Shown here: one piece after another, positions 1 to 64,000 of the stretch
How the letters are laid out: every line of letters begins with the position of its first letter
Position numbering within the stretch: the first letter of the stretch is position 1
DNA from: Paramacrobiotus metropolitanus
Lineage: Eukaryota; Tardigrada; Eutardigrada; Parachela; Macrobiotidae
Length of the DNA stretch: 64,000 nucleotides
Assembly (NCBI RefSeq): GCF_019649055.1
Contig: NW_026570389.1
Location: 154,710 to 218,709 of the forward strand
Direction of reading: 5' to 3'
The notes under the pieces: model-generated
What the model saw: the letters and a program-made list of their open reading frames with translations, nothing else
Database searches by the model: none
What the model was told of the DNA's origin: nothing
Made by a program: the position numbers and the translations under genes

Positions 1-19
1 GAAAAATCACGAAAGTAAC

Positions 20-781
20 GTGACGCTGCAAGGACGGCAGACCCAAAGGTCATCGCAGGAAGCAACTGCGAGGAAAGGTCACGAAAGAAACGTGACGCTG
101 CAAGGACAGCAGACCGAAAGGTCACCGCCTCAAACAGAGAGCGAGACAACGAGGAGGAGGAATTACTTCGCAAAGACAGTAGCGAGGTTAAAAGCCGGAG
201 ATTCGGAAGACGAGAAGTTCGTCGAAAAGACGTGGGAAGAAGACGGAATAACCGTGACAGTGCGACGCACACATGAAGACGGTCCAGATCGACCAAAATT
301 CTTCGAGCATATGAGAGAAACACTCCAGAAGAGAAAAGCTGCTGAGAAAGGTCACGAAAAGGTTGCGACAGCGCAAGGAGCGCAAGAGACCGAAAGGTCA
401 CCTCAAGAGAGAGTTGAAGAAGTGAAAGGTCACGAGAGACAGCCAGTGCAAGAGACTCAACAGTCACTGAAAGAGAAAGGACACGGTGAAGTCGCCGTAG
501 AACCGAAAGGTCAAGAAAGTAACTTGACTCTGCGAATGGCGCAGCAAACAGTGAAAGTTGGCGAAGGAGCACAGCAAGTCTCAGACGACTCTCTTGAATC
601 AGCAAATAAGCTGCAGCAAAAGATGGAGTGGCAAAGGTCACCTATAGACGGCATGGTATGTGGAAACAAGTTCCTCCGCCACAAAGGTCACCGCAAGATG
701 CGAGAATTTCCAGAGAAGCTTACTGGGAAGAAAGAGAGAAACAAGATTGGCGAGCGAGAAAGCATCTCGAGGAACTCGTGA
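20..781 (+). CDS. Charged low-complexity frame at left edge of the retroelement
   Basis: A 253-codon frame rich in Lys, Glu, Gln and Arg with no recognised domain; it runs on from beyond the window edge. Its sequence is dominated by KGHE- and ERSP-type words, which are translations of the recurring DNA word AAAGGTCAC in different frames. By position it belongs to the region upstream of protease, where gag normally lies, but no capsid or zinc-knuckle motif is visible. Function unknown. Confidence 0.5.
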   Translation: MTLQGRQTQRSSQEATARKGHERNVTLQGQQTERSPPQTESETTRRRNYFAKTVARLKAGDSEDEKFVEKTWEEDGITVTVRRTHEDGPDRPKFFEHMRETLQKRKAAEKGHEKVATAQGAQETERSPQERVEEVKGHERQPVQETQQSLKEKGHGEVAVEPKGQESNLTLRMAQQTVKVGEGAQQVSDDSLESANKLQQKMEWQRSPIDGMVCGNKFLRHKGHRKMREFPEKLTGKKERNKIGERESISRNS

Positions 782-3171
782 AAGCTTCCCAACCAAAGGT
801 CAAGGAATACCGAGAAGCAAAAGAGAAAATGGACGAAGAAAACCGTCAGTTTCATGAGAGAATTGTTAAGGGTGAATTGCCGCCGCAATATGGCGAGAAA
901 GTGCCTTTACAAAGGTCACCGAATGGCGGATTTTTTATGTCACGACCAGAAAGGTCATCGGACTTAGTGAAAACTCCACAAAGGGAAAGGTCATACGACT
1001 TTGCGCAAGCACTCCGGAATGACAAAGAAAGGTCACCGCCCAAAACTGACGGATTATCATCACAAGTTGAACCAACAGAAGAAATAAACAAGAAATTCAG
1101 AGAGTGGATGAAAGAAAACGATCACAAGATGATCGTCTATGAAAGGTCACCAGAAGAACTGGAAGACAAAGACGATGAGATGACCCTCGCGGATCGCATT
1201 ACGCAAGAGATAATTGAGAGGTTGCGAGAGAAACTGTCCAAAGATGAAAGGTCAAGATACGAAGTCATAAAAGAAGTGACGAAAGGTCACGAGAACGCAC
1301 AAGCGAAGGAGAAAATGTGCGAAGCATCAAAGGTCACGAATAACGCTGCGAAGGGGCAGGCGTGTGACTTGCAACCTGAAAGACAAATTCGGAAATTTTA
1401 TGATGCTAGGACTAACGTTCCGAAGAGGTTTGATCGGTTGAGTTCAAGAGACATCAACCAAAACGCGCAGGTGAAGGGGCTAATGCGCGAAGTTCCAAAG
1501 GTCACGGAAGATAATAACGCTGCGAAGGGGCAAGCGCGTGACGTACCATCCGGAAAAAGAATCCGAGAATTTTACGACGTAAGACCGGATGTCCCAAAGA
1601 GGATTGACAAGCTGTCTCCGATAAAGAATATGAACCCCCGATCAAATGATCCGATTCAAGTCCATTGCAGAATTAGAGTGTTGAAACTTCAAGATGGAAA
1701 CACGCCCAAGCGAATCGAAGCGCTGACTCATGAAGTTAAAGTGGGAAATGTAAAGGTCATGGCAATGTTGGATACAGGCGCAGAGACGTCTTTGATCTGC
1801 CAACAGTTCTGTGAAAGGAATGGCCTCCAGACTGTACCGCTACCGCCAAAGAGGACGGTGATGATCAAAGGAATCAGCGGAACCTCAGGTTTTCAAGTGA
1901 CGCACTATTGCGTAGCGCCAGTGACCTTACGAAAGAAAACAACTCAACACTCTTTCTACGTCAGACCAGCGTCAGATGACGTCCAGGTTCTGCTTGGATT
2001 TGACTTCCTTGCAAAGAAGTTCGTCTTAATAGACGGAGATGAAACATATGACGAAGACGCCGATGAAGATGAAGATAAGGAAAAAGATGATGAGCCGAAA
2101 TCCACTGCGAAAGTTAACGCAGGAAAGGTCACCGAACTTCAACCAAGGAATGAAGCGGGGCAAACGGCTATCCCAGTACCAGAGGCACAGGGGTCGAAAG
2201 GTCAACAGCAAAAAGAAACTGATGAAAAGCTAATCCCAGTACCAGAGGCACTGGGCAAGGAAAGGTCAAAAAGAACCGAAAGGTCACCAAAGCTGAAAGG
2301 AAGCAAAAGGTCACCAACCATGGAACAAATAAAGATTATGCAAGCTGAAGCACTGATCGCGAAGAGAGACGCATTAGTTCCGGGACTGGAGTGGTCAAAG
2401 CTAATCCCAGTACCAGAGGCACCGGGCACGAAAAGGGCTGAGCCCAGGAAAGAGCCGGGACTGATGAACAGTGACGAAAGAGCGTTATTCGACGAATTGC
2501 GGGAGAAAGCAATAGAGCAGTTGAAAGATTCACGCTCCCGAAAAGATAAACCAGAGCGTAGCTCACAAGCTACTTTCGAACCACGCTCTGCGGATAAAGA
2601 AATAGAAGTCATCGAACTGTCTTCGGACCACAGCGCCATCCAAATGGAATGTGACCGCGACTGGACGGACACGGAAGATGAAGGTGACCTTTGCGTCCAA
2701 CCGAAACAAATCGAGTGGACAGCCGAACAAAGGGCAACAGCGTGCGACCACGATTGGCGCGATGACCTTTCGAAAGCAAGACCGCAAGAGAAGTGCATCC
2801 AGTGCTTACAAGAAGCAAAACAAGATGACCTTTCGGAATGGCCGAAATGCAACGCTGCAATTGAAAGTCTCAAGAGAGGCGACTGGATCGAAACGAAGTC
2901 GATCATGAGGACGCTTCCAATGGAGCAGTTGCCAAAAGCAACTTACCTCTGGCAAAGATATCGCGAATGGTTGTCTGTAGTGAAAAACTACATAATCTCC
3001 AGAGGAAAATGGCTCCATCATTGGCAGCAAGAGGTCGACAACTACATCCCCGGTCAAGCGGATAAAAGTGATCCACATTACATTGACCCAGTATCTAAGC
3101 TCGATCAGGAACGGCGACGAGCTATGGAAGAAAACGAATTATGGGAAGCAGAAACAATCGAATTATTCTGA
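628..3171 (+). CDS. Retroelement frame with retropepsin-type aspartic protease
   Basis: This 847-codon frame has a charged, disordered N-terminal 360 residues. A retroviral-type aspartic protease follows: the catalytic DTGAETS begins near residue 382 and the second signature LLGFDFL lies near residue 455. Such proteases cut the element's polyprotein during particle maturation. After it come acidic stretches, three copies of an IPVPEA word, one FEPRSA word and a Trp-containing tail. AAAGGTCA boxes fall in all three codon phases (giving KGH, ERS or KV), and reversed boxes give DDLS or GDLC. How it is linked in translation to neighbouring frames is not clear; the family often uses read-through or frameshifting. 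Confidence 0.85.
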   Translation: MAKVTYRRHGMWKQVPPPQRSPQDARISREAYWEEREKQDWRARKHLEELVKASQPKVKEYREAKEKMDEENRQFHERIVKGELPPQYGEKVPLQRSPNGGFFMSRPERSSDLVKTPQRERSYDFAQALRNDKERSPPKTDGLSSQVEPTEEINKKFREWMKENDHKMIVYERSPEELEDKDDEMTLADRITQEIIERLREKLSKDERSRYEVIKEVTKGHENAQAKEKMCEASKVTNNAAKGQACDLQPERQIRKFYDARTNVPKRFDRLSSRDINQNAQVKGLMREVPKVTEDNNAAKGQARDVPSGKRIREFYDVRPDVPKRIDKLSPIKNMNPRSNDPIQVHCRIRVLKLQDGNTPKRIEALTHEVKVGNVKVMAMLDTGAETSLICQQFCERNGLQTVPLPPKRTVMIKGISGTSGFQVTHYCVAPVTLRKKTTQHSFYVRPASDDVQVLLGFDFLAKKFVLIDGDETYDEDADEDEDKEKDDEPKSTAKVNAGKVTELQPRNEAGQTAIPVPEAQGSKGQQQKETDEKLIPVPEALGKERSKRTERSPKLKGSKRSPTMEQIKIMQAEALIAKRDALVPGLEWSKLIPVPEAPGTKRAEPRKEPGLMNSDERALFDELREKAIEQLKDSRSRKDKPERSSQATFEPRSADKEIEVIELSSDHSAIQMECDRDWTDTEDEGDLCVQPKQIEWTAEQRATACDHDWRDDLSKARPQEKCIQCLQEAKQDDLSEWPKCNAAIESLKRGDWIETKSIMRTLPMEQLPKATYLWQRYREWLSVVKNYIISRGKWLHHWQQEVDNYIPGQADKSDPHYIDPVSKLDQERRRAMEENELWEAETIELF

Positions 3172-3210
3172 CAATTCCGAACGAATTACCTATGGAAAGG
3201 TCAAGGACGA

Positions 3211-4104
3211 GTGGTGATTTTCCCAATTGGACTCGGCACACCAGTGTACGAACTGTTCGGCCTTTACCAGGAATGCCTGAAGAAAGGAAGTTTGAAACCG
3301 TTCAACAAACAATGGATGAAGATCATGCAAGAAGTTCCTACGATCGTTGGCCAAGTGCCCGAACTAAAGGTCATGAGAAAGAGACGCCCACCAGGACCAT
3401 TCGGTTATCCTGGAAAGAAGAAGGTGACCTTTGCACCAGACCCAGATGGAGTCGAGTACCCCGAACGAGGAGGTGATACATGGTGCATGTATGAAACAAA
3501 ACCAAGCGATGACTGGGTCACAGAAGAGTTGATGGCAAATTGCGTCTTCGTCGGCGATAAAAGACCTAAAGGTCACGGCACAAGCGCCGTTCAAGAAGAC
3601 GGCACAAGCGCCGCAGAAGTGAAAGAGAAAGATAAAGATATCGGCACAGGCGCCGAAGAAGAAGCGAAAGAGCAAGAAAACGGCTCAAGCGCCGAAGAAG
3701 AACAAGACAAAGAAGATGTCGGCATAAACGCCGTTCAAGAAGACGTTCAAGAAGATGACGACGGGTCATCGTCGGCATACAAATTATCCCAGATGATTAA
3801 GGAACTGAACCAAGCGTTTCGGGATCAAGAAGCAGGAATCCCAGTAACAGAAGCAAAAAAGGTTCAAATGTCGCCAAACGAGAAGAAAGCAGCAGCGCTA
3901 GTGGCGTCACTCAAAAGGTCACTCGATGATGGTGAGGAACGGCCACCAGTCGAGAACGAAAGGTCACTCAAAGAGTTGCTAAATGAAAAAGAGCCAGAAA
4001 GGTCAGTTCCTAAATTCGATGAAAGGTCAGACCACGCAGATCGTGGCTCTCACAATACTTTCGAACCACGATCCGCTACCACACACGAAAAGAAGGAAAG
4101 GTAA
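3211..4104 (+). CDS. Acidic linker frame of the retroelement
   Basis: A 297-codon frame between protease and reverse transcriptase. It starts with a compact region containing Trp and Gly-Pro words. An acidic repeat region (nt 3,578-3,760) then has five variants of a Gly-Thr-Ser-Ala type word, and a Lys/Glu/Ser-rich end holds ERS words and one FEPRSAT word. No catalytic domain is recognised. In the family this position usually holds only a short linker, so the length is unusual. Confidence 0.5.
   Translation: MVIFPIGLGTPVYELFGLYQECLKKGSLKPFNKQWMKIMQEVPTIVGQVPELKVMRKRRPPGPFGYPGKKKVTFAPDPDGVEYPERGGDTWCMYETKPSDDWVTEELMANCVFVGDKRPKGHGTSAVQEDGTSAAEVKEKDKDIGTGAEEEAKEQENGSSAEEEQDKEDVGINAVQEDVQEDDDGSSSAYKLSQMIKELNQAFRDQEAGIPVTEAKKVQMSPNEKKAAALVASLKRSLDDGEERPPVENERSLKELLNEKEPERSVPKFDERSDHADRGSHNTFEPRSATTHEKKER
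3578..3760 (+). repeat. Degenerate GGCACAAGCGCC repeats
   Basis: Five imperfect copies of a 12-base word, GGC-N6-GCC, within the acidic linker frame, at uneven spacing and separated by GAAGAA-rich spacers. Each can form a very short GGC/GCC stem. They give the Gly-Thr-Ser-Ala type protein repeats. Confidence 0.6.
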
Positions 4105-4269
4105 CGAGCAAGAATCCGCGCAACGCGAGCTCATCCGAGGATAGCAGCACGAAACGGACGAAAGTCCAAGGAAACGGGCAAACCTCTGCCCGAGAAATCA
4201 AAAACGAAAAAACTTAGCTCTTCCAAGGATGAGGATGATGACATTTCAACGTCAAGTGAAGATGAAGGT

Positions 4270-6933
4270 GTGATGGAACAACCGAAAGAAGATCAAAGCA
4301 AAGGTCAAATGCTGCAAGAGAACGGTAGCAGCGAATCCGACTCGGACTGGTCGAGTACAAGTGGCGATTCAACCACTTCAGAAGATTCGGGAGTAGATGA
4401 CCTTTCTGAACAAGAAGACTTGATGGATCTTGACGAAGACGATGATAAAAATGATGAAAAAGAAAAGGAAATCGTCGTCGGAAGAATAAAAGTGCAGAGA
4501 GCAAGAATCCCTCAAGGGGCAATCAAGGTCTATAGCGATCAAAGAATCAAGATCAGACCGAATGTCTGCACACGCGTTAAAACTAAGATGGCGGAATACG
4601 CCCCAAGGACTCAAAAACTGATGTTCACGGCGACACTACAGAAGGATGTAGATGTCCAACCGTATACGGGAGTGACGGAACATAAAAGAAATCGATTCGA
4701 AATCGTCGTCGCTAACCGAAGTAAAAGAAGAATGGGAATTAGGAAGGGCCAATTCCTCGGTTACGTTGAACCTTACGAACACATGGAGAGCGTAAAGGTC
4801 AACGCGGCAGTAATCGCCGACGTACTTAATGATCCGAATGTCGACGCGAAAACGAAAGAAGAACTGAACGACATCATCGAAAGACTCAAGTTAGGACCAG
4901 ACCTAACTGAAGAGCAAAAGAACGATGTGCGAAATGCATTCTGGGAATTTTGGAAAGTCTTGCCGACGTCAAAGAAACCGTACGGCGATGTCAAGGGAGT
5001 AACGCACACCATTGACACAGCCGATGCAAGGCCAGTGAAGTGCAACCCAGCAAGAACTAGCTGGAAAGGTCGCGAATTCATTACGAAGCACATCGAAGAG
5101 ATGTTGCAGCAAGATGTGATTGAACCGTCCGATGCGGATTGGAGTTTCCCGGTCGTACTGGCCGCAAAGAAGAATGGTGATGGCACCATGGGAACAAGGT
5201 TCTGCGTCAATTACATTCAGCTGAACAAGCTTACGAAAAAGAACAATTACCCACTGCCGAATCCAGACGAACTGCTTGACGCATGCGCAGGAAACAAGTA
5301 CTACGGCAAGATGGACTTGCAAAGTGGCTTCTGGCAGATCCCAATGGATCCAGCCTCGAAAGATAAGACGACCTTCGTCACCCAAGATGGGATGTTCAGA
5401 TTTAAAAGAATGCCCTTTGGAGTCTGTAACGGGCCAGCGACGTTTCAGCTGTGCATGGATAAAGTTCTGTCGAACGCAAAGAGAATGGGATGCGTTTTCG
5501 GCTACATCGACGACGTTATCTTCGCAGGAAAGACCTGGGAGATTTTCATGCAGAATATGAGAAACGTCCTTCAAAGCTTAGTCGATGCAGGCTTTACAAT
5601 CAAGCCGACGAAGTGCGAATTCGGCATGCGCGAAATGGGATTCTTGGGGCACATCCTCAGTGAGAATGGTATCAGAATGGATCCTGAAAAGGTCATGGCA
5701 GTTTATGATCAGAAGAAACCGACAACTGAACGGCAGTTGAGGTCATTCCTTGGATTAACGAACTACTACAGGAAGTTCATCCTTGGATACGCGCAAAAGA
5801 CGGCGCATCTTTATGAACTGCTAAGACACGATAAGAATATCAAAAGAGATTGGTCAGAAGTCCACGACCAAGAATTCAATGACCTTAAAGAAGCATTGTG
5901 CAAGGATCCAGTGCTGAGGAAATTCGACCCGGCAAAGCCGACAGTGATCGAATGTGACGCATCAAAGGAAGGGATTGGTGCAGTCTTGTCCCAAGATGGA
6001 CACCACATTGCATACGCAAGTCGCGTTTTGCATGGAGCTGAGAAGAATTACGGAGTAACGGAATGGGAATGTCTGGCAGTAGTCTTCGCCGTCAGAAAGT
6101 TCAAGTCGTACATCGACTACTCCGAATTCACCGTAAGAACGGATCATCAAGCGTTGACGAATCTCCTAAGGTCAGAGACGAATAAGTCGGGAATGAACCC
6201 AAGATTGACAAGATGGGCATTGGCATTGCAAGGTCACCGTTTCAAGATCGAGTATAAGCCAGGCAAATACTGCGACAACGCAGATGCACTGTCAAGAACG
6301 CCGATCGACGGTCCCACTTGCAATGAAGAAGAATATGACGAAATCCCGAACTTCGAAGATTACAAGAATGAGCTGAACAGAGAAGAGCCTCCGATTGAAG
6401 TTTGGCAACTCTTCGTGCAATTGGCAGAAGATAGAGAAGAAAGGCTCAAAGCCGACATGAGAAGGGCATTGTCGGAGGAAAAGAATCCTCAGCTCGCTGA
6501 AGAAGTCGCAGAGCGTAATTCAAGAGCTATTTTCGAACCCCGCTCTGCTACCAAGATAAAGGTCAACCGAGTGAGGAAAGAGATGTCAGAGCAAAAAGAT
6601 GCAAAGGTCACGAAACTTGGTCAGAGAACGGCAGACCAGAACGACCTTTCTGAAGCAGAATTCCTTTCCGAGTACATACCGGATGAGTGTCCAATCAGAC
6701 TGCTAAGATTTCCGAAAACGATCGAGAAAGGTCACAAGCCTCTTCCAAGATGCAAGGTCATCACAGATTGGAATGAACTCAGTACTGCGACAGTTCGCAT
6801 CGTCAATCTTCAAGGAGACGAAGAAGAAGAGGATGACTCAAATTTGCAACTTCGGAACAAGCAGTTGAAGGATCCGCATCTAGCGATGATAATCGATGAA
6901 TTGGAGCATCTGCAAGACGCAGACAAAAGGTGA
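4270..6933 (+). CDS. Reverse transcriptase and RNase H of the retroelement
   Basis: An 887-codon frame. After an acidic Ser/Asp-rich N-terminus comes a Ty3-type reverse transcriptase: a PLPNPDELLD word, KMDLQSGFWQIPM (first catalytic Asp), MPFGVCNGPATFQ, and the YIDD active site at about residues 412-415, then KCEFG and LGHILSENGI. RNase H follows with ECDASKEGIGAVL near residue 560, a central Glu in VTEWECLAV, and RTDHQAL near residue 623. It copies element RNA into DNA and removes the RNA strand. The catalytic core is nearly free of AAAGGTCA boxes while its flanks carry them, as expected if protein function limits where boxes can sit. The C-terminal 200 residues are low-complexity with one FEPRSAT word. 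Confidence 0.93.
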   Translation: MMEQPKEDQSKGQMLQENGSSESDSDWSSTSGDSTTSEDSGVDDLSEQEDLMDLDEDDDKNDEKEKEIVVGRIKVQRARIPQGAIKVYSDQRIKIRPNVCTRVKTKMAEYAPRTQKLMFTATLQKDVDVQPYTGVTEHKRNRFEIVVANRSKRRMGIRKGQFLGYVEPYEHMESVKVNAAVIADVLNDPNVDAKTKEELNDIIERLKLGPDLTEEQKNDVRNAFWEFWKVLPTSKKPYGDVKGVTHTIDTADARPVKCNPARTSWKGREFITKHIEEMLQQDVIEPSDADWSFPVVLAAKKNGDGTMGTRFCVNYIQLNKLTKKNNYPLPNPDELLDACAGNKYYGKMDLQSGFWQIPMDPASKDKTTFVTQDGMFRFKRMPFGVCNGPATFQLCMDKVLSNAKRMGCVFGYIDDVIFAGKTWEIFMQNMRNVLQSLVDAGFTIKPTKCEFGMREMGFLGHILSENGIRMDPEKVMAVYDQKKPTTERQLRSFLGLTNYYRKFILGYAQKTAHLYELLRHDKNIKRDWSEVHDQEFNDLKEALCKDPVLRKFDPAKPTVIECDASKEGIGAVLSQDGHHIAYASRVLHGAEKNYGVTEWECLAVVFAVRKFKSYIDYSEFTVRTDHQALTNLLRSETNKSGMNPRLTRWALALQGHRFKIEYKPGKYCDNADALSRTPIDGPTCNEEEYDEIPNFEDYKNELNREEPPIEVWQLFVQLAEDREERLKADMRRALSEEKNPQLAEEVAERNSRAIFEPRSATKIKVNRVRKEMSEQKDAKVTKLGQRTADQNDLSEAEFLSEYIPDECPIRLLRFPKTIEKGHKPLPRCKVITDWNELSTATVRIVNLQGDEEEEDDSNLQLRNKQLKDPHLAMIIDELEHLQDADKR

Positions 6934-7029
6934 AAGTTTGAGACGCATTACCAGTTATGGAACGGCATACTGTATCGCGTCAAAGACAAAAATGAAAGAC
7001 TTGAACGGACGTATGTTGTACCGCTGCCA

Positions 7030-8946
7030 ATGAGAAGGGCAATCATCCATGCACTGCATGATGAAAAGGCAGCAGGTCATCTCGGCTTCGAAAAGACGTT
7101 GGCTGCAATCAGGCTCAGATATTACTGGGACCGAATGAGCACGGATGTAAAGAACTACATCCTGGCGTGTCAAGGATGTCAATTCAGAAAGACGCCGAGG
7201 AAATGTCCGCCTGGAAAGCTCCAAGAAATTAAAGTCGGACATCCATTCTTCAGAGTTTATGCGGATCTGAAAGGACCTTTGCTCCCAACGAAGAAGAAGG
7301 GATACAAGTACATTGCGGTCTTCATCGACCAGCTAACGAAGTACGTCATAGCAGAGCCAATGAAAACGGCTACGGCGAAAGAATTTGCAAAGGTCTTTGT
7401 GAAGCACGTAATTCTGGTGCACAGAGCGCCACATATTCTCCATACGGATCGCGGAAGACACTTCACAGCTGAAGTCTTGAAAAAGGTCACCAACGTTTTC
7501 AAAATAAAACACACGTTTGGAATGGCGTATCATCCCGAAGGTCAAGGACAAGTCGAAAGACAGATGCAGACGATCAGCGATGGACTGTCTCAATACATGA
7601 AAGCCGGGAATGAAAGGAAGTTTAACAAATATCTTCCTTACGTCGTATCGGGAATGAACCGCGTTGTACATGCGACGACGGGATATTCAGCATATTTCAT
7701 GCTGTACGGCAGAGAAATGACCATGCCAGAAGACGTCGTTACAAAGACGAACGTTCCCGACGATTACGGTACTCCAGACGAATGGGTGGAGACCATGAAG
7801 AAGAACTTGACCTTTTCAGAGGAAGTTGCGAAGTGCAATATCAAAGACGCCTATGAAAGGCATGCCGAAATTTACAATAAAAAGAAGTCGGAACCGGAAT
7901 TCAAAGTCGGCGACCGCGTCTTGATCAGACTTCCAAAAGACACGAAGCAAGGAAAGAAAGAAAATCAAGCGGACTTTAAGAAGAAGTACGACAAAGTCTG
8001 GAAGATCCTTAGCTTCCCGAGACCGAACGAAGTTGAAGTCATCGAACTGGAAGCAACGAAAGAACCGGACGTAAGAGTCGTCTCAGTCGACCGATTAAAG
8101 CACTGGCATCCACCGTTGCCAGATCAAGAACATGAGAAAGGTCACGCGGAAAGAGCAACGGTCGAGAATGAAAAGTCACAACCTACTAAGGAAGTAGCAG
8201 ACCGCAATTCTCATACTTTCGAACCACGCACTGCTACCTGGATAGCAGGACAAGGATCTTCAAATACTCTCGAACCACACTCAGTGCCAGACCAAGAAGA
8301 GAAAGGTCAAGCGGCAGAGGAGCCAAAAGAGGCACAAGCGCCAAAAGAGGCTGAAGAGCCGAAAAAGAAAAAGAGAGGACGACCAAAGAAAGAAATCAAG
8401 GATTTCGAAACGGCAGTCACTGTGAAGTTGAACCAAGAAGCGGGAAACCTTGCCGCCGTGGAAGAGAATGAAAGGTCACGGTCTGTTGAAACGCTCGCAG
8501 AACGTGATTCTCAAATTATTTTCGAACCACGCCCTGCTACCAAGGCTTTACTCCACGCAGACCGTGGTCTTCAAAACACTTTCGAACCACGCTCAGCTAC
8601 TGGAAAAGATGACCTTTCAAGAATGGAGCAAATTAAAGCGGTCAAGGAAAGGGCAGACCGACTTGGCCAAGATATTGCCAAAGCAATTGAAGAACGAAAG
8701 GTCAAGAAACCAAAAAAGAACCTGAAGCCCACTCCGGAACAAATTCTGAGGGGCGAAGTCGATACAGAAGAGGAAGCCGACAAAGGATTACTTGATCGGA
8801 TAACAAAAGGACGGAAAAACATAAATCCAAAAATCAGACTCATAGGAGTTTACGATATTATGACGGGAGATTGGGATGGCATAAAGGTCATCAGGAATAA
8901 ACCTGCTAATCGGAGTTATTTTCGTTCTCGTAGTAGGTTTCACTAA
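7030..8946 (+). CDS. Integrase of the retroelement with AT-hook-bearing tail
   Basis: A 638-codon frame. The N-terminus has an HHCC zinc-binding module (HALHDEKAAGHLG, then ACQGC). The catalytic core has its first Asp in YADLKG (about residue 77), its second in HTDRGRHF (about 138) and its Glu in GQVERQ (about 175). A beta-rich module with KVGDRVLIRLP and VDRLKHW matches the GPY/F type C-terminal domain. The protein joins element DNA to host DNA. The long tail is unusual: it holds four FEPRSAT-type words and a RGRPKK AT-hook near residue 449, which could bind AT-rich DNA in the minor groove. Confidence 0.92.
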   Translation: MRRAIIHALHDEKAAGHLGFEKTLAAIRLRYYWDRMSTDVKNYILACQGCQFRKTPRKCPPGKLQEIKVGHPFFRVYADLKGPLLPTKKKGYKYIAVFIDQLTKYVIAEPMKTATAKEFAKVFVKHVILVHRAPHILHTDRGRHFTAEVLKKVTNVFKIKHTFGMAYHPEGQGQVERQMQTISDGLSQYMKAGNERKFNKYLPYVVSGMNRVVHATTGYSAYFMLYGREMTMPEDVVTKTNVPDDYGTPDEWVETMKKNLTFSEEVAKCNIKDAYERHAEIYNKKKSEPEFKVGDRVLIRLPKDTKQGKKENQADFKKKYDKVWKILSFPRPNEVEVIELEATKEPDVRVVSVDRLKHWHPPLPDQEHEKGHAERATVENEKSQPTKEVADRNSHTFEPRTATWIAGQGSSNTLEPHSVPDQEEKGQAAEEPKEAQAPKEAEEPKKKKRGRPKKEIKDFETAVTVKLNQEAGNLAAVEENERSRSVETLAERDSQIIFEPRPATKALLHADRGLQNTFEPRSATGKDDLSRMEQIKAVKERADRLGQDIAKAIEERKVKKPKKNLKPTPEQILRGEVDTEEEADKGLLDRITKGRKNINPKIRLIGVYDIMTGDWDGIKVIRNKPANRSYFRSRSRFH

Positions 8947-8960
8947 CGATAGATCGAGAA

Positions 8961-9599
8961 ATGGAAGGACAGGATCCCAACGCGCCCTATTGGAATCCGG
9001 GAACGCCGTCCTCGACGAGCGGAACGATTCAGGACCCGGAAATGTACGATGACTCCATGAACACGGAAGGTGGATATGGCTATGAAGGGGGATACGACCC
9101 GAACTACACGTATCAACAATTAGATACAGGATTGGGGTCGAATACATGGGGGACTTACGGCTCACAAGTCGGGCCCCAAGGGCAAATGATGCCGAATCAG
9201 ATGATGCCAAACCAGATGATGCCGAATCAAGGGATGATGGGTCAAAACTTCCCGTTCCAACAATTCCCTCAGAACATGTACGGTCAAAATATGCCGATGA
9301 TGAACCAAGGTCAACCGATGCAAGGTCAGTTCGGTTATGGAGGAATGGCCCCATTTCCGAACCAGATGCAAGTTCAAGGGCAGTTAAGGACGCCAAATGC
9401 GGGGGGAATGACACCGCAGGCTCCGAGAAGGGGACGAGGAAATTCAGTGGAAGTTTTCACACCTCGAGGTCAAAGAAACCCGTGGAACAGGCAAAACACA
9501 CCGCGAATGGGCGGTCAGCCGTCCACCCCTCAGGCATCGACAAGTGGTCACAGACCAAGAATGGAAATTCCGTCATTAACGCCGGTCAGAATTCAGTGA
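8961..9599 (+). CDS. Gln/Met/Asn/Pro-rich protein, first extra frame
   Basis: Starts with ATG 14 bases after the integrase frame. Of 212 residues, the first 70 are acidic with Tyr and Gly. The middle is a run of repeats of QMMPN type with Gly-Gln spacers, and the end is basic with RGRGN and PRGQRNPWN words. The composition resembles a prion-like or condensate-forming segment with an RNA-binding basic end. No family is recognised. It has few AAAGGTCA boxes. The next frame follows closely and has no ATG near its beginning, so how that one is translated is open. Confidence 0.6.
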   Translation: MEGQDPNAPYWNPGTPSSTSGTIQDPEMYDDSMNTEGGYGYEGGYDPNYTYQQLDTGLGSNTWGTYGSQVGPQGQMMPNQMMPNQMMPNQGMMGQNFPFQQFPQNMYGQNMPMMNQGQPMQGQFGYGGMAPFPNQMQVQGQLRTPNAGGMTPQAPRRGRGNSVEVFTPRGQRNPWNRQNTPRMGGQPSTPQASTSGHRPRMEIPSLTPVRIQ

Positions 9600-9629
9600 C
9601 CACACTCAACTGGTAGTATCCCATGGGCA

Positions 9630-12029
9630 GTGATTAACGCGCCGAGATTTCAAGATCCAGTGACGGAAACGGCCCCACAATACAACATTATCGTTGACCC
9701 AAAGGTCACTCTGACGGAAGAAGAAAAAAGGTCCATCGCGGAATTCAACGCGAAATGCCGCGAATTCGTTGAGACCCATAATGAAATCAACGAAAACCAG
9801 TTCCAGTACAGAACTGCAAGAAAGAGTCACAAGCTCGACAGAGGATTGCACCTGGAACTGAAGCTCACTAAACATAAAGCAGAAGAACTTAGAAAAGAGT
9901 TGGGCGTGGAAATCCGAACATTGAAATCCGTCACGCCTGTACTGAAAGACAAAGAGTGGCCAAGCGCAGTTGAAACGATACTAACTTTCTTAAATCTAAT
10001 CCCGGGAAAACACCAAGAAGAAGAAGAAAGAGGAGTTAAAACCCCGGCAGAGGAAAGTCCCACCGCCGAGGAGCGAAAGGTAAAGAAAACGAAGAACGAG
10101 GCTTTCGAACCTCCGAGTGACCCGTTGACAGCAAGAGAAAGGGAGCTGTTGAGGGAAAGAGCTAAACTCGACAGGGAATTGATGGACATAAGGTCACGAG
10201 CGACTTCAGCGGTTGGATCGTCACAACCCAGCCCGGCTAGAGAAAGACAGCCGAAGCAGAAAGGTCAAACCGGTCAGCAAGTTCAGACGAAAGGTCATCC
10301 TGGTGGAAGCACGCGAAGGGGCGTAGCTCGAGTCGCAAAATGCAGATCATACACCAGAGTGTTCCGCGTAAAGAAGAAATTCGAAGGAGTGGTCAGCGCC
10401 TTTTTGGTCCAAATGGACACGAACGAACCAATTCCATCGTTGGCAGAAGGAATCCAGCAAGAAAGATTCGTCGAGATGTGCAAAAAGGCGAACGAACAAG
10501 TGGAAGAGAAAATCGCGGAGCTATTCCCTTCAGAACGAAACAATCCACATACGATCGGACGAATTCTCATGGAATTATTGAGGGACACCGCATTCCACGA
10601 AAGGGCATACATTATGGTGACGATCGACTTCGACGGAAAAGTTGAGAAACAACTATATGACCCTCATGGAACGAAGATCGATATGCGATCACATAGCGCA
10701 TATCCTGCATCAGGTGCGAAGGGGCACGAAGCAGGCGAAGAAGAAAACGTTTCAGAAGACGAAGGTCAAGAAGAGAGTCAAGCCCAACCTTTCAGAGAAA
10801 CAATCTGCAGGACTTTGAAAGTGAGGTATTACTTGGCGAATGGCGAAGAAGGATACGTCAATGGATTTGTCGTCGATCCAGTCACGATGATGCCGATCCC
10901 GACTGCAGGGACGAATGCCTCGCCTGAAGAAATCGAATGGCAGACACAAAAAGCATATAAGGATCTGCAAAAGATGCTCAGTCTCATACCAGAAGAACAA
11001 AGGAACGATGTGGCGGAAAACGTCAGATGCGTATTAAGCATCCTGCAGCAAAGAGCTGAAGAAGACAAGGCCAATATTCTGGTGTTGATGAAAGATGATC
11101 AAGGGAAGTTCAAATCGTTGTTCAACTCGAAAGGTCAAGGACTTAACTTCCCTCCCCAGTACCAAGTTCATCCGGCGGAGGAAGGTCACGCCGAGCTGTA
11201 TAATCAGCCCCCAGCAGAGGCCATGGACGAAGAAGAAGTACAAGAGCGAGAATCGCCTTGTAGAAGATTGGAATATAAATTTATGACAGAAGATGGAAGA
11301 GAAGGGATACTGAAGATCGAAGTGGTAGATCCGGCCACTGGAAAGATGATGGCGAATGAAGGTCTCACGCAAGAGCAAGAAGATCACGAAACGGCGAAAC
11401 TTCTTCAGGAAATCGAGGAGGTAATACAAACTCTCCCGGACGAAGAAGAAAGAGACGAATTCGAAACCTTGACGGAAATTTTGGTCAATGTAATGATGCC
11501 AAGAGCAAGGCGGGATCAAGCATATATGCGCTTAACTCATGTTGATCCGATCCACGGAGAGGTGTATAAACAGCTCTACACCGCGGATGGCGAAGCACTC
11601 AGTAACCTGGCGTCGGCGAAAAATAACAAGAAAACCGCAGAAAAGAGTGAGCGGGAAATAGCAAAAGAAAAACCGAAAGGTCATGCCGTAAAGCAAGAGG
11701 TGACAGAAGAATCCAAAGGTCACCAGGTTAAAATCGAAGAAATACCGAAAGGTCATCAAGTTAAAACAGAAACGCAAGAAGACGCGAAAGGTCACGAACA
11801 GAAAGTAGTGACCCCGAGCCGAAAAGAGGAAGAAGTTTTGGAAAAAGAAGAAGAAGAACTAGAAAAGAAAAAGAAACCAAGCAAATCTCCCAAGACTGCG
11901 GCACGAAAAGGTGGAGCCGGTAAACAATTAAAGCTTATGGGAGTTATGGCATCGAAAAGGCCAAAACCGGATTCGGACTCAGAACCGGAGAAGATGGTCA
12001 TCGACGCGCAACCTGGTTCATCACAGTAA
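9630..12029 (+). CDS. Protein with a triplicated domain, second extra frame
   Basis: A 799-codon frame that begins without a nearby ATG. A helical N-terminal 150 residues precedes a charged linker. Three copies of a domain of about 110 residues lie at residues roughly 241-355, 394-505 and 545-655. Each has a beta-like start (RVKKKF, KVRYYL, LEYKFM), a VDP word (copies 2 and 3), a long helical middle and an end resembling GKVEKQLYDPHG (copies 1 and 3 close, copy 2 diverged). The tail is Lys/Glu-rich with four KGH words, all from AAAGGTCA boxes. I recognise no family. Internal triplication suggests repeated binding of one ligand, protein or nucleic acid. Confidence 0.65.
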   Translation: MINAPRFQDPVTETAPQYNIIVDPKVTLTEEEKRSIAEFNAKCREFVETHNEINENQFQYRTARKSHKLDRGLHLELKLTKHKAEELRKELGVEIRTLKSVTPVLKDKEWPSAVETILTFLNLIPGKHQEEEERGVKTPAEESPTAEERKVKKTKNEAFEPPSDPLTARERELLRERAKLDRELMDIRSRATSAVGSSQPSPARERQPKQKGQTGQQVQTKGHPGGSTRRGVARVAKCRSYTRVFRVKKKFEGVVSAFLVQMDTNEPIPSLAEGIQQERFVEMCKKANEQVEEKIAELFPSERNNPHTIGRILMELLRDTAFHERAYIMVTIDFDGKVEKQLYDPHGTKIDMRSHSAYPASGAKGHEAGEEENVSEDEGQEESQAQPFRETICRTLKVRYYLANGEEGYVNGFVVDPVTMMPIPTAGTNASPEEIEWQTQKAYKDLQKMLSLIPEEQRNDVAENVRCVLSILQQRAEEDKANILVLMKDDQGKFKSLFNSKGQGLNFPPQYQVHPAEEGHAELYNQPPAEAMDEEEVQERESPCRRLEYKFMTEDGREGILKIEVVDPATGKMMANEGLTQEQEDHETAKLLQEIEEVIQTLPDEEERDEFETLTEILVNVMMPRARRDQAYMRLTHVDPIHGEVYKQLYTADGEALSNLASAKNNKKTAEKSEREIAKEKPKGHAVKQEVTEESKGHQVKIEEIPKGHQVKTETQEDAKGHEQKVVTPSRKEEEVLEKEEEELEKKKKPSKSPKTAARKGGAGKQLKLMGVMASKRPKPDSDSEPEKMVIDAQPGSSQ

Positions 12030-12068
12030 GATACTGAAGATGAAAAGGAGAAAGGTCAATCGCGCAAC

Positions 12069-14111
12069 GTGATGGAGGAAGCGATGAGGATGCAACCAGT
12101 ATACGCATCAACGATGAAAGAACGAAAAGAAAAGAGTGAGAAAGAGAAGAAGAAAAGGGATACTTCCGTTGAGTCAGCTAAATCTGAAGCAAGTGCAGTG
12201 ACAGCACCATCCCCGAAGCCGAAGAAAGAGACGCAAAAGAAAGGTCAACAGAAGATCATGCCAAAAGCAGATCCCAGCTTGGCCGAATATATGGACGCGC
12301 AAAAGAAACCAAAGGTCACGCGGAGGAACAGTCTGATCGGAAGAGTCGATCCGGCTGACATTGTCGATTGGCAACCGCCGGGAGGAGAGAGCAATCTCGA
12401 CTACTCAGACGACGAAAGTTTCTTCCTCGAAGACGATCACGAGAAATTGACGATCGAAGAAGTTGACGAGATAGTGCTGGGCGCTACTGCCGAATGGGGC
12501 AAAACGAAACAATCCGTCACGTCAATGTTCAGGAGTGACCTTAGATCATATTGCAACGAAAATGAGATACGGCTCACAAGAAAGAAGTACGACGTCCTCC
12601 TGGAATACGCAAGAAGCACGGGGAAGATCCTGCAAAAGCATCCAGGATATGGAGTTAAAGCAAAGTTGTTCATCATGGGCAACAACAACGAACGAAAGCT
12701 GGCCACTGCAAACGCAGACATAAGAGAACGGATTGATCGTGCCATTACCGGAATGTGCAGCCCAACCGGCACTACGAAGCACCGAATGGCTCAATCCATC
12801 AACGGTGTCTGGAGCAAAGAGAAGGGAAATGCTTCAGAAATTGAAAGGTCACTTGAGGCGCCACTGACGCAGATGGTCAAGGAAGGGATACTCCACACTA
12901 CGAATCCCCACAAAGGTGTGCCCATCAGATACAGCTCAGTAAACGCTGTTATGGAAGAACTACGAAAGTATCCAAAAGAAGAAACCAGTGAAGACATGAC
13001 CGTCATTGTGGATCCAAGGATCGATGCGGCAAGTCCCATCCTGAGCCACATTCAGCTCATGAGTGAGCAAAAGCCAACCTCGTCAAAGAAGGAGGAAAAG
13101 AAGACAGAGGAAGTGGCAATCGAAGAAGTCGTCGTTGAGGTGGCTGACGAAGACGAGTCGAAGTCGAATGCCCCGAAATCGGCAGCGGAAGCCATTGCAA
13201 TGGTAGGACCGAAAACGTCTTCAGTCCAAGAGGCACTTGCTCTGGTGCGAAGTAAAAAGGAAAAGGTCACCGAGGGAGGTAGCGCCGAAAAGATGTTGCC
13301 AACAGCAAAGGATGTCCAGATTATCCATAAAACGACATCAGCGTTGGTGCCGCTCAAAACTGCACACGAAAGATTAGTGCAAAGCCTGAAAGATCAACGT
13401 GCGGCAGAAACGACTAAAGGTCATCCGACTGTAGAAAGTCCAGCCGGGGCGGAAGGTCACCCGAGCTCGAGCCAAGAAAAGGCGCTAGCTGCCTCAAGTT
13501 CAAGTGCAGCGGACCCGGCAAAGTTAATGCCACCCCCTCAGAAGGAAGAAAAAGAGCCACCTTTTGAACTCTTAGAGGAAGAGATGGTAGAGGGCAAGCC
13601 GGCGTATATGACAATTGATGAATCGAACGAAAGCAATGAGGCATGGATGACAATCTACGCCGCAATCGGTGCTGCTCCGACAAGGGAAATGAATAAAGCT
13701 GAGATCACGAAAGCCGTCAGCGATGCTGGGATCAGCAGAGGCCAAGTCAACAAAATCATGAAAAGGGCGTATAAAGAAGGACGAACTGGAGTACGTTACA
13801 CTAATACGAACGTACCAGTTCATTACATCCCTCTAGCAGAGGAACAGCGGAAGCAAAGAGCGAAGCCGAATGGTCAGGCATGGAAAGACGTCCTAGTTAA
13901 TGACGCTTTACAGAATATCGGAGGAACGAATGGCATGACAATTGAAGATATCGCAAACTACATGGCTGTCCAATATGATTCGGGCCTGGAAAATATGAGA
14001 GGCGATCGAATAAGGATCCAGAATGCACTGGATAGCCTGGTCAAAGAAAAGACGATCACAATCGAAAAGAGAAACGGAGTTGATCGTTATGACTGGATCG
14101 CAAAAGCTTAA
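12069..14111 (+). CDS. Multi-winged-helix-like protein, third extra frame
   Basis: The first ATG is at 12,072. The 680-codon frame has four segments with the helix-turn-helix-wing rhythm of winged-helix domains, at about residues 135-200, 215-300, 520-595 and 600-680. The last is clearest: MTIEDIANYM, then IQNALDSLVKEKTI, then a wing-like KRNGVDRYDW. Similar patterns occur in linker-histone globular domains and other DNA-binding winged helices. The middle (residues 310-510) is Ala/Ser/Lys/Glu-rich and likely disordered. This is the best candidate in the element for a sequence-specific or structural DNA-binding protein. Assignment rests on pattern only; a structure prediction would decide it. 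Confidence 0.6.
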   Translation: MMEEAMRMQPVYASTMKERKEKSEKEKKKRDTSVESAKSEASAVTAPSPKPKKETQKKGQQKIMPKADPSLAEYMDAQKKPKVTRRNSLIGRVDPADIVDWQPPGGESNLDYSDDESFFLEDDHEKLTIEEVDEIVLGATAEWGKTKQSVTSMFRSDLRSYCNENEIRLTRKKYDVLLEYARSTGKILQKHPGYGVKAKLFIMGNNNERKLATANADIRERIDRAITGMCSPTGTTKHRMAQSINGVWSKEKGNASEIERSLEAPLTQMVKEGILHTTNPHKGVPIRYSSVNAVMEELRKYPKEETSEDMTVIVDPRIDAASPILSHIQLMSEQKPTSSKKEEKKTEEVAIEEVVVEVADEDESKSNAPKSAAEAIAMVGPKTSSVQEALALVRSKKEKVTEGGSAEKMLPTAKDVQIIHKTTSALVPLKTAHERLVQSLKDQRAAETTKGHPTVESPAGAEGHPSSSQEKALAASSSSAADPAKLMPPPQKEEKEPPFELLEEEMVEGKPAYMTIDESNESNEAWMTIYAAIGAAPTREMNKAEITKAVSDAGISRGQVNKIMKRAYKEGRTGVRYTNTNVPVHYIPLAEEQRKQRAKPNGQAWKDVLVNDALQNIGGTNGMTIEDIANYMAVQYDSGLENMRGDRIRIQNALDSLVKEKTITIEKRNGVDRYDWIAKA

Positions 14112-14507
14112 AGAAAAAGAGCAGTGTGGGAGGAAGGTCCACCACAAGAGAAAGAAGCACTCAGAAGAAAATGAAAACGAGCAGAGCGCAATTCTCAATT
14201 TACTTTCGAACCACACTCTGCAAGAAGAGTAGAATTAGCGAAGGGGCTAATTAATTTAGCGAATGGGCTAAGATGGGAAAAGTCACCCACAGTATTGAGA
14301 AAGGTCATCAAAAGGGCAATGAAAAAGTCTCAGCTCAGCACCAGAATAGCCTAATTACCATAGGCGTAAAATAGGCGTTGAGAATGGTTACTCAGTAAAG
14401 GTCATAGGACTTACAGTGTTTGAGATTACAGATTAATCAACGGAAATGGCTGAACGGAGCCAACCCAGCCAAACGGCAAAGAAAGGACAAAGACCTCCGT
14501 TGAAAAG
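14112..14507 (+). other. Non-coding gap inside the retroelement
   Basis: About 400 bases with no convincing frame. It holds one copy of the FEPRSA hairpin (14,181-14,221) and two AAAGGTCA boxes (14,300 and 14,397), plus two similar words around 14,230-14,270 (TTAGCGAAGGGGCTAA and a variant). It shows that the hairpin and boxes are kept where no protein is encoded. Confidence 0.6.
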
Positions 14508-15710
14508 GTGACGGGGGATCCGATGACGAACTTCAATGAAACCTGCCCAGATTGTAGACGCAACAACATCTTGGCAAATGAACGCTATCCTTGCTGGGAA
14601 TGTGTGTGTGCCGTGCCGAACCAGGCATTTGTCGTACCCGAAGAAGCAAAGCGGGGGAATATCGATGTGTTTCGACATTTGGTCACGGGACACACATGGA
14701 AGAAACTATCACCGGAAGATCGGATGATACTTGAAGATAGATATCGAATGTGGGTAGGACGCAGAAATGGCTGGGATATTACCCTCGAACCTCCGAAAGA
14801 TGCGGAATCGGATGCGTTCAGAAAGAAGTTCGAGGAAGACACGGCGAAAATGGTTCAAGAAAAGCGCGAAGAAGATAGAAAGCGCTTGGAAGAGAAGCAG
14901 AAAGCTGCGGCAGAGAAGGGTTTAGCCGATGCAGTTAAAGGTCACGGTGGACTTGGAATACCTGTCCCGCTCGCAATACTAAAGAGACCCGATGAAGAAG
15001 AAGCGGCTGTGATCAGACATGCACTGATACAACAGATCGACGTCATTTTGCAAGACCCCCTCGCCGTTACGAAAGACGAATATACGATCTTCCTGCAAGA
15101 AAAGGTCAACTTGTCGAAAGGAGGCAGACCATCCCAGGTCATCAAGATCGCAGTCGAGGAACGCATCGACAAAATGCGAAAATTCCGGAAGCAAGAAAAG
15201 GATGTTATCCAGGCGCTTCAGAATTTCAAGAAAGACGAGTTTAAACGTCCACGATTGCCTCCGAGAGATGACAGAAATCGTGGATATGAAAGGTCATCCG
15301 ACCGTCCTAGAGAGGAAAGGTCACGAGAAAGGTCACGAGAAAGGTCACGGGACTTTGACCGTTACGGCAGATATGATGGATACGCGAAGGACACGCGTAC
15401 TTCAGAGCAGAAGAGAAGGGATGAAGAGCGCATTCGACGCGAAAGAGAACAAAGAGAAAAGCGTCGTCGCGAAGAAGCCGAAGACAAGCGATTGGCGGAA
15501 GAATACAGGAAAATCAATGAAACCTGTAATCGGCAACAAGAACAGGCCGCGAAAGATGCGCAAAGTAGTGAAATGAATCAGAGCAGAGAAGGGCGAAGCG
15601 AAGGCTCGGGCAAATCAACTTCATCAAAGGGCCCGTATGACGACGAATGGATGCGAGATACACTGCATTCCGGGGAATGGGAATTTGGAGACAGCAGGTA
15701 CAACAGTTAA
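14508..15710 (+). CDS. Cys-motif and Arg/Ser-rich protein, fourth extra frame
   Basis: The frame opens at 14,508; the first ATG is at 14,523. Near the N-terminus CPDC and CWEC form a C-x2-C-x12-C-x2-C arrangement typical of a small zinc-binding module. A helical middle follows. Residues about 255-380 are dominated by Arg, Glu, Ser and Asp with repeated RERSR words, partly from three AAAGGTCA boxes spaced 12 bases apart (15,316, 15,328, 15,340). The composition resembles RS-rich RNA-binding proteins. The last box (15,709) overlaps the end of the frame. No family assigned. Confidence 0.6.
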   Translation: MTGDPMTNFNETCPDCRRNNILANERYPCWECVCAVPNQAFVVPEEAKRGNIDVFRHLVTGHTWKKLSPEDRMILEDRYRMWVGRRNGWDITLEPPKDAESDAFRKKFEEDTAKMVQEKREEDRKRLEEKQKAAAEKGLADAVKGHGGLGIPVPLAILKRPDEEEAAVIRHALIQQIDVILQDPLAVTKDEYTIFLQEKVNLSKGGRPSQVIKIAVEERIDKMRKFRKQEKDVIQALQNFKKDEFKRPRLPPRDDRNRGYERSSDRPREERSRERSRERSRDFDRYGRYDGYAKDTRTSEQKRRDEERIRREREQREKRRREEAEDKRLAEEYRKINETCNRQQEQAAKDAQSSEMNQSREGRSEGSGKSTSSKGPYDDEWMRDTLHSGEWEFGDSRYNS

Positions 15711-15755
15711 AGGTCATCCAGTTCCGAAAGTCACCGTACACCCAAGAGTCCGCGG

Positions 15756-17177
15756 ATGAAGTCGATAGTCCACTCTGTTTGTTCAACATTCAAGTCAGCT
15801 GAGAAACCAAGAGATTCGGCAAAGCAAGACGAGCAAATGGAATGCAGTCCGTCATCCTCAAACGTCATTGAAGTTCACGCTGATGAGGATATGCCACCGT
15901 CAAGACGGAACATCATTTTCGACATTGACCGTCAGTTGACGAGCGCAGAAACGGCGAGTAATGCACCGCCAGAGTCAGAAGCAGAGAAAGGTCATCCGAA
16001 AGGTCAAGTTCAGACTCGGATCTCGCAGAAACAGCCTCTCCGTACTATCGAGCTAGTGTTCGAAATGAACGACATTGCGGAACAGACCAAAGAGATTTGT
16101 CGTTCAGTAGGCATCGAGCCGGAGGATAAGGAAGAGACCGATAAAGTCTATTGGCTCCTTATGAATTTACGCCAGGTGATGGTGGATTGTGAATACGCGA
16201 AGGAGTACGAATACGGTCAATGGGAAGACCTGATCATTACGCAAGAGTCAGCTAACCTCAATTACTTCCCAACGAGAGAAAGCGGACTTGTCAGCCTGAT
16301 TGACCTTAGTCTCTTGGAAACTGCACTGGACACGCCAGACCCGACTGGGATGACGCAGTTCAATTATAGAGACATTAAAGAAAGAAGACTCCACGTAGCG
16401 CAGTTTGTGTTACGCCATGTAAATCCGGCATTGCGACTCCTCGCAGGAAGGGCTGCGTTAGGATTATCAGTTCAACCGGATTCCCCGCCGGACTATAAGG
16501 TCACGATCCAAAAGATCTTCGCAACAAGGTTGTGCCATTACGAGACGCATCACCAACTGAGAAAGAGCGCTCAGAGAGGAAATGAAATCCCGCCGGCATT
16601 AACCGCGCAGGTCATCAAATTGGGAATGCCCATCGCAAACTTCAACTCTTCCGAGACGGTGAAAAGGCAGCTCAAGGATTACCAAAAAGCGATGGCTAAT
16701 GACGAACAGCTGAAACGTCAGGCACAGCTTCATGCTCATCGGTGCGCAGAACGGATAAGACGCACAATGGGGACAAAGTTCATCCAGCCATCTGACTTTG
16801 TCTATGATTTCATCCAAGAGATCAGTGTCAACAAGAGCAGTTACCGTCCAGAACTTGAGAAGCGACCCCAAAATAACGAGATGGGAAAACGCGGACGGCG
16901 GAATCAACAGCTGCACATGGATTATGTTGACCTTTGTCAAAGATTGGCAACCAATCCACATGATGAGAAGTTGAAAGCGCAAACGATTGACCTTCGGGAA
17001 CACTTGATACATATTCAGCGTCGGCGCAATCGCAACCGAAATAGTAGCGCAAGCAGCCGGAGCGAAGGAGACCAGCTGCAGGAGAGGCAAAGGGAACCTC
17101 GAGATCGAACGTCGGATCAAAACGAAAAACAACGACGTTTCGATCGGAACCGCGATAATGGTTCAAGTGATCAGTGA
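15756..17177 (+). CDS. Helical protein with basic tail, fifth extra frame
   Basis: ATG start; 473 codons. A disordered N-terminus of about 100 residues precedes about 280 residues predicted by eye to be mostly helical, with Leu/Ala-rich helices such as FVLRHVNPALRLLAGRAAL. The last 80 residues are Arg/Asn/Ser/Gln-rich (RRRNRNRNSSASSRS, then RDRTSDQNEKQRRFDRNRD). A helical body with a basic disordered tail is the general layout of nucleic-acid-packaging proteins, but there is no sequence match to gag that I can see. Boxes lie at 15,987, 15,999 and, reversed, 16,928. Confidence 0.6.
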   Translation: MKSIVHSVCSTFKSAEKPRDSAKQDEQMECSPSSSNVIEVHADEDMPPSRRNIIFDIDRQLTSAETASNAPPESEAEKGHPKGQVQTRISQKQPLRTIELVFEMNDIAEQTKEICRSVGIEPEDKEETDKVYWLLMNLRQVMVDCEYAKEYEYGQWEDLIITQESANLNYFPTRESGLVSLIDLSLLETALDTPDPTGMTQFNYRDIKERRLHVAQFVLRHVNPALRLLAGRAALGLSVQPDSPPDYKVTIQKIFATRLCHYETHHQLRKSAQRGNEIPPALTAQVIKLGMPIANFNSSETVKRQLKDYQKAMANDEQLKRQAQLHAHRCAERIRRTMGTKFIQPSDFVYDFIQEISVNKSSYRPELEKRPQNNEMGKRGRRNQQLHMDYVDLCQRLATNPHDEKLKAQTIDLREHLIHIQRRRNRNRNSSASSRSEGDQLQERQREPRDRTSDQNEKQRRFDRNRDNGSSDQ

Positions 17178-17199
17178 TGACATTTAGGGCATCACTGAT

Positions 17200-17675
17200 G
17201 TGCTAGTTACGGCCATCAGTCGGCAGCACAGAGAATGGTACTCTAAGGTAATGTATCAGGGCGGAAGGACGCATCTTATTAAACTGTCATATCGTTCGTG
17301 TCTTGTTGTTTGCAGAGTTTTGTTTCAGAGGATCAATGCGATCTTACACTTGGGGAGTTACGGTGGTCAACCGGCCCTCAAAAGAAGAAGGTTACGGCGA
17401 CAACCGGCCTTCTTCACTTCAACTTAACGTCACTTAAGGGTGTAGTTGCGGCCTGCTGAGTCGGCACACTCTGGCGGAATGATAGAAGCCACAAGGGTGA
17501 AAAAACGAGTTCAAGAAAAAGTGAAGAAATTGTCAGATAACGAGGTTAGGGCGACAAAATATGTCGGCCTCAAGAGTGGAGTTACGGTAATCAATCGGCC
17601 CTCTAACCTGGTAAGGAAGAAGAATAAACAGTGCGCGTCATTGGAAGGGCTACGGCGTCACACCGGCCCTCTTCT
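17200..17675 (+). repeat. Seven-hairpin array with conserved GTTACGG..TCGGC core and changing stems
   Basis: Just after the last frame seven units share a core GTTACGG-N-CGGC (17,200-17,229; 17,350-17,381; 17,384-17,415; 17,437-17,472; 17,542-17,571; 17,574-17,605; 17,642-17,675). Their outer arms differ in sequence yet pair: GTGCT/AGCAC, TTGGGG/CCTCAA (one G-U), GAAGAAG/CTTCTTC, AGGGTGT/ACACTCT (one G-U), GAG/CTC; the last two are imperfect. Inside the core CGGY and RTCG/ACCG can pair again. Paired change with G-U pairs allowed suggests a selected RNA structure. Confidence 0.75.
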
Positions 17676-17728
17676 GCACTTATAAAAATAATGGATGTGC
17701 GACTTAAGAAAACGAAGAAAAAGAATGA

Positions 17729-18110
17729 TGACCTTTACAAGGGAGGCAAGCAAAAGTGCTTGAAAGCCAACAACATCGGCTAAGTTCCTCCATGACCTTT
17801 AACGCTGATTTCATTATGGAGGAAGGATGACCTTTTGGGATCGTCACTGCCCAAATACGTCGCACATCAGAAGATAATGGATGACCTTTGAGAACTTCAC
17901 TGCTCAAGAGAGTCATCAAGAAAAAGAGAATGACCTTACCAGGGAGGAAGCAATCAAGCTTGTCTTCAAGACGTCCCTCCATGACCTTTACGGAATTCCA
18001 GTATTACGAAAGACGTACGTTTGATACGCACTCAATCGAAAGATGAAGAATCAGTATTCGAAAAGTCGTACGATTGATGCGCACCTTATTCCTAAAAGCG
18101 GATCTCAATT
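17729..18110 (+). repeat. Reversed boxes joined to small hairpins in the element's 3' region
   Basis: Five TGACCTTT boxes occur here, most joined to a hairpin. One lies in the loop of a perfect 9-bp stem TTCCTCCAT/ATGGAGGAA (17,785-17,824). Two run into TTTGGG/CCCAAA (17,834-17,855) and TTGAG/CTCAA (17,888-17,907), whose loops both contain TCACTG. Another precedes CAAGCA/TGCTTG (17,747-17,762). A directly repeated segment of about 34 bases (near 18,000 and 18,050) with a CGTACG centre follows. Confidence 0.65.
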
Positions 18111-18199
18111 GTGATGATAAAGATTGCTCACAGAGCGGAATGGGCCAAAGCGGATACGGTTGACAGGACCCAGTGACCTTCACGAGTCGGAGGATCCTA

Positions 18200-18736
18200 G
18201 TCTCCTTTGATTAAGAATTCTGTTGATATTTTTGTGCTGTTTACTTATGTTTACGAGATCTCTTTATTCACATGTGAGATGGAATTTTGTGATGTTAAAA
18301 GGAGAATGAATCTCGATGTTTTGTTTTAACCACACAGACGAGCCATCAAGGATCCACAAGGAATTGGAAGTGGAGCCTCGAACGGAGCTCGGCATCCCTC
18401 CCAGAGGCATATGAGCGCAGGCGTACTCAGCGTACACCCCGCTTGGCAGTCTGTCGTGTTTTGTTGTTGCGCCCGCCTTAGCGTGGCAGCACCGTAGTGT
18501 TCTCAGCGCCACCGCATGGTGTGGCAGCTACGTGCGCTTGCTGTAGTCAGCAATGCAGAGTTGCCCATGGGGAATTTCTATCGAAATTCAGTGTTGATAT
18601 AAAATTCTAGCAATCGCGTCCTATTTTCGCTTTTCCATAGCGTAGGCGTTATAGCATTGCCAGATTTCTTTGGCAGACAGAGTTACGTCAACTCTGATTC
18701 TGCGACGTGAACCTTGCCAGGTTCCCGTCTTATAGC
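18200..18736 (+). other. Likely retroelement end or LTR, limits unresolved
   Basis: No frame is seen. A TATAAAAT word lies near 18,597. Sequence near 18,617-18,660 resembles sequence near 18,883-18,930 in direct orientation (both with TTTTCGCTTT and ATAG words). The 3' LTR may begin in this stretch, but with the 5' LTR outside the window this cannot be shown. Confidence 0.3.
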
Positions 18737-19196
18737 AAGTATGGGAGAACGTTCGGTGACGTCTACGCGCGCGCATCAAAGATGCCGCCCACGCGCATCT
18801 GTGGTACTGATCTTCACTTCGATCTTAAGCGCTGGCCTGCCTGTACGGCAGCTGCGTTAGCGACAAAAGAATAATTTTTATTCGCTCCAGTTTTCGCTTT
18901 ACATAGAGCGCCGACGCATTACTATTATTTTCCATGATTTTTAAATCCAAAATTCTCTGAACAGCAATTTTTCTGGCCCTACGAACCAGAAACAAAAATT
19001 ATGCCGTTCAGTGCTCAGAAGATACAGCGGAATTGACTTCAGCTTGCACTGAATCCGCGGATATGATCTGCCAACTGATAACCATGCGATGCAGCATATC
19101 CGCGATCCGAATTAGAGAAGATCCGTATCTCAGGTGCGCGATGGGCGGCATCTTTAATGTGCTCGCGTAGACGTCACCGAACGTTCTCCCATACTT
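18737..19196. mobile_element. 460-bp inverted-repeat element (foldback or MITE)
   Basis: The left end begins AAGTATGGGAGAACGTTCGG and the right end is its reverse complement. Arms of about 78 bp are nearly identical for the first 50 bases and then diverge. It has no coding capacity and no clear target duplication, so it could also be part of a larger structure at the retroelement's end. Confidence 0.6.
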
Positions 19197-20198
19197 ACTT
19201 TAGATGATTATTACACAAAAATAGTAATACTTACCGGAAATTGGAAAACAAAAATTTATTATTAAAAAACTGCACATTTTATTCTTTAAGGTGATGTAAG
19301 TCTCATATTTTGGTGAATATGCGCTGATTTCGACTTTACTGGTAAAGCAGTTAACGTTAACTATAATACAGTATAAGCCGTCGCATTTTAAGTTATAATT
19401 TCACTGAAATAGAAAAATTAATAATCAATAATTAGAATCGTTAATAATTAGATTTGGTGCTTAAAGAAAACGTTGAAACAAAGCATTGATTAAGAACTTT
19501 CTAAGCAAATAAGTAAAGACTTGTAAGGTATGCTCTACTCAGCACCGTTTTATTACTGTATTTATATTATTATGCCGCCGAGATTGCGGATATAATACTC
19601 GCTCTCCCGTAGATATACTCGAAAATTCTGCTAACTAAAACAAATTTTCCCATTACCTTCATTACAGTACATTCATTGTTTAAAATGAACGTAATTGGTT
19701 AAGTTGATGGATCCCATATTATGTAGATGATTCTTCTAAATCTTAACTACTCGTACGAAAATATTGTTGTTTAATTAAATTTTATGGTATAGCCGCAAGC
19801 CTGCCGCTAAAGGTGCGACTGTACAACATGTGCAGGTCAGCTTGAATGAATTACCGCACACTGCAAACTGAACCCATCATCTGACTATTTTGTACTGAAT
19901 TGCTGAATGATAAACGTGTAAGCCGAGCCTATTACGATAGAACTACCTGATAAGGGAATCGCAAAATACGGCTGTGTTTTTTATGAGTTTAGTCTCGCTG
20001 ATTCCATCAGTTATTTCCAGAGAATTCTGCGTATCATACCGAAGATGCGAAACGCCTCTAATTCGAAGAGGGACGAATAAAACAGCCGGAAAGAATAAAG
20101 CTGGAAAAAGCAGAGAACTGCTCGACACATGACCGTTACTTCCGGCGATCCTGGTTGGTTAGGCGAAAACGCTGCGGTTATTGTCGGCAATTGGACAC
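19197..20198. other. AT-rich intergenic stretch
   Basis: I see no gene or recognisable repeat; only short shadow frames. Confidence 0.5.
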
Positions 20199-21150
20199 CT
20201 ACCCGTTGTTCATCGACGGCGTGTAGTGTACGTAAGCGGATTGGACGAACCACTCGGTCCGATGGACATCGGTGCGCAGCCAGCACTCCACCCGCGCCGA
20301 CCGCGGAATACCGTCCTCCCGCACAAAGACCATCAGCTTGGAGGCGCAGAAGGTATCCGGCGCTCCGGGCGCTGACGCGTTGGCCATGACGTCGACATGG
20401 AGACCGGAGGGCCCGCCGCCGTTAATGCGTACAGGGGGGTATAGGGCGCCGACACGAACTGCCCGTCCACCTTCCAGATGAAACGCAGTTCGCTGTGCAT
20501 CCGGCTGCAGTTCACGCGGCCGGTACACGTCATGGAGAAGCTCCCGTTAGACGTGGTCACGTTGTGCAGAGGCGCCACAAAGGCGTCGGCGGCCGCGCGC
20601 AGCTCCGGCAGCAGGTGGAAGGTGCCGACGTGGCACAGGATGCCGCCGTCGACGCCGCAGGGAATAAGACAGTCGACCGTCCCCCCGGAGTCGCGGGTCA
20701 CATTGTGGGTGGCTGGTGTTCCCGCTGGAGGTCTGCCGGTAGCCGTGACCTTTGGGGGAGGTCCACGGCACGGCGCCGGCACGGATGGTGTTGTTCTGAT
20801 GGCGCCAGATGAGCTGCTGCGCCGATGCCAAAGTGTCGTCCGAACAGACAAACTGCGCCACGCCCCCCAGCGGGGCCCGGACGATCTGGGACGGAGGGTG
20901 TGTGACGTACGGCGGTCCCTCCAGCTCGGGCAGGGTAACGACGTTGCCGGTCATGGCGGATTCGGCACGCTGCACCGCCTCGGCTACACGCTCAACTGCC
21001 GCAAGACGAATATAACTATAACTCGCTGAATACAGTGTAATGTACGCCCTTACGGGTGGTAGGTTTCGTTGGCCCGACTGGATCGCCGCATTCCGATGCG
21101 CTGACTATTATTCCCAGTAAGAGGATGCTGTAACGAATCCTGCTCATCAT
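20199..21150 (-). pseudogene. Decayed secreted two-domain Ig-like gene, copy 1
   Basis: Exon 1 (21,150-21,054) encodes a signal peptide (MMSRIRYSILLLGIIVSASE). A 58-bp GT..AG intron follows, phase 1, and exon 2 starts at 20,995. Exon 2 has Ig-type marks: FVCSDD (first Cys), IWRHQNN (Trp), DSGGTVDCLIPC (second Cys), then a second domain with FSMTCTGRVNC, FCASKL and VECWLR, ending FVQSAYVHYTP. Compared with the intact copy at 47,744-49,163, an 8-base deletion after NTSH and a single-base change near 20,430 put it in three frames, so it is probably a pseudogene unless these are assembly errors. The codons for SPKGHGY contain a TGACCTTT box (20,746, reversed). Function of the family is unknown; secreted Ig proteins often bind proteins or surfaces. 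Confidence 0.8.
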
Positions 21151-23499
21151 TGTCCTGCGGGGTGTGCTCCACCTCTTTAAGAGCCTTCGAAATGGTCGAC
21201 CGTTGCGAGATGCTAACAGGCAGGTAAATGTTTAGTATCAGCCTCAACGCGGAACAGCAAGCAAAAATAATGCGTGAGGCGTGTCTGGCATTGAGTCGAA
21301 TGTTGGACGGTGGATGAGTGCGGCAGAAACAGCTGCTAGGGCAACCGCGTGCCTAGGCAATAATTGTGTGTGCCTAAAAAAGAAACCAGGGAAGAATACC
21401 GACTGACGGCGGCTGTGCCCTGTCCTCTACGTACATAATAATGTATACTAGTACAGTAAACAGTTCAATTGCGATGACATGATTATGCACCGTCTAAAAA
21501 TATCAGTCTGTGATAGAGATTAACGATCTTTACTGTAACGCTCACGATACACACTGAATCGTTCAATCGCTAATCGGACTGTGAATTGTCCAGAAAACGG
21601 TGAATTATGCCTCTGTAGTTGCCATTCGAATGGTTACAGCAAAAATAGAACGACCGGACCCGGAACGGTCATATGATCAGTCTGTTTCGCGATGATTAGC
21701 GGCCGTCAGCTCCTTTTAGTCAGGTGAAGATCAAAGGCTAGAACGAATGCCGTGCGTTTTGTGAATCCCCCTTCCTACACGGACGTAACCTTTGCTCAAT
21801 AAGATTATTAACAGCAAGATAATCAATAACGTTACACGTTTGCTGTATTCTCCCCCACCAACCATATACAGCCTTATTCTATTAAAAATTACTTTTCTCT
21901 TATCCGACAGATTACTTTAATTTCTGCGTTCCCGGCTGCGTGAGTCTCATAAAAACTGAAAGGGTTTAGCATGCATCTGTTGTCTAGTAGAGCATCGCAC
22001 AGATGCCGGTAGAGTTATACAGTAATTCAAGTTGTTTCTGTTAATTCTTTGTTTATTTATATAATTTAGTTTAATTAATTTTTTCTCCTGTTTCAGATGA
22101 GGAGAAATGTACGGATCATCAATCTGGACAATCAAAGTGTAGAAGTCCTGCTGTGCAACCTTGCCCCGTAATTTCTATCGCATTAACCCAGCGACATATT
22201 CAAATTAACAGGTTACGCCAAATTTCATACTTATATGGCCAAGCCACACTACTCTGTAGTACTTCTATAGACCTAGATGCCGTCTTTAGTTTTTATGCTT
22301 CCTAAAAGGGCCGCATTAAAAACAAATTCACAATATGCCAGTCACTCGAAATAGTACCTGAAAAAAAGCCGAGCAAAGCTTACGGACAAAATTTTTTTCC
22401 GCCGTTTGCAAGCACCTTTGAGCAGGACTGGTTTTCGTTTTGAAACACCAGAAGTATAGACCTATGCCACAAGTTCCAACCACCAGCCTCAGGCTTATAA
22501 AAATCATATCTTTGGTCAGTAGGTTGCATCCAGCGGTTTGTTTGTTTTATTGGAGACTACTCAATGAGAGTAATTTAAATTTAATCGACCGAAGCGTAGC
22601 GAAGGTCTTTTATGTTCAGCGGTTATGAAAAATGTCCGTCGGTCACCGTCACTAAATGCACCGTCATTTTACACTGGCGGTAGAGTCACAATCAGAATTA
22701 ACGCATGAAGACTGTCATGCCGACTGCCTGGGGTGCCATTCTGAAACCCCATTTTCTGCCAGTTTTCAACAACCAAAACCAGATGGCGCATGTTTTGCGT
22801 CCGAACCGACAGTAACTTATTCCGTTTGCGTAATGAAAAGGATCTGTCGAAAGTGCACCCGCCCGGGTATTCACAACCCTTCCTGGGCAATGGGGCTGCA
22901 GGCGACACACGTTTTTAACGGACTGTGGTCATCTATGATTCAACTCTTAGGAGCCGCATTAGACGTTTTCGAATAAAGCGTTGTCAGTAGTACCTTGTTG
23001 ATTTATTTTCGGTTTAATTATACATTCAATAATTAGCTAATTAGCAAACCTACGAGTGGTCAGAAAGTTCAAAATTATCGATTTTCGCGCATCTGTTGCT
23101 CTTAATTAACTTAAGAAACAAGCTCAAATTATGTTTTTATTGCTGTTTTAAAGTCCTTTATTGCTTATTACGTTATGGGATAACGATTAACTGCCGCCGA
23201 TCGCTGGAAAAAAATCTCAAACACCTTGTCGCCTCCAGACATCAATACCCATCAACGGGTTAATAACGCCACTTCTGGCGGAAATAGTGATCAACAATAA
23301 GTTTTATACAAAGCTTACTTTTGTATGCAAATCACTTACATCTAATTTTAATTAACAAATGTTTTACGCCTGGTACATATAAAAAGCTGAATTTCGAAAC
23401 GAAACACATGTGCAATACAGGTTAGGTTATGTTACTATGCACTAGTTAGTTTATATAAACCTTCGGAAGTTTAGCTCTGTGGTTGTTCTTATTGCAACG
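21151..23499. other. Intergenic, with a short dispersed repeat
   Basis: No gene is supported. A 36-base word at 22,583-22,618, starting AATCGACCGAAGCG, recurs at 24,276-24,311 with three differences. The sequence upstream of copy 1 shares a GTTAGCATC..CAACGG block with the other Ig-like genes (see promoter entry). Confidence 0.5.
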
Positions 23500-23890
23500 T
23501 CCAAGGTCACCGTCAACTCCCAGCGGGACGCATGGACTGTGCTGATCGGTGGCACCGTGCAAATAGCCCGCTCGCGGCATCTTCAAGCTTAATTGGGCAG
23601 GATAGCAAATGGGACGACGCTCCTGTCATTATCCTTGGGTTTGATCAGCAATTGTTTGTCGCGATGTTGTTCCTGGAAGGATCTGCTTTGTTGAATGGCC
23701 TCCTTACAAATAACCGGTAGTGCGGGGGTAAAAAGCGCCGTTTTCGGCAACGCAGAAATGTGCAGATCATGAGTAGTGTGCGCTGCATGGCCTCCCGATC
23801 CGAGGAAGACTTGATACGTTCTGGCTTACCAGTTGTTTGAGGAGGTACGCCTCGTCGAACAACTTATCAACCAGAACTACTTTCCGGAAT
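23500..23890 (+). repeat. Interspersed repeat family, copy A (internally deleted)
   Basis: Begins AAGGTCACCGTCAACTCCCA and matches copies B (40,180-41,285) and C (57,278-58,450) through the words TCGGTGGCA, CCCGCGGCATC, CGCGATGTTGTT and ATAACCGGT. Its end, CGTCGAACAACTTAT, matches the end region of B (near 41,150), so about 0.7 kb of the family's middle is missing here. Confidence 0.65.
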
Positions 23891-24469
23891 TTATAAATTT
23901 CTAATGTTCCAGAATTTCTAAGTATTTCTAAATAATTCTAAATATTTCGAGCCGGCCCCGCTGCGCGGGGCCGTTACCCCTAATTTTTTTAGCTTCTAGG
24001 GTTTCGAAAGTTAAAAATATCTAGAAATAATACCTAAATATCTTGCTGTCCGAAGTGTCTGTATATCTATACTGCATCTAAAAACCGGGCCCGTGGTCCG
24101 TTCAGAGTATTCGTTATTCACTTCGCTGCGTAATGCTGGTGGTAGCTTGTGCAGTTATCGTACTTACCTACGTTGCTCTGTGCCAGTATATTCAAATACA
24201 TTTAAACACTTAAATACCCAGATAGCTAAAAGTTCATAAAAATAGATTAAAAAGACAGAAAAGTCTTCAAAAAATAATCGACCGAAGCGAAGCAAAGGTC
24301 TTCTATGTTCAAGAAAACTGGGATTTCGTCGGTCACGTCGGTCATGTCGGTCACGCTTCAATAATTTTAAATAAAATCTGGAAGAACACACCGGAAATAT
24401 TAAATAAAAAATACTTTTGCAAAAAACAATGCATTTTTAAAACATTTTCAAAACAAACTCAGCAAATAG

Positions 24470-25216
24470 TTTATTAGATTATTATCACCCCACAGTCGCG
24501 ATATACGGTCCGGTATACGATACGGTGAGACACCGTATCGTGACCGTACCGTTGATAAGTTGGAGTGATCGCAACGCGCAGACGGTAAACGATACGGTCC
24601 AATCCTGCCTCTGACGTGAAACATGCTGCGGTTCTAATCGGTTTTAAGACTTTGTCAGATGGTAACAATCGTTCTGTTGAAAACTCGATGAAAACTAAAA
24701 TGCTAAAACATTTTTCGATACCAAAACGGCCAGATTTAACAGCCCATGAATCTTTCTACAAGCATTTAAATTTTAACACAGGCGCCTATGGAGTCTAAAT
24801 AACAGCTCGCGCAGAGTACTCCAACGGCTCCGTAAGCTTTGCATGCTAAATTTACATGGCTGCAGAATAGTTCGTTTTTAGATAAGCTGCACTCGCTTGG
24901 TATCAAAAAATTGCTTAGAATTTTATCTTTCTTCCAATATCCTTTCTGATGAATCTAGAACAATTAAAATCTACCAGAACAATTTTAAAGCTGCATGATT
25001 TGGAAGCTGCACACGTTGTGCATCATGCCACTGCCACCGAGGGTGGTTGCTGAATCGCAGATGTCAACGGTAGGCATTACGATATCTCAGCCTTCTACCG
25101 TCAATTCTACCGTCAAACGGTCCGGTAAGGGTACGCCGTGATGACGTAGAAGAGCCTATCGTATATCGTACCGTCTATCGTAGGCCCATTTTGTGTTGCG
25201 ATAAGAATCTAATAAA
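24470..25216. mobile_element. Probable MITE or DNA transposon remnant, 747 bp
   Basis: Ends TTTATTAGATT(A/C)TTATC form a 17-bp inverted repeat with one mismatch. Inside, both ends are rich in ACGGT and GATACG words, including a perfect 10-bp-arm palindrome at 24,518-24,540. A 60-codon frame (24,616-24,798) with KMLKHFSIPKRPDL is not recognised. No clean target duplication is seen, so the family is unknown. Confidence 0.5.
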
Positions 25217-28200
25217 TTTGGTTTCCCGCTTCGCTACGGTATTTTAGTGCAAGCCAACAGCGGTGCACTTTCCTAGTTTTAAGTAGAGGCTCCGCATATC
25301 ACCTTTTACCACCGATGGCTCCTAATACCACCGTTCATACCACCTTTGGCTCCTAGTACCACATTCTGCACACCACTTTTGACTCCGCATACCACCATTT
25401 ATTTAACATTTGCTTGTGTCTATCCATTTTCATTAAATTTTTTAATATCTGGAATAATTGAATGGTTAGCGTTCGCAGCTACATCCATATCCACGCTGCG
25501 TTTCGTGGATATGCAATCATAGTCCGGGTTGACAATTCTTTTGGCCTGTCGTCCGGCGCGTCTTTTTGGTGGCATGTCTTTTTTTTTCGTCCGGCGCGTC
25601 TTTTTTCTCAAAGCAGTCTTTTTCGAAGGCATTTGCCGGTATATGATGTGTCTGCCGGGCTTTTTTTGTGGAAAAGGTCATATGCAAATGCCGCAGCAAA
25701 TAATTTAGCTTATCACTTTTATTAAAAGTTCCAAAAAAGTTAATTGTGGTATGTGGAGCCAAACGTGGTGTGCAAAAGGTGGTATTATAATAATGGAGTT
25801 TATTGTCCTTGCACGGAGCATTTGCCCCCTCTAGGCTTTAGACAGTGACACAGTGGATAGTAAACATGACGAAACTGTTCCGAACAACATAAAGTAGTCA
25901 TAACGTAGAAACATCGTTAACTGATAACATCAGAACATGAAGGTCAGTACGCAACAAACAATAGAGCGAGACTCTCGTTAACAGATAACAGCCCAAGAAA
26001 AGAAGGAAAGAAAGTGGTTACTTTCGTTTCGGTTGCGGTAAGTGAATGTTACTGTGGAAAAACAAAAAAGGGAGGGAGGCGATCGCGCTGGGGTCGATGC
26101 ATAAAACCAAAACCCACGTACATTAATTTTAAAGTTTTCAAAAGATTTCCGGAAATTTTCAAAATAAAATCGTGGGAAAAAGGAAAGCAAGGACACTTAC
26201 GCACGTAATCGCCAAAGGTGTTGTCACTGTTGAACCAAAGGTGTTGTCACTGTTGTGAAAGGTGGTACTAGGAGCAGAAAATGGTATAAATGTATTGAGC
26301 GACAGGTTGTTTTCGAGGTATGCAGAATGAAAGAAATTACAAAATATACTTCGTGCAGCAATAAATAGATTTTGAGAAATACTTCAATTGTAAAACCCCA
26401 GCAAAGCCATCAGTGAAAATATTTCAAACGTGTAGAAATGCGGACAACTTTCAAGCTTTCCGGTTGAATTCGATTAGTTTTATAAAAACTGTGAAAACTT
26501 TCGTAATTTTTCTTATTGTTTGTCTTTTTCACGTTTTTAATGTGACTTGATATCGACAAGCTAGCCAACTCAAACTTGAATTTTTGGTACGACAGAATAA
26601 ACAGATAGCATTTAAGCGGTGACAAAACAGATGGAGTGGGATCATTTAGACGATGCCCATAAAAAACCATGGAGCCGATATTTCAGCGCAGAATTAAGGA
26701 AAATGACCCGGCACATGCGTCAAAAATGAGATACATACACTAAAACTTTCGCTTTCGCGCACTCCGAATACCTTTTTTGTAACACTTCATGTCATTCTAA
26801 AGCTAAATGATTTGTGTACACTCTTCTGAAAACCGTCTGCGTGCGTAACATCCGGTTGCCGCGCAGGGGGTCGAGTCGAAATATTTAGAAAAGACGCGGT
26901 CGACGAGCTTGATGATAGATGAGTCCGTGAACTCTGCCTTTCCGTTAACCGGTTCCTTCGTCGCTGGTTAAAATGGTTCGCTGGCTCGGTGACCGCCGAA
27001 TGTAGATAATTAATTCTCCCAATTCCGCTACCGCGGCGTCCAGCCACTGTAGTGTGAGGCCAAGCTGGTGTGCCTTCTGGGCAACCTCCACCCGAGCATT
27101 CTGGCAACCAGCTTCCCGATTCGTTGTGTGGATTTTTAGGATGTACGTATATTGCAAGGAGTATATATACTTCGTTGACGCAAACAAACCATACGACTGG
27201 ACTATGGTTCAGTCGTACGATATGTTCGCGTCAACGGTTTCTTTCGTGTACCGCTCCACGCTTCTTATAACCTGGTTCATAAACGCACTTCGCGAATTTC
27301 TAGCGATTTCTCCACCCGAACCATATTTTTCTCTGTTATCTGATTTTTCCTAGATTTCCAGCTCTTTTCCCATGCGAATTAGGAACTCATCCGTGACTCG
27401 TGCGTTGCGGTTTTGCAAGCGTCTGTGACAAACTTTTACAATGCTGCGAAATGGTTACCACCTGCTTGTCGGTATAATTCTTGTTACTAACAATAATAAT
27501 GCCGATAATCAGGTAATATTATTAGGAATACCCTCCGGGATAACAGTGATATTCCCAGTGTGATACTCATGGTAACTAGTAATCAGATGGACGGTAAAGG
27601 ATGAACGGTAACCGAGGATTCGTGAAGTTGGAATTAGTCTAAGTTAACCTGAACGCAACAACTGTGTTAATTCAATTAAATTAAATTAAACAATTTAAAG
27701 CGAAAAGCACTTTAAAGCAGTAAAGTAAAGTCGAGTAGAGTGCCCGCGTTTAACTGCGTAAATGACGAGATGCGGGAGGTGTAAATCCCTGGTTTACCGG
27801 CGCTAATCTGTGTTATGCTGGAATCAGGGGAATTAGACCGGCATAATAATAAGACACAGTGCGTTTAATTTGTAGCTCTTACTCCCGTGACGGATCGATC
27901 ACATGAATCGGCATAATTCGCATCCAGGATCGATCAGTAAAGGTTGCATACAATGCGAGCAAGAAAGGAAGCTACGGGTTTAGGGTATGCGTTTAGAGAA
28001 GACAGCGAAAACCGGTTTGTACAGCTCGTACGCGCACAGACAGCCACACTCATACGTGTGTAAGTGAATGCGAGCGGATTAACCCACTCACACGCACATG
28101 TGCCGATCGATCGATACAGCGAGGCAGCATTCCGCTTGCGCTTTCTGGCAGCACTGAAATCCTCTGTCTTCGGTCTATTTATAGTCACAACAGAGAGACT

Positions 28201-30174
28201 GCATTGATCAATCAGCCTCAGCGGGCAAAAAAGGCTGTTCGCAGGCTTTTTAACATACACCGTAGCCTCCTCATTTAGTCAGATTGTATGTATGCTGATA
28301 TGCTCGTGTAACGAGAAACAGACTGCTTAATTCGCAAAAAAAGTTATTTAGGATTTTATAACACTATCAAAAATTTCGAAATTTGAACTCGAATTAGGAG
28401 ACATTTATTTATTTTCCAAAAAATAAGAACGTAGGGATATGTTGATATCGAATAACAAGGTGATAGAGTGAAGACATTGCCGGTTGCGCAACCGCGGCTG
28501 CAGGTTAAACATATACCTGAAATACCGATGACGATGGCGCAGGAGAACAAACACTCCGCTTTCACGACGGCGCCGCTGCTGGGGCACGATTGGGCGTGAA
28601 GCTCAAGCATTCTGTCCGTCTTTCAATTGTTTTCATGGCAGTTTGTATTTGCATCCGGAGACTGTGATCTGCAAATTACAGATTATTTATGTAAACTGTC
28701 GTCGATCAACCGTGAAGATAACTGATACTTGCATCACATGCTAAAAAGTTTTAAGGGTTTGTACAGATTACGCTCCACTACTGTACATACAGATATGTTG
28801 TGATCTTTTCCCCACTTCCACCGTCGCTACCGTAGGCACAGTAGCTTTCCTGGTTTGAGCTGATAAGTTTGGACAAATAGCTATTGCAGCTTATAAGCCT
28901 TTTGCCAAATTTTGTACAACTAAACTGCTTGAAACTGCAAAAAGCTGTAATTTCCGGCGGTAGGGCAAAAAGCTGTAATTTCCGGAGGTAGCTTATAAGT
29001 CGATAGTTACGGTACACTGCACAACCGGTATTCGATAGAACCAGATTTATAAATTGAAAATCTTATTTATTAGAGCTCTGAAAGTGTGCTGTTACTACAC
29101 TTATCACACGTTGAAAATGATACGAGAACTAGGGTAGAAATTAGAACAGCAAATGCATGTAGAATGTTCGCGGCAAGTGCAACATAGCGAAAATTGCTTG
29201 AATTCATGCACGGAGCACAGTGCGTATATTGGACTTGCATTTTTCCGTATACCACACTCTGTGGTGCAAATCTATCGGGCGGATACAGTACTGCAGTCTC
29301 AAGGCATTTTGCGCTTCCGTTTGTTTACCTTGTTTACCTTCCCGATATTTCAAAATTATTTATCCCACACCATTAAATGGAGCCAATGGGTGTTTATATG
29401 GGCGAGAGGGTGCTGTTAACTCTTCTAAGGGCTGCTTAATTAAATCACGGGCGGCTTAAATTTCCGGGGAGAGCTTCTAAATCAATTGTTTCGGTATGCT
29501 GGCAGTCGGTATATGCGGATTTCGCAACGTATTTAACGTCGACGAGGTACTAAGCATAAAACAATTACATAAAGCGATACGGCCTTTGATAACTGACCAA
29601 CGGAAGGATGTAATGAATAAGGTATGCAACGTCCGTTCCGCGGCCAATAGAGGCTGCTGCTGGCTGTATCGTTGAGGCTGGGTGCCGCAAACATTCCGTT
29701 ATCCATGGTATCGTTGACCCAAATGATATCACTCTGTGACATGCGTTTTTCGGATGTTATGGATGGGTGGAGCCTGTTCCGCCAGTCTGCAACGAACGCC
29801 AGTACAGCAAACCGGGCACAGATAACAACAGTCGATCGTGTGGAGCTGGCCCGTGTAAGTACGTAGTACTAATACTAAAGTAGGTTCCTGTATCTGATGC
29901 GCCTGTATGTTTTTTATATTCGTAAACCAACAGTGAAAGAGATCAGCTATAAATTTGTAGATGATCCTATACGTGTATTTTGACATTGGAAATATTCAGA
30001 CGTAGATCCATAAAATCATGGAAAATGTATGAAAATTCATGAACAAAGCAAGGGAACAGCTGGTACGGTGCGAAAGCAAGGCTAGTCCCCAAGTTTAACA
30101 AAACGTCTGCCGGTCGGCCGTAATTAACATCACAGCTCCACATAAATCGGTGTGAAGCATTCATGCTATATAGT
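25217..30174. other. Intergenic, no firm gene
   Basis: Holds a duplicated CGTCCGGCGCGTCTTTT word near 25,550-25,605, a pair of CAAAGGTGTTGTCACTGTTG words near 26,213-26,250, and a tandem pair of about 28 bases near 28,935-28,992 (AAAAAGCTGTAATTTCCGG). Shadow frames only, apart from the weak exon candidate at 26,945-27,100. Confidence 0.5.
26945..27100 (-). CDS. Possible terminal exon, unrecognised
   Basis: After an acceptor-like TTGCCAG a 52-codon frame reads as a smooth amphipathic helix (VEVAQKAHQLGLTLQWLDAA) and ends in a stop. Composition is protein-like, unlike the AT-rich surroundings. No partner exon is visible, so it could be chance or a remnant. Confidence 0.2.
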   Translation of the reverse strand, partial: NARVEVAQKAHQLGLTLQWLDAAVAELGELIIYIRRSPSQRTILTSDEGTG

Positions 30175-30450
30175 TCATGCCGATTTATTGGAGCAAGTGC
30201 AAAACATTTGCTTAATATCCAGCTCATTTTCCGATTTTCGTCTGTGTGCTGCTTCTCTGGGAACATTTACTGATTTTCTGTCACCGGTAAATATATGAAA
30301 TTCCAACATTTACGTTTTGATAACAATTTTTCTGTCGGCGTAAATGGATATTTCGATTAATTTACCTGTCGGTAGCTCGTCGGATACTGATAGAACACAT
30401 TGTGGCATAAAGTACCAAACTAAAGCAAAAAATATCAATCCGCGAAACAT
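30175..30450 (-). CDS. Candidate small secreted peptide, two exons
   Basis: Exon 1 (30,450-30,366) starts with ATG and encodes a strong signal peptide (MFRGLIFFALVWYFMPQCVL) followed by a GTAAAT donor. A 96-bp intron ends in a CAG, and exon 2 (30,269-30,175) continues in phase as VNVPREAAHRRKSENE, ending FCTCSNKSA. The predicted product is 59 residues with a CxC near its end. An alternative continuous frame upstream-to-downstream (29,967-30,266) also exists, so exon 2 is uncertain; the signal exon is the better-supported part. Confidence 0.35.
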
Positions 30451-31397
30451 TTTGAGCAGACGGAAGGAAGTCTAAGTGTGAATTGCGAGTGTGCGTACTG
30501 TCTTTAATAAAATGGGCTTGAAAAGGCGTAATCGATTATGCTACCTTAAACTCTTAAGCCGTCTTTGATTGTCGATAGGCGATAGCTACCGATCTGCGAT
30601 GCGATATTTTATCTTGACGCAATAATCTCCTTTGCATAAGCTCAGAGACTGCATGTGGCGCGGGACAATATCGGTGTTGGTGCTGCTGTATACCGGTAAT
30701 TTGTAAATGACGGTTGTACCACATGCCGTACGTAGTGGATTACAGAACATTAATTTTTATTATACTTAGCGGAGGTGCAAATATTCAGTTTTACCATACC
30801 GGCATAATATGTATGTCTCCATAGCTTGATATGCGTAGCTTTACCTATCGAAGTACAGATACATACTTAGGTACTTAGAAGTTACAATAAATCTGGAAAC
30901 TTTCCATATCAATAATACTTTATAGCAATGCTTTGTATCCGCATACACTGACCGATGGCATTGAATGAAATCTGAAGGATATACATGTCTTAAATTGTGG
31001 GAGCGGTTCTAAGCGAAAGATAGCTTTTTACCTATTTCCCGTTCCCAGCAAGTAATTTTGGAGATTTCGTTTACATTCGATGGCATTACACCGAAACAGC
31101 AGTAAATTTCTGCGCAGTAGTTTTAATATGTCTGTTTTGGGCCTGGTAGAGACGTACACCGGTATTGGAATTGCAGAGCTGGGCATTTGCACCTACACGT
31201 AAAACAATTACAGTAAGTTAACGAAGTCTGACTCGCGATAACCTGAAGCGGCATCGTAACGAGCCGCCTAACGCTTATTGAATGATCCACTGTATACTGG
31301 AGTTTCCACAAAACAACTGGCCAACCTAAAATTACTCTGAAACACTGATGATTTTAGCCAAAGATTGCTGCTCCCAGACTGATCGTAAACCTCAGGG

Positions 31398-31405
31398 TAT
31401 AAATA
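31398..31405 (+). promoter_or_regulatory. TATA box of thyroglobulin-type-1-like gene 1
   Basis: TATAAATA preceded by GGG lies 176 bases before the ATG at 31,581, a plausible distance for a promoter with a 5' UTR of about 150 bases. Confidence 0.45.
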
Positions 31406-31580
31406 GACAAGCACGACGCTTTAAGCGCCGCGAGAGTTACAGTACAGCATTTCTTAAAAACACAAGACATCCAGACAATCGAGACACATTCAGTATTGCA
31501 ATTTCAACTGAGCGCTATACGATTTTTGTGACATAATTTTTTAAAAATTTCCTTATTTATTTACTTGCATAGAAATCAGA

Positions 31581-32335
31581 ATGGAGACGATAATTAGTGT
31601 TATCCTACTGCTTCTGTCCGTAGCCGGATTAAACGGTAGTCCACCGAAAAAAGAATGCCTGGTTCAAGGACCAATAACGCTGCCCGATGGAAAGAATATT
31701 ACCGGATCGAGGAATGTGGGCGGATGCACATGCAAGGAAGTGTTTGACCAAGAGTTTAATCCTAACGGTAAATATTTCCTCTTTGTTAGACTCAATATGT
31801 CACCATGAAATTTTTGCAAGGGATTTTTAAGTACTTCGTCGTGTCGCTATAATTCAAATTATAAAGCATCAGTAATTACATTCTACATTTAAAAAAAAAC
31901 ATTTATAGCAGTAATAATGCATGGCGACGGAAAATAATTTAATAATTTCGACGTTTATTACCTGCATGGTATGCATATACGTAATAATCCTAAGTTTCTG
32001 GTTTTATTTTGTTCTTGTGCCTTTGTTTCTTTTTGCGATGAAAGTTTTCATTTAATGGCAGTGATACAGTTATGTGAGATACTATGATATTAATAGTGCA
32101 AGACGATGTGGGCGTCACGTGTAACAAGGACGGCTCCTGGAGTCTGAAGCAAGATCGTTGGCAGTTCGCCTACTGCGTGGACAAGCAGGGCAACCAGGTC
32201 AGCGAGGTGGTCGTTCAGGAGCACTGGAGTCTCCAGTGCGATCCGGTTCCGCGTATGCCGGCAACAGTACCGCCCCTGCGTCCCCGGAAGCCGACTTCCC
32301 GCCGTCCATCCGCTGGCGCGGCCTCGCATAGCTGA
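31581..32335 (+). CDS. Secreted thyroglobulin-type-1-like protein, gene 1
   Basis: Exon 1 (31,581-31,767) encodes a signal peptide (METIISVILLLLSVAGLNGS), then CLVQGPITLPDGK, and a GGCTCKE word. A 335-bp intron with GTAAAT donor, phase 1, leads to exon 2 (32,103-32,335). Exon 2 has the pattern of a thyroglobulin type-1 repeat: TCNKDGSWSLKQ, then AYCVDKQGNQ, then a last Cys (LQCDP). Such domains are cysteine-rich, extracellular, and often inhibit cysteine proteases. The usual CWCV core is reduced to a single Cys (AYCV). The C-terminal tail is Pro/Arg/Ser-rich. It faces a second copy tail to tail at 33,455-34,092. Confidence 0.75.
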
Positions 32336-33454
32336 AAGCCGTGCAGAAACAGAAACATTAACCCAATTCATGCATATGCTTTCTGCTATCAATGTTGATT
32401 CAATAGCATCAGTCGTTGTGGCTTCTCTTATCACCGAGAGTCCGAGACCAGAATTAATGGGAAAGCAGAATAATCATATGAAGTTTTAAAGCAATCCGTT
32501 ATTCTTGCGTTGAGTGTTTGGTAAGCTCTTTTGCTAGATACTTGTGTTAGCCCATACAGTATACTTGTGTTATACGATTAAATGATAGAAGATAATTCCA
32601 AGGGGTGGTCACCGGCGCTCGTTTTGAACTGGTTGTCTGCATGTCACAGCATGTGCCTAATGTTTTGTCTTTGATTGTTGAATTCGGGCGACTGTATTAC
32701 TTTAGTGCTCAAGTTCTCTTTAATATTCGTATTTTACTAATTTTATCCAGTTCATCCTGGGAACAATATCTAAAATTTTTATTTAATGTAAAAAAATAGT
32801 TCTATCGGCGCTAAATCAGATACTAGTACTCGTAATACGACTGACATAGTAGAAAAACATATGGGCATTCGATGGCGAATAATATTTTTGAAAATTATAT
32901 ATATTTTTTGTTTTAGTGTCAAGGTCAACAAAGTCATTTAAGAGACATAATTATTACCCTACATTATGTACAATCAATCGCTGATGCCGTTTTGCCAGAT
33001 CGTGCATAATTGGCTTTCAAACTTGAATAAGTCGCAATTGTTTGTGACAGCAATTTTGGACTTCCCATTTTACTGTGATTCACGATGTTACGCAATCTTC
33101 TGTATACCGTAGTACTGTATACCGTAGTACGGTCGTTAATAAATCATTAGCGTGCAGTAAATGCAGCCGTTCTGCCGCATTCAGTTTGTTAAAGAAACAT
33201 TAACAGTATTCAGGATGAAATTTCGTAGCGCTGTCACCAACTCCACCGCCCAAACAGAAAAAATTTATTGTTATTGAGTAAACATTCGGCATCCATAATC
33301 AAAATAAGCAACCAAATTAGGACTCATCCAAATTTTTAAACACACTGATCAGCAATGTTATTGCATTAAATATTGTTTAGGATATCTTCTGAAGTTGCCG
33401 CAGACGGCATCAAATTAGATCGGTCTACGGAGTGGTTCATGAACGGCGTGCAAC
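32336..33454. other. Spacer between the two convergent thyroglobulin-like genes
   Basis: AT-rich; no coding exon seen. Part must be the two 3' UTRs. Confidence 0.5.
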
Positions 33455-34092
33455 TTAATCGCATTTCAGCTCCCCAGGACGCTCGATTTGCTTTTCGGTA
33501 ATCTGGTTACCGTTCTTATCCACGCAATACGCCGATCGCCACTGCATCTGTCGCGGTCGCCATGTCCCGTCGTCATTGCACTGCGGGAACGCTTTGTCCG
33601 CAACTGTACAGTGCACATAAATATTACGTATCAGAACGACTATCAAAACTACATTAAAAGAAAGTATTTATAGTACTTAACATACTTAATTAGTTGCTTA
33701 TAGTACTTATAGTACTTAATTATAAATACTTCTGGTACTTATAGTAAGTACTTAATTAGCTGCTCTCGGCATGTTCCCATATATATTGGTTGTACCGGTT
33801 ATTGAATGAAAATATAATTAATATCACGTGCGTAAGAAGCTGCTACGAAGCACATGTGTATTTTGCAGTGCGTGATCAAAAGCGTACTTCGTGGGTCAAA
33901 CTCCTCCTTGTAAGCCTCCTTGCACGTGCAGCCGCCCACATTGCGCGTTCCCTGGATTGCCTTCCCATTGGGTAAAGTCATAGGTCCGAACACCAGGCAT
34001 TTCTTCTGCGTTGGGGAAGCGCACAACGCTACTCCCGCCATCAATAAAAGCACTCCTAGGATTGCGGTGTGCATGTCGGAAATGGTTGGCAC
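33455..34092 (-). CDS. Secreted thyroglobulin-type-1-like protein, gene 2
   Basis: Exon 1 (34,092-33,888; a second ATG at 34,074 is equally possible) has a signal peptide (MHTAILGVLLLMAGVALCAS), CLVFGPMTLPNGK and NVGGCTCKE, closely matching gene 1. After a 284-bp phase-1 intron with GTACGC donor, exon 2 (33,603-33,455) has FPQCNDDGTWRPRQ, AYCVDKNGNQ and LKCD, a good thyroglobulin type-1 pattern. It ends after LKCD and lacks gene 1's basic tail. The intron contains repeated TAGTACTTA words. The pair is an inverted tandem duplication with identical exon layout. Confidence 0.78.
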
Positions 34093-34180
34093 GCTTTAAT
34101 TTAGCACTTGCACGATTCGACGGAAATTTGTTGAATGTGAAAAATGTAATATTTGACACAAACCAAATCAAAGGCCCGGT

Positions 34181-34190
34181 ATTTTATACC
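34181..34190 (-). promoter_or_regulatory. TATA box of thyroglobulin-type-1-like gene 2
   Basis: GGTATAAAAT on the minus strand lies about 90 bases upstream of the first ATG. Confidence 0.5.
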
Positions 34191-34546
34191 GTAAATTGAA
34201 ATTTATTACAACACACTGTTTGAATTCCAGGACAGCTGACTTCCGTCTGCTTTTTTTGCTTCCCAGAGGCGGTAATAATTACTGTTACTTTCGACATGCA
34301 TATCATTAAGCATTGGGCAGAAAGCGTATAGTGAGTGTATGAGACGTTCTGGCACTTAAGCGGTCCGATTTCAAGTTTTTATATACGAGGAACTGATTGT
34401 AATTAAAATATGGCGATCGCAATTGCGGGCGGCGGAATACACGGAAATTATGTTATAAATTGCCCTGAATGACAGTTATAGAGGTTGGTCAGAAATGATT
34501 GACAGCTGTTACGACTGACGATAAGTGTATTGACGATAATTTTGAG

Positions 34547-36121
34547 AAGATCAGCCGGCCACCAGTGAAGGCGGAATACCAGGAAACTCATCTGAACAAC
34601 TTCTCACATCTACCACAATAAACACATCATCCACTACTAGTTCTCCTAAACCACATTTTATATCCAGGACAACCACAACTACCGCCGTTCCGAAAAAACT
34701 CTCTACAGTCAGCAGGACATCCACGACTAACTACATCCACGACTCCACTAAGCTAAGCTACATCCACGACTCCGCGCCAAGCAACCGTGTTTCTAGTGAC
34801 GATCATGTGACGTCCAACCTGGATGCGGAGATATTGACTAGTGTGCCAAATTTTAAAGAATTACCCGCACTCAACCAACAATTTCCAGTGAGGGCCACTG
34901 ATGTTGTTAAAAAATTTAATGTGGATCCGAGTAATTGTGAGTACTACTTGCCCATGCATGTGGACAAGCACTCAGCTATTCGGATCCATTTAGATCCGAA
35001 ATTTATGCTAGTAGTTTATCAACGTTATCAATGTGATTGCAGTTCAGGGAACCGTCTACTACAGTTTCCGACCACTCCCAGCCGGACAAAACTTTTATAG
35101 CATAGCTTTGGGTCGGTTAGTATTGTACGTCTTCGATCGTCAGGTCCTTTTAGGACAAGGGGATTCCCGCTTCGTGTATGAACACCAAATACGAACACCT
35201 GCACACAGTCTGATTCGTTTTAACTGTTCTAAATTGACACACTGGTTGTCGTTTTCATCCGGACTTGACCTTCCATATCTCAAATTTGGATACGGTGAAG
35301 TTGTGGAAGCTAATGTTTTATTTTATTTTTCCCTCAACACGAAAACTCTTACCAACCCGAGGACCTGGTGGACCGGCGAAACGGACGTCGTAAGCATTGC
35401 CGATAATGTCGTTTTGTTGGTAAATCCGGTTGGAGCAACCTACCACTTATGGAAGACCTTTCCTCTCCTTTTGACAAATCAGCCTACGCTACTCCATCCT
35501 CTATTAGACCGAAGTGAGGGCCTGATCGACCCTGTCACTGCTTGGCTCTACGAAGAGGTTAAGCCATTTCAACTGCCTGATGAGGCGATCTCGGCCCTCA
35601 CATATTCAATGGACACTCCGGGTTGCGCACTGCACAAGATCTTGGCCAACCAAACCGACAACAGGCACGTGTATTTTTACACTTTCATACCAGCACATCT
35701 AACGGAAGGTTTCATGGTAATGGAGATTTGGCCCAAGGGGCACTATAGCGGCGTGCATGATCATGGTCGTGCAGTTTCAGTGATCAAGATCTTACACGGC
35801 ACGATTAAACTGGAGTGGTACAATCCGATCGCCAGTTGTTCCGAGAAGCCTGTGCTAGTAAAATCGCAGGAGTTTTCTGAGGGTGACCTCACGTGGACGA
35901 GCTCCGATATGTACCAAACACACCGGGTGACCAATGAATACGGTGATACTGCCGTCGTTTTTGTGCAACTCTACCAAAATGCTGGATTCAGAGATCACTT
36001 GAATCGATACCAAGGAAAATCGCGTAGCCCATACACTGATGATATTTCATCTGCGTGGAATATACCATACTCTAAAATGGACGGCGACATCATGCAAGAA
36101 TACAGGACTCAACAATGTTAA
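34547..36121 (+). CDS. Cysteine-dioxygenase-like cupin protein, gene 1 (5' exons not found)
   Basis: Exon D (34,547-34,936) is a Ser/Thr-rich linker starting at an acceptor-like TTTTGAG. A 106-bp phase-1 intron (GTGAGT..CAG) leads to the last exon (35,043-36,121). This has a beta-rich domain with PLPAGQNFYSIALG and SLIRFNCSKLTHW, then a cupin. WPKGHYSGVHDHG (His pair at 35,756-35,764), VIKILHGTIKLEWYNP and YQTHRV match the metal-binding pattern of cysteine dioxygenases, which oxidise thiols using iron held by three His. Substrate is unknown. The exon borders match the paralogue at 36,701-39,363 in position and phase, but CUB-like and LDLa-like exons are not seen upstream, so the gene is either 5'-truncated or its start lies further away. 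AATAAA is at 36,224. Confidence 0.75.
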
Positions 36122-36145
36122 AAACTACCTGCAACTATTAACAAT

Positions 36146-36176
36146 GTTCTATGGCAACGGTATTTTGCCATAGAAC
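36146..36176 (+). other. Perfect 12-bp hairpin in the 3' UTR of the cupin gene
   Basis: GTTCTATGGCAA and TTGCCATAGAAC flank a 7-base loop, 24 bases after the stop codon. It could be a 3' UTR control structure; it may equally be chance or a small insertion. Confidence 0.6.
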
Positions 36177-36700
36177 AAAAATGCCACCGTTTCCTAAAGC
36201 GTCGGCAAATTTGTCGAAAAAAAAATAAAACATGCGAAACATGCGCTATCGTCCTTTGTAAAATATGCATGTTTTGTGCATCTACGCTTATCGATGTATT
36301 CAGGAATCGCGAAGTCGGATGATTGACAGAATCTTTCTTTTGGGGGTAAATGAAATTAATAGAATAAATAAACTACTGTGTATTTTTGATTTGTTCTGTA
36401 CACTTGTTTTTGAAGTAAAATTTGCAGAATATAAACTGCAACACCAATCTACTTCTTGTTTGCTGTATTTCTGTTACAGACTGTTTTAAAAAAGGTTCGG
36501 TTTGGACACTGGACACACATTTATCAGCATATAACCAGTAGGCCGACCAATTTTTGTAGCAATTTACTGGATTTTCATGGTCTTGAAGCAGGCGTTTTAA
36601 CACTGCTTGAATAAAAAAAAAGAACATTGTTTCTGGTTAAGAATGAAAACAAGGTGCATTCAAACTGCATATAAGCGAATTAAGTGGCATTTTTAACCCA

Positions 36701-39363
36701 TTAACAGCGCTTGTTGCGGTACTCTTGGAAAACCTTGCCATTAGGACCGAGAATTTCTGCAATCCTTAGATCGGTGGTTGGAAAGAATCTTCCCAGAGAC
36801 GAATTATTCGGCTGCACATAGTAAAAGAAGTCCTCTTTCACTGTGTCCTTTTTGTGCTGCTCACTTTCATAACGATAAGCCTGAATCGTGATAGCGGTTA
36901 CACGTGGATCGACATTATGCAGCTTGTGTGTCTGGTACATATCCGACCACATCCAAGTGATATTCCCGGCATAGAACATCTGCGATCGGACCAACACCGG
37001 CTGCTCGAAACTCTTATCGACAATGGGATTATACCATTCCGACTTTATGGAGCCCTGCAGGACCTTCCGCCCCTGCAGGAAAACCGTGGCGTGGTACCGG
37101 GCTGAAATTCCGGATGAATGACGTCGACTGGCTATTGCCATGGAATGCGCGACTGGCTATTGCCAGGTTTCCTCCTCCGGTGTTATTAGACCGGAAGAGC
37201 CTTCTGCTTCAATATTCTCCAGGATATCGCCTATCAAGGCCTGACTGGCGACCGTGAGGAAAATCTCCGTTTTGGATAACGTGTGCTCGCGGGTTCGCTC
37301 GTTCGGTTTAATGATGACCGGCGAGTAATCCAACAACAACGGCAACTCATGTTTTTTCATTGGATCAACTAGCGCGACATTATCGCACACGGCCACGCGG
37401 CCGATGTCATTGATAGCCTGATCGTGGTTGCCGTCTACCGTCGACGCAAACTCGAAGAGAACGTTGCTGGTCATGTGATAGCCCCATCCGAATTTAATAA
37501 ACGGGGGTATGTCACCTTCGCGGCGAGAGGAAAAGGTTACCCAGTGAGTTATCTGCGAACAGTTGGGATGGATTAGGCTGTAGACCGGGCTGCGCTGTCT
37601 CTTTTCCAAATAGTCATGGGGGCCTTCCTCACCCACATAGACCTCGCGGTCTTTAACATAAAGAACGATGTCGCCCAGAACAATGCGGTAAAACGTCTGT
37701 CCTGGCAAAAGCGGCTTCAGAACAAACGTTATAGTTCCTTTACCTGAAAATAGCCAGCCATAGCATACAGTTACTTCACAAGGCGGAGATAAGGTATTAC
37801 AATACAGGAATCCGGCGAACACTGCCCTTTACAAAATTACTCGTATGTTCGCTATGATCGGTAGGCTGTTGTACGCGAGCATATGAATTGAGGGCGCGCT
37901 CGTTCACCAAAAGACAAACCTTTCGCACGAATTTACCCTTATTAGGATGAAGATCAATATGCTGTACTTCCACCGGTGGCACTACGGGCCGTCTTCGCGT
38001 TGTTGGTTTCTCTGTTGTCGGTTGGTTTGTTGGGGGCGTTGAATGGTCCTGTTCACACCATGTGCACCATGGTGGATGTTTATGGTGGATGTGCACCATG
38101 GTGGAATTGTTAATCTGTTTGAAGTCTTCAGGATCTGCTGACGATACAAAATTAAAACATGCAACGATATATCATGTATACATATTCGTTAGTGTTCGGC
38201 ATCAGGCTTATTCTAATTTGATTTGTTTCGTTACTGCATGTGCGCGATCTTACAGATACAGTACTGCATATAAGCCACACTCATGAGCCACAGAACTCAA
38301 GACATAATAATTTGTGAATCACTCAGTCGGCTTATTTCTAACCAGAGGTCGAAAGCTGCCATTGTTCGTAATAACATTTATACATCCCCAGTGGCGTAAC
38401 GAGCCTAATAATTTGGGGGCCACGGCCCACCCCAAACGAAAAGTTACAGCATAAAGTCTATGGGAACGGCCTACCCCAAAGCCAGTACTTGTGGCCCACC
38501 CCAAACCTATGAGCTCGTTACGCCGCTGTACATCCCTGATTCAACATACCACAAGGCTGTACTTCTAGTACACTGTTAGGATCCAGCCGTTCGACGTATG
38601 CATCCGGACAGCTGACTCGGTCAGTATCAGCGTCGTTACACATAATGGCCTTGGGAATGTATCCTTCAAGTGCCTCGCACAGAACTTCGTTGGACAGTTT
38701 GCTGCCTGTAACGTAATTATATTTTCAAGTACAGTGTCAGACATATTGGCTCTTCGTAACAGGTTTGCCCTTCTCAGTGTGCCCGCTTACTTTCGGTGGT
38801 CAGAAGCGTGTAGTCCAGCCAGATTTCGTGAAACGGATTGTCTTTCTGCTGCGGTCCGCCTCCTATGAAGATCGTCAGGGACGGAGTCCGGTCATAACGG
38901 GAGCGTACTTGCGCTACAGATAGAAAGGGACTGTTGGGGATGTTAAGGATTTTGCCACCGGAAATTTGTTTGATTAGCTCGTGGTGGCCTTCCATCGTCT
39001 CGAAGATTTCTAGCCCCTGATTATCGCCAATATAAGAAACTCTGGCAAAAGCAATGTTACTATAGCTTGACATCTGTACTTCAAGTATGTAGTACTGAAG
39101 AAATAATTACATGTTAAATAAAATTAATATGCTTTTTGTCCTGTTATTGCAAAAAAATTAAAATTGCTTTGTTTGAGTTGTGTTTTACGGAATATGAAGG
39201 TATATGGCTGATTCCGTTCTGCAACCGCTGGGCATAGTCAGTGCTACACTGCAGTTTATTTTCGGAACTTGTAAAAAACGCAGTCGTCCAACACGGCGGT
39301 CCGGCTCCGAAGAGTCGGGACAAGGCAGAACGTAGGTGCCACCACAAAAGTTTTCAAGCCGAA
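36701..39363 (-). pseudogene. CUB-LDLa-linker-cupin gene 2, 3' part damaged
   Basis: Five exons join in consistent phase: A 39,363-39,189, B 39,065-38,791, C 38,705-38,550, D 38,137-37,937, E from 37,743. A and B look like a divergent CUB domain (FCGGTYVLPC, INCSVALTMPSGC, GLEIFETMEG). C matches an LDL-receptor class A repeat (LCEALEGYIPKAIMCNDADT, then SCPD). D is a Thr/Pro/Arg linker, and E has the beta-rich domain (LLPGQTFYRIVLG, THWVTFSS). The cupin part (YNPIVDKSFEQP, MYQTHKL, FQEYRNKRC) continues in another frame after 37,157. About 40 residues before it are missing and the HDH pair is absent. A 16-base word CGACTGGCTATTGCCA is repeated at the junction near 37,130. The first exon with signal peptide is not found. 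So the gene is probably dead or has lost cupin chemistry. Confidence 0.65.
38389..38528. mobile_element. hAT-type MITE, 140 bp
   Basis: Ends CAGTGGCGTAACGAGC and CAGCGGCGTAACGAGC (inverted) fit hAT-type termini, and an exact 8-bp target duplication TACATCCC flanks it (38,381-38,388 and 38,529-38,536). It sits in the intron between exons C and D of the CUB-LDLa-cupin gene. It has no coding capacity. Confidence 0.88.
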
Positions 39364-40179
39364 CTGAAAACAGAATAAAATTTGTAACATCATGTACATG
39401 TACAACCAATCTAAAACTATAGCCAGTTCCAGAATTCCAATTATATTTCGAGAACAACAGAAGGCTTCATAAAACTACATCTGGTTCCGACCTGTGCTGC
39501 GGTAAGGTCGGCCTAAAAAAGAATTATTTATTCATATTTTTTATTCATTTATTTTGCCGTGTGCAGCACAGTATAATACGCACTACCGCCACTACGTATA
39601 CCTAAATATTTCAAGCACCAAGGGTAGAAGAAACCGTAGCATCGAGACCGACACGGTAGAGTTTTATAAAGCCGGCAAAAGTATAACATAATAATTCTAA
39701 AGGCATCTTGTGAGCGATGCTCGCCTTTAGAATTATTGCGAGTAAATTAAGTAGACATAATAATTTAATTATTTTATGTTTTCTTTACCTTCATTATCCA
39801 ATGGCATCTTCACAGCATTACAGGCCAAAGCGCAGAAACATGTCGCTGATATTAAAGAAAACAACACAATTTGACTGGGCCCCATGGTTGCGCAAAGGAG
39901 GAAATTGCAGGCTTTTGACTCGCTGGATACAGCGTGCGTAATTAATTAGAACACCTTTGATTGTTTAACCAAGCCTTATAAGCGGCATCGCAACCCTTTG
40001 GACTATCGTTATTACTCTGTTTTTATGTAGTAGCCGCTAATACGACAACATGCTTTGGTTTTCCGCGCTCTGTTAGCTTTGGCTAAGCATCACAAAGCCA
40101 CTTGACAAAATCAACGTCATCCCCGGGGATAAAAATCTCTGTAATGCTAAAGTACGAAAATTGACGAGAGAAGTTCGTC
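39364..40179. other. Intergenic
   Basis: The missing first exon of the CUB-LDLa-cupin gene should lie here or further right, but I cannot identify a signal-peptide exon. Confidence 0.4.
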
Positions 40180-41285
40180 CGTCCATTCCCAGAGGGATCG
40201 ATGCACTATGCTGGTAGTGGTCGGTGGCAGCGTGCAAACGATGCTGCCCGCGGCGTATTCAGGCTTAAGCGGGCAAGATCGTGAATGGGATGACGCTCAT
40301 GCCATTTATCCTTGGCTTTGATCAGCAGCTTTTTGCCGCGATGTTGTTCACATATTCCTGAAGGACCTGCTTTGTTGAATATACTCCTTACCAGATAACC
40401 GGTAGTGCGGGCGGAAAGCGTCTGTTGTCTGCAGCCCAGAAATTTTTAGATGACGAGTATTGTGCGCTGCTGCGCCTTCCGATCCTCTATTTAAATGTAG
40501 TAGTTCAGCCGGCTGTTGTCGTATTTTAGGATGAGTCATCAAACGTTCGGGCAAGCGTCGCTTCGATCAATACACCTTATAAATTTAATGCTGCATGACC
40601 GCCAGTCGCCGAATTTGTGATTGCAGTAGTGTTTAATATTTTTCTTCCCTTGTGAATTGCAGTTCGCCACAGCAGCCATGGTCTTTTTGCAGAATGTCCG
40701 GCGCTGGATAAATGCAGTGCTTCAGTTGTTTCCATCGGTGTGCTGATTGCACGGGCGACGCCCGACGCTGCATCGATGCATCATTTAAGCAGTTATACAC
40801 AGCATGAAAGCACTGTAGCAATTCTGACACATCGATCAAATCCGATACCGGATTTGCCTGATGTAACGGATCTGCTAAATGCTTTCAAGAAGATGACTGT
40901 AATTTACAAGCAATTGAAGCGGCAGAGAGAGCAGTTTGCCAATTATTACTGGTAGCGTGGTATATAATCGTACCAACCCGCGTTCATTTAATGGTTGCCC
41001 TCTTTCATTTTGTGGTAGCTGACCTGGACACCTTCGTGCACAACAAGAATCAAAGAAAGCTTAGGGAGTACAGGAAAAATGAAATTCAACATCAGGACGA
41101 TTTTATAATTTGTGGTTTATAAGTTGGTTGACGGGGCGTACCTCGTCGAACAACTTATAACCAGAACCAGCAGTCCAGCAATCCCACAAAAAAACACGGC
41201 GCAATTAAGGCCTGCACGACAGTGCACGTGCCGTCGCCACAACGCCGATGACCTCTAACGGTAAGCCTAGTCAGTTATCCTTTTT
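40180..41285 (+). repeat. Interspersed repeat family, copy B
   Basis: About 1.1 kb, matching copy C (57,278-58,450) throughout. Both have a pyrimidine-rich acceptor (TTGCAG or TTTCAG) before TTCGC(C/T)ACA and end near CTAACGGTAA. A 71-codon frame at 40,740-40,955 ends in a basic helical stretch and is not preserved in C. The family may be a duplicated spliced gene or a non-autonomous element; ends and target duplications are not clear. Confidence 0.6.
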
Positions 41286-41500
41286 CTTATGTTTTCTTTG
41301 TGTACAGTTTTCTTGCCTCTTATTGTAAGAAGTAATGAGCCTTAACCGTGTGCACGACCACCCCACTATTTCCCTGTACAGCGCTTGCGCAGGTAAAATT
41401 TCAGAAGAGAGTTATACATAGGCACATACAGGAGCGCACGTCTTTTACGCTTGTATTACGTTTTCTTGAGCTATTTCAGCCGTTAGTTGCATACCAGACT

Positions 41501-41760
41501 GTAGAGAATTTAATTCTCTACAATTCAGTATATAACTGGCCCAGGAAATATAAGCTGAGCAATGCAAAAAGAGTTCTACCGAAAATATCTAAATTCCAAC
41601 CGCTGAACCACCTTGCCAACACCCTCGTTTGGCAGTTCAGTGCAGCAATGCAGTACAAGACTATTTTGTTTAATGCTTTCTGAAACTGTTTCAGAAAGTT
41701 TTGCTTGACAGATTCTGCATCTAAATGTAGAGAAAAAAATTCTCTACGTTTTACTTTCCA
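41501..41760. repeat. Cluster of short perfect palindromes
   Basis: Near 41,501, TGTAGAGAAT/ATTCTCTACA; at about 41,678-41,700, CTTTCTGAAAC/GTTTCAGAAAG; near 41,730, GTAGAGAA/TTCTCTAC. Two share the same arm sequence. No element boundaries are evident. Confidence 0.5.
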
Positions 41761-43003
41761 CCTGACAGTTCAATCTTTCCTGCAAAACTGTCACGTCTTG
41801 GCACAGATGTTTATTGTGCCACTCTGGCCGGATAGATACTGAATCATGAAATACTCGTAGTACCACATAAAATGCGTCCTCTACAGGTCAACACAGCCAT
41901 GCGGGTTGCTACGCGCTAATATGGCGCGTAGCCACTACACTACAAAAACTTTAAAATAAAAGAAACGCCGATTTCTCCCATAGAGGCGATGATAGAGTCC
42001 CATGCTTTCCCTCGTCCGAAATATTCTGTGCACAGTGCACTACAAAGCCCGCATGCACGCGGGTATTGCTCATTACGGTATACTGAGTATACCGAGAAAC
42101 GTACGAACTAAAGTTCATTATACCGATACGGCGATACCGGTGTCTTCACTTATAAATTGTACGCGTATAATTTCCGGGGCAGGGGATAAAAGGTGGCAGT
42201 GGCACCTGCCACTGGCAACTGCCACCGGCAATGGCAGTTGCCACCACGTGTTCTGGCAAGCGATAAAAGGTGGCAGTTGCCAGAAACCGGGAATCCACGT
42301 AAAGTTATTTTGGCACGCCATTTAAAACAAGAACTCAACCGGATTAGCTACAAAAAAGGTGGAAACTGTTTGGCTGTCATAAAGCATCTATAGTGGCGTA
42401 TTTGTTCTCAGCAATCTACTTGAATCCTTCAGGTTTTACAATTTTCTTAGTTTTCTTAGGGTTGTTTCTTAGGTTGTGTTAGGTTTTCTTTAGTTGAAAG
42501 TTCTGGAAAAGGTGATGAGATTGGCAGTGGTTATGGTAATGCTCCGATACATGGGAAACATGACAGTACCGGTTTGTCGTTTTTCCAGTTTTTAGTTACT
42601 TATGGTTTCTTTGCTTTTTTGGCTTCGTGAGTGCCTTACCTTTAAAAGTCAAAAAAATCAAAGCTATGCTAACGTTAAGTAGAACTGCAACATAAACTTA
42701 TACTGCGCTGTGCATTGTCAGCAAAATTTTTTTATTTACTAGCCTTATTTATCGCAACAATTCTAAAGTACAGCTTACACTTCTAGAAAGCTTGGGGCTT
42801 AAAAGACTCCCGAAAACCTTAGCAAGCATAAGGACCCTAAGAAATCTGTCAAATGAAGCAAATCTAACGAAGTTCAAGTAACCAAAGAGACGAAAAAAAC
42901 CTCCAAACCTAAAATAGACGAAACGGACAAAAGCGTCAAAACAAAACAAAAATCAAACTGTATAACAGCGATACGGCAGCCGCTACCAACCTTGTTACGA
43001 CCA

Positions 43004-46000
43004 CGACCGGCTACCACTCATTTCGCCAACCGGACATTTCGCCAACCGGACATTTCGCCAACCGGACATTTCGCCAACCGAACATTTCGCCAACGAGACA
43101 TTTCGGCAACAGCCTATAGAATTCTTAACCTACAGTACTGTACGTTTAGCGCCTTAGTCTACAGGAAAATTGGCATATGGCACTCTTGACTGGCCAAAGC
43201 AGCACATTTTACATGAATCTTTATTTTAAATATACAATAAATACATACGTACTGCAGCACATTCACACGTTGTAATATTACAACAACAACAAAAACAATT
43301 TACAAATATTTTCCCATTTACACCATAACTGACAGTGTGCCATGCAAGGTAAAATAATTAGCAGGAACGTATCGAAAGGCGATTACTTCTAACACCAAAT
43401 TCGGCGGAAATGCAAATTCAAAATATATGTCGGCATGTTACGCACAGTATCGAAAAACCAATTCCAGGACAAAAACGGAAATCAAAATGTTGCTACGTAA
43501 TTTTGTACAAATACAGATTATTAATATTAACATTGGTAAGTAAGCCATAATGAGTATGAAGCTAAAGTCCGAATTATAAGACAAGCTGCTGTGCTGCAGT
43601 TTGACCATGAAAACTCTACAACATGATTTCGAGATTAATGGCAACCGATCTCAAATAGCTGATCGTATCGATTTGCCCGTAGTTAGATGCAACGTTTTTT
43701 TGCCGCTTGGTGACCTCCAGGTATTGCTTCCTTTGTTTAGGAATTTCACCTGCCATGCGTGAAGCTGCCTCTGTTTGCTGGTGAACAATTTCCCGACACA
43801 GTAGGTTGAAAAATTGATAAATGCCGGGATGGTCTTTATTAACCACATCAGAAAACGTGCGGTGCCAAGCTTCTAGGCGATTGGTCGTACGGTGAATATC
43901 CCTCTCAAGTCTATCCACACAGCTCCAAAATTCAACAGGATACAGAGGCCTTTAAATGCGACAACCGGTTACTCGAAACATAGTTGTTGTTTCGCCGACG
44001 TATGTTGTTTTCAAGTGCTCAATGAACACATCGTTGTGTTTGAACGGAAAAAATGGCGCGTCCAGGAGTTCAATAAGCGCTCGTTCTACATCCTGTACCG
44101 GCACGAACGCGAGGGCAAAAAGCATGCGACAGGAAATGTTGAACTCTGCATTGGTCGCATAAATGGGCCCGTGTCCCAGAGCAACGAGTTTCCGGTACAG
44201 GCTTTGTCCGAAGTGGAAGTTGCAACCTGTAGATTAATTATTTGCAAAATTTTTATATTTCATGTATTTCACGAATTTAAGAAAAAATTATTATTAATCT
44301 TTAAATTATTTTTATTATTTGACAAAAAAATTATATTTAAAGTACAGCATAGAATTTCTAGCAGATAATAATTAAACAATAATGAACATCAATTAATAAT
44401 AGTTAATAATGAAGATTAAGTGACAAGAATTATTATTAATCAATGAATGCTAATAGTATTTCTGCTTTCACTAACAGCAGTAGTAACGGCCTATAACCTA
44501 TGAAAATCGTGACATAAGTGCGTGAAGAAATTAGTATTAATAAATGCCACTCGATAACAACTAAATAAGAACGATCTAAAATAATTATAAATACTGATTA
44601 AAAATTTGTAATCATAAAAACAAAAATAACAATTAGCACAAACAATAACAGCTGTTGCAAACAACAAAATTCAGGAAAATTAAGTACGTACAGAGAACCT
44701 GAATATTTCATGTTTTAATATTTACTTAAACTGCATAAAACATTACAATTTATTCCATTAATAAAAATATTGTGTTAATTTTACCTCTTAATTTTGACGT
44801 AGTAAAAACATTTCGGAACGCAATGACAGCCGACTGTTCGAAATCCATCAACATGTATTCGGGTCCGACTTCTTCAGATCCACCTTTCTGCATCAGTGCG
44901 TCACGGATAATTGTAAAAAAGCGTCGATAAGTGAGCTCACATTTATTTGGCAACAACGCATAAATAAGCGGAGCCGTTGCACCACAAACATCAGCATGCA
45001 CCGTGTACAACTGCGTGAAAACAGGCGGGCTGACGCTGAAGGTGCCATCGCTGAGCCAAACATTTGTTCTCTCCAGATAATCGAAGCATTTCGGATCTCC
45101 GAACACAATAATCCGATGAATGTCTTCTGCACCAGTATCGGCAATTAGCACGAATTCATTGCGCGTTGTTTCTTTCAGAAAATAACTGCCATCGATATCC
45201 GCCAAGCAAGTTACACGACCGGTAGGGATACCTTCCGCTTTTCTTTGGCGTCCAATGGTTTTGGCAAGAGCGTTGTAAGAAGACATTTTTACTGCAGCAT
45301 ATACAGGCATCCCGGCGCGAACTTCATCAATAATCTGCCGTGGTCGCTCCACTGTATTGGTTGCACGAACCTTTAACGCCTGTCTAGTTGATTTCGCAGT
45401 AACTTTTATGACATCCGGGGCATGAGAATGCTGGCCGCGCTCAACAGCTGCGCCATCGGCATAATATAAACGAGCACTGCAGTGGGTCCTTTCTCGGCAA
45501 CGCCAGTTCTGACAATTCTCCGTTCTGTCTTCTGCGCGTTTCCAGAATTCGATATACTCATAACCTTTGTAATTTAACACTTTGTCTTTGCGGTTGAAAA
45601 AGAAAACGTTATTTCCGTCATAATTAACTAGGCAGTTAATTATCTGTGCCCTGCTATGTAAATACGTAGACAAAAAACCTGGAAAATTGTGGTTAATACG
45701 AAATTGAAGATTATCCAACGGCTTTTTCTGTGCGCATATAAGATGTGGCACTGAGGGTTCGATTTTACGCTTAATCAGCCTTGCTCATAATATGCATATG
45801 ACTGAGTAATGATTTCGAGTCGAACTCATTTACATCAGCAATTGTTCATGTGCAGCTCAGTTTCGAATCACATTATACGATGTACAATCTGTACGTCATT
45901 GCAGCGTTGAGCCGTGTGCATTAATGCCAATGGCATAAATACGATGTCTTATAGCAAAGTACTGTAGTTCAGTAAACGGGAGCAAATCACCCGGTTGGCG

Positions 46001-46031
46001 AAATGTCCCGTTGGCGAAATGGGATGATACC
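43004..46031. mobile_element. Nested MULE transposon carrying the transposase
   Basis: A second element of about 3.0 kb lies inside the outer one. Its ends share ATTTCGCCAACCGG-type words in opposite orientation (left 43,018-43,100, five to six tandem units; right 45,990-46,022, two units) and then a shared ACAGTACT region. The 9-bp direct repeat TTACGACCA flanks it (42,995-43,003 and 46,032-46,040). A 6-base ACGACC duplication blurs the exact left end by a few bases. Confidence 0.78.
43616..45751 (-). CDS. MULE transposase with FLYWCH-type zinc finger (one in-frame stop)
   Basis: Exon 1 (45,751-44,785) has a FLYWCH-like DNA-binding module (NYKGYEYIEFWKR, NWRCRERTHC, HSHAPD) and then the MULE catalytic region: WLSDGTFSVSP (first Asp) and YMLMDFEQSAV (second Asp). 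A 558-bp GT..AG intron (44,784-44,227) joins in phase to exon 2 (44,226-43,616), giving GCNFHFGQSLYRK, MLFALAFVP and the C-terminal NRLEAWHRTF. A TAA at 43,954-43,952 interrupts exon 2 between TGCRI and RPLYPVEFW, so the copy is probably inactive though recent. The family cuts and pastes DNA and leaves 9-bp duplications, as seen here. Confidence 0.88.
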
Positions 46032-46477
46032 TTACGACCAGCATCAGCGCCACTAAGATTGCCAGCATCGCCGTCGCTGCCACTACCAGAACCATTTCCG
46101 TAACTAGAAATTAGTACCACCTTTTTCAGTTTTCGAAAGCTTTTGAGCTTTTTTCTTGCTTTTAGCTTGCTGAGCTTATTATGTTTCTTTGGTTTCTTAA
46201 ATGTGTAAGCCCTTACTGTAGGTCTCTTAGGTTTTGCCAGAATATTAAAGTCGTTTGTTTTTATGAGCACTGGGGTTTTTATGTTTATTTCTCAACCGAT
46301 ATAACCGGGGCGCATTAGCTGCTCCAAATTTTTTGCAGAAACAAAACTAAGTTTTACCGTTTCCTGCAACTGCCACCTTTTATCGCTTGCCAGAACACGG
46401 GGTGGCAACTGCCACTGCCGGTGGCAGTTGCCAGTGGCAGGTGCCACTGCCACCTTTTATCCCCTGCCAATTTCCGG

Positions 46478-47743
46478 TAGTAATATTAATGCACAATTTC
46501 ATCTCATGCCAACTCGCACGACTATCGTTTCATACTCAGCGAGCGCGGGAACAATAATTATCATCCGTCAAGGAAACAAGGTATCTCCACTTTAAGTTTA
46601 TAACCGCCGATTCCGGCATTCCTGACCCCGCATCCACCGCCTTTAGCCGCTACCCACCGCGTCTCCCCGCAACCCCTTTAAGCCGGCGCCCTTTATACAC
46701 TTGCAGCGCCATGCACGATCGGCCTACCAGCACTTTTTCGTGACCTTTGCCTCCTAACCTTCTTACTGGGTTCTGTTTGCTCATTACTGTAGAGTACATA
46801 ATGTGGAGCACTCAGCAGTGGTATAACGGTCATTGACTAACCCTGCCTCCCTTAGACAATGTTTTAGTCTCGCTGTTGTTAGAGGAAATGCGGCCGCTGT
46901 CTTGGGTACATTAAACGCGCGATCGATAGTTGGAACTTGGAAGTGACAGTAATGATTTTGGTTGTTTCTTCAATGTGTAAATTCGAAATTTTTAATTAAT
47001 ATCTACCAGCGCAGGCTTGTTATTCTGTTAATTGACTAACCTAACGAGCTATTGGAAATATATGCTACGCAGCCTACCCTTATATGAATTGTAATCATCT
47101 CACATCTGCGCCATGGTTTTGGCCTCATTTCGTTAAGCGGCCTTATCTTTGGTTCTACTCATCCCGTTTCTCTCCTTGGAAATGCAGCAGAATACTCGCA
47201 GTAAAAAACTTCTTAGTAGGTCAAATTTCATTCATCCTTCCATTTGTACGAGTAGTTTCTCAAATCTAATCTTGCCGTTCGGATCGACGAAGTTGCATAG
47301 CCAGGCCCGTTGCGAGGTCCGAGGGACGATGATGACAAACATCTTCATTATGCTTATTAAAATCGTAAGTTCTTTACTTTGATGGATCCCTTACCATGCT
47401 ATACAGATACGAGTACTTTTAATTCGTCATTAGGTTATTTCTTGTTACTGTATAGCCTTTAAAGCTGAAGGCCCGACTATGCCCAAATCTGTGCCTATTG
47501 ATTAATTTCAAACATTTTAATGGAAAATTAATAGACCGTAAGACAAAACACACCAATGAAAAAATGCTTGGAACCATAAGAACGGCGGATAAAAGTTAAG
47601 CTTGCAATAAAGTTAGAAAAGCCGAGAATGCTTGGTACGCGGCCGCACTTCCGTTCAGCTGCGGTTGGTTCACTTCGTCGCCAAGGGTATGGCATCGACG
47701 CCGTTGATGTTCTCTGTCAGACGGACAGTCGTGCGTCGTCCAC
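46478..47743. other. Intergenic
   Basis: No gene is supported. One TGACCTTT box lies at 46,741. Confidence 0.5.
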
Positions 47744-49163
47744 CTACGGCGTGTAGTGCACGTACGCCGACTGGACGTACCACTCGCGACTCTGGACATC
47801 GGTGCGCAGCCAACACTCCACTCGCGTCGACTGCGGAGTACTAGCAATGTTCTCGCGCATGCCGACGATCAGTGTGGTGGCGCAGAAGGTGTCCGGCGCT
47901 CCGTGCGCCGACGCGTTGCCGATGACGTTGACGCGGCGCAAACCGGGTTTCGGGCCGCCGCCGTAAATGTCGTACAGCATGGGATAGGGCGCCGAGACGA
48001 AATGCCCGTCCACCCTCCAGCTAAACTGCAGTGCGCCGTCCGTCTGACTGCAGTCCACGCGGCCGGTGCACGTCATAGAGAAGTTCCCAGTGGGCGTGGA
48101 CAGGTTGTGCATGGGCGCCACAAAGGCGTCGCCGGCCGTGCGCAGCTTCGGCTGCAGAAGGAAGGTGTAGAGTCCGCAAGCTAGGATGATGCCGACGTTG
48201 CCACAGGGAACAAAGCAGTCGACCGTCCCGGCAGAGTCACGAGTCACGTTGTGGATGCGGAGGTAGCTGGTGTTCCCGCGGGACGTCTGGTGGTATCCGT
48301 GACCTTTGGGGGAGGTCCACGGCCGGGCGTCGGCACGGATGGTGTTGTTCTGGTGGCGCCAGAGAACCAGCTGAGCTGAATCCGAATTGGGGTTCGAACA
48401 GACGAATTCTGCCACGCCCCCCAGCGGGACACGGACTATACGGGAGGGTCGGGGTGCGACGTACGGCAGCAGTTTCGCCTCCAGCTCCAGCTCCGGCAGG
48501 GTTATGATGTCGTCGGCCATGTTGGCTTCGGCCCGCTTCACCGCCTCGGCCACACGCTGAACTATGGGAAAAAATGATGGATGTATTATAACACGCACGC
48601 GCTAATTATTAGTATTAGTCAATTGGCCAACTATGTTAAGGTTAAGTGAATGGACGCAGGACGACGTAGCTTGATAAGTTTTGCTCCAGAATCTACTTTA
48701 TTTTTGCTCTCCAGAATCTACTTTTTTAATCTACTCTACTTGATTTTTCTTCCGGCTCAAATAAAAAAAAAGTTTATAACTTACGGCTTGAACAAAGTGT
48801 TCGCTGCAGAGATTGACGTAGTGTAGTGCCTCGCGGCCTAGCTTAAGTGCTTCCTCACCGAATTTTTACAAACTGAATAAGGAAAAACGGTTCAACTAAT
48901 TTTCGAGTGCTTTATAAAGAGTAAGTTGCGCTTAACATGCTAAAACAAAAGACCGGAAGGAAAGTGATTCGGGAACAAAAAAACTGAAGCCTGGCCGCTC
49001 AAAGGCATGGCGCCCAATTCACTGAATATACAGTATATATCTGCACGCAGCTGGGCACTTGAACGTCCTTACGGGTTGGGTTCGGTGGCCCGACTGGACC
49101 GTCATCCAAGCCACATTCCGACACGCTGACCAGCATTCCCAGAAAGAGGATGCTGCTCATCAT
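47744..49163 (-). CDS. Secreted two-domain Ig-like protein, intact copy 2
   Basis: Exon 1 (49,163-49,073) gives a signal peptide (MMSSILFLGMLVSVSECG) and ends in a GTAAGG donor. The intron is 511 bp, phase 1, and exon 2 (48,561-47,744) stays open to its stop. Domain 1 has EFVCSN, VLWRHQNN and DSAGTVDCF, the Cys-Trp-DxGxxxC pattern of a V-type Ig fold. Domain 2 has FSMTCTGRVDC, FSWRVDG, FCATTL and VECWLR, ending WYVQSAYVHYTP. About 300 residues, with N-glycosylation-type sites and no membrane segment, so probably secreted. Exons are strongly GC-rich against an AT-rich background. It is the only whole member here and the reference for the other copies. Function is unknown; recognition or adhesion is inference from the fold. 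Confidence 0.85.
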
Positions 49164-49260
49164 CGTCCCGTGGGATGCGCTTAACCGGTTAGGCAACACG
49201 GGAAATGGTCAACCGTTGCAAGATGCTAACGGGGGACGGTCTGTGACTCTGTGTAGCGCT
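49164..49260 (-). promoter_or_regulatory. Conserved upstream block of the Ig-like genes
   Basis: GTTAGCATCTTGCAACGG followed by TTGACCATTTC lies about 60-90 bases before the ATG. The same block precedes copy 1 (about 21,190-21,230) and copy 3 (about 51,990-52,020), so it is probably promoter or 5' UTR of the family. Confidence 0.5.
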
Positions 49261-50747
49261 GTCCAGAATTATCCTTATTCCTTAACACTCGCTAGTAACA
49301 TCTACTGAAAAAGTATCGGCAGTACATTCGTGTTGTATGTAATACACAAGTACATATCTGATGATATCGGGCATATCACTGTTAAAAGGCCTACTCGAGT
49401 ACATCCATCAGTATTATCATCAGCCTAAACTCCAACAGCTAGCATCTGTGAGATGCGCGACTGGCTTCGCTTCGACTGCTGGGGCAGCCAATTAGTGCGA
49501 AACAGCCACATGCATGCTATTAAGTTTGGTCAGCTGAGCAAAGAAAATTCCAGCATCTTACGAACACGACAAAAGAAATGTAAATACGAATCGGAATGCT
49601 TTACATTAGGAAGTATGCTGGCGTGGCCGGCTGCGCCTAGCTTTAAGTATCAAGTACAGATACAGTACTGCATCAGGGAAGAATAGCGGCTGGGCCGACG
49701 GCCAAATACGTATGTAATAGTACACTATACATGCGATAACAGTCTATATGATTGTGTATCTGAACAGTCTAAAACTAGAGCCTCTGGTAGGACGAAACAA
49801 TAGTTGCTACCAGGCAAGTGGTTCTCATTTGCAGCTATAAGAGGAATTAAGTGTGCATGCATGATCGGCCGCGACGCATTCTGATAAGTCGGTCTAAGTG
49901 CCTCTGCGGAAGCTGTGTTAGCGCCCGTAAGTGGTCTCTAGTCCTACCAAAATGTTAGCGCCTTGTTGTAAATTCCGCTTGCCTTATCACAGCACATGTT
50001 ACTGTTCTATCGCACATATTCTGTGTTTAGTTACGTGATCTTGTGATATTGTTAAGGGTTTGATTCTACACCATTTTATGAATTTTACTTATGCTTTCCA
50101 CTCAATAATGGGTCTGTTCGACTGATCGGATTACAATTGACCATATAACAGCTTGCTCGTCTGGCTTGAATCCATGACCCTCAACAGGCAAAAGCACTGT
50201 ATATGTAGATGTAAATTGCGTTTGGCGCGCAACATCCGGTTGCGGAGTTATTAGGGTTACAAAATTCTAAAAAGTTTAAATGCATTCCGGTGTACCGGAA
50301 GTCCCATTACGGACCGATCTCTTCAAATTTTGCACATGCATAAATGCACATAACCATGACGATCGTTCTCACCCCAAACCAGTGTTGGGATGTTTTTCAA
50401 ATTTTAAAATGAATTTCAAAAGTTTTTAAAATCCATTTTAAAATTCGAAAATAATCGGTGAAGTCTGGATCCCTGTAAGAAGGCAGGCCGACAATATCGA
50501 TAACTTAATGCTGTGGGTTAAAGCCAACATATCCGCTGCAGTATTATGGTTACCAGACGACACTGCACAGATTTGAGATCATTTTTCAAAAACGTTTTCT
50601 CCGTTGCGAATAAAAGGTTCAGGTAGTGGAAGCCAGTGCGCAGCCGTTTATTTGTAACCACGGCTCTAGCAAGTATTTCAGGAGTAGTCGCAGCAAACTC
50701 ATAAAGCCCGATAACTTTCGATGACTTTCGACTAAGATAAAGATCTA
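49261..50747. other. Intergenic
   Basis: No gene or clear repeat seen. Confidence 0.5.
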
Positions 50748-50875
50748 CACAAACCCGTCCGGAAACAAGAGCATAACTATACGTGATAAATCACCGCATG
50801 CCGTGTATGGCTTAAGCCGATCTCTACGGTGATTTCTCACGTATAGTTGTGCTCTTGTTTCCGGATGGGCTTGTA
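50748..50875. repeat. Long imperfect hairpin, about 49-bp arms
   Basis: Left arm (to 50,796) and right arm (from 50,827) pair with about five mismatches across CCGGAAACAAGAGC and ACTATACGTGA words, with a 30-base loop. It could be a small RNA precursor or a tiny foldback element; no target duplication is evident. Confidence 0.65.
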
Positions 50876-51770
50876 TTATCTGTATGCCCGGCCTTCCTAT
50901 AATCTTCAGATCTCGCTAATGAGGAAATTTGAAAAAAAAACTGACAACACCATTTGCCATTCCTCAAACAACAGTCTCGTGACGCAGTTGTGCACCACGG
51001 TCGATGTGGTTATGGCGTCAGATCTTTTTAAAAGCTTTCAGTCAGAGAAATTCCCCGACTGTCGGGACTGAGGAGCCCGCAAGTAATATTCATCTTTTTT
51101 TATTACAGTCCGGTCGAAAAGTTTTAGCGCAGAGGTGAAAATAACGGGCAACACTACGAGTAGGCAACGAGCCGACCGTGTGATCCGATCCCGATATTTT
51201 TGCACGATTGCTCCATCTGTCGGCGGGCATGTTACACCACGGACGTTCAAACATGACCTGTCGTGAACACCCTCTGTATCATCGCGTAATTAACTGCTTC
51301 TTTGATCAAAACGCCATCTGTTTTCTCTGTTTATTGTTCAGCGTTATGCTAAAGTTATCACTGAGCGGTTCATGTATCTTGATCGTGTACAGTAAAGTTT
51401 ATAAGCCGTCCGAGTTAACGACAGATTTGACCGGGATGTGGACGCTGTGGAGTGTGCAAACTGCAAACTGCAGATAGCGATAACGATATGTTTAGACTAA
51501 GACTCTAGACGAGACTGCTATTTTTAGACTGTTCATAGGCCATCGTATGTACGCAAGTACAGCGTACGTTAAGTAAGCCGGCGACAGTCGACAAAATTTA
51601 ACAGTACTGCTGTTATTAACTTCCCAGATATACATACTGTCATTTAATATGGTAATAATATTAGAGCTTGTTCTAATCTATACCGCTCGTCGTACTCATA
51701 CGATAACATCAGATTAAATTCTTCTTAAGCACACAGGACTGAACGGTATCAGCGACTTGTTTCTGTCCAG

Positions 51771-51888
51771 CTAATTAATCCTTTGAACATCAACTGAAGC
51801 GATGCCGGTCACGCTGTATCATGCACTTGCTAATTAATCCTTTGAACATCAACTGAAGCGATGCCGGTCACGCTGTATCATGCACTTG
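51771..51888. repeat. Exact tandem duplication, 59 bp twice
   Basis: The unit starting CTAATTAATCCTTTGAACAT is repeated exactly, about 175 bases before the ATG of Ig-like copy 3. Identity suggests a very recent event or an assembly artefact. Confidence 0.85.
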
Positions 51889-52062
51889 CTGGCTTTTAAA
51901 CTTTGGCCGATGACAGAATCAGGCAACCGTCTGCTTGACCCGTTAAATGGCGTTTGCTTGTACAAGTTTGAGATAAATATTTCTACCTGCGTTAGCATCC
52001 TGAAACGGCAGACCATTAATTTGTGAATGTTGCCAAACCGGATGAACGAATCCCGCAGGACA

Positions 52063-52956
52063 ATGAGGAACAGCATCCTCTTACTGGCTATAATGGTCAG
52101 CATGTCGGAGTGCGGCACGAATGAAGGGAGTGGCGGCGCAATCGGGCCACCGCACCCGGATACTGCAGTTCAGCGTGTCGCCATGGCGGTGCGGCGGGCC
52201 GAAGCCAACATGACCGACGGCGTCATCAGCCTGCCTGAGTTGGAGGGACCGCCGCTTCACACCCCGGCCGTCCCGGATCGTCAGAGTCCCGTGGGGGGGC
52301 GCGGCGCAGTTTGTCTGTTCGGACCCCATTCGGCATCGGCGCAGCACATCCTCTGGCAACATCAGGGCGCTTTCGTCGCCGACGACACCGTCACCGCCTC
52401 CCCAAAGGTCACGGCTACCGGCACACGCTCAGCGGCAACACCAGCCATCTCACCATCCACAACGTCACCCGCGACTCCGGCGGGACGGTGGTGTGCTTTG
52501 TGCCCTGCGGCGGGGCGGCATATGCGCGTGGGACACCTTCCATCTGCAGCCGGGCTGCGCACGGCCGCCGACGCCTTCGTGGCGCCCCTGCGCAACGTGT
52601 CCACGCCGTACCGCAACTTCTCCATGACGTGCAGCGGGCGCGTGGACTGCAGCCAGACGCATGCCGAGCTGTATTTCATCTGGAAGGTGCACGGGCATTT
52701 CGTCTGGGCGCCCTATCCCATCCTGTTCGACATTACCGGCCGCCGGCCCTACCCCGGTCTGAGCCACATCCTCGTCAAGAACAACGCGTCGGCGCCCGGA
52801 GGGGCGGACACCTTCTGCGCCACCACACTGACCGTGGTCATGCGCGAGAACGATACTCGTACTCCGCGGTCGGCGCGCGTCGAGTGTTGGCTGCGCCCCG
52901 ACGTCCACCGCCGCGACTGGTTCGTCCAGTCGGCATACGTTAATTACGCGCCGTAG
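52063..52956 (+). pseudogene. Decayed Ig-like gene, copy 3, in a deceptively open frame
   Basis: A single frame stays open from 52,027 (ATG at 52,063 fits the signal peptide MRNSILLLAIMVSMSECG) to 52,956. However, two segments (about 52,265-52,330 and 52,400-52,545) match the family only in another frame: FVCSDP and KGHGYRHTLSGNTSHLTIHN are read there. The frame then returns for NFSMTCSGRVDC, FCATTLTVVM and VECWLRPD. So shifts have cancelled out and GC-rich sequence hides the loss of stop signals. The first intron is also nearly gone: CTGCAG sits directly before the exon-2 homologue. Probably a pseudogene, or rearranged into a new protein. Confidence 0.75.
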
Positions 52957-53429
52957 CAGGATGTCGAGTGTCGACTACGACTAGATATCGTCAGACAACT
53001 GCAGCAGTGTTCACGCCACACCCACCGGACCAAAAGAAATGACCGGGGTTGTGGCCGCATATATAGGTGCTCTCCGCTTTTTTTCCAACCATATTATTGT
53101 CAGCTTCCAGCTCAGTCCGTCTTGCGATGGATGGTGGCGAATTCTGCGCCTGATTTATTTTTCTTCAAGTATTTTACACTAGTAATTAATCAATGAGACT
53201 GACATGTTTTATTAATTTGCACATCTTGTATGAATTGCACCTCAGCTAGGCTGTCGTATCGGCATTCGGCAACCATGACGGAATAATAAAATAAAAAAAT
53301 ATTTAAACGACGTTGCTTGAAGCTGAAGCAACCAACTCTGATTGAGCTGCTTCTCCGTCTTTTCTTTTGTGGTATCTTCGTATTTGCATGCCTAATCAGC
53401 GCCCAAGATAAAGTCAAAAATATTATTTA

Positions 53430-53830
53430 GACCAGTACTAAAGCGTAGTGGATTAAATCATTTTCATTGACCTCGTAATAGATGCAGACAGCAACAAAAG
53501 ATCTGAAATCTGGATATTCAGCAGAATGCCAACACAAGGGACGTAACACTAACCAGGGCTCGGTCACCACGTCCCCTTCAGAAAAATCTCATCTTTGGTT
53601 GAAGACAGAATAGGTATGAGGAACACTTGAAAAAATACTTTCATCGGCAATGGTCCAATGGGCGTGGCCAGACACGAATTTAATGGTTGACTGTTGACAT
53701 TATTGCGCACTGGATTAAATCACTTTATTAGCCTTGTACTATGTAGATGAAGACAGCAAAGGAATATGTGGATATGTAGCAGAATGCCAACAGAAGAGAC
53801 CTGACAACATACCTCACTAATGTCAAAACA
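53430..53830. repeat. Imperfect direct duplication about 265 bp apart
   Basis: The stretch with TGGATTAAATCA, AGACAGCAA and AGCAGAATGCCAACA at about 53,445-53,545 recurs at about 53,710-53,800 with substitutions. No coding signal. Confidence 0.55.
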
Positions 53831-54099
53831 ACCAACTCCGATAGAAGTATGCATGGTGAAAACGTACTTCTAACTACCAGGGCGGCACGATATCTTCTCA
53901 CTGTGTCTGTGTGGTTCATTCAGAGCAGACCTTTCTTTAAACCACTGTGTCATGGAAGCTCCATGTATGCATTATATAGCACGACACTGTCGAGGTGGTC
54001 GCGGCGTACGACGTCTACCGCAGCGGCTGCCCGAAATAGACGTTCACTATTCGGCTGGACGACCGGCCTCTGCGGACATGGGTGGAGATTGCACCCACA

Positions 54100-55055
54100 C
54101 TCGCATTGCGGGATGGGCCTCCTCCTCATAATGATGGTCAGCGTGCTGGCGCAGAAGGATCAGGAGCTCCCGGCGCTGACACGTTGAAGGTGACGGTGCT
54201 GTTGCGCAGACCAGGGATGTCCCCGCTCAGCAGAGCGCGATGAGGCGTCGCCACGTAGTAGTCGTCGTACCTCCATTCAAAATGCAGTACCGGCGACGTC
54301 TGGCTGCAGCCGAAGCGGCGGCTGCACGTCACGGAGACGCTGCCGTTCGGCGAGGACACGCTGTGCATGGCCGGAAAGACGTCGTCCCAGGAGGTCCGTT
54401 CGGGCGGCCCCAGAAGGTGCGGAAGACGCAAAGGTCACCGCCGCAGGGCAGCAGACACACCACCGGCCCGGCGGAGTCCTGGCGGACGTCGATGAAGAAG
54501 ATGCTGATGTTGCGGAGGGTCGCGTGCGTAGGCGTGACCGTTGGGGGAATACGTCGTCACAACCCGGCCCAGCGGAACAGCGTGCGTGGTGGTGTTCTGG
54601 TGGCGCCAGACGATCCGCTCGGGCGTGGCGGTGTGGCAGGACAGGGATGCCGTGCTTCCCACCTCGGCACGGACCACATCCGGCGCTGGCTGTGCCGTCG
54701 ACGTCGGTGCGGTGGTCGGGGCGTCCTCTCGGGCGGAGAAGTCGATGACGCGGTCAGGAATGTGGCGTGCGGCCGGCTCCACCGCCAGTGAGGCACGCGG
54801 GCGCTGTACTGCAGTGCAACACGGACATAATTAATTTGTAATTATGTCAGCCTACTCGAAGACGAAATATCCTGAACAGTCAAAAGCTTCCATTTGCACT
54901 AGTCTCTACGGCAACGACACTGACAGCCGCGGGCGACAAAAGCTGCAGCCCATATTAGAGCTTAGTCCTACCTGGTGCGGACCGCCTGCAGGACATCCGT
55001 TGACGGCGCATCGCGAAACACTGACCAGCAGTAGCAGTACGAGAAGGCTGTTCAT
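54100..55055 (-). pseudogene. Decayed Ig-like gene, copy 4
   Basis: Exon 1 (55,055-54,972) has a signal peptide (MNSLLVLLLLVSVSRCAV). Exon 2 begins at about 54,808 after CTGCAG and shows SLSCHTATPERIVWRHQN, SAGPVVCLLPCGGDL, SVSVTCSRRFGC and APGAPDP. These lie in different frames, at least three shifts against the intact copy. The FCASTL homologue continues to about 54,100. The donor phase of exon 1 does not fit the family, another sign of decay. Confidence 0.75.
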
Positions 55056-56910
55056 TTTCGTCCGACGGGAAAACTGGACAGCAGGTGTCAAAACCCCAAA
55101 ATAAAATTTGACAGGGATCAGGAATGCCAACGCCTCAATGTCACAGAGGGTCAACAGCATTTGGCAAAAGGGGAGTTCCACAAAATGGCGGTGGACACCC
55201 CCCATCCCGTATTACGCCCTGGCCTTACTCAAGGGACTTGAGAAAAGAGAGGAGTTTTTAATGGTATTTCAACATTTTTCGCAATGCGGACATGGGCACT
55301 CTCTGGATTCCCGTACCCGGGCAACAGAGAAATGCAAATCTCTGCATCTGCCACATTAAGAACCTTGAAAATGTTCCCTAAACCTCGTGCACAAGTCTGG
55401 GCATCGCTTCGCTTCTCAATGATAGCCAGCGTCCAGCGGAATAATCTTCGACAGAATATTCCGTCTTTCCCAAACACTTACCTCTCAATATCCTGATCAG
55501 ACAAGAAACCTAAAACCCGAATTTGTGATGTTTTTGAGTCAGTCCTTGAACAGGGCAAAATACTACATTCAACAGTACAAATTACAGAATGGGGTTCTGT
55601 GGTAATTTTCATTCCGAGGCATGTTTTCGCTGCTGACGACGAAAATGGCAGCCTTAATTGATGATGCCACTGCATGGCTGTGATTGGCTGGCCTTTGTCT
55701 ACCCGCTTTTAGCTTTTAGCATCTCGGATTGCAGGTCATGGCGGCCAGTACCAGCATGGCTATGGCGGGCAATTTGTGATGATACTTACAATTTGACTAC
55801 TGGGATGAGATGTGCAAATTGTGATGTGCAATTTGACTAAGTCAATTTGCACAGCACCATTTAAACAGTGCAAAACTTCCAAATTTTGCAGTACCATTTT
55901 GAAGGATAGCGCACCCTGTTTGTTGCCGAACTTGTCCGAAATCCAGATTGGTTTGTGTTTGTATGTCATTGGTGCATAATTTGCCATCAGGCTACAGGCT
56001 ATGAGATGAAATTGCAGCGGCGCAGCGTGCCTAACAATAAGCCCATGTTTCAATTTTTCCGGCTACAGCCGTGCAACTCCTGTGAGACGGGCTTGCTCTA
56101 CAGTAGTACTGTACTGTATGTCTGCTGACTTTTCTTTTTCACATTATCGCTTTTATCAAATATGACGCTGTGCTTCTGATCCATCATGTCGTCAGTATCA
56201 AACAGTTACACATCTGGATCCTGTCAACCAAACCGCTGCGACGGGCTGTTGCAGAATCAGGATCAATAGAAGAAAACAGCACAAACCGGGTCGGCGCAGG
56301 CATAATACAGAGTGTACAGATGAGCAGAGAAAGCACACCGCCGGCCGTGCTGCATTGTCAAGTGCCCATGCCTTCGACCAGACGAATCCAACAGCCGCTG
56401 GACGCCACTCGGTCAGGCAGACATATACTTCACTTCATTTGAATTTGTAGACAACAATTTCTCATTGCACACCTAACTGCATTAAGCCAACCGTTGCGCT
56501 GACGTCAACACGGGTGGCGATGGTTGTCGGCCCTGATCTGGTTGGACCATAGGCGCGTGGAGTCGCTAGTCCACTCTGGGAACGTTTGCTCTTGGCCGTG
56601 CGAATCAACAACCGCTGCTTCTGCAACACATGGCGCAAGTCTCATACTGCACGAAAACGAGTTCTCTGCTCGCGCCTTGTCCTATCAAGTTATGCGCACT
56701 AGACGTTTCCTTCTTGCACAATAATTTTGTGGCGACTCGTCAATGATCAGTTCCTGGGACTTCGCGCTCATGAATTTCCATTTGTTTCAGGTTATCGTTT
56801 TTGGAACTGTTAGTCAGTGTGTGATTGATACGTTGGAACAGTTTTCGAATTCAGAAGTAGTTAAGGACTTAAGTTTGCTTTTCACGGAATCGACTTTCCT
56901 TAATTTGTTT
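55056..56910. other. Intergenic
   Basis: No gene is supported; repeated GTGCAAATTGTGATG / CAATTTGACTA words lie near 55,770-55,850. Confidence 0.5.
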
Positions 56911-57207
56911 TTATAATTTGAAACACTTGTATAATAAAATGTTACTTATGTTTTCATGGGCAGCTCGTTCATCGTCAAATCCTGAATATACCAGCAGCGT
57001 GGTGGCGCAGTAGGGATCGGCAGCGCCGCCTGAGACAAGGGCTGTGCTGCAGACCGGGATGTACGAGCTGCCGTCACAGGTGATGTATGGCGCACTGGCA
57101 CAGCGCCTAGCCTCGAAATCGAATGATGCCCGCATGGGCACAGGGAAGATGTCGACGTGGTTGCCGCGGCAGCAGGTTATAATATAGTGGTGACGAAATG
57201 AAGGCAC
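56911..57207 (-). pseudogene. Ig-like family C-terminal fragment, copy 6
   Basis: ASFDFEARRCASAPYITC followed by SGGAADPYCATTLLVYSG resembles the second-domain end of the family (GAPDTFCATTLIVGM). No signal exon or first domain is seen. It ends beside interspersed repeat copy C, which may have replaced the rest. Confidence 0.5.
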
Positions 57208-57277
57208 AAGGAAAACAAGTGCTGCACCAATACAACGGCGTCACTGTTGGCTTACGTGGCAGCACGGCTGAGCCGGC

Positions 57278-58450
57278 AAAGGTCACCGTCAACTCCCAGC
57301 CGGACATGGACCGTGCTGGTCGGTGGCATGCAGATAAACTGCCCGCGGCATCCTCCAGCTTACAAGCAAAGCGGGCAGGATAGTAAATAAGACAACGCTC
57401 ATGCGATTATCCGTGACTGTGATCAGCAGCTTTCTGCCGCGATGTTGTTTGTCAAATTCTGGAAGGATTGGCTTGGTTAACTAGACCCGTTAACGGATAA
57501 CCGGTGGTGTCGGTAAAACCTCTTTGTCTGCAGTCTAGAAATAGGCAGATCACGGGGTGGCTGCTGCGCCTTCCGATCCGCTATCGAGAGATATTATTGT
57601 AGGGTGAAGAAAACAAGTGCAGCCGGAATGCTGTCGTCTATTCGGTGGTATTTAAGGATTACTTGTACAGTAAGTAACTGTAAGCCGCTCGCGCACGCGC
57701 CCCTCGATCAATACATCTTAGATTATAAATGCTGCATCACCCGCAGTCGACGAATTTGTGTTGCAACAAACTTCACAGTGTTCTTTTATTTGTGCGTAAT
57801 ATAACAAGAACACTGAAGTTTGTGTTCTTGTTATTTGTGCTGAAATTAGAGCACAAATTGTGCTCTATTTTTCTTATGTTTCAGTTCGCTACATCAGCAA
57901 TGATCAGTATAAGAAAGAACCTGCGCTTGATAAATGCTGTGCATTCAGTTGTTTCCATTGGTTTGCTGGGTGCACGGGCGACCGGCGTGCCACCAATAAA
58001 CCAATGGAAACAACTGAATTGCATCGGATGTTGCATCGGATTAGCCAGATGATCGGATCTGCCAAATGCCTCCCAAGAAGATATTTTTTATCAGTAGCCG
58101 AAATGATAAAGAGAGGAGAAAGAGTGACAACGCAAAGAATTTTCCCAATTTTTCCCATTATTTGAACTGATATGCTATCATACCAGATACCAGTTCAAAC
58201 TTCAAATAGTGGCAAAAGTGTATCAATTGAATGCTCGTGTTATACTCGTAGCAAACAAGCGTTCAACTGAAGGTTGTCATTCTTCGGTATGTTATAGCTC
58301 TAGTGGATGCCACGGTGCACAACAAGAATCAATACGAAGGCGCTGGCAAAAGGAATTCCGGGCAAGAAGAACTGACGAGGCGCCGTAATTAAGCCTGCCC
58401 GTGCCACGCCACAGTCACTCGTGACCTTTAACGGTAACTCCGGTCAGTTC
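57278..58450 (+). repeat. Interspersed repeat family, copy C
   Basis: Starts with AAAGGTCACCGTCAACTCCC and ends near GTGACCTTTAACGGTAACTC, so this copy is bracketed by AAAGGTCA boxes in opposite orientation (57,278 and 58,422). It matches copy B through its length, including the acceptor TTTCAG at about 57,885 and the ACAACAAGAATCAA word near 58,320. The frame in B is not preserved. Confidence 0.65.
57943..58019. repeat. 77-base hairpin with perfect 22-bp arms
   Basis: ATTCAGTTGTTTCCATTGG.. at 57,943-57,964 is perfectly complementary to 57,998-58,019. The size fits a small-RNA precursor. Copy B of the repeat has the left arm but not the right, so the right arm arose in copy C. Confidence 0.8.
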
Positions 58451-60515
58451 ATAAGTTATGCATGTACAATTATCCCTAATATAGATAGAGCGCATTTGCG
58501 TCTTATTGAAGGACGTAATTACATTATATCGAGAAATATAAAAATTCCGTTAGCACTTCGGCCTCACCTATCGCGCACAATCCGTCCGTCATGTGGAACT
58601 GCCATCAAGCATGTCGGCTTCCTCACCAAGCCGTTTTCGACTACGGGGTAACCTTTAACATCGTCATCTTGTCCCGACCTCTTGACGATTCCACATAGTG
58701 TAGTTGCTTTGTGCCTGTACAGGACACCTGTTTCCAGCAATCACAACGTGTAAACTCTAATGAATCAGACGCTGACGCAGATTGCCAAAGGATAATCTTT
58801 GTGTGTCAGCGACGACCAGCGGATACGCGGATCTGTTGAGGTGCCAGCGCGACAGTATCGCGCCTCTAATCATCCGCGGTACGTACAACGGACCCCACGT
58901 TTCTAATGCAGCTAGTTCTCATTTTTATTTATCCGATATTGTTAGAGTCTTTACGATTTTGGTAAAATTATTTCTTTTGTCGTTGTTAAGGCCTTGAGGA
59001 AGTGGATCCGCTGGGCAGGTCAACGCAGTGACCACTGTCAGCTTCCATATTGCAGCATACCTCAACGAGCAATGATACCATACTATCAGTCCGTGGATAA
59101 CGAGCCTGTGCAGCTGGAACTGGAAGAGCTGTCTTCCGCTGCCGGATGCACGCCTGCCCGACATTTCGATCATATCCAACACTGGCGCGTGGCTCTCTAC
59201 GCTCGCTTCCGGCCAAAATGAACATGCACACCCCGTGCCGATCATTACCAAAAGTCACTACTGAGCGGCAGTTTCATATATAGCGCAGAAGTCGGCCAGT
59301 TATAATTTCCATCACGGAATTAATTGGGATAAAATGAGTAAAGCAACATTTAAATAAATAAATAAATAATTAAAGTAATTATAATTATAACAAAACGCCC
59401 CTTGAAAGTACGTAGTTGTTTATCGTATTTATGAAATAACAGTAGTGTAATACTTAGTAATATGTAATACAGCTAATAATACTAATTATTAGGAAAATAT
59501 TTAATAGTTTTATGGATGTCAGTCCGTCTCACATCAACGGGGACCAGTTATTCTGGTTTAAGCGATGCTTTCCTGTCTGTATTCACACTGAATTAAACTG
59601 ACTGATATTACTTATAGTAAGAAAACCAATGCATTACGTAAATTGTAATGATAGGTAATAAATAATATTTGAATAAATAATACTGGTGCAATATACTTTT
59701 ATTATAAGTCCATGCCAGCAATGCTGCGCATTTCACTGGTACACATATACTTCTACTGTAAATTATTTCAGTGGGAGATTCACCATACACTGCATACTCT
59801 GCGCTGCGGCGTTATTCCCGTTTCTCTTGTCGGCATATCAATCGTACAGGCCTTTCAATAAGACGACTTTACTGCCCTGTAGTTTTAAACTTCTACACCG
59901 TCCGACTATATGGTTGCTTGTGGGGATTGAGCACCGAAAAGCAGCGACTCAGATTGTATCCTGCTTGTTCACATCAGCGAACATCCCCAACGTCGGCCAC
60001 ACTGCACGGTGTTTTTTATAAGAAATGCCACCGAACATCTCAACGGTACCACGCGTTAGAATTCTGAAGGATTCGAATGCCTAATTGTACTACACTCAAC
60101 AAGAAGACAGCATACGCCAGCGGTTAGCCGGGTATTTAGACAGTCAGCAACAGGCGCAACTGCCGGATTACCAAGCACCTTTTCCACGTTGCCTGGCAAC
60201 CGATTAATTCTGAACAACACACATCCGTACGCCACACTCAATATATAATTAATATTATAATAAGACTTCACCTTGCCATCAATCCGCTGCAGTAATAACC
60301 AATGTTGCAGAACATCATCGCGGACGTCGCGGGATTCCTCCAAAGGTCGCAAGCGCACGAAATGCCGTTTCACCACTCAAGTACGCGCTGCCGGCGCACT
60401 GCAGTTCCTCACCGCCGGACGAAACATGTCCGGTGCAGCGTTATCTCTGGGTGCATGTCGGCTGGCATTTCTGACAGCTGACGCTGCCGGAATCATTTGC
60501 GCGTCATCTCGCGCA
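58451..60515. other. Intergenic
   Basis: No gene is supported. A short (AAAT)n tract lies near 59,352-59,370. Confidence 0.5.
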
Positions 60516-60534
60516 ATGGCCATCATAAACGTTG

Positions 60535-61529
60535 ACCTACATACACGTTTATAGCATTTTCTTGCTGGCTGTGATTCTTGGACACGTTGGACAAAGCTGC
60601 CCGATCACACCACCGACACCACGTAAGTTGTCCTTGGTGCCCTTTTTTTGCCGACAGAGCATTGAACGTTTCTTTGGGTCTCCCTCGATGCATTGCAGTG
60701 CAGCGTGCCGCCAAGGCAGTTCAGCAAGCCGAAGCCCACATGACCGACAACGTTATCATCCTGCCGGCCTTCGAGAACGAGACTACCGGGAGGCGCCACC
60801 GGCCAACACCGTGCGCGTCCTGTTGGGAGACACGGCGAGCCTTTCCTGCAACGCCGAACCGGTTCAACGGATCGTCTGGCGCCACCACAACGCCACCATC
60901 CAAGGCGTCGATGTGGTATACTCCACGAAAGGTCACTACTACCGACTGACGTCCAGCGCTAGCACCAGCTCTCTTGATCCACAACGTCACCCGCGAGGCG
61001 GCGGGACGGTAGAGTGTCTTCTGACGAAAGGTGACCTTTAGCGGAGACCACCAGTGGTGACCTTTCCGTCCTCCGGCAGTTCGAGCTAGAGCCGAAACTG
61101 CGCCCTCAAGACGTCTTCGTTGCGCCCATGCGCAACGTGTCCACGCCGCTGTGGAGCTTCTCCATGACGTGCACCGGCCGCCTGGACTGCAGCCGGCGGG
61201 TAGCCGCCGCGCACTTTATCTGGAAGTACGACGGGCATTTCGTAGCGTCGCCGTATCACTACCTCAACACAATCGCCGGTAATTTGCGTCCTACCGGTTT
61301 GCAACTCGGCACCATCACCGCTGCGCTGTCGCTGCCCGGAGCGGCCGATCCCGTGTGCTACACCACGCTGACCATTACGATGGACGAGAACACCAATCAT
61401 CGGCCGGCGCGGGTGGACTGCTGGATCCGCACCGATGCGCCGTCACGAGTGGTTTGTGCAGTCGGCATACGTCCATTTCACGCAGTCAATTTAGACGACC
61501 GGTTGTTGTTGCGAATTTTTGAATTTTGA
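60535..61529 (+). pseudogene. Decayed Ig-like gene, copy 5
   Basis: Exon 1 keeps a signal-like stretch (IFLLAVILGHVGQSCP) but has no in-frame ATG. A 76-bp phase-1 intron (GTAAGT..GCAG, 60,623-60,698) leads to exon 2 with VQRAAKAVQQAEAHMTD, LLGDTASLSCNAEPV, IVWRHHNATI, then NFS-type FSMTCTGRLDCS and YTTLTITM, spread over several frames (about four shifts). Boxes at 60,928, 61,032 and 61,058 include a perfect 13-base palindrome AAAGGTGACCTTT at 61,027. Confidence 0.75.
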
Positions 61530-62515
61530 TTATTGCGATTAATGTACGGTAAGCTTTGGTTTTCTTGAATAGACTTTTCGTTGTATGGCTAGGTTGTGCA
61601 TTACGCTCTACACGTTATTTGATGTCGTTGTTATTGTTTGCGCTTTTATTGTCTCATTAAGATTTGAGTTAAAATATAAGAAAGCTGGGCATGGGGTCAG
61701 ACTGATTCGCTAACGCGTAAACTCGCATATTCCGCTTACATTTCTTACCAAACCGAAATAAGCTTTAGGATCATCAGATGATCTACTATCAACATTATCC
61801 ACAGGTTGCCTTGAGCGGCAGACAAAACATTTTAGCAGTATGACGAGAAGCTTAACGTATATCCACTGTTAAATACCGGCTACCAGATACGAAATTGCCA
61901 CATTTCCAGTATCGATCGACTTCGTTTAATTTTCCATTTAAACCACCTTCCAGTTTTACCCCGCATTTCCCGATAATTTTATTCAGCGAACGAGATACCT
62001 GAGCGTGGTTTTATGAGTTCTGGTAGCGGATATTCGATTTAAATTAAGAGCTATTAATTACGTGCAACCACTCTCCAAGAGGCCAGTAATGTTTGGCGTG
62101 ACGTAAAGTGCCATAAAGAAATAAAATACTACTGGTTAAGCACATTATAAAATAACAGTACATATGTAAAGTCAGCAATATGTGCACCCATAGATATGAT
62201 TAATTTCTGGCGTGCAGCGCCGGCATACACTGCACCACACCGCCGGAAGTTGTCTGTGTAACGAGCACGTTCTCCGTGTAGCATTTGCCCGCTCTCCGCT
62301 GGGACACACAGTCACACAGTACATCGATATGTTAACAGCGTGTACGTTGCTGTTGCCGCTCAACTCTTCTCTCATCGCATATACGCATATACAGTAGTTC
62401 CAGCGAGCGCTACATGCGCTTGAGTTAGGGCATCTTCTTGTTGCTGCGCCAGCAGATATCCAGCTATACCAGCCACTTCCGACCGGCTATTTGGATGGCC
62501 AGCGGAATGTAAATT
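61530..62515. other. Intergenic
   Basis: AT-rich; no gene or repeat recognised. Confidence 0.5.
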
Positions 62516-62669
62516 AATTGCCTTTATATTGCACTAAATCATTGCGCGCCCCGCTCATCTATACGCGCAGGCAAATGCCGGTATTTAAATGTAATTGCCT
62601 TTATATTGCACTAAATCATTGCGCGCCCCCGCTCATCTATACGCGCAGGCAAATGCCGGTATTTAAATG
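62516..62669. repeat. Tandem duplication, 77-78 bp twice
   Basis: The unit starting AATTGCCTTTATATTGCACT is repeated with a one-base length difference in a C run. Confidence 0.8.
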
Positions 62670-62939
62670 TTCTGCGTCAAACGCTGCCTGTATACTGAAC
62701 ACCGGATGTTTCCGCGTAAGATCATCAGCGCGCTTCTTCCATTGGCATCCGACGCGGCAACACAACCGATCGCGATCTGGCAATGCGCCGATATTTCTCC
62801 GCGAGTTTATTTTCTCAAGAATAACGCGCTGTTAATCTTCCTCCGGACGTATGCACCATTAATAACGCTCACTCTTCCCGGCACTAAAATACTGTAATCC
62901 GATGCTACACTGATGTATTTATTCTCTGATTTTTCTGGA

Positions 62940-63800
62940 TTTATTTCCCTTGCATCCTGTGAAGATAATTAGGTAAGTCTGCGCATAAAACGTGCTTTAG
63001 TAAACGCGCTAAACCTCGACGCTGTTGCGCGCGGTGTAAAAAATACAACGGCTGTAGCGTCGCCGGCGGCGTTGATGTGTTCCCAAGGCAGTCGTCAGTG
63101 TGCGACATTAGCCGTTCGCGCGGCAACGGCCCATTCCGCCGCGCGACAACACGCTGATTATCCGCACTTTTCGCGCCTGTCCAACGGCATTACTGTCTCT
63201 CGCTGATCCCATCGATCGGGAAACGTTCCCCATCAGCGTCCCGAATTCCCCAAACGCCGCTTAACGCGCACCGTCGAGTCGCGCAATCGCGCCGGCGTCT
63301 GATGAAAACCCTATCGAGCGTTGCGATCGTGAAAATTCCAAAGGTCACCGTCCCGGGTTTGTACGTCAGCGAACAGCCGTTCCCCGCCGGAAGTCCCACC
63401 AGGCGAACCCGGATGATTACGGGAAGAGCCGGGGTCGGGGATTTTTTGTGTACGCGCGCGCACCGCGTATCGCGTTGATCCGGTTGTTATTGAGAGAGAG
63501 AGGGAGAGCGAGAGAATAGAGTCTCCACGCTCACCTGATTTCCTGTTGGTCTCTTCCGCTCCGGCTCTTTTCAGGCCCGCTCGCGGCAACGGCCGCGTAA
63601 CAAGGCATTGTGCCTGCGCCGGCATGCCGCGCTCCATTAGCGCAATTATTCCCTTACCTGTGTGCAGCGACAAAGTGCCGCGGCGCTGTATAATCTGTAC
63701 AGCGCTGTGCGGCCGATGTATCGATCGGTGTTGTTCGATTAAGGATTGCCGACGGCCGGCGCGCTGATCCGATCGGATGACGGCCGATATACCGACATTA
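62940..63800. promoter_or_regulatory. GC- and CpG-rich block near the right edge
   Basis: CpG-dense sequence with a GAGAGAGAG tract (about 63,492) and an AAAGGTCA box (63,341), unlike the AT-rich flanks. It may be the promoter or first exon region of a gene beyond the window. No coding frame is convincing. Confidence 0.3.
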
Positions 63801-64000
63801 TATTATCGCCTCCATTCACCGTCAATCCGCTCTACCGTCAGCACGACCCCGACCTTGAATCGACGCTAATTCCCCATTGATGCGAAGCCCTGTGTCGGTA
63901 AACACGGCTCTCGTCTCTCACTTGTCCCGTTTTTTCTCCTTCTATGCGCAAACACGCATGCCTTCAGTACGTTCGCTGCGTGTCGAGATTTTAATTATAC

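Follow-up and report, generated by a model that had tools for sequence, protein, structure and literature searches.

What holds a single 8-bp word, AAAGGTCA, in place through the genes and untranslated parts of a tardigrade retroelement, and what reads it? The window analysed here, 64,000 nucleotides of the Paramacrobiotus metropolitanus genome, contains 94 copies of the word over both orientations, referred to here as boxes. At positions 1–18408 lie 69 forward and 13 reverse copies (the first at 45, the last at 17982–17989), in agreement with the roughly 82 exact copies of a preliminary description of the sequence.

The element and the placement of its boxes

Occupying positions 1–18734 of the forward strand, through to the end of the 3′ LTR, is the body of a Ty3/gypsy-type LTR retrotransposon of ~19.4 kb; the window holds most of it, and the LTR pair puts the element start at C169:154066, 644 bp to the left of the window. 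The LTRs are 326 bp long, the pair (L009:9357–9682 and forward-strand window positions 18409–18734) being 99.7% identical, and are flanked by an (A)GCAA repeat, a candidate target-site duplication as judged by eye. The 3′ LTR contains no boxes.

The first frame, ORF1 (610–8946, forward), has in-frame stops at 3169, 4102 and 6931 in the window copy. Its Pfam matches comprise a retroviral-type aspartyl protease (1732–2013; PF13975, E 2.4e-9), reverse transcriptase (RT; 5176–5658; PF00078, E 7.3e-27), RNase H (5851–6231; PF17917, E 4.6e-33; PF17919, E 1.5e-31) and integrase zinc-binding and core domains (7030–7536; PF17921, E 4.2e-19; PF00665, E 3.8e-11), all forward and in the order found in Ty3/gypsy. 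The RT region resembles many Ty3/gypsy-type proteins, with 5969 protein matches from many animals, the best 120 of these 5969 at 34–46% identity. Ten window frames scanned against Pfam gave zero matches to a gag capsid or zinc knuckle, and a scan of the window and L009 against Rfam gave nothing at the gathering score.

Downstream is the ORF2 region, a single forward frame (8961–17177) interrupted by stops at 9597, 12027, 14109 and 15708 and, after the third of these, by a gap reaching to 14454. It includes tandem, linker-histone-like winged-helix domains (13620–14096, forward; PF00538, E 1.4e-5), a candidate element-encoded DNA binder; the model of this part has a pLDDT of about 52–79, and its best H1 match reaches a TM score of 0.78 but an E value of 0.07. 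The fold of the ORF2 C-terminus, predicted from one sequence, is poor (mean pLDDT 42), and a protein search with it returned three matches, all from Paramacrobiotus metropolitanus.

Boxes span the whole internal region and stop at the LTRs. The densest cluster, 25 forward boxes (45–2313), lies after the 5′ leader and runs on across the first part of ORF1. Further forward boxes together with seven reverse ones (at 2685, 2763, 2826, 3425, 4398, 7808 and 8610) follow in ORF1 between 2685 and 8890, and relatives have homologous sites there. The ORF2 region carries 25 forward boxes and one reverse box. As the preliminary description had it, boxes also occur outside frames and across a frame end: two forward boxes (14300–14404) lie inside the frame gap at 14112–14453, one forward box (15709–15716) sits across the stop codon at 15708–15710, and five reverse boxes (17729–17989) lie in the 3′ untranslated region, where the homologous positions of a box-free relative, L034, carry different letters. 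Left of the window, the 5′ leader of this copy adds three forward boxes and no reverse ones; the leader of the C97 copy has eight reverse boxes and no forward ones.

In the pieces examined no box-free stretch exceeds ~930 bp. Regular spacing was not detected, the largest gap being not significantly small (P 0.11), and eight gaps exceed 740 bp, a number above that expected under random placement (P 0.0012). The flanks of the boxes in the window share no common sequence.

Constraint on the boxes at the nucleic-acid level

The number of boxes is far from what composition or coding would give. One hundred dinucleotide shuffles yielded a mean of 2.5 boxes per 64 kb (largest 6), and a second-order model of the element expects 2.1 forward and 0.14 reverse copies, or 0.85 and 0.10 with the boxes masked, so that the expectation of about 0.5 given earlier was somewhat low. 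Among the 840 permutations of the word, the other 839 average 0.79 copies, and permutations of the reverse complement 0.11, averages that take in words overlapping boxes. The forward:reverse ratio, 69:13, is near the 7:1 expected from composition. In 2000 synonymous-codon shuffles of the frames, means of 8.3 forward and 0.27 reverse copies (maxima 18 and 3) were obtained against 67 and 8 observed, so codon-preserving shuffles do not reproduce the count. Forward boxes are read in all three phases (8/15/14 in ORF1, 14/6/5 in ORF2), none holding nearly all copies.

Conservation was compared between two boxed clades with ~75% DNA identity. At third positions of codons for the same amino acid, 278 of 284 are identical in forward boxes and 119 of 121 in reverse boxes, against 10320 of 21538 (48%) outside boxes; boxes in these diverged clades are thus not decaying at the neutral rate (98% vs 48%). 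A codon-matched control gave 0.98 in boxes and 0.52 for the same codons elsewhere, and 133 of 169 box 8-mers are kept between the clades, compared with 10.5% of other 8-mers. The conserved footprint is 8 bp, conservation dropping immediately at the box edges. Taken together, shuffles, phases and third-position conservation, the three checks that the preliminary description had named as able to refute it, all place the selection on nucleic acid rather than on a protein repeat, bearing out that description: the boxes are under strong purifying selection at this level, within and outside genes and irrespective of orientation.

Outside the footprint, G occupies position +8 in 4% of forward and 0% of reverse site clusters (97 and 33 clusters, respectively), and C occupies position +9 in 41% and 51% of the same sets. 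One flank rule, not G and then often C, therefore serves both orientations. Among 80 forward AAGGTCA cores 69 have A as the first base, as do 13 of the 20 reverse ones. Forward near-misses are in excess for A>G (76 vs 17.9 expected) and C>T (24 vs 3.8), with G>A at 28 vs 29.9 and T>C at 8 vs 5.3; reverse near-misses comprise 1 G>A, 1 T>C and 35 A>G.

Sister copies in the same genome do without the boxes. L022 has none and L019 four, with no box constraint in either, and in this lineage boxes were lost or never present; both copies nonetheless have long open frames, and boxes are therefore dispensable for the family. L034, also box-free, encodes the same proteins. In 10 kb of L022 no alternative over-represented word stood out. 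Active avoidance of boxes in L022 and L034 need not be invoked, as frame shuffles expect ~1.25 boxes where 0 are observed. The tree places L019 and L022 between the boxed clades (97/98), and boxes may therefore have been gained once and then lost, or gained twice; an AU test leaves a single boxed clade acceptable (p 0.09).

Candidate readers of the boxes

The word is identical to the NBRE, the monomer site of NR4A receptors, given as AAAGGTCA (PMC7901948), an identity already pointed out in the preliminary description. Exons on host contig C45 match an NR4A domain at 24 of 26, 37 of 46 and 18 of 19 residues, and by this comparison the host carries an NR4A gene whose DNA-binding domain is conserved.

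On this basis we tentatively favour, at slightly short of an even chance, the view that the boxes form a distributed array for a host monomeric nuclear receptor of NR4A/HR38 type, with predicted binding. The evidence for it is the nucleic-acid constraint, the 8-bp footprint, the orientation blindness, the identity with the NR4A word and the host NR4A gene. A receptor of this type would most likely bind the boxes singly, as monomer sites, recognizing AAAGGTCA followed by a non-G base and often then C. Along the integrated element the bound array, with its highest density directly after the 5′ LTR, would serve as an enhancer and a platform against silencing. Both binding by the receptor and its effect, raised transcription or chromatin kept open, are inferred. 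The parts of this proposal differ in strength: that the boxes are a double-stranded DNA site is likely, that their reader is a host factor is slightly favoured, and that the reader is NR4A itself is plausible but falls somewhat below an even chance.

Several observations count against a host-receptor array. More than 80 sites far exceed what a promoter needs, the LTR has none, L022 and L019 show that the family does not need boxes, and the forward A-to-G and C-to-T near-miss excess is also predicted by RNA pairing. In its favour, AAAGGTCA is over-represented genome-wide (42562 vs 15522 for the reversed word), and close same-strand pairs number 2652 vs 56. Of 16 listed pairs outside the family, however, ten lie in tandem or protein repeats, one is element-fragment-like and only five look regulatory. 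Two paralogous loci with four boxes each share 32 of 32 box positions; they are ~82–86% identical overall, and the sharing is therefore only mildly telling.

Rather improbable is a reader encoded by the element, the tandem winged-helix protein of ORF2 for instance, which would act on cDNA in double-stranded form or on the integrated copy: coating or marking the element's own DNA, aiding nuclear import, shielding against self-integration or steering its own transcription. All the DNA-level evidence applies equally to it, the boxes cover the internal region up to the LTRs, and ORF2 codes for linker-histone-like winged helices. However, the same proteins are encoded by box-free L034, the winged-helix parts of A and B are only ~33% identical while their boxes are the same, the box is a known host-receptor word, and some box clusters occur outside the family.

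Comparably improbable is another host DNA-binding protein, for example an insulator or architectural protein, or a monomeric nuclear receptor other than NR4A, of the FTZ-F1/HR39 or ERR type. The DNA-level evidence again applies, and the genome has 63 zf-C4 exon matches. FTZ-F1 and ERR sites have C at the base where the box has its first A, and the prevalence of A there speaks against these receptors.

Still less likely is an RNA code, in which forward and reverse boxes pair in element RNA so as to compact or package it, or are recognized by a packaging protein. Both orientations are present and could form 8-bp duplexes, extended pairing would also give a common flank rule, and forward near-misses are richer in wobble-compatible A>G and C>T than in G>A and T>C. 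The reverse near-misses lack the wobble pattern that pairing predicts, though, and a reader of single-stranded sense RNA could not explain the conserved reverse boxes. Nor is there a common local fold: the unpaired fraction of forward boxes is 0.507, compared with 0.549 in shuffles (a small effect, p=0.011), and reverse boxes do not differ from shuffles in local folding. The orientation of leader boxes, moreover, differs between the C97 and window copies. The RNA code is accordingly disfavoured relative to a double-stranded DNA site, which fits best.

True tandem repeats containing boxes do exist in the 5′ leader and a few other places, but protein repeats, codon bias, tandem slippage or neutral copying are barely credible for the boxes, and the shuffles, mixed phases, unlike flanks, codon-matched conservation and sharp box edges rule these readings out for the array taken in its entirety.

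A broader possibility, which we consider doubtful, is that the internal sequence, genes included, may serve as a scaffold for one sequence-specific protein that binds double-stranded DNA, with sites no more than ~900 bp apart: an address code independent of coding and orientation, with sites still gained after the two clades split, and one that sister lineages of that genome lack. If true, this would add a new layer to element biology, the self-marking or coating of an entire element as distinct from a promoter.

Comparison with known systems

The Drosophila gypsy insulator is described as 12 Su(Hw) sites within 340 bp of 5′ UTR (PMC2374998). Like it, the boxes are an array of (here predicted) DNA sites for a host protein within an LTR element, most crowded behind the 5′ LTR. 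The tardigrade array differs in having more than 80 sites over ~18 kb, in both orientations, reaching through coding sequence as far as the 3′ end and made of another word, and is not a compact 5′ UTR cluster of Su(Hw) sites. Sireviruses are reported to carry repeated motifs in up to 32 copies, palindromic and mostly CGG-CCG, in the LTRs and before env (PMC2829016). The boxes are likewise a short, high-copy motif peculiar to some LTR-element lineages, but the word is non-palindromic, lies inside genes and has 0 copies in the 3′ LTR. The NBRE is known from host promoters and is not known to occur as a distributed array; NR4A binding to the boxes is predicted. Among the matches listed for AAAGGTCA, AAAGGTCAC and tardigrade or Paramacrobiotus retrotransposons, PMC11071193 included, titles and the beginnings of abstracts describe no such array.

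The array bears on how far one DNA-binding protein can shape the whole sequence of a selfish element, which it makes directly testable. Bacterial Chi and DNA uptake sequences are short words scattered through genes under DNA-level selection; these are cellular systems of bacteria, whereas the boxes lie within one animal retroelement family. Known host-factor sites of retroelements lie in LTRs and 5′ leaders, each time numbering a dozen or a few dozen. Here more than 80 exact copies persist through the coding sequence, their synonymous conservation being ~98% against a background of ~48%, and sister elements in the same genome have none or few, so that boxed and box-free sisters form a clean natural experiment that yields the precise site with its flanks and tolerance, along with box-free controls.

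The element carrying the boxes

Positions 1–18734 of the window (C169:154710–218709, in a genome of 170 Mb) form the body of an LTR element of ~19.4 kb in total, whose 5′ LTR begins 644 bp further left. Judged by its LTR pair (326 bp, 99.7% identical), the window copy is recent, and its frames are interrupted by in-frame stops despite the near-identical LTRs. Protease, RT, RNase H and integrase follow one another as in Ty3/gypsy elements (ORF1), and 3′ of integrase is a second coding region of ~8 kb (ORF2) carrying linker-histone-like winged helices, whose structural match is weak (no hits at E ≤ 0.001). The ORF2 C-terminus as query gave three protein matches, all from the tardigrade Paramacrobiotus metropolitanus; the best is 82% identical and covers 78% of the query, which makes this species or a close relation of it the very likely host. 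Three similar stretches of ~110 residues each, spotted by eye in the ORF2 translation (window 9630–12026), have no Pfam match. The family and its relatives account for at least 144 RT matches in the genome.

Directly 3′ of the 5′ LTR is a candidate primer site, TGGTTCAAGGCTGACCC (L009:9683–9712), overlapping a TGACC-CAAA-GGTCA inverted repeat that contains the first box. Adjoining the 3′ LTR is a 61-nt inverted repeat (92% complementary, arms 350 nt apart; window 18731–19202), from which the element seems to lie inside or beside another repeat. GGGAGG/CCTCC pairs beside TGACC words are kept in the 3′ untranslated region (window 17930–18005 and the box-free copy L034); common to boxed and box-free copies, they possibly form hairpins. 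The copy on contig C97 has an additional coiled-coil frame between 5′ LTR and ORF1 (L013:2–1648, minus strand), absent from the window copy, and scant space for ORF2.

A second dispersed motif, of ~50 nt, recurs at window 2549–2598, 4034–4083, 6506–6555, 8213–8238, 8264–8289, 8495–8544, 8555–8604 and 14179–14228. Its pairable ends (GCAGAGCG...CGCTCTGC) surround TTTCGAACC, TACCA is often terminal, and pairing covariation is partial only; the motif resembles a tRNA acceptor/T-arm. It also occurs in the sister copies L019 and L022 and is absent from the distant copies L027–L031.

Abundance and conservation of the boxes

Window 45–17989 holds 69 forward and 13 reverse copies of the 8-bp word AAAGGTCA (the box), and beyond its left edge the leader adds 3 forward boxes; permuted words average 0.79 copies, and permutations of the reverse complement 0.11. 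Within reading frames alone are 67 forward and 8 reverse boxes, where synonymous-codon shuffles (n = 2000) average 8.3 and 0.27 (maxima 18 and 3). Boxes occupy every reading phase, which excludes a single-phase protein repeat and bears out the preliminary description of boxes written independently of frame. Density is highest behind the 5′ LTR (25 boxes in 2.3 kb) and ~3.6 per kb beyond; the largest box-free gap in the examined stretches of 14 copies is 929 bp, a maximum not significant alone (P 0.11). The forward:reverse ratio, 5.3, is near the 7.1 given by composition alone, so that the A-rich strand accounts for the forward excess and the selecting agent is seemingly blind to box orientation.

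Relatives were sampled as 10 kb around RT in 20 further copies out of 144 places. Thirteen are boxed (each 31–56 forward and 4–10 reverse), L019 has 4 boxes, L022 none, and the distant copies none in 5/5. Across the two clades, A and B, formed by the 14 boxed copies (window included; DNA identity ~75%), box sites are homologous and the surrounding letters differ. Between 7 B copies serving as anchors and 3 A copies taken unconditioned, third positions of same-amino-acid codons agree at 278/284 in forward and 119/121 in reverse B boxes, against 10320/21538 outside boxes and a codon-matched expectation of 0.52, in totals that pool 21 pairs of related, non-independent copies; single pairs give 30/32 and 33/33. 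Decay at the neutral rate, which would have refuted the preliminary description, is thus not seen in these two clades. Read the other way, A boxes agree in B at 386/466 (0.47 expected), lower than B in A; some A boxes are clade-specific. Box 8-mers are kept at 133/169 and other 8-mers at 10.5%. The constrained footprint is the 8 bp, conservation falling off at once at the box edges, at sites required to match at ≥6/8 letters, a filter favouring the box interior. Against L022, the same boxes show third-position agreement of 112/244 (0.46; expected 0.51), and 0 of 25–33 per anchor are retained. All these conservation counts omit poorly alignable codons and places.

In a tree with distant copies as outgroup, L019 and L022 are placed between the boxed clades (support 97/98), implying one gain and one loss, or two gains, but the data are also compatible with one clade of all boxed copies (p-AU 0.09). 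Boxes present in one clade only suggest that gain continued after the clade split.

The word elsewhere in the genome

Genome-wide, AAAGGTCA occurs 21195 + 21367 times and the reversed word 7593 + 7929 times, and same-strand pairs with 0–30 bp between number 1305 + 1347 against 30 + 26. Among the 100 pairs listed and placed, all on contig C1, 69 have an RT match no more than about 15 kb away, 15 form one cluster at 2197–2212 kb, and 16 fall outside both groups. All 16 were inspected: ten lie in tandem or protein repeats (L038, L039, L044, L045, L048), one (L047) resembles a boxed-frame fragment, and five (L040–L042, L046) may be regulatory. L040 and L041, which look non-coding, each have four boxes, every one followed by C or T, then C; 32/32 box positions are identical between them, the whole stretch is 82–86% identical, and a DNA search found only these two loci of their kind. 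L038 (C1:1543400–1548000), by its structure a DNA-transposon-like repeat, is 4.6 kb long and bounded by inverted ends of ~480 bp that are 92.5% identical; within each end a 19-bp tandem generates a box pair. The host part of the window (20746–63347) has 12 boxes against about 1.8 expected from the whole-window rate; 11 of them precede a C and one a T, and several are paralogous coding sites in paralogous Ig-like genes.

Candidate binders and known systems

Read in the box frame, site clusters (97 forward, 33 reverse) have G right after the box in 4% of forward and 0% of reverse cases, and C at the second position in 41% and 51%. Within its 1.65 kb, the C97 coiled-coil frame (549 aa) carries 9 boxes in forward and 5 in reverse orientation; the leader before it has 8 reverse and 0 forward, the opposite of the window copy's leader (3 forward, 0 reverse). 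The simplest reading of the boxes is a double-stranded DNA site.

Constraint on the word is weakest at its first base, where A is preferred, unlike in FTZ-F1 and ERR sites. Exons on contig C45, compared with an NR4A domain, reveal a host NR4A gene (24/26, 37/46 and 18/19 identical residues, including CEGCKG and RGRLP). PMC7901948 gives AAAGGTCA as the NBRE, the site of NR4A receptors as monomers or homodimers. A rival binder is the element's own winged-helix protein, common to boxed and box-free copies. Weaker is an RNA duplex code: forward near-misses are enriched in RNA-wobble-tolerated changes and the predicted unpaired fraction of forward boxes is slightly lower than with shuffled flanks (0.507 against 0.549, p 0.011), but reverse near-misses lack that enrichment and reverse boxes show no excess of predicted pairing over shuffled flanks. 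Our preferred binder is a monomeric receptor of the host, with NR4A the leading candidate, that would dock along the integrated element; such docking would be likely to promote transcription or shield the element from silencing. Counting against receptor docking are the long open frames of box-free sister copies and the very large number of sites.

In the portions of the literature searched, we found no precedent for a non-palindromic word kept >80 times through coding sequence. In the gypsy insulator, 12 Su(Hw) sites lie within 340 bp (PMC2374998); the palindromic boxes of Sireviruses, up to 32 of them, are found in LTRs and before env (PMC2829016). Unlike the Sirevirus boxes, the word described here is non-palindromic and kept through coding sequence, and against the 12 sites of the gypsy insulator, this element carries >80 boxes.
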